A DNA stretch of 64,000 nucleotides. It comes from Pseudisothecium myosuroides (lineage: Eukaryota; Streptophyta; Bryopsida; Hypnales; Lembophyllaceae). The position numbers and the translations under genes were made by a program. Position 1 is the stretch's first letter. Every line of letters begins with the position of its first letter. The stretch covers positions 11,470,001-11,534,000 of the forward strand of contig OX637297.1 of NCBI GenBank assembly GCA_951799445.1, given 5' to 3'. Positions 1-64,000 of this stretch are shown in pieces. The notes under the pieces are model-generated. The model was not told the origin of the DNA. It saw only the letters and a list, made by a program, of their open reading frames with translations, and did not search any database.

Positions 1-1
1 A

Positions 2-580
2 CTGTGGGGGCACCTCGACCCAAACAAGCCCTTGGACTTCACCCACTTTCCGGAGCTGCCCAACGTCGACTTGTTGAAGACGCCCCAAAATCCGGGGCCA
101 AGGATCAGTCTACAGCCATCTCCAAGACCTACTCCAAGTCAGACACGGATCCAGACGAAGACCACTAAGTTCGGCCAGACAAGGAGTATCCAGTCGATTC
201 CGGTAGTAGCAGGAAGTACCGTTCCGACATCCAAAACATCCGTCTGGAGCGATTTAATCCACCGGATGGGGGCCTTGTCAAACCCAGCTCGGACCAATCC
301 GGTCGACTTTACACATATGCAGAAGGCATCGCCCAAGAAGAATACAACACCGATTCAGCTAGACGATTCACTCGAGAGAGAGACCAGAGTGGAGATGATC
401 CAGGAGTCCGAGAAGGGGGGATTCACTTCCGGGGATGAGACGGCCTCGGATGACGACCCGCCGCCGATCAAGCGGAAGATTCCGACCCGGGCTGCAACAA
501 AATCTACTCCACCGAAAACGAGCAGGAAACCACCTGCAGGGCCGAGTAGCAGCTCGAAGAAATCAAAGCGGGGAAAGTAG
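2..580 (+). CDS. LTR-borne ORF, C-terminal part (copy A)
   Basis: This is the open C-terminal ~190 codons of the protein encoded inside the LTR, entering from the left edge. The frame starts at base 2, upstream of the first possible start at 32, and matches copy D closely (DPNKPLDFTHFPELPNVDLL). Visible parts are a Pro/Ser/Thr-rich stretch, the family signature NPxRTxPVDFTHM, an acidic patch, and a Lys/Arg-rich tail ending KKSKRGK that looks like a nuclear localisation signal. It stops at TAG 578-580. Its role is unknown. It is neither integrase nor reverse transcriptase. Because D places this ORF downstream of pol and inside the LTR, it is not a conventional gag. Confidence 0.75.
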   Translation: MWGHLDPNKPLDFTHFPELPNVDLLKTPQNPGPRISLQPSPRPTPSQTRIQTKTTKFGQTRSIQSIPVVAGSTVPTSKTSVWSDLIHRMGALSNPARTNPVDFTHMQKASPKKNTTPIQLDDSLERETRVEMIQESEKGGFTSGDETASDDDPPPIKRKIPTRAATKSTPPKTSRKPPAGPSSSSKKSKRGK

Positions 581-764
581 TTAGTTAATATGTTTGCAGT
601 ATTAGGATTTTGAATCTGGAGTGGATTTTCCGTGCGTGGGGCCCGGTTCCGAATTCTTAGGAGTAGTTGACTTTGAACTTTCCGGATATTACGGTTGGTT
701 ACTGATTGGTCACTTGGATTTTCAGGTGTTCTTTTTTTGGCTTTTTGTTTGGGCTTTTTAAGTG

Positions 765-784
765 GAGGGCAGCTTGTTGCCCTC
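765..784 (+). promoter_or_regulatory. Conserved LTR hairpin (copy A), just after TTTTTAAG
   Basis: A 7-bp perfect stem, GAGGGCA/TGCCCTC, encloses the loop GCTTGT. It lies about 10 bases downstream of a TATA-like TTTTTAAG. The same position in B, D, E and F also forms a hairpin, with different paired bases. Confidence 0.55.
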
Positions 785-1716
785 TCATTCCATCCTTGCC
801 CATTTTGTGTGCATTAGTTTATGTTCATATTCTCTTTTCTCTAATCTGAGCCACTAAGTGGACATTCGGATTTCTGGCTATGTGTGCGTTTTCTTGAGTT
901 GTTTATGGAGTGTCAAAAGTGTGAGAGAGGGCGGGTGTGGGGGAATCCGGGTTGAGAATTAGTTGGACCTGATTTGAGCGAGTAAATTTGTGAGGAAACT
1001 TTACTAGACTTGTGAGTAAGGACTTGCGCGTGGTACCTTTAAATTGCCGTAACGGTGATCCGGTTCTAAGGAGTGGTGCGGATGCGAGTCCGGAATCCAG
1101 GGAGGGTTCCGAGCGGAGATAAGCGACCGCCAGCGGAAAATCGCCACTCACCAGAAGGTCTGCCAACCATAGGATCAGTCTGGTAGATAGATGCACGAAT
1201 CTCTTTCAGTTCCGGCTGTCTTGGTCTGTCGTTGTAGTAGAAGCAGAAGGATGCAATTCTGAGTGATCTGTTTTCCGGGCAAGCTACCCGGGGAATTGTG
1301 AGGATTATTACTTCCTCTACTCTATAATAAAAACTCGGTTAGGATTGTTTTGTGTGAAGTTTTGTGCAGAGAAATAGATGTCTATGAGTGGTGCGTTCCT
1401 ACCCCTCTAAAAGATCAAATGCGGACACCCTGAGGGTAAACAGGGGAATAGAAAACCAGTCGCAGTTAATAAGTGAGACCCGAAATCCGGATCAAATCGG
1501 AAACCGGAAAGGGATAGATCCGGATTGGGATCTGGAAGACCATTGTGTTAGAAATAGGAAAAGAAAGAGGTGTTGCTTGGGTTTTGTTGTTTTGATCAAG
1601 ACCCGGATACTCCTTAGCTTGCTGAAACATACTAGAATCTCCTGGGACGATATTTCGTGTTATCTTATCATCTTTTTGGTGTTAAGGATACTTACGCCTA
1701 GATTGCGCGTACGATA

Positions 1717-2076
1717 GATATTCAGAATGGGTGAAACCCCACTTTACAAACGCTAATTCTGCCTCAATAGACATCACTCAAAAAGCTATGTATACAAACA
1801 AAGTGTTTATGGGGTGTGCCACTGATCGTGCCGCCCAGAGACGCTCCAGCTTCACTGCCATACAATTGCACCAGGTCACAAATTCAAATAAGCAGAGGCC
1901 TAAATACATTGTCTACAACACTAGTGAAGGAATACAAGCACGCATTCCAAGCCAAATGGACCTATTACCTTAAACCCAAAACTGCGTGGCTGTAGTTTTC
2001 ATGAGTCCCCGAGATTACTTGCTTCTATGCACAAGGTAGCAGACCTTCAGCGTTGGTCCTGTCGCTCCTGATGAAA
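1717..2076. other. Flank of LTR A, no supported gene
   Basis: About 360 bases between the LTR A terminus and the next minus-strand ORF. The plus strand has an 80-codon ORF and the minus strand short open stretches, none with a recognisable motif. It may belong to the interrupted minus-strand transposase-like gene unit. Confidence 0.4.
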
Positions 2077-2520
2077 TCAAACTATAGCATCCACCATCGC
2101 TTGCTGTTCAAGTGTATACCCTGCAAAGGTGACGGGGAAGAGTCTTTCCCTGCTATCCTCAAGGTCAGAAAAGTAATGCCAATCGGGCTCGGTGAAGTCC
2201 TGGGGGTCCTCTACAAAATCTCCATCCACAAAATCCCCATCCGTGAAATCCCCATCCACGTAGTTCCCCGAGCTACGGATCACCAATCCAAACACATTCT
2301 CTTCGTAGTAAACTCCACAGCACAATTCCATGTGGCAAAACTCCAAATTAGCAACTGGAGTCCAAAGAACTTTATCACCATCTCCTCGTAGTAGAAGAGC
2401 CCAAACTTTCGCTCCATTGAAGAAAGGCAGCTTACCCTTGCGCCGGGCCACCTCTGCATCCACACATGCAAGGAAGCTGACAAGGTCAGTCTTTGTCTTG
2501 GATAGGGAAGCCATCCACAC
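2077..2520 (-). CDS. Hypothetical protein, 147 codons, acidic C-terminus
   Basis: I do not recognise this protein. It reads without a stop for 147 codons. The middle has a motif of the type GDGDKVLWTPV, followed by a 12-residue stretch made of three GDF repeats. Similar short motifs (acidic residues, then FW or LW, then T or V) occur in the ORFs at 3042-3443 and 19471-19815, so the three may be remnants of related C-terminal domains. It lies just downstream, on the same strand, of the transposase-like gene split by LTR B and is plausibly the last exon or a second ORF of that element. The internal ATG at 2511 may be the true start. Confidence 0.4.
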   Translation of the reverse strand: MWMASLSKTKTDLVSFLACVDAEVARRKGKLPFFNGAKVWALLLRGDGDKVLWTPVANLEFCHMELCCGVYYEENVFGLVIRSSGNYVDGDFTDGDFVDGDFVEDPQDFTEPDWHYFSDLEDSRERLFPVTFAGYTLEQQAMVDAIV

Positions 2521-3041
2521 TCACTAGAGTCCTACCCAGCAGTGGTGTAAGAGAGCAACCTAAACCCAAAACACTAAACTGAGCGCTAAGCAGAAGTCCA
2601 AGCAAAACCTAGCGCAAAGCAAGAATTAAAACAAGATGTGTGGGACTTACCCTAAACCACCTCTTTATACTTAGAGAGGCAGCCTCCTCATACGTACAAA
2701 TGAGCAGCAACAATAAATGAAATTAGACACCCCATAACTCCAAAACATCAGAGCCAAACATCACTCTCAACCCTTATAATTAATGAAATCATATCCAGAA
2801 TTGATAAATCTCAATACAAATGTAAGGCTTAGTACGGTAATGATTCCCTATTCAATTGAAATTAAGACAAGTACAGACAGATGTATAACACGTATAGACA
2901 AATGTATAACTCGTTTGCCTCCGATGACCCAAAACCGATAAAAGTCTTAAGACATGAACTAGCCAATTCCATACAGAACTAGCACTAAGGTTAGAAGCTT
3001 ACGTACATGTAGAGTTGTCACTAAAGGCAAGTACGGTTGGC
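2521..3041. other. A/T-rich spacer
   Basis: No ORF with recognisable content. A short near-repeat, 'acagatgtataacacgtatagacaaatgtataac', spans about 2878-2912. Likely intron or intergenic remnant of the minus-strand element. Confidence 0.4.
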
Positions 3042-3851
3042 CTAAACCCCTGTAGCTTCTGCATCTAAAAAGGATTCCATGATAGAATCCAAAATTGACA
3101 GTTGTAATTCATATGACGCTGAACTGCCCTTTACAAAATGTGTTGTAGGAGGCATGCAAAAATTTGATAGTAAAACCGCATGACTATGGACATACGCGAA
3201 TGGCCTATCATCCCTTAGTAGATAAGTCCTACTGTCAAGTTGGTATTGTTCATACCAGTATCCTTGAATCAGTGATTCACCAGGTACAAAATCATTACCA
3301 AAATCATCCGTGAAGGCACTGTTGTTGACATGCTCCCCCCTTGTCACTAGTGTCACCCAGAATGCTTCACCTTCATCACTGTCGGCCCTTATTGCTATGT
3401 TGAAGCCTACTCTCACGTGGTTTCCTACAATGTCATTGGGCAATTCAGCTTCATTGTCATCCTAGTCTTGCTTAGATAGTAGACGTAAGCTCGTCTTAGA
3501 TTTTGGACAGATTCTCCGCAGCTACCAATCGGGCACATGGGCCTTCTGGTAACAGGCCAAACCTGCATTTGCCGCAATGGTATGAGAGTTGGTTCCTTAC
3601 ATGATAAGGACCGGCACTGGTGCATGCCTCTATTCCTTGGAATCATTTCAGCCTCCAATTTGTCTACTCTCAAAATAGCACCTTCCTTGATCACCCAGAA
3701 AAACTTTGTGATTCTCTGTCGTTCGCCTGGTCGCCCTGCATGGAACTTGTTGCTCTCCTCTTGCAAAAACCCAACCACTTGCTCCACATTTTGTAGCTAT
3801 CGACCATTAGGTTTGATTTGCTCCTTGTATAACTCTTGTTTCAGTAGTGCT
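3042..3851 (-). pseudogene. Transposase-like gene, C-terminal block (RNase H-like family)
   Basis: This is the 3' block of a decayed minus-strand gene. Read on the minus strand, the first codons continue exactly the frame that stops at 9463 on the far side of solo LTR B: ...GEVDEAGA then LLKQELYKEQIKPNGR. A TAG follows, then an open stretch (3787-3425), a frameshift, and a second open stretch (3443-3042). The last part has the pattern EGEAFWVTLV...GYWYEQY. That resembles the small beta-rich FW...WYE domains found at the C-termini of several large transposon-derived protein families; this last comparison is from memory. The gene is non-functional: one in-frame stop, one frameshift and a 5.6-kb insertion. 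Confidence 0.6.
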
Positions 3852-4154
3852 TGTGGGAGTACGTATCATCCGGAAAGTCCCAACTAACAATTTAGTGAAG
3901 GTAAAAGTAGCAGAACTTTTTCAATTTTTGCATTTAAATACAAAGTTAGGACTTAGATATTAGAAATAGAAATTAGTTTCTACAGAGAAAAGATAAAACT
4001 CTAAATAGGTTACGCAGTCTTCCGGAAACCGTAGCCGGAAAGCCAGAAAGTTGGAAAGCTGGAAAATTCCGAATCGTAGGGACCTACCGCCTAGGTTCCG
4101 GCTAGGGAACTTACGGGAACGTTTTCGGCGGCGGGATCTTAGGGTTCCGACAGG

Positions 4155-4162
4155 TACTTAAA
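4155..4162 (+). promoter_or_regulatory. Candidate core promoter of LTR B (TACTTAAA)
   Basis: GGTACTTAAACCCCACC lies about 150 bases upstream of the ORF start. Reverse-strand equivalents are in F (TTTAAGTA at 34475-34482) and D (17953-17960). Position and conservation suggest a TATA-like element that drives the LTR ORF. Confidence 0.4.
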
Positions 4163-4308
4163 CCCCACCACCAGCCTCATTCAGTCTCTTTTTACCCGTG
4201 CTCTTCCACGGTGCGTTAGAAGAAAGAAAGAGTGGTGAGTTAGGGCGTGTTAGGGAGAGAAAGGGAGGAAGGTGCCGATTGCACCGGATTGTCCTAGCAG
4301 TCGGTGAG

Positions 4309-5334
4309 ATGGCGGAAGCGAGTCGATCCCGGAGGTCGGTAGTGACAGCTCGGGGCGTACGTCCGGTTATCCCGTCGGATCCGGAGCGCCTTAAGGAGTT
4401 AGAAGAAGACCTAGAAATCATGGGGTGTTTAGGATTGGTAAAACGTCCATGGAACGTCCAGAGTGAAGGAATGATTGACGAGCTGGTTTCCGGAGTGAGT
4501 AATCAGTTCGATTTGACGATTAGGGGTCAATCTAGGGCCTGGACTCTGGAGTTGTAGGCGAAGGCATACTTTACGCCAAGCAGGGGTTCCGGAATGGCGT
4601 CCTAGACGGACATTTACGCCATGGAGGTATTCCGGAGTCTTGCGGATTCCAAGGAAGGGAACGCCGCGAGTGACTGTAAGAGTCCCCAGGATGGGCAGTT
4701 GTTAGCATTCCTCATCCCTATTTTGTATCCGGAAAAGCCCACCCGGATTACAATGACTGCGGCAAACACTATTTTCGGAGCGCTGGGAGATAGAGAGAAT
4801 CCGGCTCCCAGGCCGGTCAGTTGGGGAGTGATCATTCACTCCGTAGTCGAAAAGTTAGCGGTCAATATCGCGAACAAAAAATCAAGTCCGATTAGCCCCT
4901 ATCTTTTCCATCTGTATCACTCCGAGGATGCACTGGCCGGACCGGAAATGACAGTGTACCGGAAGGGCGAGAATTTGTTGAAGTACGGACTTCCCGCGGA
5001 AGATGAACCGGATGAGCTCGAGCCGGAAGAAGAGGAACCGGAACCGGAGCAGGCATCACCTAACGTTGGAGGGACGCGCCGGAAATCAACTGATCAGGGT
5101 GCGCAAGGGAAGCAAGAAGCCGAGGAGGTAGAGAAGCCTCGAGAACCACTTCCGAAAACGGATCAGCTAGAGGCCACCATCAAATGGCTGTTAGCTACCC
5201 GGGCACAGAATGAGCGGATGTCGGCGCTGATCCGGGAGATGTGCGAGAAATTGGGTGTGAAGGAAGAAACCCAAATCCTGGTGGCATTGACGGAAAGGCC
5301 AGATCCGGAAGCGGTGAAGCAGCTGGAGGACCGG
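4309..5334 (+). pseudogene. LTR-borne ORF, N-terminal part (copy B)
   Basis: The start is the ATG of MAEAS, which matches MAES in D and MAEAS in F; an in-frame upstream ATG at 4198 is less conserved. The N-terminal domain has the family motifs MGCLGLVKRPWNV (about residue 40), PILYPEKPTRITMTAANTIF (about 145) and SPYLFHLYHSED (about 200), then an E/P-rich acidic linker. It carries two in-frame TAG stops (4555-4557, where copy F has TGG, and about 4603-4605). The frame runs unbroken to the insertion at 5335 and resumes at 7471. Confidence 0.8.
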
Positions 5335-5570
5335 TGTCCTGAAGGAAATCCTTCCATCGTGTAAATATATATATTTATATATATATTTTTTTGTTTTTAA
5401 TAAAGGAGTGATTAGAACTAAAAGGATTGGTCGTGGTGAGAACCACGTTTTAATTCTTGTCACAGTGCGAAGCACAGCTCAGAGGGTAGGTAGCGGGCAG
5501 TCGGCCTTTGTTTCCTGCCTCTTCACCAGCGTGCCAAGCCGTGGCGCCCCGCCGCTCGACGGTCCCATCG

Positions 5571-5640
5571 GGGTTCGAACCCGCGATTCCGGACCAGCGG
5601 AACGCCTTTGACCACCGCTTTCCGGCCGACCAAGGTCACG
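5571..5640 (-). other. tRNA-like sequence (Pol III box-B type), probably a tRNA-derived relic
   Basis: On the minus strand the order is TGGTCGGCCGG (box-A-like), GCGGTGGTCAAAGGCG (typical of the D-arm side of type II tRNAs such as Ser), a small stem TTCCG...CGGAA, then GGGTTCGAACCCC, a perfect box B/T-arm. An acceptor stem cannot be closed, so I do not call a functional tRNA. A SINE head or a tRNA relic carried in the insertion is more likely. Confidence 0.45.
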
Positions 5641-6059
5641 ACTTGGCGATCAAAGAGTGATTCCAGATAGTTTTAAACACTCTAGTGGCACGTGGCTATC
5701 CTACGACTGCTTGCCTTGCATTTGTTTCCTTTAATTTCTAGTTTATATTGGCTTTGATAGATGTGTGTGAATAGTTTTGAACTAAATAAAATAGCCAAGG
5801 AGTTAGAAGAGAAAAATGAGTGTGAATAGGGAAGTAGATGGGATCTTTGGTGGGGTCTTAGGTAGGGAGATAAGGGGTATGGGCTGATGTGCTCCCACCA
5901 CCACCTTAGAGAGGGGAGAAAAAGAGAGAGAGGAATCTTTGAGTTGGTTAGGAAGGGAGAGTTTTGTGTGTGTGGAGGAGAGGTTGAAAGGACCGAAACT
6001 TGTTATGTATGTAGCTCATGGAGCATGGATTTTTGAGTAATGAAATTTGAGTATGTTAT

Positions 6060-6860
6060 TCTTGATGATGAGAGCTTTCCATAGAGTATTTGCAAGTTGC
6101 AATTGAAGTTGTGAGCAAAAAGTTATTAAGGTTTGAAGTTGTGAAGACCCAAGGCCTTCCATTGAGAGGGCAGAGGCTTCATCAAGCCATAACTTTTGCG
6201 TCGTTTGCTTGTTCATTTTGAAACTTAGATGATTTGTAGATCTTGTTTATAGCTTTCTAAGAAGCTATTAAACTTGTGATTTGGAGTTTGGAGTGAGAAG
6301 TTATCATCTGCTGAAGCTTGGAGCAGAGATTGAGCTTGGAGGAGGAAGGCCGAGACTTCGACGGCCACAACTTTGGGTCAGTTGTTTTGTTGAAGTTGAA
6401 ACTTTGGAAGTAGTTAGAATATGAGCTCACCTTTCTAGAATGAGTTCATTTGTGTGATTTGAGCTTAATATGCAAAAGTTAAGTAGTAATAAAGTTTGAG
6501 GTGTTTCTTGCCTTCTTAATTGAGAAAGCCGAGACCCTACACCTCATAACTTTTGGACAGTAGTTTGGATTGTAGTGAAATTTTCACAAGTTGTAGATGG
6601 TAGGGAGGGCTTTCCAAATTGCTATCACACTTGTGATTTGGAGTTGTTAAACAAAAGTTATTGAGTTTTGAAGAAGCAGTAGTTGGTTGCTAAGGGAGAA
6701 GAGGACCTCTACTTTGCTCGCTAATAACTTTTGGACAGTAGCTTAGTTTGAGTTGAAATTTATAGGATAGTTGTATTATGTTATTAGCTTTCCAAAAAGC
6801 TAAGACACTTAGAATTTAAGCTTGTAGATCATATGTGGCACTAGTTTGAAGATGGCAGCT
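6060..6860 (+). repeat. Degenerate ~180-bp tandem repeat
   Basis: Units share the landmarks 'aacttttggacagtag', 'gctttccaaaaagcta' and 'cacttgtgatttggagttg', recurring near 6250, 6430, 6610 and 6790. No ORF spans the array. Confidence 0.6.
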
Positions 6861-7470
6861 TGTGTGGAGAAATAGTTTCTTTTGAAACTAGTTCGGATTT
6901 CTTCAAATTCGAATGAAGGAAGGTTTGAAGACTCAAGACTCAAGATTTTGAAGACTTGAAGATCCTTAAAGGGATCTTCAATGTGTTGTGGCTTGTGGCT
7001 CGTTGTCTTTTATGTTATTCCCAGCCGGTTTTGGAGGCTAGTTGCATATTTCCTTTCTGCTTTGTAAAACCTGTTGCGGGCTTGTGGGTATCCAATAAAG
7101 CCCCGTTTTATGTTTGTGGCGACGAAGTGGGATCGATCACCCACATGGTCGATCTTTTATGTTGTTCCCACTGGTGAAAGGCGCTTCCTGGTCACCGTGG
7201 GTTTGAAATTTAGGAGCCAATCTTTCGGACGGTCAGCTCGTGGTTTGGCCGTCCCGTTTTACCCGTCCGAGGACTTGTTTCTTATCACACACCCTTACCC
7301 TTGGCCCTATAGAGCCACTACAGGATAGGCCAACGGAAGATCAAGTGAAGATTCAAGTGAAGATTCAAGTGAAGATTCGAGTTTTCAAGAGACCGACCCA
7401 TATCATTCAACAACTTGCAGCTAGACACCCCGTGTGTTCCCTAAGCGCGCTCCTCTCTACTCGACACCGG

Positions 7471-8346
7471 ATTCTGACCTTGGAGCAAGAACGGGACCGG
7501 TTTCGAGAACAAGCTGCGTGGTTGGAGAAAGAGCGGATGGCCGTTGAAGCAAAGGAGGGAGAAGCCCTCGATCTCGTCCGGAATGTCAGGAGCCTGTTTG
7601 ACAATCCGGCGGATATTCTTGCCAGAGCTACACTCTGGAATAATCAGATGGTGAAGGATGGTCACGTGGCCGGATCGAAGGTGGTGAGCATCCTCGTAGA
7701 TTTTGAAGTTCGGATCGAAGGAATGCTCAAGGAAGTCCGGTAGCTGTTGGGAAACTTGGATCCGCTTGAAGGGTTAGACCAAGGCCTTTTTGACCTGGGT
7801 CAGGATCTCCAAGAAGGAGGGGCACAAAACCAGCCTTCTCCGGCAAAGAGTAAAACAATTGCCGGAACGTTGCAAGCCGGAACAGCATCGGCTCAGAAAA
7901 GGAGGTCGCTGGTGAAGCAGTTTGCGGCCTCGACTCCGGTCAAGGACGTTGTTCTAGGCGTTCCAGCCGGAAGAACTGCGTCGGTGGCGAATCTCTTCCC
8001 CGACAGACCGGTTGCTTCCACTTTCCGGGAACCAGCTTTACCCGGAACGATGTTGAACCCAGCTCGGACGGATCCGGTGAGTTTTACTCACATGCTCCAG
8101 TCCCTTCTCTAGACACCACCGCCATCCCAGCTCATTGATCTTACTGTTCCGAAACCAAGGGGACGGCGGCTACTAAGCGAGACGGACCCGGAATCGGAAG
8201 AGGAGGAGGAGACGACTCAATCGGAGGAAGAAGAGTTGCAGCCTCCCTAGACCAGGTCAAAGACAAAGAACACCCCGCCCAAGAAGACAGGTGGATCGCC
8301 ATCTCAGGGTGGCACTTCTGTAAAGAAGGCTAAGAGAAATAGGTGA
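7471..8346 (+). pseudogene. LTR-borne ORF, C-terminal part (copy B)
   Basis: This resumes the frame broken at 5335 with the coiled-coil segment ILTLEQERDRFREQAAW, the conserved block GSKVVSILVDFEVRIEGMLK, the signature NPARTDPVSFTHM, an acidic patch and a basic tail (KKAKRN). In-frame TAG stops occur at 7741-7743 (copy F has CAG), at 8110-8112 (CAG in F) and at 8248-8250. The last TAG is shared with copy F, after which both copies read about 30 more codons to the basic tail and a TGA. Confidence 0.78.
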
Positions 8347-8570
8347 CTATCTAGGGTAGCCGTAATAATAGTTAGGATTCTTACCAAGATGATAGTTCCG
8401 GAACCGGATTTTCCGGATGTGGAGCCAGTAGTTCCGGACTTTTAGGAGTTAAACGGTTTCCCAGTATTCCCGGAACGGTCTTCAGGGTCGTTGCCTTTTT
8501 GCTTTTTGTTTGGCCGTTGGCCGGTTTTTCTGGTGGCCGTTTGGGCTGCCTTTTTGTGGGTTTTTAAGGG

Positions 8571-8590
8571 CAGGCCGGTTTGTTGGCCTG
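8571..8590 (+). promoter_or_regulatory. Conserved LTR hairpin (copy B)
   Basis: Stem CAGGCC/GGCCTG with loop GGTTTGTT, directly after TTTTTAAGGG. It is at the same position as the hairpin in A, with different stem bases. Confidence 0.5.
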
Positions 8591-9462
8591 TCATTCCTTT
8601 TCCTTGTTCATTTAATCTGAAGCATTCAAGAAAGCACTCGTTGGATTATTCTCTTGCGTATTGCGTCTATAGTCACTTGTGTGGATGTGTAAGTGAGAGT
8701 GTGCAAGGGGAGGAGTCCGGATTCGTGGACTGCCGGATTAGGCTAAGTGTGTCTTGCAGATGAGTTCTTAGACTTGCGCAGTGAGAAAGTGGCGCCTTTA
8801 AATCGCTGGTACGGTAATCCGGTGGGGACCAAGGAGTGGTCCGGAAGCTAGTCCGGAATTCGCAGGGGCGGTTCCGTGCGGAGATAGGCAACCGCCAGAG
8901 GAATATTTCCACCCATCCAGAAGGCTAGTCAACCTAATGAGCGGTCGAGAGCTAGGAAGTCATTCCCTTAGTTCCGGAAGTCCGGTATCCGTCGTTGTAG
9001 TAAGAAGGACCTAACGCTACCCTGTGTGACCAGCTTTCCGGATAGGCCATTCGGGATGTTGTGAGGATGCCACCCTGTTTACTCAACTAGATCTATTGTT
9101 GGGTTGTGTTTTGTTTTATGTTCATGTCAGATACGGAGTGGTGCAGTTCCCTACCCCTCGGAAAGAGCAAGTGAGGAACCCTCTGAGGGTAAAACAGAGG
9201 TATCGAAAACCAACTTGTTAGAAAGACGGAACCGGAAGATTGGATAGAGCCGGATCCGGAAGAGAATCCGGAAAGGAAGTAGTTCCGAAAAAGAGTTCGT
9301 GTATTAAAAGGACCCCTCTCGAGGTGGTCAAAGTCCGAAAACTTAGAAGTCTAGAAAACACTAATTTTGAAGCAACGTCCAGAATCTCCTGGGACGATAA
9401 CTTGTGTCATTTTAGCACGTCTTGTTGTTAAAGATACTTACGCCTAGATTGCGCGTACGACA

Positions 9463-10398
9463 GTGCTCCTGCCTCGTCTACTTCTCCTTTACCGTGTCCA
9501 CTGGCAAAGTAATTCTAGGACATTTGGCACCCTTTTGGCAAGGCGTCACTCATTGTCAAACTAGGAAACCTGCTGATAAAATTTCAAGCTCGAGCTGATT
9601 TAAATTGCCCACTGCAGCCATCACTCCAAACAACATGGTTAGTTGGTTGAAATCCACTAGACTTCAAATGATTCCAATTCAACATGAAGGCATGTTGAAC
9701 ATGTAAGGAGTCGTGTTGTTTGTCATCACTCACGTAATAGTGAACCTCTTTTAGTAGATAAGGCTCACCGTTGGACGAGGTCCAATTGGGGTTCATGCGG
9801 AAAGTAATGTGGACCAAAATTGAAACCTGGTCAGAGCGCCAATGCATAGACTGGATTTCGTTCTGAATTTTCATGGAATAGTTTTCTGAAAAATCAATGC
9901 AAGATACAAGAATACCATCGGGGACAGAACTAAATAATTATTTGAATTGCAAGTCTTGCCAAGATGCCAAAAAGTTATGGACAATGAACTATGAAAGTTT
10001 TGGTTTCAAGTAATCAATGAGTTTAGAGGGCTTCATCTCACAGTATATGATCTTGATGGCCTTCTTTGGCTTCCCATCCTCCCCCACTCCAATGATCTCA
10101 TACCCTGTACGTTTCCATTTGACCAGCTTCTCCGATGAAGCTTCACGGGGCAGATCCACAGGTTTTGAACCCCACAATTAGCACAATCACCTAGAAGACA
10201 GTCCCGCTTATACCAGAGCTCAAAATCACCCTTCTGGCACAACACTAAACTCCAAAGATGAGTTAGGCGTTCATAGACTTCATTATACGCATCACATCCA
10301 GAAATCATGGTTTCAAAATCGTTAAGTGCATCACAAACAATGCAATCACATATGCACTCTCTATGTATACCCTGCAAATCACGTTGCATTCTGTTCAA
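9463..10398 (-). pseudogene. Transposase-like gene, catalytic-core block (RNase H-like family)
   Basis: The block opens with a Cys-rich segment (CDCIVCD, then LLGDCANCGVQNL). A one-base frameshift near 10175 leads into a VKWKRTGYE segment and KLIDYLKPKLS. The frame then reads through stops into HNFLASWQDLQF, IDFSENYSMKIQNEIQSMHW, a YYVSDD stretch, VVWSDGCSGQFKSA and NYFASGHGKGEVDEAGA. This order (DFxENY, eiQsxHW, WSDGxxxQFK, GHGKGxxD) is that of a widespread but poorly named family of transposon-like proteins I know from animal and algal genomes; acidic residues in DFSEN, WSDG and GEVDE would suit an RNase H-fold DDE/D core. Function by similarity only. Several in-frame stops make it a pseudogene. 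Confidence 0.62.
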
Positions 10399-11530
10399 GC
10401 CATCTCGGAGGTATTCAAAATCCTAGTGGTATCTGCAGCAGCATGTATTCCATGCTTTCAATCTCCTTACCCACCAAGATTTCAATCCCTCAAATGACCT
10501 CAATTTGCATGTGACATTGGGGTACTTCTTCTTGAATTCTGTAAAGAACTCCAACTGCCCCACAAGCATGCATTAGTGCTTATCTACTTGCTCTAAACCA
10601 CAAAGGAACACCAAAAACCACAAAGGACTACAAATACACTTCCATGGTGCTTACAAAAAGTACTAAGTAGGACTACCAAGGACCAAAACACCAAACTCAT
10701 CCAAAACCTGCTTACAGTCCTTATAATTAAGAACCTCAAAGAACCCACGGACCAAAGCACCAAACTTGTCCAAAACCTGCTTAGAGTGCTTATAATGAAG
10801 GACCTCAAAGAACCCACGGACCAAAGCACCAAACTTGTCCAAAACTTGCTGGAGTGCTTATAATGAAGGACCTCAAAAAACCTACGCGATAGGCACTGCT
10901 TAGCTTCTATAGAAGAGTACCATAAACAACCAAAAAGGAACAAAGAAACCATGGTTGCTTAGGTCTAAGCATGAGAGGCTCCTTCACTCCTAAATAGCCC
11001 TTGCAGCGTTTTTAGAAGCAGACGGGATTTAGAAGCTTCTTTGATTACAGGACCTTGAACGACTAAAGAACTCCAAAGCATCACTTGTTTCAGAACATGG
11101 TGTGAATCCAAGCTTAGCTACTTAGATTTAGTAATTTCTCGCGCTTCTTAGGATTTGCAGCGTGAGAAGGACATTTGGCAGCCTTCCAAAACGAACTAAG
11201 GCAAGATGTTTATGCAAACCTAAAATCGGATGTGCAATGAAAATAATGTGATCGTACAACTATTTCTATAGCAGACTTCAATACGTGCACCAAGCATCCG
11301 GCAACCTAAAGGAGCAACTTCAATGATGCAAACACACATACATTTCAAAAGGAAGCCCAAGTGAAACTCACAGATTTGAAGCAAGAACTTGCACCCTAAA
11401 CTCTGAAAATGCACAGGAGTGGACCACGCTCTTACAATGGCGTTTGACCTACCAAGTAAACCCCGGAATACTCTAGCGTGCACTCTGTCAATTACAAACC
11501 ACAAACAGAGTTGTATAAGATGTTGCTTAC
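10399..11530. repeat. Spacer within the transposase-like gene, with a ~69-bp tandem repeat
   Basis: About 1.1 kb with no coding match. It contains three tandem units of about 69 bp at 10682-10886 (landmark 'ggaccaaagcaccaaacttg'). It could be an intron or a decayed insertion; no TSD is visible to me. Confidence 0.45.
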
Positions 11531-12382
11531 CTAGGATAGCTGTAGACAGTGAGTTGTATGCTCAATGTACAACTTTGGCGCAGTCCACTTCCTCATGATG
11601 TCCTTGCGATTAGGAGAAACAGTAGTCTCTTCTTCCCACCACTTGCTAATAACTTTTTTCACTGCATCTGGGAGTGCATCAGAGCGGGCTTTCTTCTGAT
11701 CTCTGAGCCAAAAAGCATCTTTGGTATTGTCTAGCAGCACTCTCCTAGCCAGCACCTTCTTGATGCTTCTCCGATTCACTCCAAGTAATCCTGCCACACC
11801 CCTTTGACTCCCAATTCCAGGTGCAACTGCACATGTGGTCACAATGTTTTTTGCTAGAACCGATTTAGCCTTTCAAAGCCCTACTAAGTGGGTTTGCAAA
11901 CCATCTTTGAAACTGTCGAGAACCTCATGTCCCAATTTCACCGCAGTAGGGTCCCTCAAAAACAGAGGTACCATGTCTTTCAGCATTGGTTGCCCTAAAA
12001 ACTTCATGACTATGAGGTGATGAGCCTCATTGTCATGATGCTTCATCTTCTGGGCTGCGTACAAGCTAATCTCTCGAGCAAGTTTGGCACTAATCCTGTG
12101 AGTGTTTTTTTGAACAGAACTTAAAAACCTAGGCTCTACATCTTTGGTTCTCACTGCATTTAATTCTGCTGCAAATTGAGATTCGGCTTTCCTTGCACGA
12201 CATCTGCAGGTCCTCTCTCGACTATAGACTTTGCGCTTCTCAGCGTACCAAGCAATATAATCACAGCCTAGTATTGGAAAGTCTGCACATCCTGTAGTGG
12301 ATTCTAGACCGGCAGAATCCAAATTGGAGGAATTAGCGGTTGATCCTTCCATCCGGAAGACTGAGACTAGAATCTCATACAC
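11531..12382 (-). pseudogene. Transposase-like gene, N-terminal block
   Basis: The minus-strand frame probably starts at MEGSTANSS (ATG near 12350). It runs through a basic region (CRCRARKAESQF), a segment with LFLRDPTAVKLGHEVLDSFK, one in-frame TGA at about 11873-11875, and continues in the same frame as GIGSQRGVAGLLGVNRRSIK. That last piece looks helix-turn-helix like. TTVSPNRKDIMRKW follows; the same motif (VSPN.KD) precedes the Cys-rich part in the animal and algal family. The block ends at 11531. Downstream parts are at 10398-9463 and 3851-3042. It sits just below solo LTR C, whose insertion may have removed the promoter or first exon. Confidence 0.58.
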
Positions 12383-13020
12383 AATAACGTTGAATTAAAA
12401 AAGTTCAAGAACCCAAAACGAACATCAGAAAATTCAAGGACAACCTTGTACATCGAAGGCCCTAGAGGCCTGGACCCTTGTCCTAGTTTGAATTTTTCGT
12501 TTTTTCTTAGTTACTCCAAACTCGGAACGGAAATCATTAATAGGGATCCGGATCCAACTAGGGTAATGAAAAACTAAAACTAAACAGAGGAATGGAAGTA
12601 GTGGACCACCCGGATCTAAACGGAAGCCAACACGGATTAGGGTTGGAGCGGATTAGATCTGGACCGGATTAGGGCTGGAACGGATTAGGTCATGATGACA
12701 CATCTAGAGCCCTGAGACTTTAAAATGGCTGACCTCCCCAGTTACAACTCTTTTCAAACTCTGTTTGCTGAAGACGCTCCTCTGCGCGTACCAGGTTTCC
12801 TCAGCGCGTACTAGGTTTCCTCAGCGCCTTGATTTTCTGTGAGTGTGTGAGTGTGTGAGTGCGTAAGTGTGTTTAAGTGTGCTGTAGGGTTAGATTTCCA
12901 TACTTGCAGGATTTGTGGTTTTCCGATTGAGATCGGAAGAGAGAAAGTAATGAACGGGACGTGCGGCTAGGACAGGGTGAGGTAGTACCGGTAAGGATTC
13001 GGCTAGCCTAGTTTGTACCC

Positions 13021-14673
13021 ATGCCTCAGCTTCGCAAGAGTAGAGCAGGGCTGTCTTGTTCCTCTGCAGCCGTAATTAAGCTCCGAAAGGTGATTCTGGT
13101 TACTCCCATAGAGGAGCAGGAGAAGGCCCAGCTCATGGAGGACCTCACCACAATGGGTTGCCTAGGGTTGATAGATAAACCTTGGAGGTTTAAAGAGGAA
13201 CGGATGGTGAGAGAGTTACTGGGAAAGTTGTCGAATTAGTTTGACAACACCATCCAGGGACCTTCGGTCCTTTGGACGGAAGAGATGTGGAGAGAGGTTT
13301 ACAACTTCCGGGTAGGAGGTCTAGGGATGGCAAACCGGAAGGATGAATTCATCCGAGGGAAGTTTCGGGGACCAATAGACTCGAAGGACGGATACGCGGT
13401 CTTAGATTGTTTAGACGACCGACACCGCAACCTTCTTTAGTTTTTGGTTCCGATCCTCCACCCAGAGAAGCCGACGAGGGTGACTATAATCCTCGGCAAC
13501 CTTATTTTCGGAGCCTTGAGCGGGGAACGGAAAGCAGATTGGGCCCGGATCTTTTCCGATCTAGTATCCCAGCTTGTTACTAAGGTTGGAAAGAGTAGGG
13601 CCACTCCCTTGCGTCCCTATCTCTTCCATCTTTACAACCACAACCAACTCCTCACTGATACAGAGGAGAAGGAATGGAAGACTCAGGAAGTTCTCCTGAA
13701 GTATGGGGAGTCGGAAACCGATGACGAACCAGAAGACGGATCCGGATCCAATCCAAAGGAAGAGGAGCTGTAGAAGCCGCCTCCCAAGCGGCAGAAGACG
13801 ACGCCTCCTCACGGGAGAGGAACACCTCCTGGTGACAAATCCGCTCCAGAGAAGGGATCGGAAGTTGAGAAGACGATCTCCACAAAAATGGATCCCGATG
13901 ATCCATTCGAACAGTTGATCTCCATCCTCTGCAACGTACGAGCGGATTGGGAGGTCAAGAAAATAATCCTTGTCAAGATCGGAAAGTTGGTGGATGCGCC
14001 AGTGGACAGCAAACTTCCGGCGAAGGTGGCGGAATGCATCACCACTCCGGCCAAAATCCGGAAGCAAGAAGCAGAGATTCGCCGACTTCAGGAGGAGGTT
14101 GACATGTTGAAGGCACAGATTTTCGCCTTCAAGGAAGACGTAATCACCACTAGGGAGATGGCGGAAGAGACTCAGAAGGTAGCAGAGATGGTGAAGGCCA
14201 CTTTCGGAGAAGCCGGAACAGCCGTTGCCAAGGCGAAGCTATTTGACAAAGGAGTGCTCAAGGAGAAGAAACTATCCAGTTCCTGAATGGTTTGGATCCT
14301 GACCAACTTTACCGAGCAGGTGGAGACGGCAATGGTGGGAGCACGAGAGGCAGCAAACCGGATGGAGGTGAGCAGCCAGAAGCTGACCGGATTGATGTAC
14401 TCCAAGGAGATCCATCTTTCGGATCTCTCGCTACCAGAGTCATTTCCGGTTGGGGGTGATCAAAGGGAAGGAAAGGATCAGACTCCCCAATCGAAGAAGA
14501 GTGGGCGGAAACTTGCTCGGACCATCAACCTAGATTCATCGCCAGGATCCGACGTCGTGAAGCTGGAGAGCAAAACAAGAACTTGGAGGAAGTCTTCAAC
14601 GAACTGGAAACGAATCCTAAGAGTCCTAAATTGGATCAGGGGGTTGCAGAGTAGTAAGGACTTAGTTTTGTAA
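13021..14673 (+). pseudogene. LTR-borne ORF (copy C)
   Basis: This is the most divergent copy. Start MPQLRKSR is followed by the family motifs MGCLGLIDKPWRF, VPILHPEKPTRVTI, LIFGALSGERK and RPYLFHLYNHN, an acidic E/D-rich linker with KRQKTTPP, and a long coiled coil (ICNVRAD... to about residue 430). Four in-frame stops interrupt a single frame: TAG at 13237, TAG near 13438, TAG at 13771 and TGA at 14284. The end is lost in the region where element D begins. Confidence 0.75.
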
Positions 14674-15703
14674 AGTATAGGACCGGGTGGACCGGACCGG
14701 ATGATGATCCGGTCTGGCCGGATAGGATCAAAGCAAAAGTTCTGCGCGGATTTTTAGGGGCCAAAAGTGTCGTACGCGCAATATAGGCATAAGTATCCTT
14801 AACACCAAAATGATGGTAAGATAACACGAAATATCGTCCCAGGAGATTCTAGTATGTTTCAGCAGGCTAAGGAGTTTCCGGATCCTAATCCAAATAACAA
14901 AAATCCCAAGCAACACCTCTTTCCTTTTCTATTCCTTATACAATAACCTTCCGGATCCCGATCCGGATCTATCTCTTTCCGGTTTTCGGTATGATCAGGA
15001 TTCCGGGTCTCACTTCATTAAATTCCACTGGTTTTCTATTCCCCTGTTTTACCCTCAGGGTGTCCGCATTTGATCTTTTAGAGGGGTAGGAACGCACCAC
15101 TCATAGACATCTATTTTTCTGCACAAAACCTCACACAAAACAATTCTAACCAAGTTTTTATTGCAGATAAGAGGAAGTATCAATCCTCACAATTCCCCGG
15201 GTATCTTGCCCGGAAAACAGGTCACTCAGGATTTGCATCCTTCCACTTCTACTACAACGACAGATCAAGATAGCCGGAACTGGAAGAGATTCGTGCATCT
15301 ATCTACCAGACTGATCCTATGGTTGGCAGACCTTCCGGTGAGTGGGGATTTTCCGCTGGCGGTCGCTTATCTCCGCTCGGAACCCTCCCTGGATTCCGGA
15401 CTCACATGTGCACCACTCCTTAGAACCGGATCACCGTTACGGCAATTTAAAGGTACCACGCACAAGTCCTTACTCACAAGTCTAGTAAAGCTTCCTCACA
15501 AACTTACTCGCTCAAAACAGGTCCAACTAGTTCTCAACCCGGATTCCCCCTCATCCGCCCTCTCTCACACTTTCACCATTCATAAACAACTCAAGAAAAC
15601 GCACACATAGCCAGAAATCCGAATGTCCACTTAATGGCTCAGATTAAAGAAAAGAGACTGTGAGCATAAACTAATGCACAAAAAATGGGCAAGGCTGGAA
15701 TGA

Positions 15704-15723
15704 AAGGGCAACAAGCTGCCCTT
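15704..15723 (-). promoter_or_regulatory. Conserved LTR hairpin (copy D)
   Basis: Stem AAGGGCA/TGCCCTT with loop ACAAGC as given on the plus strand. Compared with copy A, one outer pair is A-T instead of G-C, a compensated change. Confidence 0.5.
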
Positions 15724-15901
15724 CACTTAAAACCCAAACAAAAAGCCAAAAAAAGAACACCTGAAAATCTAGGTGACCAATCAGTAATCAACCGTAATAT
15801 CCGGAAAGTTCAAAGTCAACTACCCCTAAGAATCCGGAACCGGGCCCCACGCACGGAAAATCCGCTCCAGATTAAAAATCCTAAAACTGCAAATATACTA
15901 A

Positions 15902-17803
15902 TTACTTTCCCCGCTTTGATTTCTTCGCGTTGCTACTTGGCCCTGCAGGTGGTTTCCAGCTGCCTTTCGATGGAGTGGACTTCGTTGCAGCCCGGGTCGG
16001 AATCTTCCGCTGGATCGGCGGCGGGTCGTCATCCGATTCCGTCTCATCGCCGGAAGTGAATTCCCCCTTCTCGGACTCTTGGATCATCTCCACTCTGGTC
16101 TCTTTCTCTGGCGAATCGTCCAACTGAATGGGAGTTGTATTTCTTCTGGGCGATGCCTTCTGCATGTGAGTAAAGTCGACCGGATTGGTCCGAGTCGGGT
16201 TTGACAAGGCCCCCATCCGTTGGATTAAATCGCTCCGGACGGATGTTCCGGATGCCGGAACAGAACTCCCTTCTCCTACCGGAATCAACTGGACACTCCT
16301 CGTCTGGCCGAACTTTGTGGTCTTCGTCTGGATCCGTGCCTGACCTGGAGTAGGTCTTGGGGATGCGGGTAAACCGATCCCTGACCCCGGCTTCTGGGGC
16401 GTCCTCAACAAGTCGACGTTGGGCAGCTCCGGAAAGTGGGTGAAGTCCAAGGGCTTGTTTGGGTCGAGGTGCCCCAACAGTTGCACCATCTCCTTCAGAA
16501 TACCTTCCATCCGGGCCTGGAAGTCCACCAAGATCGTTACTACCTTGGACCCGGATAAGTGGCCTATGCCACTCAGCTGATTGGTGAAGAGTCGGGATTT
16601 GACCACAGCTTCCGCGGGCTGCTCTACCAACGTGGTCAAATTGTGGACGAGTTGGAGAGCTTCCGCCTCCTTTTGCCGTGCAACTGCGGCATCCGTATCC
16701 GCCCAGTTCACCCGACCTAACAGGTCATCCCTTTCCTTCTCCAAGCTCTTGATCCGCTCGTCCTTCTCACGAATCAGATCCGGGCTTGGTAGTTTCCGGA
16801 TCTGATTTACGATATCCTCCGGCTCCACCTTCAACTCTGCAGCAATCGCCAGGATCATGTCCGACATGCCGAAATACATGTGCTTGGCCTCCTCCATCCA
16901 CTGCGTTCCGGCGTCGAAGAAGTCCGACTGCGGTTCCAATTCCGGGGGTTGACTCGGCTCACCCTTTTCCGGGGTCAGCTGTTCCACCCTCGAGTTCGGG
17001 TTGGTCGACTTCCTTCTCTTCTCCCGCTTGTCGACCAGGTCCTGCTGCTGCGGTTCTTCTTCCTCTTCGTCGTCTTCTTCTTCTTCCTCCTCCTCCCCCT
17101 CGATTGGGGTATCCAGTGGAATCTCGTGCGTGAGACCATACTTCACGATTTCCAATCCGGTGTTGTAAATCACCATCTCTTCACTTGTCAGCACCTCCTG
17201 ATGGTGATACAAGTGAAACAGGTACGGACTGAGAAGACTCGGCTTCCCCTTCCCTACATGCGACACGAGCTTCTTTACTATCCCGGCTAGAACTTTCCCC
17301 CAGTGAACTACCTTATCTTCTAAAGCCCCAAAGATAGTGTTGGCCACCGTAACCGTAACTCGGGTGGGCTTTTCCGGATACATAATCGGAATCAAGAATT
17401 CCAACACCCGTTTCTGCCTAGCATCCTTACAGTCACTCACTGGGTATCTGTCCTTAGTGGTAACCGGATTGCGGAACTTCCCAATCCCATACGTCTCTAC
17501 CCGAGAACCTAATCCGGATCCGTCCTTCTCAAACCCGTATACGTCAGCCCACACCTCCGCCGTCCATGCTCCGGGTTGGCCTCTCACAGTCAACTCGAAC
17601 TGATTCGGGACTCCCGAGATCAGCCGCTCCAGCATTTCCGCGTTCTTGACATTCCACGGTCGGTGGATCAAACCTACACACCCCATCCGGGTCAGATCTG
17701 TCTCTAACTCCTTCCGGTGCGTTGGATCGGCGGGAATCGCTGGTCTAACTATCCGAGCTGTGACAGATGGTCGACGCGCTACTGGTTTGTTGGACTCCGC
17801 CAT
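15902..17803 (-). CDS. LTR-borne ORF, intact copy D (~633 aa)
   Basis: This is the only uninterrupted copy. I start at the ATG of MAESNKP (17803), conserved as MAEAS in B and F, rather than the upstream in-frame ATG at 17848. Architecture: N-terminal domain (about 1-235) with GCVGLIHRPWNVKNAEMLE, IMYPEKPTRVTVTVANTIF and LLSPYLFHLYHHQEVL; an E/D/Q-rich linker (about 245-275); a coiled coil (about 330-420) with EKDERIKSLEKERDDLLG; the block GSKVVTILVDFQARMEGILK; a Pro/Thr-rich segment; NPTRTNPVDFTHM; an acidic patch; and the basic tail KKSKRGK. The layout (globular domain, coiled coil, basic tail) would suit a nucleic-acid-binding, oligomerising structural protein, which is inference. No CCHC knuckle, protease or RT motif is present. 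Confidence 0.85.
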   Translation of the reverse strand: MAESNKPVARRPSVTARIVRPAIPADPTHRKELETDLTRMGCVGLIHRPWNVKNAEMLERLISGVPNQFELTVRGQPGAWTAEVWADVYGFEKDGSGLGSRVETYGIGKFRNPVTTKDRYPVSDCKDARQKRVLEFLIPIMYPEKPTRVTVTVANTIFGALEDKVVHWGKVLAGIVKKLVSHVGKGKPSLLSPYLFHLYHHQEVLTSEEMVIYNTGLEIVKYGLTHEIPLDTPIEGEEEEEEEDDEEEEEPQQQDLVDKREKRRKSTNPNSRVEQLTPEKGEPSQPPELEPQSDFFDAGTQWMEEAKHMYFGMSDMILAIAAELKVEPEDIVNQIRKLPSPDLIREKDERIKSLEKERDDLLGRVNWADTDAAVARQKEAEALQLVHNLTTLVEQPAEAVVKSRLFTNQLSGIGHLSGSKVVTILVDFQARMEGILKEMVQLLGHLDPNKPLDFTHFPELPNVDLLRTPQKPGSGIGLPASPRPTPGQARIQTKTTKFGQTRSVQLIPVGEGSSVPASGTSVRSDLIQRMGALSNPTRTNPVDFTHMQKASPRRNTTPIQLDDSPEKETRVEMIQESEKGEFTSGDETESDDDPPPIQRKIPTRAATKSTPSKGSWKPPAGPSSNAKKSKRGK

Positions 17804-17952
17804 ACCGACACCGACTACTAAATCCGGTGCAATCGGCACCGACCTCACCCGTCTCTCCCTGTCGCGATCTCTAACTCACCACTCTTTCTCTCAGCTAAGT
17901 GCGCAAGACAATCAGCAAAGTGAAGAATGAGGAGGATTAGGTCTGACGAGAG

Positions 17953-17960
17953 TTTAAGTA
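17953..17960 (-). promoter_or_regulatory. Candidate core promoter of LTR D
   Basis: TTTAAGTA (reverse complement TACTTAAA) lies about 150 bases upstream of the ORF start on the minus strand, as in B and F. Confidence 0.35.
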
Positions 17961-18269
17961 CTAATCGAGTTGCCGACCGTTCCCCTTGCCGAACGGAAAG
18001 AGGTCCGTTCCCGTAACGGTTCCCTAGCAGCGTAGGTCGGATACCTATTCCATAGCTCGTTCCGATCCGACCTAACTCGAGTTTAAGATCCGTTCCTGTA
18101 CTCGGAAAAACCCGGTTTACAGGATCTGGAATCTCGGATTCTAACTATCCAGAATCTATCCGCATCTGAATCTAATTTCCTACTTCTTACCAAATTTTTG
18201 AAATTTTTAACTAACTCCTAACCTATTTCTATGCTATCTTCCTTTATTCTAAGTTTCCGTGCTCCCACA

Positions 18270-18281
18270 TGACCCCTTTTT
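18270..18281 (-). promoter_or_regulatory. Polypurine tract of element D
   Basis: On the minus strand GAAAAAGGGGTCA directly precedes the LTR start TGTGGGAG. A purine run touching the 3' LTR is the plus-strand primer site of LTR retrotransposons, and it fixes this end of the LTR. Confidence 0.7.
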
Positions 18282-18639
18282 CAAATGTGAGAGTCCCCGC
18301 AAACATCATCTTCTGAATCTCCAAAATCCGAATCGAGTTCATATTTCTTGACACGGGATTTGTTCACTCGGGTGTCAAGCCATACTCCTTGAAGATCCTG
18401 TAGCTGAATGGATCCGTTTTCAAAGATGTTCCTAACTCTGTACAGTCCCATCCATCGAGTGTGCAACTTACCCGGAAAGTTCCGGTATCGACTGTCGTAA
18501 AGTAATATGAGACCTCCTTCCTTGATTTCGTGATTTGTCGGAAGTTTCCGGTCGTGATCCGCCTTTCTTCTCTGCTTCAGTTCCTTAGCACGTGTAGAGT
18601 TTAGAATTCCGAGTGAGAAAGCCGTTGTTAGGTTGGGCG
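18281..18639 (-). pseudogene. Ty3/gypsy integrase, C-terminal fragment
   Basis: Reading the minus strand in one frame gives a basic helix (AKELKQRRKADHDRK), then KEGGLILLYDS, NFPGKLHTRWMGLYRV, NGSIQLQDLQG and VNKSRVKKY, then an acidic end and a stop at 18281. This is the GPY/F-type C-terminal module of Ty3/gypsy integrases (GD.VLLyDs...fPGKL..RW.GPf.V...G...L...G....VN..RLK.Y). The sequence upstream of about 18620 loses similarity, so RT, RNase H and the integrase core are absent. The ORF ends immediately before the polypurine tract, as expected for the end of pol. Confidence 0.85.
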
Positions 18640-19470
18640 GATAGGGAGGGATTCCTTAGTCGCGCTAGAACTCCTAGATGGGAAATCCGGTTGAGTGTCC
18701 AATCTTTTGTGAGGTCTCACCACCCTAGTAGGTAAACGGAAGAACATTAGTAAATGTTGGCATGGACGGGTACACTTGTAACCACCCAGCTTCGCACAGA
18801 TAGGAGGTGGCACCGAGGTCATTGTAGTACGAGAAGATTGTACGGGGGGGTCTTTATGTGACTTGCAATCCGGATTGCTATCTGGGTAGCTGTGAAGGAC
18901 CAAACCGGATCCAGAGTAGCTTAGAAGATTAGGGAATAGGACAGTGGGTCTTCAGCCACTATAAGTCACGGAAGGAGTGGCGGGCCTGCCACTCTCAAAG
19001 GCAAGCGGCGAACCCTTTGATGGTAAAACAGAGGCAAAACTAAATCGGATAAGAGTAAGAGTGTATGCGAGTGGACCGGAACGGATCGGTCAAGAAGAGT
19101 GCCTAGGATCAGAAGTTAGAGAATCCTGGGATTGTGCTAGTTTTACAGGACCGGATAGCTAGACAAAGCAGAAAGAGAGAGAAAGGTCTGGTCGTAGTTT
19201 TCAGTGTTTTGGTGTTTCCGGTTTTAGATCTAGGACCGAAAAGTGGAATTTGGATTTTGACTGAGCTTAGATACTAAATAAGGCTAGATATTTCATAAAA
19301 TCTTGTGGGTTTGATCTTTAGAGTCACTTTGTTCTGCTCTAGAGTGATTTTTGGGAGTATAACAGGGAAATTGCTTACTCTGTGCTGCGACAACCCTATA
19401 AATTACCGTAAATCCTAACCTTCAAAACAAACGTGCTGCACTCTAAGACCCAAATCACTCTTTTGCAAGT

Positions 19471-19815
19471 TCAAGGCTTCTGATTGAACTCAAAATCAAA
19501 GCATGCGGTGTTAACTTTTGGACCAAGAGGATAGCATACTGTAGTTTGCCACCAACGACATTTCCTAAAATAACACTCAGATGCACACAGAAGCACACTC
19601 GATTCCCAAAGGACTTGATCAACACCCCTATCGTGCATCTCAAGAAGACGGGTTGCTTTCCTTACGGACTTTGAATTGTTACTAAAATCGCTCCCTGAAG
19701 CTTCCACATCAATGTGTCGTGGGCTCTCAAGCGGTGTCCAAAAAACTTCGTCACCGACTGTTTCTTCTTCCTCGTGACAAATCTGTTTCAAAGAATTCCA
19801 CATCGCCGTGCTCAC
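19471..19815 (-). CDS. Hypothetical minus-strand ORF, 114 codons
   Basis: I do not recognise this protein. It starts MSTAMWNSLKQICHEEEE and contains GDEVFWTPLESP, a motif similar to those at 2077-2520 and 3042-3443. It lies on the same strand as, and 5' of, the transposase-like gene, on the other side of solo LTR C. It could be an upstream exon or a neighbouring small gene. Nothing else supports expression. Confidence 0.35.
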   Translation of the reverse strand: MSTAMWNSLKQICHEEEETVGDEVFWTPLESPRHIDVEASGSDFSNNSKSVRKATRLLEMHDRGVDQVLWESSVLLCASECYFRKCRWWQTTVCYPLGPKVNTACFDFEFNQKP

Positions 19816-20582
19816 TCGCTGCTACACTACACTTGGTCGCCTAAAACTGGGGCCACCGTATACAACGGAAGAAGTACTCTTCATGATCTCGGTACTCAGG
19901 TTGCTCGCTTTTTTGAGAACAAAAAATGTAAACCCTAAACCCTAAGCGCCCGAACCCCGTCTGCAACGTTCTCGTCAATGCTTGAAAGTTGCAACGTTCA
20001 GAATCAATAGCAACAACAATCAGAATCAAAATTGGCAACATGCAATCAGTGCTGAAGGTTGCAACGTTCACCAACTTGCAACGCCATCGCAATGTTCACC
20101 AACCTGCGATGCCATCGCAACTTCCCAAAAACCTAAATTCAAAATCGGCGGCAACTTTCAAAAAAAAAAGTAAGGTTCCCACCCAGAATCCAAACAAACA
20201 GCTGAGGTGAGATTGGCAGTAATGAGCGCATCTTCAGGTTCATTGGAATCCACCACCGCTTTGAAACACTGATCCTTCATTTACGAGACTAGATGTCCAA
20301 CTACACCATTCATTCACTTACTGCAGTAATCTTTCATCCACTTTTATCCTATTATTGTAGCAACTAAGAACCAAAAGGACTGGTTACACGTGATATTTTG
20401 CCCTTAATCCATTTAAAAAAATTGTAGAACAACACCATTTTTTGGGACAAGACACATGTATAATGTTTGCATACAATGATCCAAAAATTTTAAGAGAATT
20501 TATGAACGTGTCACTTTAAATTAAAAATTTCAACCCAAAAAAGGAGTCGTTACGGCCAACTTGGCTCCTATTAGCATGCTTC
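19816..20582. other. Unassigned spacer
   Basis: A short region (19960-20140) has several degenerate copies of 'gttgcaacgttca' and 'gccatcgcaa'. A/T-rich DNA follows. No gene is supported. The edge near 20583 is where similarity between the two kinase-like gene copies ends. Confidence 0.4.
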
Positions 20583-21589
20583 CATCCTAATGATGTGGGC
20601 CAAACCGCCCTCCCCTAAAGCACCCAGTGGGCGTTCCTCGCAAGGCCGCTCCAAGTACATCCTAAATGTGCTTGCCAAATCGTGGTGGTTGAACTGCGTC
20701 ACATTTTCCATTTCTTGGTGCAACTTTCAATAGTCCTGTGACATGCACTCCTTTTGGATGCGGATAGCTATTTTGCAAACTGCATATTCCTCCGATTTAC
20801 GTGATAAATTGGGAATGCTTTGCACATCCGCTCCTTCTTTATGCAAATATGCAAGACATGACTGCACTCACCACCTACATTGCAAAGTTTCCTCCATCTC
20901 CCTTGCAGATGTGAATGTGTACAAGGATTTCTTTGGTTCAGTAGCTACAGTGGTCATGCCCCAATCGCATATACCAATATACACTTGTGACTCGTCGTGG
21001 GGGAAGTGAAGCATGATGTTGTCTGGAGAAATATCATTATGGAGATGCCCAGCAACATGCAATGCATGCATGATGTGCACCAATGCCCATGCAAGCTCCG
21101 TTCACTTCCTCCTAAATTGAGCAAGACGGAAAGCATCAAGCCTATCTGACTCTGTTGGATTAGAATGCAGCAACCAAATACCTATGTTGTCGGGATACAT
21201 ATGATCCAGGTATAACATTTGCTGTAGTGTTCCACCGTTCTACCAATACGCGTACCCTTCATTTCTTATTGCACGAATTGTAACAAATCGTATAACTCCA
21301 GGATGTGGAATCCGCACTGCCATTGACTCGTTCTAGTGTTCCAATCTCGCAAGATGAGGCTGCCTGAGATGTTGGTTGGATACCTTTGCTGCAAACTCCC
21401 AAAAGGGGGGTATATCGGAACATCCTTCAATTCAAAACCTCTTAATTGTTGCATAGCTGCCCTGCATGATTCTGTCATCTTGTGGAATCACCCGTGCAGT
21501 CGTGCCGTGTCTGGAGGCTCTATGAGATGCTGTTTGCGAGTATTGATTTCAGCGAGTCCCTGCTTGCTATTCCACCAACCAAATGACCC
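20583..21589 (-). pseudogene. U1 kinase-like gene, host copy, C-terminal part
   Basis: The minus strand encodes the C-terminal half of U1, continuing from 27388-27842 across a nested insertion. Kinase-fold landmarks are a WNGGTLRQML segment, LAWALVHIMHALHVAGHLHN, the catalytic-loop motif HNDISPDNIML (near 21018-21041) and the magnesium-loop motif ICDWGM (near 20958-20967; DWG in place of DFG). HxD and the Asn five residues later are intact, so this copy keeps the residues expected for catalysis. No glycine-rich loop or VAIK lysine could be identified with confidence. Similarity to the plus-strand copy (41875-43397) ends at about 20583. Stops break the frame, so I call it a pseudogene. Confidence 0.68.
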
Positions 21590-22671
21590 CTCGGGGGGGG
21601 CACCTAGTATTTTACTACAAACCACGTGCGAACAAGTGGTTTCTAATGAACTATAATTTCAACTTAAAATTTTGAGGGTTGCTTAATAATGACTATAGGT
21701 TTCTATTGCCAAAATTTCAAACTAAAATAATAGTTGAAATGATTTGTACAAGAGGTTGAAAATGGCCTAAAACGGCATGTTTTTCAACTCAAATATTTAT
21801 AGAGATCACATTTAGATGACCATTGCATTAATACTCAACTCAAAATGAACTTTCAATAGAGAGCTATTTTTAGGAATTTTTTTTTCATTTTTAGACAATT
21901 TTTTAGGATATAATATAGGGGTGTGAAAGTTATTTTTCAGTTGTACAGTGTATCTAATTACTTCAAAAATTTGTAACTAATTATCATTAACAAATAAAAA
22001 TATCAATAATTCAAAACATAAACTTTTGAAGTAGGAAAATCTAGTCGTATTTTTTTTATTTCATTTTATTTAAATTTTAGGATATTATATAGGGGGTCCA
22101 AAGTTTTGTTCGCACGTGTTTTCTAATGGACACTCTAAGTGACCCCCCTGTGGGCGCTAGATTACCCACCCTTGGTAATAAAGCGAACACCGACCAGGTT
22201 CTATGCCTTTATCCACATTTTTTAATATATGGGGGTGATGTGAGCGCGGTCCACTGTGCCTTCCAAGCAATGGATCTTTTTTGCTAACGTTTCCTAAGTG
22301 TCGTGGATGGCAGCGAATAATTAGTAATGCATGTAGTAACTCACAAGTTAACTGCGATGTTTAGAGTGATGGTGAAATCCGAACTCCCTAACTATCTATC
22401 CTATGTCGAGGGTCGACTGAGTAGTCGGCGTCATTTATAACGTCCCTAACTACATAAAAAGGGGAACCCCTATGTTCCTTCCATGAACCCCTAAGACTAT
22501 CTTGGGTTTCTAAGACTTCACCTAGGAGTTCTACTTTTAAAAACTACCCCTAAAGTTCCAACTTCGGAATGTAACTCTAGATTTTATTTTTTTAACTTGA
22601 TTCTTAAATATTAACTACCGACTTGTGCTCGATGTTTTGACTTTTGACTCTATGTTTCTATTCCTAAATTA

Positions 22672-22880
22672 ACTCTAAGATTTACCCTTGAATTTTAACT
22701 CTATGTTTTAACTTTTAACTCTAAGTGTTTACTCCTAAATTAACTCTAAGATTTACCCTTGAATTTTAACTCTATGTTTTAACTTTTAACTCTAAGTTTT
22801 TACTCCTAAATTAACTCTAAGATTTACCCTTGAATTTTAACTCTATGTTTTAACTTTTAACTCTAAGTTTTTACTTCTAG
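22672..22880. repeat. 72-bp tandem repeat in A/T-rich 'aactctaag' DNA
   Basis: About three units with landmark 'cctaaattaactctaagatt'. The surrounding 22.5-23.6 kb is made of looser variants of 'ttaactctaagtttt' type words. Confidence 0.6.
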
Positions 22881-24639
22881 AATTACTTCTAAATTTTAAC
22901 CTCTAGGTTTGACTCTATGTTTTCACTTTGACTCTAGATCTTTTCTACTTCCAACAACTAACTCTAACTTTAACTTCTACCTCTTAACTTTTAGCTTCTA
23001 CTTTTAGCCTTTCACTATAACTTTTTACTCCCCAATTGACTCTAAAGTTTAACCTTTAAATTTAATCTTAACTTTTGACTTTTGACTTTTGACTTTCTAC
23101 TTCCAACTTTAATCCTATCGTTTTAATCCTAGTTTAACTCTAAGTGTTATCCTCCTAAATTTAACTCCAACTTTTTAACTCTAGGGCTTAACTTCTAAAC
23201 TTATTTCCACAGTTTACTCTAAGTTTTGACTTCTAATTTTAACTCTATTTCTAACTAAAAATCTACTCGTAATTTCTACCCCCTAAATTTAGTCCAAGGT
23301 TTTACTTTTTAATTTCTACTTCCCACTCGGAATTTTTTACTCCTAATTAACCCTAACTTCCTTTTCTAAGCTACCCTAAGGTTTCACTGGAAATTTTAAT
23401 CCCCTAAATTAAACTTCCAAATTAATTCTACTTTTTAACTTCCCAAAGTTAACTCTAGATTTTGACCTTAGAATTTTAACTTTAAGAAATAAAATGTAAA
23501 TTGATTCTAATTCTAACTGCTAATTAATCCCTAATTTTAATCCTAAATTCTCTTTCTAATTTAAACCCCTAAGGTCCGTCCATGATTCTTTTTGGATGAT
23601 TTCTACTCAAAATTCCTCCGTCCTACCCCCTACCGCTTAACTTAGCCTAACGCGGTCAGTTTACGGTCAAATCTTAATTATAAGATGTTTTCGGAAACCC
23701 CTATCACTAATCTATAGACTTTTGAATCTAAACTTCTAATTTGCACTAATCACGGATGCTAATCACGCTCTAAGGGCTGATTAGGAAAATAAATGCTAAT
23801 TAGGGAGAAACATCAAAGACTAAATCAAAAACTCACCTCTTCACTACCGGTGTCGGAAATGACTTCGTCCACGTCCACGTGTACATCCTCACGCTCCATG
23901 GTAGTCTTTGGCTTTGTTTTGAATTTTTCTTCAAGCTCACCGCTTATTGAGAAAATATTACAATTTTTGATGATCTAAACTCCCTCTTTTCCTTCCTCCT
24001 TTTCTTTTCTTTCTTCCCCTCTCTTCTACACTAGCACTATTCCACCTAAGCTTTTATGAGTCTTACACTATGGTTTCAAACTACGAGAAGGGTTTAAATG
24101 TTCTTCCTACCTTCTTACACAATTTGCCTTTGTGTCATCCTAATCCTCCTCCCAACGGTCACCACAAATTCTCAAGATTTCCTTTTCTAATCCTACCTAA
24201 GCCTAAGCCTAGGTCACTATTTATCGTCTCTCTCGCCTCTCCCCTATTTCATTCGATTGTTCTCTATCCTTCCTCCATTGTGTGTAGAGTGTTTTGTAGT
24301 TGTTGGTGAGGGTGAGACTTCCTTGTGTGCAGGTACGGTGGTGCTCCGCTCTTTTCTCCCTTCTTCCTTTTTGATTTTAGACCCTAATCCCTACTTAGCA
24401 ATAGGTCAGCCCCCCATTTTCCTTTGTTTTGTTTATCTAGTGTGAGAGAAACCAAAAATCAAGAAAAAGGAGTTTAAAAATGGGGACCGAACTGGGGCCC
24501 CAACTGCCTGCCGGACCAAGCCTGGCCTCCCGGCTGGCTGGCTAGCTGCTGGGGGGTCGGGTTCAAACAAAATAAATAAATAATTTATTTATTTGTTTTC
24601 TTTTGATATCGGATGATGTGACCTGGTCTGTTATGGCTC

Positions 24640-25080
24640 TCAACTTGATCTGGTCTGTTTGGTTCCCGACTTGATTTGGTCTGTTTGGTTCTCGACTGAT
24701 CTGGTCTGTTTGGTTCTCGACTTGATCTGGTCTGTTTGGTTCTGGACCTTGACTACTAAGGGAAAACTGGATTTTTGGGCAAACTGGATTTTTGGTGAAC
24801 TAAGGGAAAGAAAACTTGGAGAAAATAGAACTTGGGGAAAACAACTTGGAGAAAATAGGACTTGAGGGAAATAGAACTTGGGAAAATAAGACTTGGGAAA
24901 AATAGAACTTGGGGAAAATAGGACTTGAGGGAAATAGAACTTGGGGAAAATAAGACTTGGGGAAAATAGAACTTGGGGAATAATTTAGTCACACTAAAAC
25001 TTGGGGAACACTCAGACTCACTAAACACTTGGGGAGCAACTTAGACACACTAAACACTTGGGGAACAACTAAACTAAAGA
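24640..25080. repeat. Two short-unit tandem arrays
   Basis: Units of about 31 bp, 'gatctggtctgtttggttct', repeat to 24750. From about 24800 a purine-rich array based on 'gaacttggggaaaata' follows. Confidence 0.65.
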
Positions 25081-25317
25081 AAACGTTGGGATTAACTAAA
25101 CTTCACTAAATGCAAAGGAACCTACATATCTTGGAAGCTAAACTCTGGAGGTTTCCACAAAGGTCTTGGAAACTAGACTTTGGAACTAAACACGAGGGAG
25201 GTGCAAAGCTTTGCCGTTAGATTGGTTTTAACACCAACTTTAGGACTTCTTGGCACCTCGGGGGTTCAAGGCTCCGCCGTCTACACTTTTAACACACGCT
25301 TTAGGACTTCAACTTTG

Positions 25318-25680
25318 TCACTAGTTCAAAGCTTCGCTGTTCCGGAGGGGGGTCCACTCAACAAGGAGAAGATTAGAAGAGGGTTTGAGATAACTTAGAA
25401 AACATGTACAAAGGAGGTTCAAAGCTTCGCTGTCCCGGAGGGAGGTCCACACAACAAGGAGAAGATTAGAAGAGGGTTTGGGATAACTTTAGAAAACCTG
25501 CACAAAGGAGGTTCAAAGCTTCGCCGTCCCGGAGGGGGGTCCACTCAATAAGGAGAAGATTAGAAGAGGGTTTGGGATAACTTTAAAAAACATGCACAAA
25601 GGAGGTTCAAAGCTTCGCTGTCCCGGAGGGGGGTCCACTCAACAAAGAGAAGGTTAGAAGAAGGTGTAAGAAAAACACAA
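25318..25680. repeat. ~96-bp tandem repeat, about four copies
   Basis: Landmark 'ttcaaagcttcgctgtcccg' recurs near 25322, 25411, 25509 and 25604. Each unit ends in a gtttgggataacttt stretch. Confidence 0.75.
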
Positions 25681-27387
25681 AGAGAAAACACACAAGTTAG
25701 ACCACGTGGCAACACAAAGCTCACACGCTAAAGGCCCCCCAAAGCGGCATCGCCAAGGTACGGTGGGGGGTGACTTTAAGATTAGTGCAAGATACAAAAA
25801 GACTCTTAAACTTCACAAGTTAGAACACAACACGTACAAGAGGGAGAGAGAGGCTCTCCACTTACAACAAGGTACCAAAAACTTCACAAAAGAGTACACA
25901 AAGCAAGGTAGAAGGACCCCCAAGGACCTTCAAAGCTTGAAAATAAGCAACAATGGAGCCAAAAGTGCTTCGAAAACACCGTAGAGGTTTTTGGCTTCAA
26001 ACGCCAAAATATCCAAAATAACTTGGACCCACGGACCCAAAACAAGAATTGGGGGTGTTCTAGAGAGAGAAATGGGGCCCTTATATAGGTTTCCAAGGGC
26101 TCACCCCTCCCTCTAGAGTTCTAAGGTAACCTTATCAACGGGGATTTTCATCCTCATCCTCAAAGATTTTCATCCTACATCCTAAATTTCTACTTCTACC
26201 ATCTATGCTGGACCAACATCCTAACTTTTGGAGATTAGCTCCAATTGCCGAACGGATTGCGCCGTTGGATCCAGAACGCCGTGTTTAGTCCTAGTCTCCC
26301 CTACCCCCCGTATCGAGGCCAAAAACCCATCGTAGGCTAATTTAGTTTAAATACCAAATCGTGGTAAAATCCTAGATCTTGGGGGTCTCCTATTTTGAGA
26401 AATGTGAATAGCCTAGGGTCTCCGGTAGGTGCGAGAGAGTCGGGAAGGGCTTTTGGTTGACTTCGTTTCGCCATCGTATGGGCCCGGAATGCCAGTCAAC
26501 GTGGCGGGGACCCCGCCACGTGGTTAATTCCCGAGGAATCTCGTCGGTTGGGGTACTTGTCGCTATCGAAATGTTGTGAAACTTCACGGAGCGCATTATT
26601 AACATAAAACAAGCTAGTCTAATTTTTAGTGAGATTTTATTGTAACCTGGGTAATTTCCATGAAATTCCCGTTGGAGGTTAGGAGGGTTGACCACCCGGA
26701 AAAAGGTTCTTCTGCAAGTCGGAAGATGCCGGGATTTTTCACGTGACCTCTCAGGGAGTCGCATGAAAGACGTGCGGGTGTGTTTCCGTACCTGGCACGA
26801 TTGGTCAATGGAGATTTACAACTGGCCATCTCCTCGAATTAGCGACGGTGCGGGAATCTTCTGCAGCTGGAGGAATCTTGGCGAACCGATTTTGCCGTTG
26901 GACTCCTGGCATGGGATTCACCCTAGAACACCATCTTTGGGCTGTAGATTCCTCCACGGGCCTGGTCTTGCGTGAGTGGCTCCTGCATGCTAACAATCGG
27001 GACTTTGGGAATTCGTCGATCTAATGGGGAATTCTAAATCTAACTCTAGGACCCGACCTAGTGGCCTCGCTGTGGATCCCTCGGACCGACCTAGGCATGA
27101 ATCGCCACATTCATGGTGGGATTTAGCCCTTTTGGGGCTGTGTGACTCGAATCCTCCAAATCTAACCTCTTCGTTATTTTTATACCATTTTTAGGCAAGG
27201 TTTGGGGGATTCTAAGTAAAAAACACAAATCTAGACCAAATGCTATAATGGGTATGACACAACCCTATTTTGGTTCTACACTCTTTTTATGGATTTTTCT
27301 ATACTTTTATCAACTTTAAATTGCAAATTTCAAAAAAAATAATTCTACGAGTCCCAAGTGACAAATTGGGAGCTCACACCCCCCGAG

Positions 27388-27842
27388 AATGACCCTTGTC
27401 TGTTACAATTCTTTTCAAAAGGAGTGCAGCGGCCAACAAACAAGTCCGCTCTGAGAATGACTTCTTGAAAGGCTTCATCATTATTGTGGTGCAGTTTCCC
27501 ATACTTTGTGAGGATGTCTTTTGCATTCCACTGTGCATCATGCACTTTGTTCCTCAAGAATTGATTGAAGTCCTTCTCCATCTCATGGTGCCATTCAGAA
27601 ACGCTCAATAAATCCATCATCCGTTGCCACATGTCTGCCTTGAATTTCGCCGCGCACTCTTCACCATACTTGACATATTTGTTATGTAAGGACATAGTGG
27701 TTTCTGACTCATAGAAGTCGGCGATGTATTTCATCAACACTCTCTTGCATACTTTAGATAGAACTTTCTTTGTTCCCTGCCTGCTTGATTGTCCTTCTTG
27801 ATGCCCATGTTTCTTCTTCGCAACCTTCTTTGCTCTCGGCAT
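27388..27842 (-). pseudogene. U1 kinase-like gene, host copy, N-terminal part
   Basis: The start is the ATG of MPRAKKVAKKKHG (27842); the adjacent upstream ATG at 27845 is not conserved in the paralogue. The first 30 residues are very basic (nuclear-signal-like), followed by a mostly helical, unrecognised domain with VLMKYIADFYESETTM, KFKADMWQRMMDLL and LRADLFVGRC. The frame is open to the TIR insertion at 27388 and continues at 21589. The plus-strand paralogue at 41875 is about 90% identical by eye here. What the N-terminal domain does is unknown. Confidence 0.68.
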
Positions 27843-28059
27843 CATGAAGGCCTTGTAGTATCAATGAATAAGTGTCGTGGGAAATCATTTTCATATAAAT
27901 CGTACATTGAAGCTGAAAAATCCGGCAATAAGGGGCCCCCAAAAATCTGAGGAGAGGAACCAATGGAGGGGGAGACCCATAGAGCTCTCCGCTCCGCTCT
28001 TGCTAAACACAAGGGGAAAAACAAAAGTGAGATACGGACAAGTCATCCGCTCTTCATAT

Positions 28060-28480
28060 AGGTGACGGTCGGCCGCACCGCGTCCGACCCATTAGACAGC
28101 TCCGATGCGGCATACGACGTACCGTCCGTTCAATCCAATGGTCTACGATGGACAGACGGGCCAACCACTACCTCATTGGATGACAGATCCAACATCCACC
28201 CACCTATCAGACGCCCACGGACCGTCGGTCCATGCGGATGGCCTTGATGAGGCGGTCGCCCAGCCATTCGCGAGATCCAACAGTTGGCAATGGGTTTAGG
28301 TGATGATCGTTTCATCAGACGACTGGATCGCGGATGCTGCGGGATCCAACGGCGGAGTTGCGTGCGCCGCTTCGGACGGCCCCGACAAGGTAGCCGACCA
28401 GCCGGCCGGCCCATTCTACGGTCGCAATTGGGCAGACTGTTGGACGTTAACCAACTAGGCGGACTGTCGAGAAATGTTTT
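28060..28480 (-). promoter_or_regulatory. CGGACG/CGTCCG-rich tract upstream of U1 (host copy)
   Basis: A GC-rich block of many GTCCG/CGGAC words in both orientations, in otherwise A/T-rich DNA. It lies 220-640 bases upstream of the U1 start. A pyrimidine-rich leader precedes the ATG. An equivalent tract is upstream of every gene in this region. Confidence 0.55.
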
Positions 28481-29103
28481 TTTCATCAACATTAACGTAT
28501 TTGCTTGTATTTTTTTGGGTCACACATTTCACAAGTGAAAAGTTCCAACTCATTTTCTTAAATTCTGTATTGGAATCAATTATTCAAAAAAAATTGGGAA
28601 GGAAGTGCAAATGAAATTTGAGGATCGCTGAAAAAAGTTTAAGGGATATTAAAAAAATGGGGATTGAAATCCACATCTCCAGTCCATCTTTGGAAAAACA
28701 TCACTACAGGCCTGCAACCATTATTTAACTCCTCCATGACCATTTGTTCCCTTTGTGGATACATAATTTTTATTTCAATCGGTGCCCTCTAGCAAAAAAT
28801 GGGGCACAATAAGCTAGAAGCGGAGATCGGTAGTTTTAAATCAAAGAAAACCCAGAAAAACAAAATAATTAATTAATTAATTTTTTCTAAAATATTATAT
28901 TTTGGAACAATATGTGAAGCTTTAATTCATTCAATTTGGACTTGTAATGAAAAAATTATGGACAATTTCAGTTTTACGGGCAATCTAAGCATCTTCTTCG
29001 AAAAAGAACTCATAGGATTTAATTTTGAATGCAATTTGTACAATTTTCCAAAAAAAATGGTTAAACATGGTGAAGTTTGCTTGCTTCAACAATCTCACCG
29101 TTG

Positions 29104-29570
29104 CAGGGTTGGCTGGACGTCTGGCGTCCGCATCTGGCACACCATCGAACGTCTTCCGCCATTTGGGAATTCGGGATTTTACCTGGGGTAAAAAAAAACC
29201 CGTCTGCATTGCGGACGACCTGGCCCTGTCCGCCCCGACCGAGGCCGTCCGCAACAGCATCCGCCTAATTCGACAGCATAGGGTGCGCTTTTAGTGAGGC
29301 GTCCGCCTTATTTGACGGCTGTGTGGCGTTGAAAGAATTCGGACGCCCCAACCGCAGCCATCAGCATCGGTTGGACTTCCCATCCGCCTTGACTACGCTA
29401 GCTGCCGTCGTCGGACGGCTGGGCATCCGTGGTCCCGTCCGCCAGATCCGATGATTGCGACTGCGCGGGCGGGTGGGCATCCACTGGATCCGACAGCTGG
29501 GATGCCTCCGACGGGTTGGATGGGGTATCCGCTTGCCATCCGGTGGCGGACAATTGGGACTGGGTGGGTG
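29104..29570 (+). repeat. Left terminus and CGTCCG-rich subterminal region of the giant hAT-like element
   Basis: It begins with the 8-bp inverted terminus CAGGGTTG, then dense GGACG/CGTCC words in both orientations to about 29570. hAT transposases bind repeated subterminal motifs, so these words are candidate binding sites. The right end (58830-59295) mirrors this. Confidence 0.6.
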
Positions 29571-31267
29571 GATTGGGATTTGTGTAAAAACTATTCCTAG
29601 AATTTTAAAAATTTGTTTCTGAACTCATAAGTTTAATAAATTTATTATTGGAAAAAAATTATAAATACTAATTAATATTTTTCTAACTTTTTCAGGGAGG
29701 GGCCTAGAATTTTGTTTAGCCTTTTTAGGGAAGAAGTTATAATTATATAAATTTGATTTGTGTCTCATTTTTTAATACTACGGTGGTTGCTAGAAACACC
29801 TACCGGTTTCTGTAGCGTTTTCCACAATACTCAATTTTTCATTTCAGAATACTGTATAATTTTAAAAAAAAAAATTTTAAATGGAAAAAATATTTTTAAT
29901 GTTTAAACCTTTCAGAAGAATATACCCTAAGAAGGAAAAACATATGAAAAATCTCTAAGTACGAGAACTAGAAAAGTCTCAAAAACTAGCAAAATGTCAG
30001 AAAAATAGGTACTTTTACATTTTAATTTGTAAAAAATAAGAAAATCAATTTTTAAAAATATCAAAAATGTCAACTTCGAAGAACTTTATGATAAAAAAAT
30101 TTCACCAACAGAATGATCTTAAAAGCATCATCAATGTTCAAAAAAACGGGTGCAAGGGAGCCCTATTAGCACGTGTGCGGAGGACGCAAAATAAAATAAT
30201 TTTTAATTTCCTTTGGTAGAAACATGACCTCCTACTATAGGAATAGACCATAGAAATTTCAGCTCTAAATCATTGATTTTGGGTGCTCCCCAATGCTAAA
30301 AATCCCTAAACCACAAAGTGTGACAAATTAGCTAAATTAAAATTTAAATATAAAACGATTTTTGAAAATTTCTAAAAAATAGGGGATCTGAAGACTATAA
30401 AGTTAGCCATCTTCAATAAAAATTTCAAGTGAATCACGTCCATGCTGCAGAAGTTATAGTGGATGACAAAAGAGTCACTTTCATTATGACGCAAAATAGT
30501 ACCAGACTTTCTTGCAATCACCCACTAGTACATTTTTTAATAAAATCATAAAAGTGATTGAAATACTCTTCCTTGGAGTTTGATTCAGAAATTCTATATT
30601 TTTTATAATGCAAGAACAAAAGCCTCTAGAACTTCACTGCCAAAAACACTTTATACATTTTGAATACAACATCCAAATTTTCCACAGTATCTGGACATTC
30701 TTGTTCATGAATTCTAAGAAATGAAAAAAATACTAGCCAATTATCCACTATTCTACGAACTTGTGGCGTATCCTAAAACCTAAGAAAATCCATTAAAGTG
30801 AAATGATTTCATTACAAATATATTCAATACAAAGTTCTTTAACTTACTAATTTATTGCTATGATTTATTTTTGGCCTCCTCCATTGACTAACATTGTAGC
30901 CATGTACAAATGTGGAATATGCAACAGCATCGAACGTGGTCATTTTCAACTATGTTGTAAAATACTTTCACTTCTTCAATAGCAAGGTATGTAGTACAAA
31001 CACTAGACAGTATTATTATTTCATTTTATTAGAAGATGCATTTGCCCAATTTAAATTTACAAATATGCCAGTTCATGTAACCTAATGTACTTTGAATTGC
31101 GTAAACGTTGTGCTCCATATTATTTGAAGGTGAAAACAAGCAAGATCCCATTTCACTACCAAAAATGGTTTAAATATTGGCATCATATGCCAAAACGGTA
31201 ATTAGATTTATTTTCCTACACCCTAAACTCTATAGGTCTATAAATAAAATTTCAACTTGTAACTGTC
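29571..31267. other. A/T-rich DNA, no gene seen
   Basis: About 1.7 kb with no ORF of note or recognisable repeat. It lies between the left subterminal tract and solo LTR F. Confidence 0.5.
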
Positions 31268-32146
31268 TGTCGTACGCGTAATCTAGGCGTAAGGATTCTT
31301 AACAACAAAACGTACTAAGATGACACAAGTTATCGTCCCAGGAGATTCCAGACGTTATCTCAAAATTAGTGTTTCTAGACCTCTAAGTTTCCAGATTTTG
31401 ACCACCTCAAGAAGGGTCCGTTCAAATCACAAATTCTCTTCCGGAACTACTTTCCTTCCGGATTCACTTCCCGGATCCGGTTTTATCCGATTTTCCGGTT
31501 TCTCTCTCTCTGATAAATTGGTTTTCTATACCTCTGTTTCACCCTTAGAAGGTTCCTCACTTGCTCTTTCCGAGGGGTAGGGAACTGCACCACTCTGAAT
31601 CTGACCTAAACTCTATAAACAATAAACAAAAACACAACCCAAGAAATGATCTAGGTGAGTAAACAGGGTGGCATCCTCACAACATTCCGGATGGCCTATC
31701 CGGAAAGCTGGTCACACAGGGTAGCGTTAGGTCCTCCTTACTACAATGACGGATACCGGACTTCCGGAACTAAGGGAATGGCTTCCAAGCTATCGACCGC
31801 TCATGAGGTTGACTAGCCTTCTGGTGGGTGGAAATGTTCCTCTGGCGGTTGCCGATCTCCGCACGGAACCGCCCCTGCGAATTCCGGACTAGCTTCCGGA
31901 CCACTACTTGGTCTCCACCAGATTACCGTACCAGCAATTTAAAGGCGCCACTTTCTCACTGCGCAAATCTAAAATTCATCTGCAAAACGTACTTAGCCTA
32001 ATCCAGCAGCCCAAGAATCCGGACTCCTCTCCTTGCACACTCTTACTTACACATCCACACAAGTGACTATAGACGCGATACGCAAGAGAATAATCCACAA
32101 GTGCTTTCCTGAATGCCTCAAATTAATATACAAGGAAAAGGAATGA

Positions 32147-32166
32147 CAGGCCAACAAGCCGGCCTG
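32147..32166 (-). promoter_or_regulatory. Conserved LTR hairpin (copy F)
   Basis: Stem CAGGCC/GGCCTG with loop AACAAGCC as given on the plus strand, the same structure as B. Confidence 0.5.
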
Positions 32167-32391
32167 CCCCTAAAAACCCACAAAAAGGCGACCCAAACGG
32201 CCACCAGAAAAATCTGCCAACGACCAAACAAAAAGCAAAAAGGCAACGGCCCTGAGGACCGTTCCGGGAATACCGGGAAACCGTTAAACCTCCTAAAAGT
32301 CTAGAACTACGGGCCCCACATCCGGGCAAACCGGTTCCGGAACTAGCTATCCAGCTAAAATCCTAACTATTACTACTGCTGCCCTAACTAG

Positions 32392-34329
32392 TCACCTCGC
32401 CTTCCTGGCTTTCTTCACTGAAGTGCCACCCTGAGATGGCGATCCACCTGACTTCTTGGGCGGGGTGGTCTTCGTCTTCGACCGGGTCTAGGGATGATAC
32501 AACTCCTCTTCCTCCGATTGAGTAGTTTCCTCGTCCTCTTCTCCTTCCGATTCCGGGTCCGTCTCATTTAGTAGCCGCCGTCCCCTTGGTTTTGGAACAG
32601 TAAGATCGATGAGCTGGGATGGCGCTGGTGTCTGGAGCATGGGCTGGAGCATGTGAGTAAAACTCAGCGGATCCGTTCGTGCCGGATTCAGCACCGTTCC
32701 GGGTAAGGCTGGTTCCCGGAAAGTGGAAGAAATCGGTCGATCTCGAAAGCGTTTGGCCACTGATGTAGTCCTTCCGGCTGGTACAACTGGAACCACGTTC
32801 TTCACCGGAGTCGTACTAGGGGAAGTTTCCGGATCCGGTCGAGATCCCGTAAATTGTTTGACCAATGAACGCCTCTTCATGGCCGATGGTGTTCCGGCCA
32901 CTGATGTTCCGGCAACTAACCTGCTCTTGGCTGGGGAAGGTTGGTTTTGTGCTCCTCCTTCTTGGAGATCCTGACCTAGGTCAAAAAGACCCTGGTCTAA
33001 TCCCTCAAGCGGATCGAGATTTTCCAATAACTGCCGGACTTCCTTCAATATCTCCTCAATCCGGACTTCGAAGTCCACCAGGATACTGACCACCTTCGAT
33101 CCGACCACGTGACTGTCTTCCACCATCTTGGAATTCCGGAGCGTGGCTCTAGCAAGTACATCTGCCGGATTGTCAAATAGATTCCGGACATTCCGGACCA
33201 AATCGATGGCTTCTCCTTCCTTTGCTTTGGCGGCGGTCTTCTCTCTGTCCGCCCATGCAACTTGCTCTTGGAACCGGTCCTGTTCCTGCTCCAAGGTCAG
33301 GATCCGGTCTTCCAACTGCTTCACTGCTTCCAGATCCGGCCTTTCCATCAAAGCCCCCAAGATCTGAGCTTCTTCCGTCACACCTAACTTCCCGCACACG
33401 TTTCGGATCAGGGCCGACATCCTCTTGTTCTGCCCCTTGGTGGTTCTCAGCCAGTTGATGGTGGCCTCGAACTGATCCGTTTCCGGAAGTGGTTCACGGG
33501 GCTGCTCCACCTCTTCGGCCTCTTGTTTCCCTCAAGAACCCAGATCAATAGACTTCTGGCGCGTCCCTGCAATATTGGGTGACGCATGCTCTGTTTCCGG
33601 TTCGTCTTCTTCTGGATCGGGCTCGTCCGGTTCATCTTCCGTAGGGAGTCCGTACTTCAGAAGATTTTTTCCTTTCTGGTACACGGTCATTTCCGGTCCG
33701 GTCAGCGCATCCTCTGAGTGATATAGATGGAAAAGGTAGAGGCTGATCGGGCTAGACTTCTTATTAGCGATGTTGACCGCTAACTTTTCCACTATGGAGA
33801 GAATTATCACTTCCCAACTGACCGTTCTAGGAGCCGGATTCTCCCTATCTCCTAGCACTCCGAAAATCGTATTTGCCAAAGTCATTGTTATCCAGGTGGG
33901 CTTTTCTGGATACAAAATCGGGATGAGAAATGCCAACAGCTGCCCATCCCGGGAACTCCTACAGTCACTCGCGGCGTTCCCTTCCTTGGAATCCGCATGG
34001 TTTTGGAATACGTTAGCCGTGTACCTATCTATCCGGCTAACTATTCCGGATCCTCTAGTTGGCGTAAAGTACGCCTTCGCCCACAACTCCGGAGTCCACG
34101 CCCTAGAACGACCCCTAAGAGTCAAATCAAACTGATTGCCAACTCCGGAAACAAGTTCGTCAATCATCCCTTCACTCCGGACGTCCCACGGCCTTCTAAT
34201 GAACCCTAAGCACCCCATGATCTCTAGGTCCTTCTCTAACTCCTTGAGGCGCTCCGGATCAGAAGGAATAATCGGGCGTACACCCCAGGCTGACACTACC
34301 GGTCTCCGGACTTCACTCGCTTCCGCCAT
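32392..34329 (-). pseudogene. LTR-borne ORF (copy F), two in-frame stops
   Basis: This is near-intact: 646 codons from MAEASEVRRPV to a TGA at 32392. A TGA near 33532 sits where copy B has CAA, and a TAG at 32488 is shared with B. Domains follow copy D: MGCLGFIRRPWDV, ILYPEKPTWITMTLANTIF and SLYLFHLYHSEDAL, an E/P linker, a coiled coil with ILTLEQEQDRFQEQVAW, GSKVVSILVDFEVRIEEILK, NPARTDPLSFTHM, and a basic tail KKARKAR beyond the TAG. If the shared TAG were read through or spliced out, the tail would be restored, as in D. The ORF lies wholly within the LTR. Confidence 0.82.
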
Positions 34330-34474
34330 CTCATCGACGGCTAAGACAATCCGGTGCAATTGGCACCTTCTTCCCTTTCTCTCCCTATCACGCCCTAACT
34401 CACCACTCTTTCTCTCTTCTAACGCACCATGGAGAAGCACGGGAAAAAGAGACCAAATGAGGCTAGCGGTGGGA

Positions 34475-34482
34475 TTTAAGTA
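34475..34482 (-). promoter_or_regulatory. Candidate core promoter of LTR F
   Basis: TTTAAGTA on the plus strand (TACTTAAA on the minus) about 150 bases upstream of the ORF start, conserved with B and D. Confidence 0.35.
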
Positions 34483-34769
34483 CCTGTCGGAACCCTAAGT
34501 TCCCGACCAGTCTGAAGTTCCCGTAAGTTCCCTAGACCGAACCTAGGCGGTAGGTTCCTATGATCCGAAACTTTCCGGCTTTCCGGCTACGGATTCCGAA
34601 TGACTGCGTAACCTAAATAGAGTTTTATCTTTTCTAGGAAAGGACTAATTTCTAATTCTAGTATCAAGGTCCTAATTCCGTATTCTAATGCAAAAATCAA
34701 AAAAGTTCTGCTACTTTTATCTCTACTTGTTTGCTATTTTTGAGTTTCCGGATGTTACATACTCCCACA

Positions 34770-35211
34770 CCGTCAACGACAAAATGTATAACAAATATAG
34801 AAAAAAATGGAGAAATGGACAATCACCCATATCCAACAGAGAGCAAAGCACATGCGGCATGATGTTGGAAAAAAATGGAGTCAACCTGTACGAAGTAGAT
34901 TCAACTCCAATTTTCCAAGCTCCCCACTTGCAAATGCTTGGTAGGCAGCTAGTAAAGCAGTCTCACTGCAACGAGAACTCGCACGAAGTGCAAAACCATT
35001 GCATTGTAGAAGCAATGCACATACATCCAAACATATCATAGATTATGCAATTCAATTGAAGGAAGCAAAAGTATTCTATAAGCAAAAACTGGAGCCGTAT
35101 CTTAACGAAAGTCATTGCAAAATTCAAGGGACGCGAAAACAAAGGGCCTCGGCAGCTGCCAAAGAAATGAAAAAATTTGCAGATAAAGACATGAGAGGTG
35201 TGAATTTATAA
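34770..35211 (+). pseudogene. Decayed coding fragment beside LTR F
   Basis: Two overlapping frames give readable protein: NDKMYNKYRKKWRNGQSP... to about 35041 and LKEAKVFYKQKLEPYLNE... to 35211 (Lys-rich end). I do not recognise the family. It abuts the TSD of LTR F, so F may have inserted into this old gene. The matching left flank before 31268 shows no clear coding continuation. Confidence 0.35.
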
Positions 35212-36944
35212 TAAGTGCCAGAGTTACAAACTGAAAACCTTACCTTCTAGCATTCCGCTTGATGAAGTTTGAATCCTAGGCCCCAAATACCTGGTTCCAC
35301 AGTGAATTGGATCCCTACGACTTTCTCAAATTAGAAATCGTGGTTGACAAAAGGAACTTCAGCAAGGTACTTCGTTATACACTTCATAGGAAGGATGGGG
35401 CCGACCAAGCGGACATGGGATAGGCAGACGGCTGCGCCGACGCCCACTATGTTGTAGCAATGAATTTTTTTCCTAATTTTTGACTGCAGTTTTTGGAATT
35501 TTTGGGCGTGTAATATACCATTGGAAAGGTCTTTTTAATTAAAAAATTCTTTGTTCATTCTATGTAAGTGGTAGACTAGTTCGTCCCGTCCGCCCGTTTG
35601 ATGTTCTCGGTGTTTGTAAATTGAGAGGGTCTTTAGGTTGTATTTCCTTTGTTATTTTAATTTACTCCGTATGTGAACTACGTTAATGGCGGTGCATGAG
35701 TAGGTCATATATTCAATTCTTGATTTTAAGTATGCAATCAAAGTCTTAGACTTGAATATACTTAATTTTTATTCTGAATTTTTTATAACATTGTGTTTAT
35801 TTCTTTAAGGACAACAATTACCTATTCTTCGTTTTCAACTTCAAGTTGTGTGTATTAGGGCTTCAATGCCACTGGTTTGCCCAAATTCTTTGTCTTCTTC
35901 AGCTTTTAATTTGTATGATGTCTTGCTTAAGGGTGGTGCCTTAGTAAGCACATTCTTCGTCTACTAAAGTCAATTTGAGTTCAATCTCAAACTCATTACT
36001 AACGTCAACATTCCCCGCAAAGTTCACAGAAGATGATGCATTGGCAATCCCGGTTAATTTGTCATTTTAGGTGAACACTACTTCTTGGAGGTCGCTTTCT
36101 TAAGTATGTTTAGAACCATGTTTCATTGCGTAACGTAATGAATGTATTCTATGTTTGGATGTTGGCATACTACTTTAAAAGGACATCAGAGGAGCTATTT
36201 TTGCAATTTTAGGATGCACATAAATAGGCTACGTATGTTCAGAACCTTTTTTCATTGCACAATGTAATGAATGTATAACATGTTCGACTGCAGGCATATT
36301 GCTTTTAAAGAGTAGAAGTGATGAAGTGTAGTTATATTTTGCATTCTCAATGCAATGAGGCTAGCTTTACTCCATCAAAATTGAACAATTGCAATCGGGG
36401 AGCTTAGAAATCTGAAATTGAGCCTCAACCTCAAACAGTGAATACCGCTCCTTCTTGGAGGTCACCCTTCTTAAGCATGTCATGCCTCATTTCCCATGGA
36501 AGAAGTAATGCTTATCTCAATAAAATTTGAGCAACACTGAAAGAGTGCAACTTAGAATTCATGAGGGCCCCCATACAACTTTTTATGTTCTAATTAGAAT
36601 AATGAGAGAGAAATCATTTAAAAAAATTTTCATTAATAAATGAGGTTGAGGATCATTTTAGTAGTTGCAAATTATGTTCTTTTTGTAGAGAATGGAGAGA
36701 ATTGTATTCTTTTCATTTATATACATTATTGCATTTCTACATTGTTTTTTGTTCTTTTTCGAGGGGGGGAGGGAGGTGGGTGAAATCTTCCAAATCTTTG
36801 CATCTTACATTTTTTTAAGCATGCAAAGATCTATTATTCTCCCCGGGCACATATATACTCCGGCGTGCATATGGTGGCCTTAAAATTGTAAATGACTATA
36901 TGCCATTATGCCCTTAGCATTGTATATATTGGAGTCATCAAAAC
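35212..36944. other. Spacer, no supported gene
   Basis: Faint coding-like words occur just after 35270 (a decayed stretch near WFHSELDPYDFL), followed by A/T-rich DNA. No repeat or gene is supported. Confidence 0.4.
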
Positions 36945-37719
36945 TTTGAAGTATCCAAAATCAGGAGGATAATAATAGTCTGAGTAGTTTGTATTTTTGT
37001 AATATTTAAGTTTTTGAAATTTAATTATACTATTATAGGATAAAAATTAAAAATTAAAAAAGATTGATTACAAATTTATAATTTTTCCAATTCAATATGT
37101 TGTAGAAGGGCTTCCATTTCAATTTGAATTCCTCATAGTGTTGAGTGTTTTTGGAAGTGCACCTTATATACTATAGATCTTGTGGAATACATTACGATAG
37201 AAATTCATTTTAAAAAATTGAAAAATAGACTTTCGGAAGCAATAAATTGATCGGAGATTTGAAATTCTGCAGGGAAGGTCCTTGAACCTCAATTTTCCGG
37301 GGGTAAGACATTTTCATTGGTGTGCAATTTTTATTGTGTTTTTGCATCCACTTACTTGGGTTAAGAGTTTAAAGACTTTGATTGTTGTACAATTTATATG
37401 TCATTTTCACACTCTATTTCATTTTTTTTTAATTCTTATTTTTACGTAAAATCCATTGTACTAAAGTAACTTAGTAACGATAGAAGAACAATACTAGAGC
37501 CAAAGTTGGCACAAGAATAGGTCTTGAGCTATAAACTAACAATTATCGAACCCTTTAATTGGTGACTTTGTGTGAAATTTCTTGTTTGTTTTTACACGGT
37601 ACTCTGGTAGCGAATGCACTTCAATTGGTTAAAAAAAAAATTCGAAGTTGGGAATAGATTCAAGTTTGTTGGACACCCTAATTAGGTGCCTTGGATATTT
37701 ATGGATTAAAATAATGGGC

Positions 37720-38100
37720 GATCGGGCGGTCCCCATCCGCGCCCACGCCCGGTCGCTCGTTCGGTTGGCCTACCGTCCGCATGGACAACCGCCCCTCCGT
37801 CCTCCCGTCCGCTTGGCCGACCGCCCCTCAATTTGAAACTCCGACCGCTCCCACGGTCGTCCGCGTAGCTGTCTGCGCATCCGCAGCACCGTTCGCCGGG
37901 CTGTTGACCCAACCGCGCCATCCGCTAAGCCGTCGGTCCCCTCCATCCGCATTCTTCGTCCGCACGGTTGTCCGCGCTTCGTTGGTGGCCGTGTGATCCA
38001 ACGGACGCTCATTTCTGGCCACACGATAAGGGCGTCCGCCTCGGGGGCGTCCGATGCGGACGTACGCCTCGACATCTCGTCCGCATAAATAGCTGAGTAG
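37720..38100 (+). promoter_or_regulatory. CGTCCG-rich tract upstream of U2 (internal copy)
   Basis: GC-rich block of GTCCG/CGGAC words ending about 210 bases before the U2 start. The host copy has the same block expanded to about 1 kb. Confidence 0.55.
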
Positions 38101-38311
38101 ACGGTATTTCTTTCACAACTGTTTTCCGTCTGGAGTGGGTAATCCAGTGCTCGATGTCCGCTCAGCGGCTCTGTGCACCCCTTCCGGTTCGGTATGTGAA
38201 CAATTGTGTTCCTGTGTTGGGATACTAAATTGCTTCAGGCACTTAAGTTAATTTTAGTAATTCATTGGGTCAAACAAACTCGACATTTCTTTCACTTCAA
38301 TCCAGGTCACC

Positions 38312-39400
38312 ATGGTTTCCAAAACACCATCAAAGAGCAGTAAGAAGGGCAAATCCCAAGAGATGAACTAGCAAGCTTGGGCAGACCCGAATTGCGTAGT
38401 TGAACCTGGATGGCAAGAGGAGCCGAAGAAAGTTTGGACTTGCACCATGTGTAAAATGTACGTGAAAATGACGCACCTCTCGAAGATTTGGCCACAAGAC
38501 AGTGAGGATACATAAGTTCGCCGTTGGGAAGGAAACATGGCCACGTGTAAAAGCAAACACTTTATACACCGATACGAGAAAGTGACGCAGTCAGTTGGTA
38601 TACTTGATTTCAAACCAGGAATTATGAACTATTCGAACATGGCCATGGTTTGGGTGGAGATTGTACTCCACAAAAACGTTGACTGGCGCACAATTTATAG
38701 AAAAGATGTGGCCAACCTTAATCGCAGTGTTGCAGTAATTAGTGCCAGCTAGTTTGAACTAAGCAACTGCCTTGGAGAGTGGTCAAATCGAGGCTTCGAC
38801 ACATTTCCACAGGTTGTAATGCTGGATGCGGACGACGAATATCCGGATGACGATGATGTTCACAATGATCCAGCACCCGTAATATTTCGAGGGACACACG
38901 AGCGTAGAGAATCTCGAGAAGACATTCAATTTCAGCAAGACCTGATGGAAGCGATACGCAGAAGCCGAGACGATCGTGGAGGATGGGACGGACTATATCG
39001 CCAAGACCGTGGTGTATATGGCTCACAAAATGGGCACAGAGATTCATTCTATGACAACAACCCCCGAGTTCACTCTTAGAGTGGAGGCGGAAGCCATGGA
39101 ACTACGCACTATGTTGCTTCTATCCAAGGAAGCTCCCAGTACTATTCAGGATCTAGTGCTGCTAGTTCATATGGGCATCAAGTAGGCTCTCATCGTGGCG
39201 GTTCAAGTGCAAGAGCATCTGACCACAATGATCCAATTCCTCCTCCAACTTTCAGAGGTCCATACTACGAAAATTATAGACAAGGAAGTGTGCCAAGTGA
39301 ATATGAAAACATTTATGGCGAAGGATCATATATTGGCGTTCAGGGGATTGGTTCCAGAGGTCCTAGTCAGGGAGATGACAACGAATCTAATTCCAAGTGA
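38312..39400 (+). pseudogene. U2: BED-like zinc-finger protein gene, internal copy
   Basis: One frame of 363 codons, from ATG 38312 to TGA 39400, with four in-frame stops; at three of these the minus-strand copy has Gln or Trp, and the first TAG is shared. It starts with a Ser/Lys-rich leader, then VWTCTMCKMYVKMTHLSKIW, a CxxC...H arrangement like BED fingers of hAT-related proteins. NYSNMAMVWVEIVLHKNVDW follows, then an acidic patch (DADDEYPDDDDV), an Arg-rich region, and a Gly/Ser/Tyr-rich C-terminus (YYSGSSAASSYGHQ). The first ~130 residues are paralogous to the start of the long gene at 47429. A DNA-binding accessory role is inference. Confidence 0.66.
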
Positions 39401-39639
39401 AGTATAGTGAACTACTATAGTGCTTGTCTCACAATGCAATGGAGTGCTTGTAATATCTAGCCACGTTATATAGAGTGTGACAAGCATAATACAATGATGT
39501 CGGCGAGAAGTACTCCAATATTTTGAAATTTTGATAAAAATGCATTGTAGTTAAATATGTGAGGAGATAGGTGTATTTGTTTAAATAGCACTGATGTATA
39601 AACCTCGGTATTTTTTTGTATAATACTCCGTATTTCATT

Positions 39640-39930
39640 GTATTCCCTCTCCATTTTCTTGGCGTACTTGAATTTCATGTGAAACCCAAGAAATTGCCGT
39701 ACTTCGCATTTGGTTTGCCTCCCTCCTAATTTTTTTGAGATTTTGAGAATTCCATCTCAGTGAAAAGAAACTCCATCACTTTGCATTTCATTACTCTTCT
39801 TCCCCATTTTTTTGGGCGGAGGTCAATCCATAGTGAATGACAAAAATTGCATGAATTTGTATTTGATTTCCCACCCTCCCCATTTATTTTGGGCAAGGGA
39901 ATCCCAACTCAATCATAAAGAATTCAATTC
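39640..39930 (+). repeat. Degenerate ~75-bp repeats downstream of U2
   Basis: Units of the type 'ttgcatttcattactc...ccccatttttttggg' are related to the 78-bp minisatellite at 45482-46790. The same words recur in the minus-strand copy near 59.98-60.24 kb. Confidence 0.5.
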
Positions 39931-41219
39931 TTCTTCCCTATAACGAAGGATTTATTTTTATGATATCTCAATACTATTGTTTATGGATTTTGTAAATCAT
40001 AATATTTTACCATAGGGTTGTAAATATGTGAAGTCAGTTGAAGTCTTTTAATATGTTTAATTGTTATATCTAACAGAATTGGTAATTCATTATCTCTATG
40101 GGTAAAGGTTTAATTTATTTATTAACCCCTACAGTACCCAGGGTTTAGGCCATAAATGAACACTCAAAACTGCCATTTCTATTGCAAAGAGGAAAAAAAT
40201 TAATTTCTTTTTTCGGGAAATATCTTAGCGTACAATCTTATAATAGACTAGTATAAGTATGGATGGACCAAATTTAAAAACCTTTGACAGCCTGCACTGT
40301 AAGATAGTTGCATCCGAAGTGAGGAAAACAAGTTTCCTTACCCCTTGTATGATTACATTATTGGGCTTATAATATTTTTAACTTAAAATATTTGTACTAC
40401 TGATTTTTATTTTTTATTTTTTTATGTTCAGTACTTAAGTTCACCAGTTCATAATCTTAGAAAACAAATTAGGAAAACAAAACTGAATTTCCAATCATAT
40501 AGAAATTGTTAAATACAAACAGGTTGAAGAATGAAGGAAAAAAGAGATCATTACTAGCTTGAAGATGGAATTGAAACACAATAATCTCAATGCAGAGATT
40601 ATTGAAGCACACAAACTTCACCATGTTTACCCTTTTTTTTTTAAATTGTACAAATTGCATTCAATATTAAATCCTACGAGTTCTTTTTTGAAGACGATGC
40701 TTAAATTGCCCGAAAAATTGAAATTGTCCAAAGAAATTTCTTTACAAGTCCACATTGAATGAATTAAAGCTTCCCGTGTTGTTCCAAAATTTAATATTTC
40801 AGGGGAAAAAAATGACCAATTATTTTGTTTTTATGGGATTTCTTTGATTTAAAATTGCCGATCTCCGCTTTTGTCTTAGTGTGCCACATTTTTTGCTAGA
40901 AGGCGCCGATTGAAATAAAAATTATGTATCCACGAAGGGAACAAATGGTCATATACTTATGTAGGGGTTAAATAATAGCTGTAGGCTTGTAATGATGTTT
41001 TTTCAAAGATGGATTGGAGTTCTGGATTTCAGTCCCTTTTTTTCCATATCCCTTAAATTTTTTTGAGTAGTCCTCAAATTTCATTTGTACTTCCTCCCCC
41101 AATTTTTTTTTTAAAAGTGCTTCCAATACAGAATTCAAGAACATGAGTTGGAACTCTGCACTTCTGAAATGTGTGATCCAAAAAAGAACAAGCAAATACA
41201 TTAATGTTGATAAAAAACA
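39931..41219. other. A/T-rich U2-U1 spacer
   Basis: Noncoding. It holds the unoccupied counterpart of the giant element's insertion site at about 40590-40610, in a small palindrome (caataatctc / gagattattg). Confidence 0.5.
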
Positions 41220-41650
41220 CATATCTCAGGCGGCCGTCCCACGGTCCGCCCAGCTGCGACAATAGAATGGGGCGGATGGCCGGTCGGCTACCTCGTCAAG
41301 GGCGTCCAAAGCGTTCGCAATCCGCTGTCGGATCCCACATCGTCCTCGATCTAGCCGTCCAACAAAACGGTCGGCTCCAAATCCTAAATCCATCGCCGAC
41401 CGTCGGATCTCGCGGACGGCCAGGTGACCGCCTCATCAGAGCCGTCCGCATGGACCGACGGCCCGTAGGCGTCCGATGGATGGACGGACGCTGGATCTAC
41501 CGTTTGATGAGGCGGCGGTCGGCCCGTCCGACCATTGCAAACCGTCGGATCGGGCAGACGGCGCGTCGTATACCGCATAGGAGCCGTCCAATGGGCCGAA
41601 CGCGGTGAGGCCGATCACCACCTATAAGAGGAGCGAACGACCCGTCCGCC
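41220..41650 (+). promoter_or_regulatory. CGTCCG-rich tract upstream of U1 (internal copy)
   Basis: Dense CGGAC/GTCCG words ending about 225 bases before the U1 ATG, followed by a pyrimidine-rich leader near 41650-41700. Inverted counterpart of 28060-28480. Confidence 0.55.
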
Positions 41651-41874
41651 TCTCACTTTTGTTTTCCCCCTTGTGTCTAGCAAGAGCGGAGCGGAGAGCT
41701 TGATGGGTTTCCCCCTCCATTGGTTCCTCTCCTCGGAAAGACAGAAGTCAGATTTCTGGGGGCCCCTTTTTGCCGGATTTTTTAGCTGCACTGTATGGTT
41801 TATATGAAATTGATTTTCCACGACACTTATCATTCGACTTTCAAAGTATTCATTGATACTACAATGCCTTCACA

Positions 41875-43397
41875 ATGCCCAGAGCAAAAAAGGCTGCAAA
41901 GAAGAAACATGGGCATCAAGAAGTACAGTCAAGCAGGCAGGGAACAAAGGAAGTTCTATCTGAAGCATGCAAGAGAGTGTTGATGAAATGCATCGCCGAC
42001 TTCTATGAGTCAGAAACCACTATGTCCTTGCATAACAAATATGTGAGGTACGGTGAGGAGTGCTCGACAAAATTCAAGGCAGACATGTGGCAACAGATGA
42101 TGGATTTGTTGAGCATTCCTGAATGGCACCATGAGACGGAGAAGAAGGACTTCAATCAATTCTTGAGGAACAAAGTTCACGATGCATTGTGGAATGCAAA
42201 AGACATCCTCACAAAGTATGGGAAGCTGCACCACGATAATGATGAAGCCTTTCAAGAAGTCATTCTCAAAGCGGACTTGTTTGTTGGCCGCTGCACTCCT
42301 TTTGCAAAGAATTGTAACAGACAAGGGTCATTTGGTTGGTGGAATAGCAAGCAGGGACTCGCTGAAATCAATACTCACAGACAGCATCTCATAGAGCCTC
42401 TAGACACGGCACGATCGCACGGATGATTCCACAAGATGACAGAATCATGCAGGGCAGCTATGCAACAATTAAGAGTTTTCAAATCGAAGGATGTTCCGGT
42501 ATACTCCCCTTTGGGGAGTTTGCAGTAAAGGTATCCAACCAACATCTCAGGCAGCCTCATCTTGCGAGATTGGAACACTAGAACGAGTCAATGGCAGTTC
42601 AGATTCCACATCCTGGAGGCTGGAGTTATACGGTTTGTTGCAGTTCATGCAATAAGAAATGAAGGGTATGCATATTGGTGGAACGGGGGAACACTACGGC
42701 AAATGCTATACCTGGATCATATGTATCCCGACAACATAGGTATTTGGTTGCTACATTCTAATCCAACATAGTCAGATAGGCTTGATGCTTTCCGTCTTGC
42801 TCAATTTAGGAGGAAGCGAACGGAGCTTGCATGGGCATTGGTGCACATCATGCATGCATTGCATGTTGCTGGACATCTCTACAATGATATCTCTCTAGAC
42901 AACATCATGCTTCACTTCCCCAAAACGAGTCACGAGTGTACATCGGGGTGTGCGATTGGAGCATGATCACCGTAGCTACTGAATCGAAGAAATCCTTGTA
43001 CACATTTACATCTGCAAGGGAGATGGAGGAAACTTTGCAACGTAGGTGGTGGGTGCAGCCATGGCTTGCATATTTGCACAAAGAAGGAGCGGATGCGCAA
43101 AGCATTCCCAATTTATCACGTAAATCGGAGGAATATGCAGTTTGCAAAATAGCTATCCGCATCCAAAAGGAGTGCATGTCAGAGGCCTATTGGAAGTTGC
43201 ACCAAGAAACGGAAAATGTGACGCGGTTCAGCCACCACGATTTGGCAAGCACATTTAGGATGTACTTGGAGTGGCCTTTTGAGGAACACCCACCGAGTGC
43301 TTTAGATGCGAGCGGTTTGGCCCACATCATCAATCAATTTTCCAGTATGTTCAAGTGGCCTATACCGGATGAACACTTTTGTCATTCATATGAGTAG
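41875..43397 (+). pseudogene. U1: kinase-like gene, internal copy
   Basis: About 507 codons, MPRAKKAAKKKHG to TAG 43397. The N-terminal basic and helical domain (to about residue 150) is open; then come TGA 42424, TAA near 42527, TAG near 42769 and a one-base deletion near 42925. In the kinase-like part the catalytic-loop His is Tyr (YNDISLDNIML) and the DWG motif is DWS, so this copy would be catalytically dead even without the stops. The C-terminus (EEYAVCKIAIRIQKE... PIPDEHFCHSYE) is a further helical region. The family is protein-kinase-like by motif only; the substrate is unknown. Confidence 0.68.
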
Positions 43398-43430
43398 TTC
43401 ATTACTATTTAGAACTACAAAAGTATGTAG

Positions 43431-43764
43431 TGAATGTGAGGCCCAGCATGTATGCTTGTGTAGTACATAGTATACCCTAAAAACAATGTATGACATTATA
43501 TGTAAAAGTGGATATACATTTTGAAATGTCCATCGTATTTCCATTATTAATGAGTACAATCTTTTTTGACATACAAGCATGAAACAACATACACAGGGCA
43601 TGATGATATAGTTTGATGAGCATAACAATTTTTATGGTAATTGGTTGTTGAATTATAGGCGTGGCAAGGATGTGAGCCAAGTCGTAATGCCTTGTGGTAT
43701 ATCTCGTATGAATGTAATAAGGAAAGGTACCTTGAATAGATTTTCTAGAGTTTGTCATTGAAAC
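43431..43764. other. Spacer 3' of U1
   Basis: A/T-rich 3' flank with no gene or repeat that I can support. Confidence 0.4.
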
Positions 43765-44670
43765 TAAAACCAAAAAGGGATTCTTTGCTAAATGATTGGG
43801 GGCTCTCTTGTAAATTTCTCCAAATATTGAACAATGTAATTATAGAAACGCTCAACGGGTTTTATGAAGGACAATTCAACCTCCAAAGAGAAGATTTTGT
43901 ATGGGGTGTTGCTTTCTTGGACAAATTCAATGTAGAGCATTAGAACAACGTTTCATTTTTATTTTATAACATCATGTCCTAAAATAATAAACCAAGTCAT
44001 CTTGTTTGCATAGCCCATAGTGTCCAATGTCTTTACATGTATGTGGACAAAGAAAGGAGAAAATTTTTGTACAAGCTAAAACGTGAAAATGCAAAAAAAA
44101 AATACATGTTTGATAAAAAAAATGACCATCACTTTGCATGTGGTTGCACTCCCTCCCCATTTTTTTATTGTAAGTGAGAATCAATTTGAGTGTAGGATAC
44201 AGGGTATAGGGTATACCGGTGTAGGGTATAGATTTAGGTTTAGTTTGTAGGGTTCAGGGTTTAGGATTAAACATTTAGCATTCACCGAGGTAGATGAAAA
44301 ACGCACAAGAAAACTGGAATTAGCCTTTTACACCTGAATTTCACATTGGATGCTTTTTGCATTGAATGCCGTCTTCAATAGCAAATCTGAGACTGCTGGA
44401 ATCCCATGGGAGCAGAACTCCACAATGCGGCTGGCGGTGGCGGTCGGGAGGTTGGATGGTGGTGGCGGTCGGACAAGGCGGACGGCCTGGGCGGTCGGGA
44501 GGTCGGACGGCAAAGGCGGTCGAGCAGGGCAGTCGGGCAAGGCGGACGACCTAGGCGATCGGGAGGTCGAACGGCGGAGGCGGTCGGCCAAGTCGGATGG
44601 TCGAGGCGCGGACAGCAAGTCGTCCAAGCGTCGTCAAAGCGGACGGCAAGGTCGACGTACGCAGGCCTGC
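43765..44670 (+). repeat. Direct duplication, copy 1 (U3 5'-flank type)
   Basis: This block contains a ~330-bp unique start, one 78-bp minisatellite unit (44123-44200), a short (TTTAGGG)-like stretch (44225-44275), a 'ttggatgctttttgcattgaa' stretch and a CGGACG tract (44420-44670). It is repeated in the same order at 45165-47110, where the minisatellite has expanded to 17 units. The gene that follows copy 2 is absent here. Confidence 0.75.
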
Positions 44671-45164
44671 AATACAGAATTTTGATTACAATTTAAAGTT
44701 TCACTTCTCTATAAGTTAGTGCCACATAATAAATCATGCCCTCGATGAAATAAGAAATGATAACGAATATGTCAAGTAAAATTAACAAAGAAGTTGAGTG
44801 AAAGTTGGAAACATGTAATGAAGAAACCTACGGTCGTGTCTAATTTTCAGTAGAAGAAATTCAACATATAATCATTTCTGGCATATAATGAAATTTTTCA
44901 AATATTCTAAGATGGCATAATTGAAATGTATAGAAATGATTAATGAAAATATTTAAAATCCCAAATAACAGTACAATTTCGATGAAATGAATAATTGTTA
45001 AAGAAAAATTATGGAAGTAGGTAGGTAACAAGGTAATCACTTTATGAATGAAACAAATCCGTAGAATATTCAAGTTTAATCTTTTCTCCCCCTTTCAAGC
45101 GAAATTGTATTCATTGCAAGAGATTGGATATTAACTAGCCCTAAACCGCTAATTTAGTAATGAG
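44671..45164. other. A/T-rich spacer
   Basis: No ORF or repeat of note between the two duplicated blocks. Confidence 0.45.
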
Positions 45165-47110
45165 GTCATGAGTTTCTCCAAATATTAAGCAATGTAATTA
45201 TAGAAACGCTAAATATGTTTAATGAAGGACAAATGAACCCTCCAAAAGAAGATTTTGTATGGGGTGTTGCTTTCTTGGACAAATTCAACGTAGAGCATTA
45301 GAACAACATTTCATTTTTATTTTATAATATCATGTCCTAAAATAATAAACCAAGTCATCTTGTTTGTATAGCCCATAGTGTCCAATGTCTTTACATTTAC
45401 GTGGACAAAGAAAGGGAGAAGAATTTGTACAAGCTGAAACGTGAAAATCCAAAAAAATAAAGTACATGTTCGATTACAAAAATGACCATCACTTGTGCGT
45501 GTGGTTGCACTCCCTCCCCATTTTTTTTTATCGTAATTCAATCCCTTGTCAACGATAAAAATGACCATCATTTGTGCATGTGGTTGCACTCCCTCCCCAT
45601 TTTTTTTAACGTAATTAAATCCCCTATCAACTATAAAAATGACCATCACTTTGCATGTGGTTGCACTCCCTCCCCATTTTTTTTATTGTAATTCAATCCT
45701 CGGTCAATAGTAATAATGACCATCACTTGTGCATGTGGTTGCACTCCCTCCCCATTTTTTTTAACGTAATTAAATCCCCTATCAACGGTAAAAATGACCA
45801 TCACTTTGCATGTGGTTGCACTCCCTCCCCATTTTTTTTTATCGTAATTCAATACCCTATCAATGGTAAAAATGACCATCACTTGTGCATGTGGTTGCAC
45901 TCCCTCCCTATTTCTTTTAACATAATTAAATCCCCTATCAATGGTAAAAATGACCATCACTTTGCATGTGGTTGCACTCCCTCCCCATTTTTTTTATCGT
46001 AATTCAATACCCTATCAATGGTAAAAATGACCATCACTTGTGCATGTGGTTGCACTCCCTCCCCATTTTTTTAACGTAATTAAATCCCCTATCAACGGTA
46101 AAAATGACCATCACTTTGCATATGGTTGCACTCCCTCCCCATTTTTTTTTATCGTAATTCAATCCTCGGTCAATGGTAAAAATGACCATCACTTATGCAT
46201 GTGGTTGCACTCCCTCCCCATTTCTTTTAACGTAATTAAATCCCCTATCAACAGTAAAAATGACCATCACTTTGCATGTGGTTGCACTCCCTCCCCATTT
46301 TTTTTATCATAATTCAATCCCCTGTCAACGGTAACAATGACCATCACTTGTGCATGTGGTTGCACTCCCTCCCCATTTTTTTTTTGTAATTGAATCCCCT
46401 ATCAACGGTAAAAATGACCATCACTTTGCATGAGGTTGCACTCCCTCCCCATTTTTTTTTATCGTAATTCAATCCCCCGTCAATGGTAAAAATGACAATC
46501 ACGTGTGCATGTGGTTGCACTCCCTCTCCATTTTTTTTTTGTAATTAAATCCCCTGTCAACGGTAAAAATGACCATCACTTTGCATGTGGTTGCACTCCC
46601 TCCCCATTTTTTTTTATTGTAATTCAATCCTCGGTCAATGGTAAAAATGACCATCACTTGTGTATGCGGTTGCACTCCCTCCCCATTTTTTTTAACGTAA
46701 TTAAATCCCCTATCAACGGTAAAAATGACCATCACTTGTGCATGTGGTTGCACTCCCTCTCCATTTTTTTAATTGTAAGTGAATCAATTTGAGTGTAGGA
46801 TATAGGGTATAGATTTAGGTTTAGGTTCTAGGGTTTAGGGTTCAACATCTACCATTCACCAAGGTGGATGAAAAATGCACAAGACAACTGGAATTACCCT
46901 CTTACAAGTGGGTTGCTACATTGGATGCTTTTTGCATTCAAAGCCGTCTTCAACAGAGAGTCTGAGATTGCTGGAATCCAATGGGAGAAGAAGTCGACAG
47001 TGCGGACGGCGGAGGCGGTTGGGAGGGTGGACAGCCTGGCCGATCAGGAGGTCGGACGGCCGAGGGGTGGACGGCAGGTCGTTCGGGCGTCGCCAAAGCG
47101 GACGGCAGGG
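45165..47110 (+). repeat. Direct duplication, copy 2
   Basis: Same order as 43765-44670: 'tttctccaaatattaagcaatg' start, minisatellite (expanded), telomere-like words at 46795-46850, and a CGGACG tract. It leads into the long gene at 47429. Confidence 0.75.
45482..46790 (+). repeat. 78-bp minisatellite, 17 units in a dimeric (A/B) pattern
   Basis: Each unit contains 'gtggttgcactccctcccca' and a T-run. Two variants alternate: 'cttgtgca...acgtaattaaatcccctatcaa' and 'ctttgca...tcgtaattcaatcctcggtcaa', so the higher-order unit is about 155 bp. Unit starts lie near 45482, 45560, 45638, 45717 and so on to 46726. ORFs reported here are artefacts of the repeat. Confidence 0.9.
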
Positions 47111-47220
47111 TCGGTGTACGCTGCCGAGGCAGACACCGACGCTGCGACTGGCGAACAGCACGTCCGGATCCGCTTTGGCGCCTGTTTAGGTTTGGTGGTG
47201 GACGCCTATAAGGGCGGACG
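46990..47220 (+). promoter_or_regulatory. CGGACG-rich tract upstream of the BED/RING-like gene
   Basis: GC-rich GGACGG/CGGACG words ending about 210 bases before the ATG at 47429, followed by a pyrimidine-rich stretch. A paralogous tract without a gene is at 44420-44670. Confidence 0.55.
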
Positions 47221-47428
47221 GCTTCCTCATTTTCTCTCACTTCTTCTCTCCAACAAGGCCAAGTTGGATGTGCTGTTGTTGCTTCATGTGCTAGTTGCTC
47301 CTACTTGGTGGAGAGAGGGGGTCATTCATCTTTTATTACAACAAACCATTGACACATTCACTTACGAACAAACTTATCGCGTGCGGGAATTATTGAATTT
47401 GAAGTGTTTACAAATCCAAATTGCCATC

Positions 47429-48739
47429 ATGGCCGCTGAAGGTGGTGTGGGTACGGAGGGGACAACTTCAGGGGTTCAAAAAAACAAGAGTTAAAGTAAA
47501 GGGGGTCGCACATGGGATGCACTACAAAATTTTAGATGATCCCAATATCAAAGCCACGAGTGGGTGGGAGGAGGAAGAGGGTGACTATTGGCCATCCTCA
47601 ACATGTAGAAAATATGTTAAAATGTACCACATTGACAAGTTGTGGCCTTGGGATTCCCTCGAGCGTCACACAATTGATTTCTCTTGTAAGCCATGGACTT
47701 GCAATGACATGCACTTCAAGCATCGATCGTTGGAGGTGTGGACGGCCCTTTTTGGAAACAGGCCAAGGTCTAAGGGGTACATAAATTATAGCGTGGCGTG
47801 CATGGTGTACGCAAAACTTGTATTGCATTGGAAGGTGGACTGGAGCACGTATCCAACATTTACCGGATTTCCACTTCTGCTTGCAAGGAATCAAAAAGAC
47901 ATTCCTGATTTGTACAATGCCAAGGCACAACCAACGGAACAGAGAGGAGTATTAAAAGATACTACGACGCCGGCCAAGAAGGTCCGAAAGGGCTCGAGGG
48001 CTGCAGCACTGTTGGGTTCTACAAAGATACCAACGACTGTGAACGGTGCCTCTTTGGGAGGTGTGGATGGACATGTGTTTGTAACTGCTTTGACAAGTTT
48101 GCTATCCACACCAAATCATGTAAGACACGTGGGTGAGCACAGCGGTGGTCCGAACACAAAAGACGTCCCAAAAGAATGTGGTGACCATTCTACGCGACAA
48201 GAAGAGATCCGAGTTGCAAAGGCTAATGCTACAATTGGACGTATTATAGACAGCAATGTTCTAGATAGCCTAGCATATGTGCCTCCTAGTTGTGACTCAC
48301 CAACAACACAGAGCCCAATACTGAGTCCGAGTGTTGAAGTGCATCCGTTACAAACAAATGTAGAGCAGCCCGAGAACGTGCCCATGAATCACACCACAGA
48401 TGGCGCTGAGACTTGAAGGAAGTACGCACACTTGTTAACTGAAAGCGTAGGGGATCTTGACACTGTCTATAAGATGCCCCACGCAAAGCAAGTAGAAGCT
48501 TTCCGTAGGTGCGCAATACTGATGAAAGAATTTGAGGACGAACGGATCCAGCTTGAAGGGCCCCAAAACCCCGAGAGCTCTGTTCCACTAATAAAAAAAT
48601 ATGGGAATACGTTTTTTGCGGACACCACTGAAAGGCTGGCAATATCCACTCGACATATAGCTGGAATTTCCCCGCTAGTTATGGACTTTGCCAGCGACTT
48701 AGCAACCATGGCGCCACAGCTGTTGACGGGTGCAACTGC
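47429..48739 (+). pseudogene. U3: BED-like / coiled-coil / RING-like gene, 5' part
   Basis: The start is ATG 47429 (MAAEGGVGTEG). The frame must shift by one near 47490 to enter the main frame, MHYKILDDPNIKATSGWEEE. STCRKYVKMYHIDKLWPWDS and NYSVACMVYAKLVLHWKVDW then align with U2, so the two genes share an N-terminal BED-like domain. A Ser/Thr-rich middle follows, one in-frame TGA (48414-48416), and a helical region (KMPHAKQVEAFRRCAILM). Solo LTR E splits the gene at 48739/52590, and the frame resumes exactly after it. The combined gene would be about 1060 codons. Role unknown; DNA binding and ubiquitin-type chemistry are inference. Confidence 0.66.
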
Positions 48740-49398
48740 TGTGGGAGCACAAAATATAAGGATAAAGTTAGTTAGTTAGAAATATGAAAAAAAGAGTGAG
48801 AACTGGTAAAATTTTTGGCTTTTTATAAGGCTTAAATACGAGTTTTACCAAAATTAAGATATATCTGTGTTAGAACATCTCTAAACAGATAATATGGTTA
48901 AGAAAGAGAATTAGAGTTTCCCGATTAAATTAGGAAACCGGAACCGGATCCGGAACAAGGTATCAATCCGGAAGTTACCCAAGTACCGGGCCGGGCGTGA
49001 ACATATGCAGGAGGATACCGGAGAGCCAACAGGAAGTCGTTAGGGCAATCCTGAGATCCAATGGCTCTACCGGAAGTTAGGGAGAGCCGTTTAAATGGTC
49101 ACAGTCTTTCGGGATTGCGACAGAAACGGTAACCCTAAAACGGCTGGAAACGGATAGTTTGGGAGAAACCTAGAAAGAGGAAAACTTCCGTCTTCATTTT
49201 TCATTCTGAATTGAGGAAACACCCTTGGAGTTTTCAGAGCGGTGGTTTGCAGATCAGAATGTGAAGACGGAGGGTTCCTAGTTTCCGGATCCGGATAGCC
49301 TAGTACCGGAGTTTGTGAGAAAGGATCTGTAGTTTCCTGTATTGGAGGGCTTGTGTGAGAATTGTGCGTGGCAGGGTAAGGAGAAATATTTGAGTGCA

Positions 49399-51249
49399 AT
49401 GGTGAAGGGTGAGGGTAGTGAGGTTGTCGTCTTCAAAACCAAGACTATCCACTCGGTCATCCCGGAAGATGAAAATCACCGGAAGCAGTTGGAGGAGGAT
49501 TTGGGTCAAATCGGATGCCTCGGATTCCTACGGCGACCATGGAGCCTGAAGGACGATGAAATGATTCGGGAGCTAACAAAGGACCAGTCCAACGAATGGG
49601 ACAAGACGCATCGAGCGCTGCCAAGGAAATGGACCCTCGAGACATGGAAAGCAGTTTATGACTTTCCTCGTCAAGGAGACGGGATGGCTTCCCGGACACA
49701 CAAATTCGTGGAGGGTAAGTTTTCTGACACTCCCCACAAAAAGGATGGTTACCTCGTGGCGGACTGCAAGAATGCTAGGGAGAAGAGATTATTAGAGTTT
49801 ATAGTTCCGATAGTGTATTTGGAACACCCATCCTGGATCACAGTGACTTGGGCAAACACGATCTTCGGTGCCCTGAGCGGAGAGAGGAAGGTATTCTGGG
49901 GAGAGATAGTGAAAGATTTAGTGGGAAAGATGGTATCTACCCTAGGTAACACTAAGGCCACGGCAATTGGCCCCTTCCTCTTCCACCTCTATGATTATCT
50001 AGGGACACTTAGAGGTCATGAGAGAACCACTTATAAGGCTGCAGCCACCATCCAGAAGTTTAACATCGTTCCTCCTAAGAAACAAGAGGAAGAGGTAGAA
50101 GAAGAATCAGAGGGAGGATCTTCAGAAAAGAAGGAGGAATCTTCAGAGAGAGCCAGAGAGGTCTCCCCCCAAAAATAGAAACCTAGGGGTAAACAAAGGG
50201 AGTTCGAAGAACCGGAAAGTTTACGGGATAAAACCCTTGGGAGGATCATTAAGGATCTCGAGAGGATTCATGAAGAGCTGAGTGCCGAGAGAGGAGCAAT
50301 CCAGGATGTATGCGGACTGTTTGGGGGGATCGAGGTAGCTGAGCTCGCGAAGAAGGTAGAGGGTTTACTTCGGGATAAAGAATCCCGTAAGTGGGAAACC
50401 CGGGTTAGGGAGTTGACTGAGAGGAATGAGGAACTGACCCGGAAGTTAGAGAAAAGTGAGGCAGGAAGTAAGGAGGTTAGGAAACTTTCCTCTGAGGCTG
50501 AGGATACACTTCGCAAAGTCCGAAGCTTTGTATCTTACTCAGGTAGTGTGATCAACAAAGCTAAGTTGTTTGACGAAGGGATCCTGAAAGAAGGATCTGA
50601 AGCAGCCGTGAAGACAGTGTTGGTACTGGCGGAGTATTCAACATCAATGGAGAAGATGATGTACGAGATCCGGGATGTTCTTCAACAGTCGGGGTTCTAT
50701 CAAGACCCGAAGAAAGCACCCATGTCCCCACCTGTCATACCAAAGCTGAAGGAGGAGAAGACACCTGGGAAGGGAGCCTCCAAGCTGAAGCCGGAAGAAG
50801 GGGAAGGATCAGTACGTGCATCCGGATCTAAGGAGAAGAGGAAGTCCGGATCCGACCTCGGGACCCCCTAGAGTAAGGATCCAAAGCAATCTCCGAATGT
50901 TCCCAAGTCAACGAAGAAGAGAAAGAAAACAAGCAAGCGTGCCAGAGAGGTGTCTCCCGTGAGTTACCACTCGGAAGAGGAAGAGTCACCAAGTATGTCA
51001 AAGAAGGATGATAGCCCGACGGGATCCGGATCCCAGTCGATAGCGGTTCCAGATTTTGAATCCGAGGACGATTCAGACTTGGAGACGATTTCTCCTTCCC
51101 AGGTCAAGGGTAAGACATAGACACCCTCAAAGGGGATGCCAACAAAGGGCACGACATCGAAGGGGGTCAAGCCATCTCCAATCCGGAAACAGCCACCCCG
51201 GAAAGGAGAAAGCAAAGAGGAACCTACTCCGAAGAAGGCCAAGAAGTAG
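49399..51249 (+). pseudogene. LTR-borne ORF (copy E), three amber stops
   Basis: One frame of 617 codons from MVKGEGSEVV to TAG 51249, broken only by three TAGs (50176, 50869 and 51118). Domains in order: IGCLGFLRRPWSL, PIVYLEHPSWITVTWANTIF, GPFLFHLYDY, an E/S-rich linker, a strong coiled coil (RELTERNEELTRKLEKSE), VLVLAEYSTSMEKMMYEIRD, a Pro/Lys region, an acidic patch and a basic tail KKAKK. The overall plan is that of D, though sequence identity is low. Function unknown. Confidence 0.8.
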
Positions 51250-51506
51250 TTAGGAAATTCCCTGAGTTAATCCTTGCATGGTTAAACTCAAGTTTTTAAG
51301 TAGCAAGGAAGCAGTTAGTTAGCTGCATTTTAGGAGGATGCACCTGGACTTTAGTTTCCGGGATATTAGGATCTGAGATCCACATTTGGCGGATCGGCTG
51401 ATAGGAAGTCAACTCAGATGGATAAGGAATGACGGGTGTCATTCTTTGGTCCTTTATTTTGGTTTGCTGGGAAACTTTAGGGTTTCCCTTGGGTTGTTAT
51501 TTAGGG

Positions 51507-51525
51507 GTTGGAAGTTAGTTTCAAC
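51507..51525 (+). promoter_or_regulatory. Hairpin at the conserved LTR position (copy E)
   Basis: Stem GTTGGAA/TTTCAAC (one G-T pair) with loop GTTAG, shortly after TATTTAGGG, at the position of the hairpins in A, B, D and F but with unrelated stem bases. Confidence 0.4.
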
Positions 51526-52589
51526 TCCGGGCGTTTTCATATTCTTGTATTTTCCATTTCAATTTCTGAAAAGAAAGCTTGAAGTTCAACTCCATGAGTA
51601 CTGGTCTGAAAAGTCTTGGTCTTGTGTTGAGGGGTTAGGTAGTGTTTTTATCATTGCGAATTCAGGTAGTTTGATAGTGAAGCTTTGAGGAGAAGAGGCG
51701 TCCCCGGATTCTGTTCGGATCTGGTTCCGGGAGTATTTGGGTTGGTGAAAGTCTGTTGTACTAAGAGACAGTTCTATCTATTGATGTTTCTTGGGAGTCT
51801 TCTGAGCGAGATAGCCATTCCGAGGTTAGGGGAGTCCTTGAGAGGAAGGACAAATGCTAGCTGATGTCTGAGAGGTTTTGCTGTAACCGGAAGAGAGGAA
51901 CTGGAAGGTAGCTAGGATCTGTTAGTACAAGAGTACCCGATTTAGCTCTTGGGATTCTACCCGGATAGATCTGTCGTTGTAGTAATGTGGGGATTGTGAG
52001 GGTTTTCTGAGTGACCTTCTTGTCTGGAGTAACTTCCCGGATCAGTTGTGAGGAAATACTTGCTTTCCGGTTTTCTTTATTTTCTTTGTTATTTCTCTTT
52101 TAGTGGAACTTCAGCCACTTTAAACCAGTGGAGGGTAGGATTTATGTGTCCTTCCTTAAGTCCCAGAGCGGAACCCTCTGATGTAGAGGTTAAACTATAC
52201 CCTTGTTCGCATTGATTGCTAGATCCGGATCCGGGAAAGGTAGAGGATCAAGACACTCTTTCCGTTTCCGTGTTTAGCTAAAGCGGGATACTAATTTATT
52301 GATACCATTGTGAAGGAATGCAGACCTGGTTCTTGTTGATTGGTAATATGTTTGAGAACTAGGTTGATACAGGAGAAAGTTCAACGAATACAAAGCGAGA
52401 AGTCTAGTTCTACATTTTATTCTTAGATTCTGTTTGTCTTTGGTTTTGTGTTCCGGATCCTGTTCCGGGTATTTTGAGGATACTACTAGTTGAAATCCTG
52501 TGGGAACGATACACGAGTCATCTAAGGTGTTTTACACTACTTTAGCACTTAAGGGAGGGATTTGTGCTTTGCTGTGTTACGACAACTGC

Positions 52590-54471
52590 TTTCTACAAGT
52601 TCACCATCAGTGAGTTGTTACCAATGCTCGATGCTAGGAAAGCAAGCTTGGAGGCAACAGTAGAAGTAAAGCTCCTCAACAAAGAATTGAAGATGGAGCA
52701 TGATGCCTTGGAACAGAAGTTGGAGATTCTGACTTCTAGTATCGGTTGTGGACGTTGTGCATACATGAATCATTTGTATGGCCCAAAGGACCTGCAGCCC
52801 AAACTACCAAGGTCGTAGGCAACTCAAGAAAGCGATCAACTCTCTCTTCCTCTCGACAAGGGCAAAGCAAAGGAGCCAATTTGTATAGTGGATTTGGATG
52901 ACATTCCAGTTTCAAATCCAGAATTGAATGAGGCAAATAAAAAAATTGCCCTTCTCGAGGCAGAATTGGAATGAATGAAACGAGTATTCAACATGGAAGA
53001 CTACGGGCCTCCGAGCGGATTGGAGTCTCAATGGTTGGGATGGGTACAGAGACTCCAAGACAAACCCTCCTTAGTATCTCAAGCAATGAACGGGCTTCGC
53101 CAAACTGCAATGAATTCGGATGAAGAATGCATTGCCGTTGAGGCCTGTTTGCGGAGGTTTAAAAGGGTGTTGGAGGAACATCCATGGGGCTCCACGGAAG
53201 TCACATTTTGGAGAGAGACGGATGCCATGTTGGAGCAGTTGAACCACATAAAGAATGAAAAACATGGCCCCATCAATTGGGCCTTGGAAGTAGAGGAAGG
53301 ATGGGTGCCTTACGAAACGCTCTCAGCACACTTCAAGAAAGATGAGAAGGTAGTGGTGTATGGTGCTGATAAAAGTAGTGACATGTTGAAGGGTCATTGT
53401 AGCGTGTGCCAAACGGCTTTCGGTCATGAAGGAAGCGTAACTTTGGGCCATTGTCGCTACATTTTCCATCACAAATGCATTGTCAAAGCATCATGTTTTA
53501 GCTCGGTTTGTCCAGAGGGTCGTTCTCCTTTGAGCCCTAGGTTCTATGAATGGTTTGGTCTCTTGGAAGGTATGCCCCCAGGTCACGAATACAATAGATG
53601 GAACCTTCCACTTGACCAAGGGCCATTTAAATTTCAAAATTACAAGCATTGGGGGAAAACTCTAGCATGGAATCCAAAGTTACTGACGCATGGACTCTAT
53701 GAGGCAAGCTTGCAGTCGGTAGATTCCTTCATGTGGATGACCCAAAATAGAGAAGTGGAGTTGCGGGCCCGTAGTATTGATGATGCCGAGGCTCGTGAAT
53801 TGTTTTGTCGCAGCATGGGGGGGGACATTAGAGTGTGCAATACGAGAAGTTCTTTTGTTTTCCAGAACCGGAAGTGCAGAAAGGGCCAGACAACAAGTGG
53901 GTGGAGGTGGAGCGTACTGAAGAGTGCACTGAGCAATACAAGGCGTACAACCATGATTTGATGGGCAAGGCCCTCTTCTTGTCAAAGTTGGAAGAAGCTG
54001 CAGAAGTGCATGCTTGGGTGGAAATAGATGGCAAATCAAGCATAGGGGATCCGGTAGTGGATGTTTGCAACGGCATTTGATAGGAGGATTGGCGACATAA
54101 TAACTAATTGGAGGACCTTCCTATTGGAAGGAGGCTTCGAAGGGACGGAGGTACGCAGTACACTTGATGACGAAGTGGTTAATGGGATGATAAATCGAGT
54201 GGATGCGGCCTTGAGAGCCTTAAAGGCTAATCACGTGGATTTGACTCCGAAGCAAATTCAGAAATGGAGGGTGGAAGATGATGCTGACTATTCCCCAGAA
54301 GAAGCTAAGAAATATTGCGTAGTTGAGCGGGCGGGTAAATCCAGACACGTCACTGGCCAAGAAAGTCCAGGGGGCCAACAACGCCAAGAAAGTGTGAGAA
54401 TCGCTGCTATAGTGGCCGCCCGCAATAAAGAGGGTCCGTCGAGTGGTACGAGAGAGGATAGCGGTGCTTAA
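52590..54471 (+). pseudogene. U3: BED-like / coiled-coil / RING-like gene, 3' part
   Basis: This continues the frame of 48739 (...GATA, then FYKFTISELLPMLDARK). First comes a coiled coil (LLNKELKMEHDALEQKLEIL), then two in-frame stops (TAG 52816, TGA 52972), and a long open stretch with FWRETDAMLEQLNHIKNEKH. A Cys/His cluster at about 53398-53516 reads CSVCQTAF...LGHCRYIFHHKC...CFSSVCPEG. Its CxxC...GHC...HHxC...CxxxCP spacing is RING-like but not canonical. Frameshifts follow at a G8 run (about 53820) and near 54062. The end, KQIQKWRVEDDADYSPEEAK... to TAA 54471, is charged and helical. The gene is decayed. Confidence 0.66.
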
Positions 54472-55137
54472 ATAGAGATGGACCTCTCGGTCTAGTAGGA
54501 TAGAAGTGTATGCATTGTTGCGTGGTTCTTATTTGTATTTGGCTTTACTAAGTAATTGTAGTATTGTACGTACGATTAGTACGATATGATTTGATTAGCC
54601 TTTGAAATTTGTATGTGTATATCTTCTTTGATAAGAAATTATATTTTTATATGTATGCGTATATTCATGTATTGCAAATACGTTTTGATTTGCTTCCAAT
54701 TCTTGGAATTAATGGGCCATATCGTTTACTAGTCAATACTTTGAAGATAAAGGAAATTTAAGTAGCTGGTTTTCTCTAGTAGTTTATAGTTTTGAAATTT
54801 GAATTTTGACAAATGCTTCTTGAAGTGTAGTTGTGGGAAATCTATAAAACCAAGCCCTTGCAAATGCATGATTAGAATTTATATATTGAAAATTTTGTGC
54901 AAGGATACCAAATGGAAGATTGACTTCCTTATAGTAAATGGTATTCTTTTGCTTTGTTTCTATATTTCATGTACAACATGTCTAGCTTCAATTAGTACCA
55001 AGTATGGTTGAAATGCAGTGCAATTCAGTTTATCTTTTCAGAATAAGTAATGCAGGCATGTTGATTGGTTATTCGGTTTAGACTGTAGAGCAATTTCAGA
55101 GGAGGCTCGAAGAGGACTTCGTCACTAAGAAGTGCAT
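54472..55137. other. A/T-rich spacer
   Basis: 3' flank of the BED/RING-like gene and 5' flank of the transposase gene. No other feature is supported. Confidence 0.45.
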
Positions 55138-55340
55138 GTTTCGAACTGCCCCGACCGCTTGGGCAGTCCGCGGCAACCGTGCTTGGCGTCCGCATCAGCC
55201 GTCCGTAACGACCGCGCTTGCCATCTGCGGCGGCCATGCTTGCCATCTACCTCTACTGCGGTTCCCGTCCGAGTCGACGTCTCCGTCCGCATCGACCGCG
55301 GACGCCATCCGTCCCGACCTCCGCGACTGCCCCCGACCGT
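55138..55340 (+). promoter_or_regulatory. CGTCCG-rich tract upstream of the hAT transposase gene
   Basis: GTCCG/CCGTC words in a short GC-rich block about 300-500 bases upstream of ATG 55638. Same class of tract as upstream of U1, U2 and U3. Confidence 0.5.
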
Positions 55341-55637
55341 TGGAGGAATTCCGATTTTGTCTCCAACGGTCAGCGCCAGTTGTAGTGAGCTGAAGAGTAT
55401 AAGGGCAAGGGAATTGGCAGTTAGAAGCACTCCTACGAAACTGAACACTAAGATTTCCAAGGGCTAGGAGCTGCAAATTTATTTGTGTCCCTTGCTTGGT
55501 AATGCATAGTTCAGTGGAAGGGGGGGCCTTGATATCCAAGGCTTTGAGGACGCACTAATTTTCAGATTTTGAACAACGCTTACCCGGTGTTTACGTTTTC
55601 AAATTGTTTTGAATATCAAGAATTCAAACTTGCTAGT

Positions 55638-57293
55638 ATGAGTAAGGATTTCTCCCCTTGGTATGGGGTCCCATCACCAAATAAAGTATAGTGTAAGGCT
55701 TGCAAGTCGGTCTTTGCGAAGAAGCTCAGCCACTTGAGATATGAAGGCCGTTCAGGTTCTCACGATACTGGAGTGAGCTTGTGTTTGCAATTGACAGCCG
55801 GAATTCGCACTCTATTCGTTCGTTGCAATGGACAATTTCCACCACGACCTCTTCAAAACAATTTGGATGGTAATGATGCGCCTATGGACGGAAGCGAAAT
55901 GTCAAATGGGAGGGGCACGCCACGTTCTACATAGGAGGACTCATGCAGAGCACCTGAAGAACATGTTCCTATAGGATCCAAAATGACACCAAGTACGGAA
56001 ATATCTTGTGAACGTGAGACTCTGAGGCTTCGGACACAAAGTAGCCTACAAGATGGCTTCCAAAAAGTGAATAAACGAAAATTGCATGCAACATGGGCCC
56101 ATTTTTTTTATGCGGCCAACATACCATTTTCTGTTGCCCAAAATCCAGCCTTTAAAGAAGCAGTGAAGCTAATGGCGGAGTGCAGTAGGCCATACACTCC
56201 TCCGACGTACTACGACTTGCAACACAAATTGCTTGAGCAAGCAAAGACAAATCTTGCGTCAAAGTTGCACAATAGGACCAAAGATAGCATGAGGAAGTTT
56301 GGAGCAACACTGTCCATTGATGGACGGAATTCAGTTAGTAATCGCCCATTGATAAATGCCATGCTTGTATCCTCAGCGGGTGAACAATTCCTAGGATCGG
56401 TGAATACAAGTGGAAAAGAAAAGACTTCAGTATATTTGTGTGCTATCTTGGAGAAATTCATAGAAGAAGTGGGTCCAAGAAATGTCGTGCAAATTACTGC
56501 AGATAATGCTCCCGCAAACAAGGCAGCATGGAAATTGGTATCCTCAAAGTATCCACACATTTTTTTCCAAGGGTGCGTAGTGCACGCTTTGAACTTGTTG
56601 CTCAAAGATTGGGGCAAGCAAGCATGGATTGACGAGTCGGTGCAGAAGGCCTTGCTTGTAGTCAATTTCTTTCGGAAAAGGCATATGCCGCTTGCCATGT
56701 TCCGAAAGTACGAAACGACGTATAGTTTGTTGAAGCCGGTGGCAACAAGATTTGCCTCTAATTTTATCATGATTGATCGCTTGTTGGAAGTGAAAAGAGC
56801 ATTGCAATAGAGTGTGGTGGATCCACAGTGGGTCGCCTATGTGAACACGTTGAAGGACTACGGCAAAGGCAAGTCACGTACGCAATCTCGAGAGGTGTCC
56901 AGAATTATTTTGAATGAGCACGACTAGAACCGCTTGACCAATGTGCGTGAATTGTCCGCCCCAGTCGTGTACGGCCTACGTGATTTGGATGCAAAGACAC
57001 TGTGTATGGGGAAGGTGCTGCATATTACGAGGAATATACAGAGCCATGTCTTCACTCTACAAGAAGAGCCATTTTGTTTGGCGCCGCACCTAGCTAGACC
57101 ACTTGAGAAGTCTTTTTGCAAACAAGGGAAAATGTTCCAGACAGATCTACATTATGCAAGAGCTCTTTTGAATCCCTACCTTCTTCACGATAAGGATCTA
57201 GCCGACGATCCAATCGCAACAGAGAAGTGCAAGGAAGTCATAATGAAAATATGTGACCCTAGAAAGTACGCAAAGGTGGTGAAGGAATTTGAA
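55638..57293 (+). pseudogene. hAT transposase (BED finger plus DUF659-type core), N-terminal and central part
   Basis: MSKDFSPWYGV is followed, after one TAG, by CKACKSVFAKKLSHL, a BED-type finger (CxxC...HL). A linker leads to the DUF659-type core: TYYDLQHKLLEQAK, then FGATLSIDGRNSVSNRPLIN (first Asp, about 56316), VVQITADNAPANKAAW (second Asp, about 56500), GCVVHALNLLLKDWGK (Cys-His pair, about 56570) and RKYETTYSLLKPVATRFASN. Two TAGs (56808 and 56926) interrupt the following region, which runs to IMKICDPRKYAKVVKEFE. At about 57294 it is replaced by an LTR fragment, so the segment with the catalytic Glu and the hATC dimerisation domain is missing. The transposase would act on hAT termini such as those at 29104 and 59295. 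Confidence 0.8.
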
Positions 57294-57488
57294 TCCGGAG
57301 AGAAAGTAGTTCCGGAAGAGAGTTTGTGAGTTGGATGGACCCCTCTTGAGGTGATCAAAATCTGGAAACTTAAAGGTCTAAGGAAACTAAGATTGAGATA
57401 ACGTCTAGAATCTCCTAGGACGATAACTTATGTCATCTTACCACATTTTTGTGTTAAAGATACTTACGCCTAGATTACGGGTACAACA
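57294..57488 (+). mobile_element. 3'-end fragment of an ORF-bearing LTR inside the transposase gene
   Basis: 195 bases matching the last part of LTR B (9260-9462): 'aagtagttccg', 'ggacccctctcgaggt', 'tctcctaggacgataactt' and 'cttacgcctagatta', ending ACAACA at 57488. The 5' side is truncated, so this is the scar of an insertion followed by deletion that also removed transposase sequence. Confidence 0.8.
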
Positions 57489-58108
57489 GTTGCGATACTT
57501 CAGGTAGCTCCGGCTTTGGAAAACGACTTGCCAACATTCCAAAAGACCCTAAACATAATAGTGATCAAAGTCGGATCATATCATCAACCGATGATGATGG
57601 GAATCAGACATTGGCTTCAATGTTGCAACGGAGCATTTTGCGCGGTGCACCACCACGACGCATAATGAAATCGTCAACCCCTATACCACACTCTAGGAAT
57701 GCAATGAATGTATCCATTGATGGAGGGCCTACATCTAGGAAATTAGAGGTCAAACAATCCGTTGAAGAGAAGAAGAAAAAAGGTATGCAACCTTTTGCGG
57801 TTTTGCCAATTAAAAAACAGAATGTTAGTAGAACCCCCCTCGATGCACGTTTGCCGGCTGCAAAGAGGAAAATAAAATCGATCGAAGGCGTTAAGGAATC
57901 TAAGAGGAAAGCCATACTGAAGGTCAAGGTTGAAAACAAGAAGGTGAAACGAAAGTAATCACGCACACGTACGCAAGTAGAAGAAGGAGGATCTTCATCT
58001 GACAGTATGGAAGAGACATCAAATGATGAAGATGTTAGATGGAAGAAGGGATGTGAAAGTAGTGGGGCGGAGGTGAAAGGAGATTTTGATTACAGTCCAT
58101 CTTGTTGA
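57489..58108 (+). pseudogene. hAT transposase gene, C-terminal tail
   Basis: After the LTR scar the reading resumes as a Ser/Lys-rich tail (RRIMKSSTPIPHSRNAM, then AKRKIKSIEGVKESKRKAI). It contains a TAA at 57956-57958, after which another 50 codons read to TGA 58108 and end in an acidic patch. Such basic/acidic tails are common beyond the hATC domain. No hATC signature is seen here, consistent with its deletion. Confidence 0.55.
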
Positions 58109-58829
58109 AGGGCTTGAAGGGATGTAGGCTTAGGTGTTTACGTGCTCATATTACATGTACCAAAAGCTCCTAATGACAGAAGGTTGTTCTCAACTTTTAT
58201 TGTAGAAGTACCATGCTTGTTGATGTTGAGTTTACATGGAGTCATGGACGGTTTTACTTGGTTGTGTAAACTAAGGAAAAATTGAATCTGAATCTACTGT
58301 GCATTTATTTTCTTGAATGAAGCATGGTATGTTGCAGTTGAATTATATATATTATATAATGACATAGGATATGCTTCATGTCTGGACTTTCCTTAGTGTT
58401 GAGGGCTCGTGGAAATGAGCTTCAAATACACTACATGTAGGAGCAAAAATCACATTAAAAATTCATTTAAAAAAAATAGAAAGAAGATGTTGAGAAGCCA
58501 TAAATTGATTGGGATTATGCCTATTAGGAGCTTTAAAATCATATTTTTTGGTGCCCAACTTCTTAGATTTGATATGTGCAAAAAGGATTGAAAGAAATTC
58601 TTTGATTTAACAGCCTCTTGATGGAACATTATAATGTTTTAACCCATAACTGAAATTGTTGTATTTTCCTTTCCTATGTGATGTCTAACATGTCTAGTTT
58701 GAATTTGAACCGTTACAATTTGAAGAAATGTATGCAACTAATGAATTAGTTGGCTTCTTATTCAACTTAGCTCAAATTTGTAGAAGGTCTAACAAGAAAT
58801 TGGGCATTTAGGGGGTAAGGGGTAAACCC
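58109..58829. other. A/T-rich spacer
   Basis: 3' flank of the transposase gene. No gene or repeat is supported. Confidence 0.45.
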
Positions 58830-59295
58830 CTTCCCTCCCATCCGCCTACCTTCCGTCTACCTAAAAATCGCTCGTCCGCCGTTTCGGACAGATATCCGTC
58901 CACCCGTCCACTGCTCCGTCCGCCTTGAAAATCGGCTATCCGAACGTGCGACTTGAACCCCCCCCCTCATCCACCCAAAACCCCCCCGACCGCTCTCCGT
59001 CCGCCAGAAAAACGGCCGTCCAACCGACTGTGAGGCAATAAACAGGCCGTCCGCCTAACCATCCACTAGTAAAACGGCCGTCCAAATGAGCGACCGCCAA
59101 ACCCACCCCCCGTCTGCCCGCCCGTCCGCTCTCCGTCCGCCAGTAAACAGGCCGTCTGCCGGGGTAAAAACGACGTCCACCGGGGCAAAATTTGGCCGAC
59201 CGTCGATTTACCCAAGCGTCCACTACGACCACTGCGTCTGGACGTTCCAAATCTAGACGCGAATTGGCCCCGGATATTCAAATCCGTCAACCCTG
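58830..59295 (-). repeat. Right terminus and CGTCCG-rich subterminal region of the giant hAT-like element
   Basis: Repeated CCGTCCGCC-type words, including several 'aacggccgtccaa' and 'aggccgtc' units, run to the terminus CAACCCTG at 59288-59295. It mirrors the left end (29104-29570). Confidence 0.62.
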
Positions 59296-60482
59296 CACCG
59301 TTGGGATTATTGTGTTTCAATTCCATCTTCAAGCTATTAATGATCTTGTTTTTCCTTCATTCTTGAACCTGTTTGTACTTAACAATTTTTTTATGATTGA
59401 AAATTCAGTTTTGTTTTTCTTATTTTTTTCTAAAGATTTTCAACTCAAATACTCAACATAAAAGAATAAAAAATAAAAACCAATAGTACAAATATTTTAA
59501 GATAAAATTACTCTAAGCCCAATAATGTAGTCATATAAGATGTAAAGAAACTTGTTTTCTTCACTTTGGATGCAAATATCTTGCAATCCAAGTGGTCAAA
59601 GTTCTTTAAATTTGGTCCATACATACTTATACTAGTCTATTATAAGATCGTACACTAAGATATTTCCCAAAAAAAGAAAATTAAGTTTTTTCCTCTTTGC
59701 AATAGAAATGGCAATTTTGAGTGTTATTTTATGGAAAACCCTTGGTTCTGTAGGGGTTAATAAATAAATAAAACCTTTACCCTTATAGATAATGAATTAC
59801 CAATTCTGTTAGATATGACAATTAAACATATTAAAAGACTTCAACTTACTTCACATATTTACAACCTTATAGTAAAATATTATGTTTTACAAAATCCATA
59901 AATAATAGTATTGAGATATCATAAAAATGAATCTTTTGTTATAGGAAAGAAGAATTGAAATCTTTATGATTGAGTTGGGATTCCCTTGCCCAAAACAAAT
60001 GGAGAGGGAGTGGAACCAAATACAAATTGATGCAATTTTTTGTCATTCACTATGGATTCACCTTCGCCAAAAGAAATGGGGAAGAAGTGCAATGAAATGT
60101 AAAGTGATGGAGTTTCTTTTCACTGAGATGGAACTCACTTACATTCAAAACAATTAGAAGGGTTTAAAACCAAATGCAAAGTACTACAAGTTCTTGGGTT
60201 TCACATGAAATTCAAGTACGCCAACAAAATGGAGAGGGAATACAATGAAATACGGAGTATTATATTAAAAAATATTGAGGTTTATATATGAGTGCTATTT
60301 AAACAAATACACCTATCTCCTCACATATTTAACTAACATGTATTTTTATCAAAATTTCAAAATATTAGAGTTCTTCTCGACGACATCATTGTATTATGCT
60401 TGTCACATTCTACATTCCATGGCTAGATATTACAAGCACTCCATTGCACTGTGAGACAAGCACTATAATAGTTCACTATACT

Positions 60483-61983
60483 TCACTCAAAAGCAGATTT
60501 GCTGTCATCTCCCTGACTGGGGCCTCTAGAACCAAACCCCTGAATGCCAATATATAGTCCTCTGCCATAGATGTTTTCATATCCCCTTGGCACACTTCCT
60601 TGTCCATGATTTCCGTAGTATGGACCTCCGAAAGTTGGAGGAGGAACTGGATCACTGTAGCACTAGTAGAATCCCATTGGCACCACTTACTTATGTGGTG
60701 CCTTGCCTAGGTGGCGGCTTCCTATATATTGGTTTGATCAGCCTAGGTGGCGGCTTGTCTAGGTGGTGGATTCCCATTGGTTTGACTGGCCTAGGTGGCA
60801 TTTTTGGTGATGATGTGGCACTTGTTATGTGTCAATTTCTATATGGCCAAATTTTATTTTTATTTTATTCATTTTTGACTTGACCAAATCAACAAAAAAA
60901 TCAACACTTTCTTGTTAACAAACTACCCAAATTAACTCGTCCAAATCAACAAAAAAAGCAACACTTTCTTGTTAACAAACTACCCAAATTAACTCGTCCA
61001 AATCAATAAAAAAATAAACACTTTTATGTTGAATTTTTGTTAATTTGGTCATTGAATTTTCTACTAGTGTAGTCAGATGCTCTTGCACTTGAACCGCCAC
61101 GATGAGAGCCTACTTGATGCCCATATGAACCAGCAGCAATAGATCCCGAATAGTATTGGGAGCCTCCTTGGGTAGAACCAACATAGTGTGTAGTTCCATG
61201 GCTTCCGCCTCCGCTTTGAGAGTGAACTCGGGGGTCGTTGCCATAGGATAAACGTTTGTGCCCATTTTGTGAGCCATATACACCGCGGTTAGGGCGGTAC
61301 AGCCCGTACTGTCGACCACAATCGTCTCGGCTTCTGTGCATTACTTCCATCATGTCTTGTTGAAACCGAATGTCTTCTCGAGATTCTCTACGCTCGTGCG
61401 TCTCTTGAAATGTCACAGGTGCTGGATCATCGTGAACATCATCGTCATCCGGATATTCGTCCTCCGCATCCGACATTACAACATGTGAAAATGTGCTGAA
61501 GCCTCAATTTGACCACTCTGGTAGGCAATCGCTTAGTTTAACCCAGCTGGCACTAATTACTGCAACACTACAATTAAGGGTGGCCACATCTTTTCCATAA
61601 ATTGTGCGCTAGTCAATGTCTTTGTGAAGTACAATCTCCGCCCAAACCATGGCCATGTTCAAATAGTTTATAATTCTTGGTTTGGAATCAAGTATACTAG
61701 TGGACCGCGTCACTTCCTCGTATCGGTGCATAATATGATTGCTCAAGCACGTGGCCATGTTTCCTTCCCAACGACGAACCTGCATGTCCGCAGTGTCTTG
61801 TGGCCAAATCTTTGAGAGGTGCATCATTTTCACGTACATCTTACACATGGTGCAAGTCCAAACTTTCTTTGGCTCCTCTTGCCATCCAGGTTTTCTACGC
61901 AATTTGGGTCTGCCTAAGCTTGCTAGTTCATCTCTTAGGATTTGCCCTTCTTACTACTCTTTGATGGTGTTTTGGGAGCTATG
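60483..61983 (-). pseudogene. U2: BED-like zinc-finger gene, host copy
   Basis: Minus-strand copy of U2 with the start codon changed (ATG to ATA near 61981), several early stops (for example TAA and TAG where the other copy has CAA and TGG), and a 409-bp MITE at 60661-61069. VWTCTMCKMYVKMMHLSKIW, NYLNMAMVWAEIVLHKDID and the acidic DAEDEYPDDDDV patch are clear. The Gly/Ser/Tyr-rich C-terminal part is open just before the MITE (GSYGHQVGSHRGGSSARAS). It ends at TGA 60483-60485. Where this copy reads Gln or Trp, the internal copy often has a stop, so together they define an ancestral frame. Confidence 0.68.
60661..61069. mobile_element. CACTA-type MITE, 409 bp, TSD TAG
   Basis: Perfect inverted termini CACTAGTAGAA/TTCTACTAGTG with a 3-bp duplication TAG (60658-60660 and 61070-61072), as in the CACTA (CMC/EnSpm) superfamily. 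The internal U2 copy lacks it, which confirms the insertion. Inside are 'cctaggtggcggctt' repeats and two to three copies of 'caacactttcttgttaacaa'. No ORF. Confidence 0.92.
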
Positions 61984-62199
61984 GTGACCTGGATTGGAAT
62001 GAAAGGAATGTCGAGTCTGTTTGACCCAATTAATTATTGAAATTAACTAAACTGCTTGAAGCAGTTTAGTATCCCAACACATGAACAAAACTGTTCACAC
62101 ACCAAACCGGAAGGGGTACACAGAGCCGCTGAGTGGACGTCGGGCACTGGATTACCCACTCCAGACGGAACACAATTGTGAGGGAAATGCCATCCGCTT

Positions 62200-63250
62200 T
62201 GCTATTTATGCAAATCAAGCGCAAATGCGTACGTTCGCATCAGACAGCCACATTGTGTAGCCAGAAATTGTCGTCCACTGGATCGCACGGCCACCGACGA
62301 AGGGCGGACGACCGTGCGGACGGAGAATGGGGATGGAGGGGACCAACGGCTCAGTGGATGGCGCCATTGGGTCGACAGTTCGACAAACGGTGCTGCGGAT
62401 AGGTGGACGGCTGTGCGGACGCCCATGGGAACGGTCGGATGGAGTTTCGGATGGAGGGGCGGTCGTCCAAGCGGATAGGAGGGCGGAGGTGCGGTTGGCT
62501 AGGCGGACGGGAGGACGGAGGTGCGGTCGCCCAAGTGGATAGGAGGACGGAGGAGCAGTTGGCCAGGCGGATAGGAGGGCGGAGGGGCGGTCGGCCAGGT
62601 GAACGGGAGGACGGAGGGGCGGTTGGCCAGGTGGACAGGTGGACGGAGAAGCGGTCGACCAAGCGGACAGGAGGACGGAGAAGCGGCCGACCAGGCGGAC
62701 GGGAAGACGGAGAAGCGGTCGACCAAGCGGATAGGAGGGCGGAGGGGCGGTCGGCCAGGGGGATGGGAGGACGGAGAAGCGGTCAACCAGGCGGACGGGA
62801 AGACGGAGAAGCGGTCGACCAGGCGGATAGGAGGGCGGAGGGGCGGTCGGCCAGGGGGATGGGAGGACGGAGAAGCGGTCGACTAGGTGGACGGGAGGAC
62901 GGAGAAGCGATTGACCAGGCGGACGGGAAGATGGAGAAGAGATTGACCAGGCGGACGGGAGGACGGAGGGGCGATCACCTAGGCGGATAGGAGGGCAGAG
63001 GGACAGTCGGCCAAGCTGACGGGAGGATGGAGGGGTGGTCGGCCAGGTGGACGGGAGGACGGAGGAACGGTCGGCTAGGCGGACGAGAGGACGAAGGAGC
63101 GGTCGGCCAGGTAGACGGGAGGATGGAGGGGCGGTCGGCCAGGTGGACGGGAGGATGGAAGAGCGGTCGGGTAGGCAAACGGTCGGGCGACCGAGCGTCA
63201 GCACAGACCGGCGGACGAGCGGCTGGACGATCGCCCATTATTTTAACCTA
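62200..63250 (-). promoter_or_regulatory. CGGACG-rich tract upstream of U2 (host copy), expanded
   Basis: A GC-rich block upstream of U2. From about 62440 to 63185 it is a regular 30-36 bp tandem array built on 'aggcggacgggaggacgg' and 'agcggtcggccagg'. Long ORFs on both strands here are repeat artefacts. The internal copy has only a few units. Confidence 0.7.
62440..63185. repeat. 30-36 bp GC-rich tandem array (~22 units)
   Basis: Unit core 'gcggacgggaggacggag'. It encodes low-complexity GRREDGEAVDQ-type peptides in one frame. Strong G/C strand asymmetry: the plus strand is G-rich. Confidence 0.8.
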
Positions 63251-64000
63251 GAAATGTCCAAGGCATCTAATTAGGGTGTCCAACAAACTTGAATCTATAC
63301 CCAACTTAGAAGAATTTTTTTAAACCAATTGAAATGCCTTTGCTACAAGAGTACGGTGTGAAAATAAACAAGAAATTTTACACTAAGTCACCAATTAAAG
63401 GGTTGGTTTGTTCTTAGTTTGTAACTCAAGACCTATTCTTGTACCAGCTCTGATTCCAATATTGTTCTTCTTTCGTTACCAAGTTACTTTAATACAATGG
63501 ATTTTATGTAAAAATAGGAATACAAATAAAAAATGAAATAGAATGTGAAAATGACCTAAAAATTGTACAACAATCAGAGTGTTTAAACACTTAATCCAGG
63601 TAAGTGAATGCAAAAACAAAATAAAAATTGCACACCAATGAAAATGTCTTACCCCCCAAAAAATTAAGGTTCAAGGACCTTCCGTACATAACTCCAAATG
63701 TCCAATCAATTTATTGCTCTTGAAATTCTACTTTTCAATTTCTTGAAATGAATTTCTATCGTAATTTATTCTACAAGATCTATTGTATGTAAGGCGCACT
63801 TCTAAGAGCCCTCAACACTATGGGGAGTCCAAATTGAAATGGAAACCTTTCCACAATATATTGAATTGGGAAAATTATAAATTTATAGTCAATCTTTTTT
63901 TATATTGGATTTTTGATCCTATAACTTGATTTCAAAAATTTAAATTTTACAAAAATACAAACTACTCAAACTATTATTGTCTTTTAGATTTTAGGTACTT

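What the first reader, a model, noticed from the sequence alone, without database searches (positions are those of the whole stretch)
29104..59295. A 30-kb hAT-like transposon with accessory kinase-like, BED-like and RING-like genes
Seen directly: identical 8-bp flanks CACCGTTG at 29096-29103 and 59296-59303, inverted termini CAGGGTTG/CAACCCTG, mirror-image CGTCCG-rich subterminal tracts, and an enclosed BED-plus-DUF659 hAT transposase. The flanks are the two halves of one U2-U1 unit that is contiguous elsewhere. Known: hAT elements make 8-bp TSDs, have CAGGG-type ends and bind subterminal repeats. Typical hAT elements are a few kb; 30 kb with accessory genes would be exceptional. Inference: the enclosed genes moved as cargo, or the element grew by later nested insertions.
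Basis: partly seen in the sequence, partly recalled or inferred. Interest (0 to 1): 0.93.

Follow-up and report, generated by a model that had tools for sequence, protein, structure and literature searches.

The report
Giant hAT transposon carrying four genes
A jumping-gene family of a kind that is usually about 5 kb long has here grown to roughly 23 kb and moves as a unit with extra genes, inserting in different places of one chromosome, including into another copy of itself.

Summary
X (29104-59295) has matching 8-bp target duplications and 8-bp inverted ends; an uninterrupted paralog of the target, inside X itself, aligns without a gap across the junction with one target copy. The source genome is held (388 Mb). 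Left- and right-end searches pair up elsewhere on the same chromosome. Three further copies have both ends read: E2 22,981 bp (GCCTCAAA, exact), E3 31,295 bp (CATTTAGT, exact), E4 28,710 bp (CAATAGAA/CAATGGAA, 7 of 8). E2 is colinear with X end to end (blocks 82-91%). The copy into which X jumped (Y) has the same left end. Accessory genes B and C (unknown), kinase-like and RING-like recur with the DUF659/hAT transposase in copies with different duplications, so they travelled as cargo. About 7.5 kb of X is later insertion: gag-only elements Z and D, and a 0.2-kb fragment replacing the transposase C-terminus. Native size was about 23 kb; X looks dead. dN/dS hints at past selection on transposase, RING and part of the kinase-like gene. 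Not shown: cargo function, present activity, host name, or the whole gene set in any copy but X.

The parts
29096..29103 (.). left target-site duplication CACCGTTG
   Evidence: empty-site alignment
59296..59303 (.). right target-site duplication CACCGTTG
29104..29111 (+). left terminal inverted repeat CAGGGTTG
   Evidence: the left end matches at 18 other places within the first 48 bases of the query
59288..59295 (-). right terminal inverted repeat
   Evidence: right ends elsewhere
29104..29560 (.). left subterminal GTCCG/CGGAC-rich tract
   Evidence: 9 motifs, 1.97 per 100 bases against 0.127 in the rest of the window (regions chosen by eye)
58840..59295 (.). right subterminal tract
   Evidence: 7 motifs, 1.54 per 100
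31268..34769 (-). later nested gag-only LTR-type element Z, duplication CTGTC/CCGTC; not native to X
   Evidence: absent from E2 at this site; boundaries
37700..38150 (.). GTCCG/CGGAC-rich tract upstream of gene B
38312..39400 (+). accessory gene B, unknown family, with in-frame stops in X
   Evidence: translation; also in E2, Y and W, where a 464-aa open frame exists
40588..40595 (-). X's own unoccupied copy of the site into which X jumped in Y (one target copy)
41230..41660 (.). GTCCG/CGGAC-rich tract upstream of the kinase-like gene
41875..43397 (+). accessory kinase-like gene (catalytic-loop-like motif YNDISLDN), split over frames
   Evidence: also in Y and, its first part, in E2; W homolog has a weak Pkinase match, E 0.0023, below cut-off
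45478..46785 (.). 78-bp tandem array between kinase-like gene and gene C
46980..47260 (.). GTCCG/CGGAC-rich tract upstream of gene C
   Evidence: matched in E4 from X 47004 and in E3 from X 47171
47403..48735 (+). accessory gene C, unknown family, distantly related to B
   Evidence: present next to RING in E3 and E4; 34% identity to B of Y over 105 residues, E 1e-16; 24 homologs listed
48740..52584 (+). later nested gag-only LTR-type element D, duplication ACTGC on both sides; not native to X
   Evidence: absent from E2, E3 and E4 at this site; boundaries
52975..53961 (+). accessory RING-like gene
   Evidence: RING E 0.0009, below cut-off; homolog P0046 E 1.7e-7, above cut-off; present in E2 (split by an insertion), E3 (start only read) and E4
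55110..55340 (.). GTCCG/CGGAC-rich tract upstream of the transposase gene
55640..57290 (+). hAT transposase: BED-like pattern, then DUF659 (open frame 55935-56807); broken in X
   Evidence: the same gene in E2 keeps the Dimer_Tnp_hAT domain
57291..57483 (.). Z-end-like fragment that replaces the transposase C-terminal part in X
   Evidence: E2 has about 1,055 bp of transposase sequence here

Best explanation
X is a dead copy of a giant hAT-superfamily DNA transposon family. The native element was about 23 kb (about 22.6 kb after subtracting insertions from X, plus about 0.9-1 kb of transposase that X has lost). It carries, on one strand, gene B (unknown), a kinase-like gene, gene C (unknown, related to B), a RING-like gene and a DUF659/hAT transposase, between CAGGGTTG ends with CGTCCG-rich subterminal tracts. 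Shown: the whole segment inserted into a sister copy (Y) with an 8-bp target duplication; other copies with the same ends and other duplications carry overlapping parts of the same gene series in the same order. Inferred: the transposase binds the subterminal tracts and moves the element by cut-and-paste; similar tracts in front of B, kinase, C and transposase tie the cargo's expression to that binding; the cargo (a RING-type ligase, a kinase-like protein, two proteins of a new family) helps the element itself, for example by acting on host silencing or on the transposase, rather than being random host passengers.
For: Empty site, gap-free with one target copy. Left-end search: 35 rows at 21 places, 19 of which (X included) start within the first 48 bases of the end (my count). 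Right ends pair with left ends at C11:15247171-15278465, C11:7842334-7865314 and C11:2998202-3026911. Duplications there: CATTTAGT 8/8, GCCTCAAA 8/8, CAATAGAA/CAATGGAA 7/8. The 150-200 bases outside the ends of X, E2, E3 and E4 share nothing between copies at E 1e-3. E2, read in full, is colinear with X, blocks 82-91%. C-RING order in X, E3, E4; RING-transposase in X, E2, E4; B-kinase in X, E2, Y. E2 transposase: 1,045-aa open frame with DUF659 (E 4.8e-36) and Dimer_Tnp_hAT (30.6 bits, cut-off 21.4). dN/dS X against E2: transposase 0.24, RING 0.34-0.36, kinase first part 0.24; the same DNA in wrong frames: 0.71-0.97, 0.66-0.73, 1.85. A transposase homolog (P0012) and a gene C homolog (P0051) both list a longest contig of 491,363 bases, so probably the same contig.
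Against: Only X and E2 were read in full. B and kinase were not looked for in E3 and E4. The full five-gene set is seen in one copy (X); E2 lacks the kinase end and most of C, and its RING gene is split by an insertion. One left-end copy (C10:3177980) shares only its first 1.1 kb and a dispersed repeat with X and shows no CAACCCTG end in 40 kb. Selection is not clear for B (0.41, 1.12, 0.63, 0.84 against E2), weak for C (0.46 and 0.59; wrong frames 0.67-0.82), absent in C's tail (E4 1.5; E2 4.62 on 31 codons), in the kinase second piece (1.45) and for the transposase between E2 and E4 (0.61; wrong frames 0.43 and 0.63). A diverged B-kinase-C cluster (W) with open frames and no recognised hAT ends lies nearby, so these genes may also exist outside the element. 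Ends plus duplication alone are not significant by shuffling. No Pfam BED.
Confidence: 0.88

Rival explanations
1. X is an ordinary hAT of 5-8 kb (ends plus transposase) that swelled by unrelated nested insertions; the accessory genes are residents of those insertions.
For: Two nested elements (Z, D) and one fragment account for about 7.5 kb of X. Other insertions sit in E2, E4 and Y.
Against: After their removal about 22.6 kb remains, most of it colinear between X and E2, which have different target duplications; C-RING and RING-transposase junctions are the same in three copies each; Y shares left end, B and kinase.
Confidence: 0.05
2. A host gene cluster (B-kinase-C, as at W) was captured once by a hAT element and then multiplied; the genes are passengers that decay and do nothing for the element.
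For: W has longer open frames and no recognised ends; B and C show little or no purifying selection between copies; the transposase has stops in each of the four copies. Capture and amplification of host genes by hAT elements is on record: histone H3 in a 9.5-kb hAT of a fungus (PMC6710886, passages read).
Against: RING, kinase first part and transposase show correct-frame dN/dS below the wrong-frame values in most comparisons (exceptions listed in the report); similar CGTCCG-rich tracts sit at both termini and before four of five genes; a gene C homolog probably shares a contig with a transposase homolog elsewhere.
Confidence: 0.3
3. The copies are segmental duplications of a chromosome region on C11, not transposition events.
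For: All copies with both ends read lie on C11; 8 of 19 left ends are on this contig, which is 16.9 of 388 Mb.
Against: Homology stops at the same ends, each copy with its own 8-bp duplication; the 150-200 bases outside do not match between X, E2, E3 and E4; X sits in a precise empty site; left or right ends also occur on C1-C8 and C10.
Confidence: 0.03
4. A macrotransposon: two separate hAT elements whose outer ends jointly moved the DNA between them, as known for maize Ac/Ds.
For: Ac transposons of up to 22 kb are cited for maize (PMC10175614, passage read). A second left-end-like sequence lies inside Y at 65155 and in E2 near its position 2703.
Against: X has no internal CAGGGTTG; I found one transposase in the frames scanned; the same segment recurs at several sites, so it propagates as one element.
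Confidence: 0.06

Closest known systems
hAT superfamily elements with DUF659 transposases (Ac/Tip100-like, recalled)
   Same: 8-bp target duplication, short CAGGG-type inverted ends, DUF659 core and hAT dimerisation domain (in E2), repeat-rich subterminal tracts
   Different: about 23 kb with four accessory genes; hAT elements are given as about 5 kb, from 110 to 7,144 bp (PMC6710886, passage read)
Histone-H3-carrying hAT of Pseudocercospora fijiensis (9.5 kb)
   Same: DUF659 hAT with a captured gene, 8-bp duplications, many copies
   Different: one captured gene, less than half the size, fungal (PMC6710886, passages read)
ToxhAT/ToxTA (14 kb, fungal wheat pathogens)
   Same: large element with cargo, first called hAT
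   Different: later reassigned to Tc1/mariner because of TA duplications and 74-bp inverted repeats (PMC12506042, passages read); here 8-bp duplication and hAT domains are seen
Maize Ac/Ds large elements (macrotransposons)
   Same: hAT ends moving large DNA (up to 22 kb, PMC10175614, passage read)
   Different: there composite segments (recalled); here a repeated element with a recurring gene series
Starship elements of fungi
   Same: giant DNA transposon with accessory genes
   Different: tyrosine recombinase (DUF3435) as first gene (PMC12506042, passage read); here a hAT transposase

Membership tests
hAT superfamily | 8-bp target-site duplication | tested here: met
   X, E2, E3 8/8, E4 7/8
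hAT superfamily | short terminal inverted repeats, CAGGG-type | tested here: met
   E3 has one substitution at each end and E4 one at the left end
hAT superfamily | transposase with DUF659 core | tested here: met
   E 3.7e-34 in X, 4.8e-36 in E2
hAT superfamily | C-terminal Dimer_Tnp_hAT domain | tested here: met
   E2, 30.6 bits over cut-off 21.4; lost in X
hAT superfamily | N-terminal BED zinc finger (common, not universal; recalled) | tested here: inconclusive
   W/CxxC/HL pattern in four copies, but no Pfam BED match in the E3 frame scanned
hAT superfamily | cut-and-paste movement through hairpin intermediates | not testable with these tools
   needs biochemistry
Starship | tyrosine recombinase at one edge | tested here: not met
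   no such family in the frames scanned (10 frames of the window, 9 of them partly or wholly outside the transposase); transposase is hAT. Small frames were not scanned
Maverick/Polinton | polB, integrase and capsid genes; 6-bp duplication (recalled) | tested here: not met
   8-bp duplication; none of these domains in the frames scanned; small frames were not scanned
Ac/Ds-type macrotransposon | two complete elements bounding unrelated DNA | tested here: not met
   no internal CAGGGTTG in X; same gene order between copies where read

The most novel reading that the evidence does not exclude
A previously undescribed lineage of giant, self-propagating hAT transposons that keeps a co-regulated accessory set (RING-type ligase, kinase-like protein and two proteins of a new family), each gene except RING behind a CGTCCG-rich tract like those at the termini: a cut-and-paste counterpart of fungal Starships in another branch of eukaryotes.
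Probability: 0.5. Interest if true: 0.9.

Novelty: new variant of a known kind. Interest (0 to 1): 0.8.

Why it matters
hAT elements are textbook small elements with one gene. A repeated family about 23 kb long with a recurring accessory gene series asks how a hAT transposase brings such distant ends together and what a DNA transposon gains from a RING ligase and a kinase-like protein. It also gives a natural system, probably outside fungi, for studying cargo-carrying giant transposons, with several insertions, an empty site and a self-nested copy in one assembly.

Tried and rejected
Viral-contig scans with the transposase and with the RING protein found no relatives. Structure predictions for gene C and the RING protein were too poor to use (mean pLDDT 44.8 and 42.4), so no fold search was made. 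Sequence searches of solved structures gave nothing for the transposase (0 matches up to E 1) and 4 weak ones for W's kinase-like frame, the best at E 0.3. An alternative genetic code was considered because three in-frame stops in the X transposase fall where homologs have Q; it was dropped because E3 and E4 have a sense codon at the stop that X and E2 share, and the other stops are of all three kinds. The C10 left-end copy was walked for 40 kb and gave no right end. A general scan for 8-bp duplications plus 14-bp inverted ends (12 of 14 matching) in 244 kb gave 46 hits (2 in the control), most of them palindromic sites inside inverted copies; it did not list X, whose ends agree over 8 bases only, and did not delimit W. 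My first genome pattern (CAGGGTTGGCAC) was not X's own end; it gave 41 matches against 11 for the reversed control.
Full report
What was checked. A self-comparison of the window shows that the flanks of X are two parts of one older repeat, here called Y. The stretch 36949-43330 inside X (minus strand) is a relative of the flanks without the X insertion: 20590-21589 and 27388-29096 on one side, 59301-60658, 61068-62514 and 63123-64000 on the other, 82-92% identical. Across the junction the alignment has no gap and exactly one target copy. X is therefore one insertion with an 8-bp duplication. Ends and duplication alone would not have been enough (1 of 4,046 pairs; 845 of 2,000 shuffles reach 1).

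The genome. The window is C11:11470001-11534000 of a 388-Mb assembly in 222 contigs. Of 45 transposase relatives listed, the named ones are from flowering plants and the alga Closterium, at 29-44% identity; the best are unnamed (68% over the whole query). A plant or green alga is likely, but this is inference.

Other copies. The first 600 bases of X match 35 rows at 21 places by my count; at 19 of them (X included) the match starts within the first 48 bases of the end. The last 700 bases give 43 rows; only 40 of 528 candidates were scored, and most rows are a dispersed repeat at about 58598-58820, so right ends are a lower bound. Left and right ends pair on C11: E3 15247171-15278465, E2 7842334-7865314, E4 2998202-3026911, and E5 from about 5353301 to 5380080, whose right end seems cut by another insertion. 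E3 is flanked by CATTTAGT on both sides, E2 by GCCTCAAA on both sides, E4 by CAATAGAA and CAATGGAA. The 150-200 bases outside these ends do not match between X, E2, E3 and E4; two matches were found between E3's own left and right flank. The element that X sits in, Y, has the same left end at window coordinate 79617 (minus strand) and is colinear with X, apart from insertions, through B and the kinase-like gene until it is broken at 20590. X is thus inserted in its own kind, in the spacer between B and kinase, and X's own intact spacer serves as the empty site.

What is native and what was added. E2, read in full, aligns to X in order: X 29104-31267, 34769-42561, 48551-48735, 52588-57291, 57484-59295; blocks are 82% (the first 178 bases) to 91% identical. 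Z (31268-34769, duplication CTGTC/CCGTC) and D (48740-52584, duplication ACTGC twice) are missing from E2 at these sites; D is also missing from E3 and E4. Both have gag-like frames related to others in the window; neither shows terminal direct repeats, so LTR-type is a reading from TG..CA ends and 5-bp duplications. X minus Z, D and a 193-base fragment is about 22,650 bases. The fragment replaces about 1,055 bases of transposase sequence present in E2.

The genes. Transposase: DUF659 in X; in E2 a 1,045-aa open frame with DUF659 and Dimer_Tnp_hAT. The BED-like part is readable in four copies; X and E2 carry a stop there, E3 and E4 do not, and E3 and E4 have stops elsewhere, so each of the four has at least one stop. 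Pfam finds no BED in the E3 frame that holds the pattern. RING: weak in X, clear in homolog P0046; four homologs listed, none with a named organism. Kinase-like: catalytic-loop-like motif; Pkinase E 0.0023 in W's copy and Pkinase_fungal E 0.04 in a piece of X, both below cut-off. C: 24 homologs listed, no precomputed Pfam domain. B: no Pfam match for W's 464-aa frame. B and C are distantly related. The contig length 491,363 is listed for both a transposase homolog (P0012) and a C homolog (P0051); that it is the same contig is inferred from the length.

Which junctions were seen where. B-kinase: X, E2, Y. C-RING: X (with D between), E3, E4. RING-transposase: X, E2 (RING split by an insertion), E4. 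Kinase-C: X only.

Selection (NG86 dN/dS; wrong frames of the same DNA in brackets). X against E2: transposase DUF659 part 0.24 (0.71, 0.97), next part 0.37, RING 0.34-0.36 (0.66-0.73), kinase first part 0.24 (1.85), kinase second piece 1.45 on 45 codons, B 0.41, 1.12, 0.63, 0.84. X against Y: kinase 0.28 (0.64), 1.29, 0.35, 0.62; B 0.19, 0.79, 0.62, 0.48, 1.0. X against E3: transposase 0.48 (0.52, 0.63), RING 0.48 on 96 codons (0.65, 0.48), C 0.46 (0.67, 0.69), C tail 0.60 (0.37, 0.57). X against E4: transposase 0.41 (0.48, 0.72), RING 0.33 (0.60, 0.70), C 0.59 (0.72, 0.82), C tail 1.5 (0.51, 0.63). C tail against E2 4.62 on 31 codons (0.35, 0.39). E2 against E3 transposase 0.30 (0.93, 0.95); E2 against E4 0.61 (0.43, 0.63). 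The pattern fits selection on transposase, RING and the first part of the kinase gene before insertion, followed by neutral decay; it is not decisive, and there is no clear signal for B or the tail of C.

Regulatory reading. GTCCG/CGGAC is 12-20 times denser in seven tracts (both ends, before B, kinase, C with its duplicate, and transposase) than in the rest of the window outside these and two tracts of Y; I chose the tracts by eye, so the factor describes and does not test. That the transposase binds its own gene promoters is inference.

Literature. Searches (open-access library only; others listed 20 of 34, 20 of 50 and 15 of 23 papers) showed, in the titles and abstract starts listed, no giant hAT family with several accessory genes. 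PMC6710886 (passages) gives hAT sizes and a 9.5-kb gene-carrying case. PMC12506042 (passages) moves ToxhAT out of hAT. PMC10175614 (passages) cites Ac transposons up to 22 kb. Subscription papers are not covered.

Verdict. A real, multi-copy, giant hAT family with cargo; the window copy looks dead and is padded by about 7.5 kb of later insertions.

Noticed in passing
window 20590-79617 (beyond 64000 in loci L017-L018): Y, the element that X is nested in, is itself a member of the family with its left end at 79617 (minus); no match to X's C-RING-transposase half was found in the 100 kb to the left of 20590 that were read.
   Followed up: partly
L023:4240-8458 (-) and L024:6484-8553 (+): A diverged B-kinase-C cluster (W) some 60-80 kb downstream of the window's end with longer open frames (B 464 aa) and no recognised hAT ends: an ancestral host cluster or another element.
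   Followed up: partly
window 21590-27387: A 5.8-kb element with 8-bp duplication AATGACCC and CTCGGGGGGG-type ends sits in Y's kinase gene; a similar end sequence borders the insertion in E2's RING gene and E5's right end.
   Followed up: partly
window 60659-61067: A 0.4-kb insertion with CACTAGTAGAA...TTCTACTAGTG ends, MITE-like, in Y's gene B.
   Followed up: no
window 31268-34769, 48740-52584, 3852-9463, 15902-17875: Elements with related gag-like frames; in Z and D no terminal direct repeats were found although both have TG..CA ends and 5-bp duplications.
   Followed up: partly
G000 C11: The family members with both ends read lie on C11, and 8 of 19 left ends do, although C11 is 4.4% of the assembly: a possible refuge or special chromosome.
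   Followed up: no
window 45478-46785: 78-bp tandem array whose unit resembles the region downstream of gene B (39638-39890); sequence on both sides of it is a duplicate of 43815-44662.
   Followed up: no
L001-L008: Other places with CAGGGTTGGCAC, 41 against 11 in the control; in two of the eight loci read the following bases are alike and AT-rich, perhaps another hAT family.
   Followed up: no
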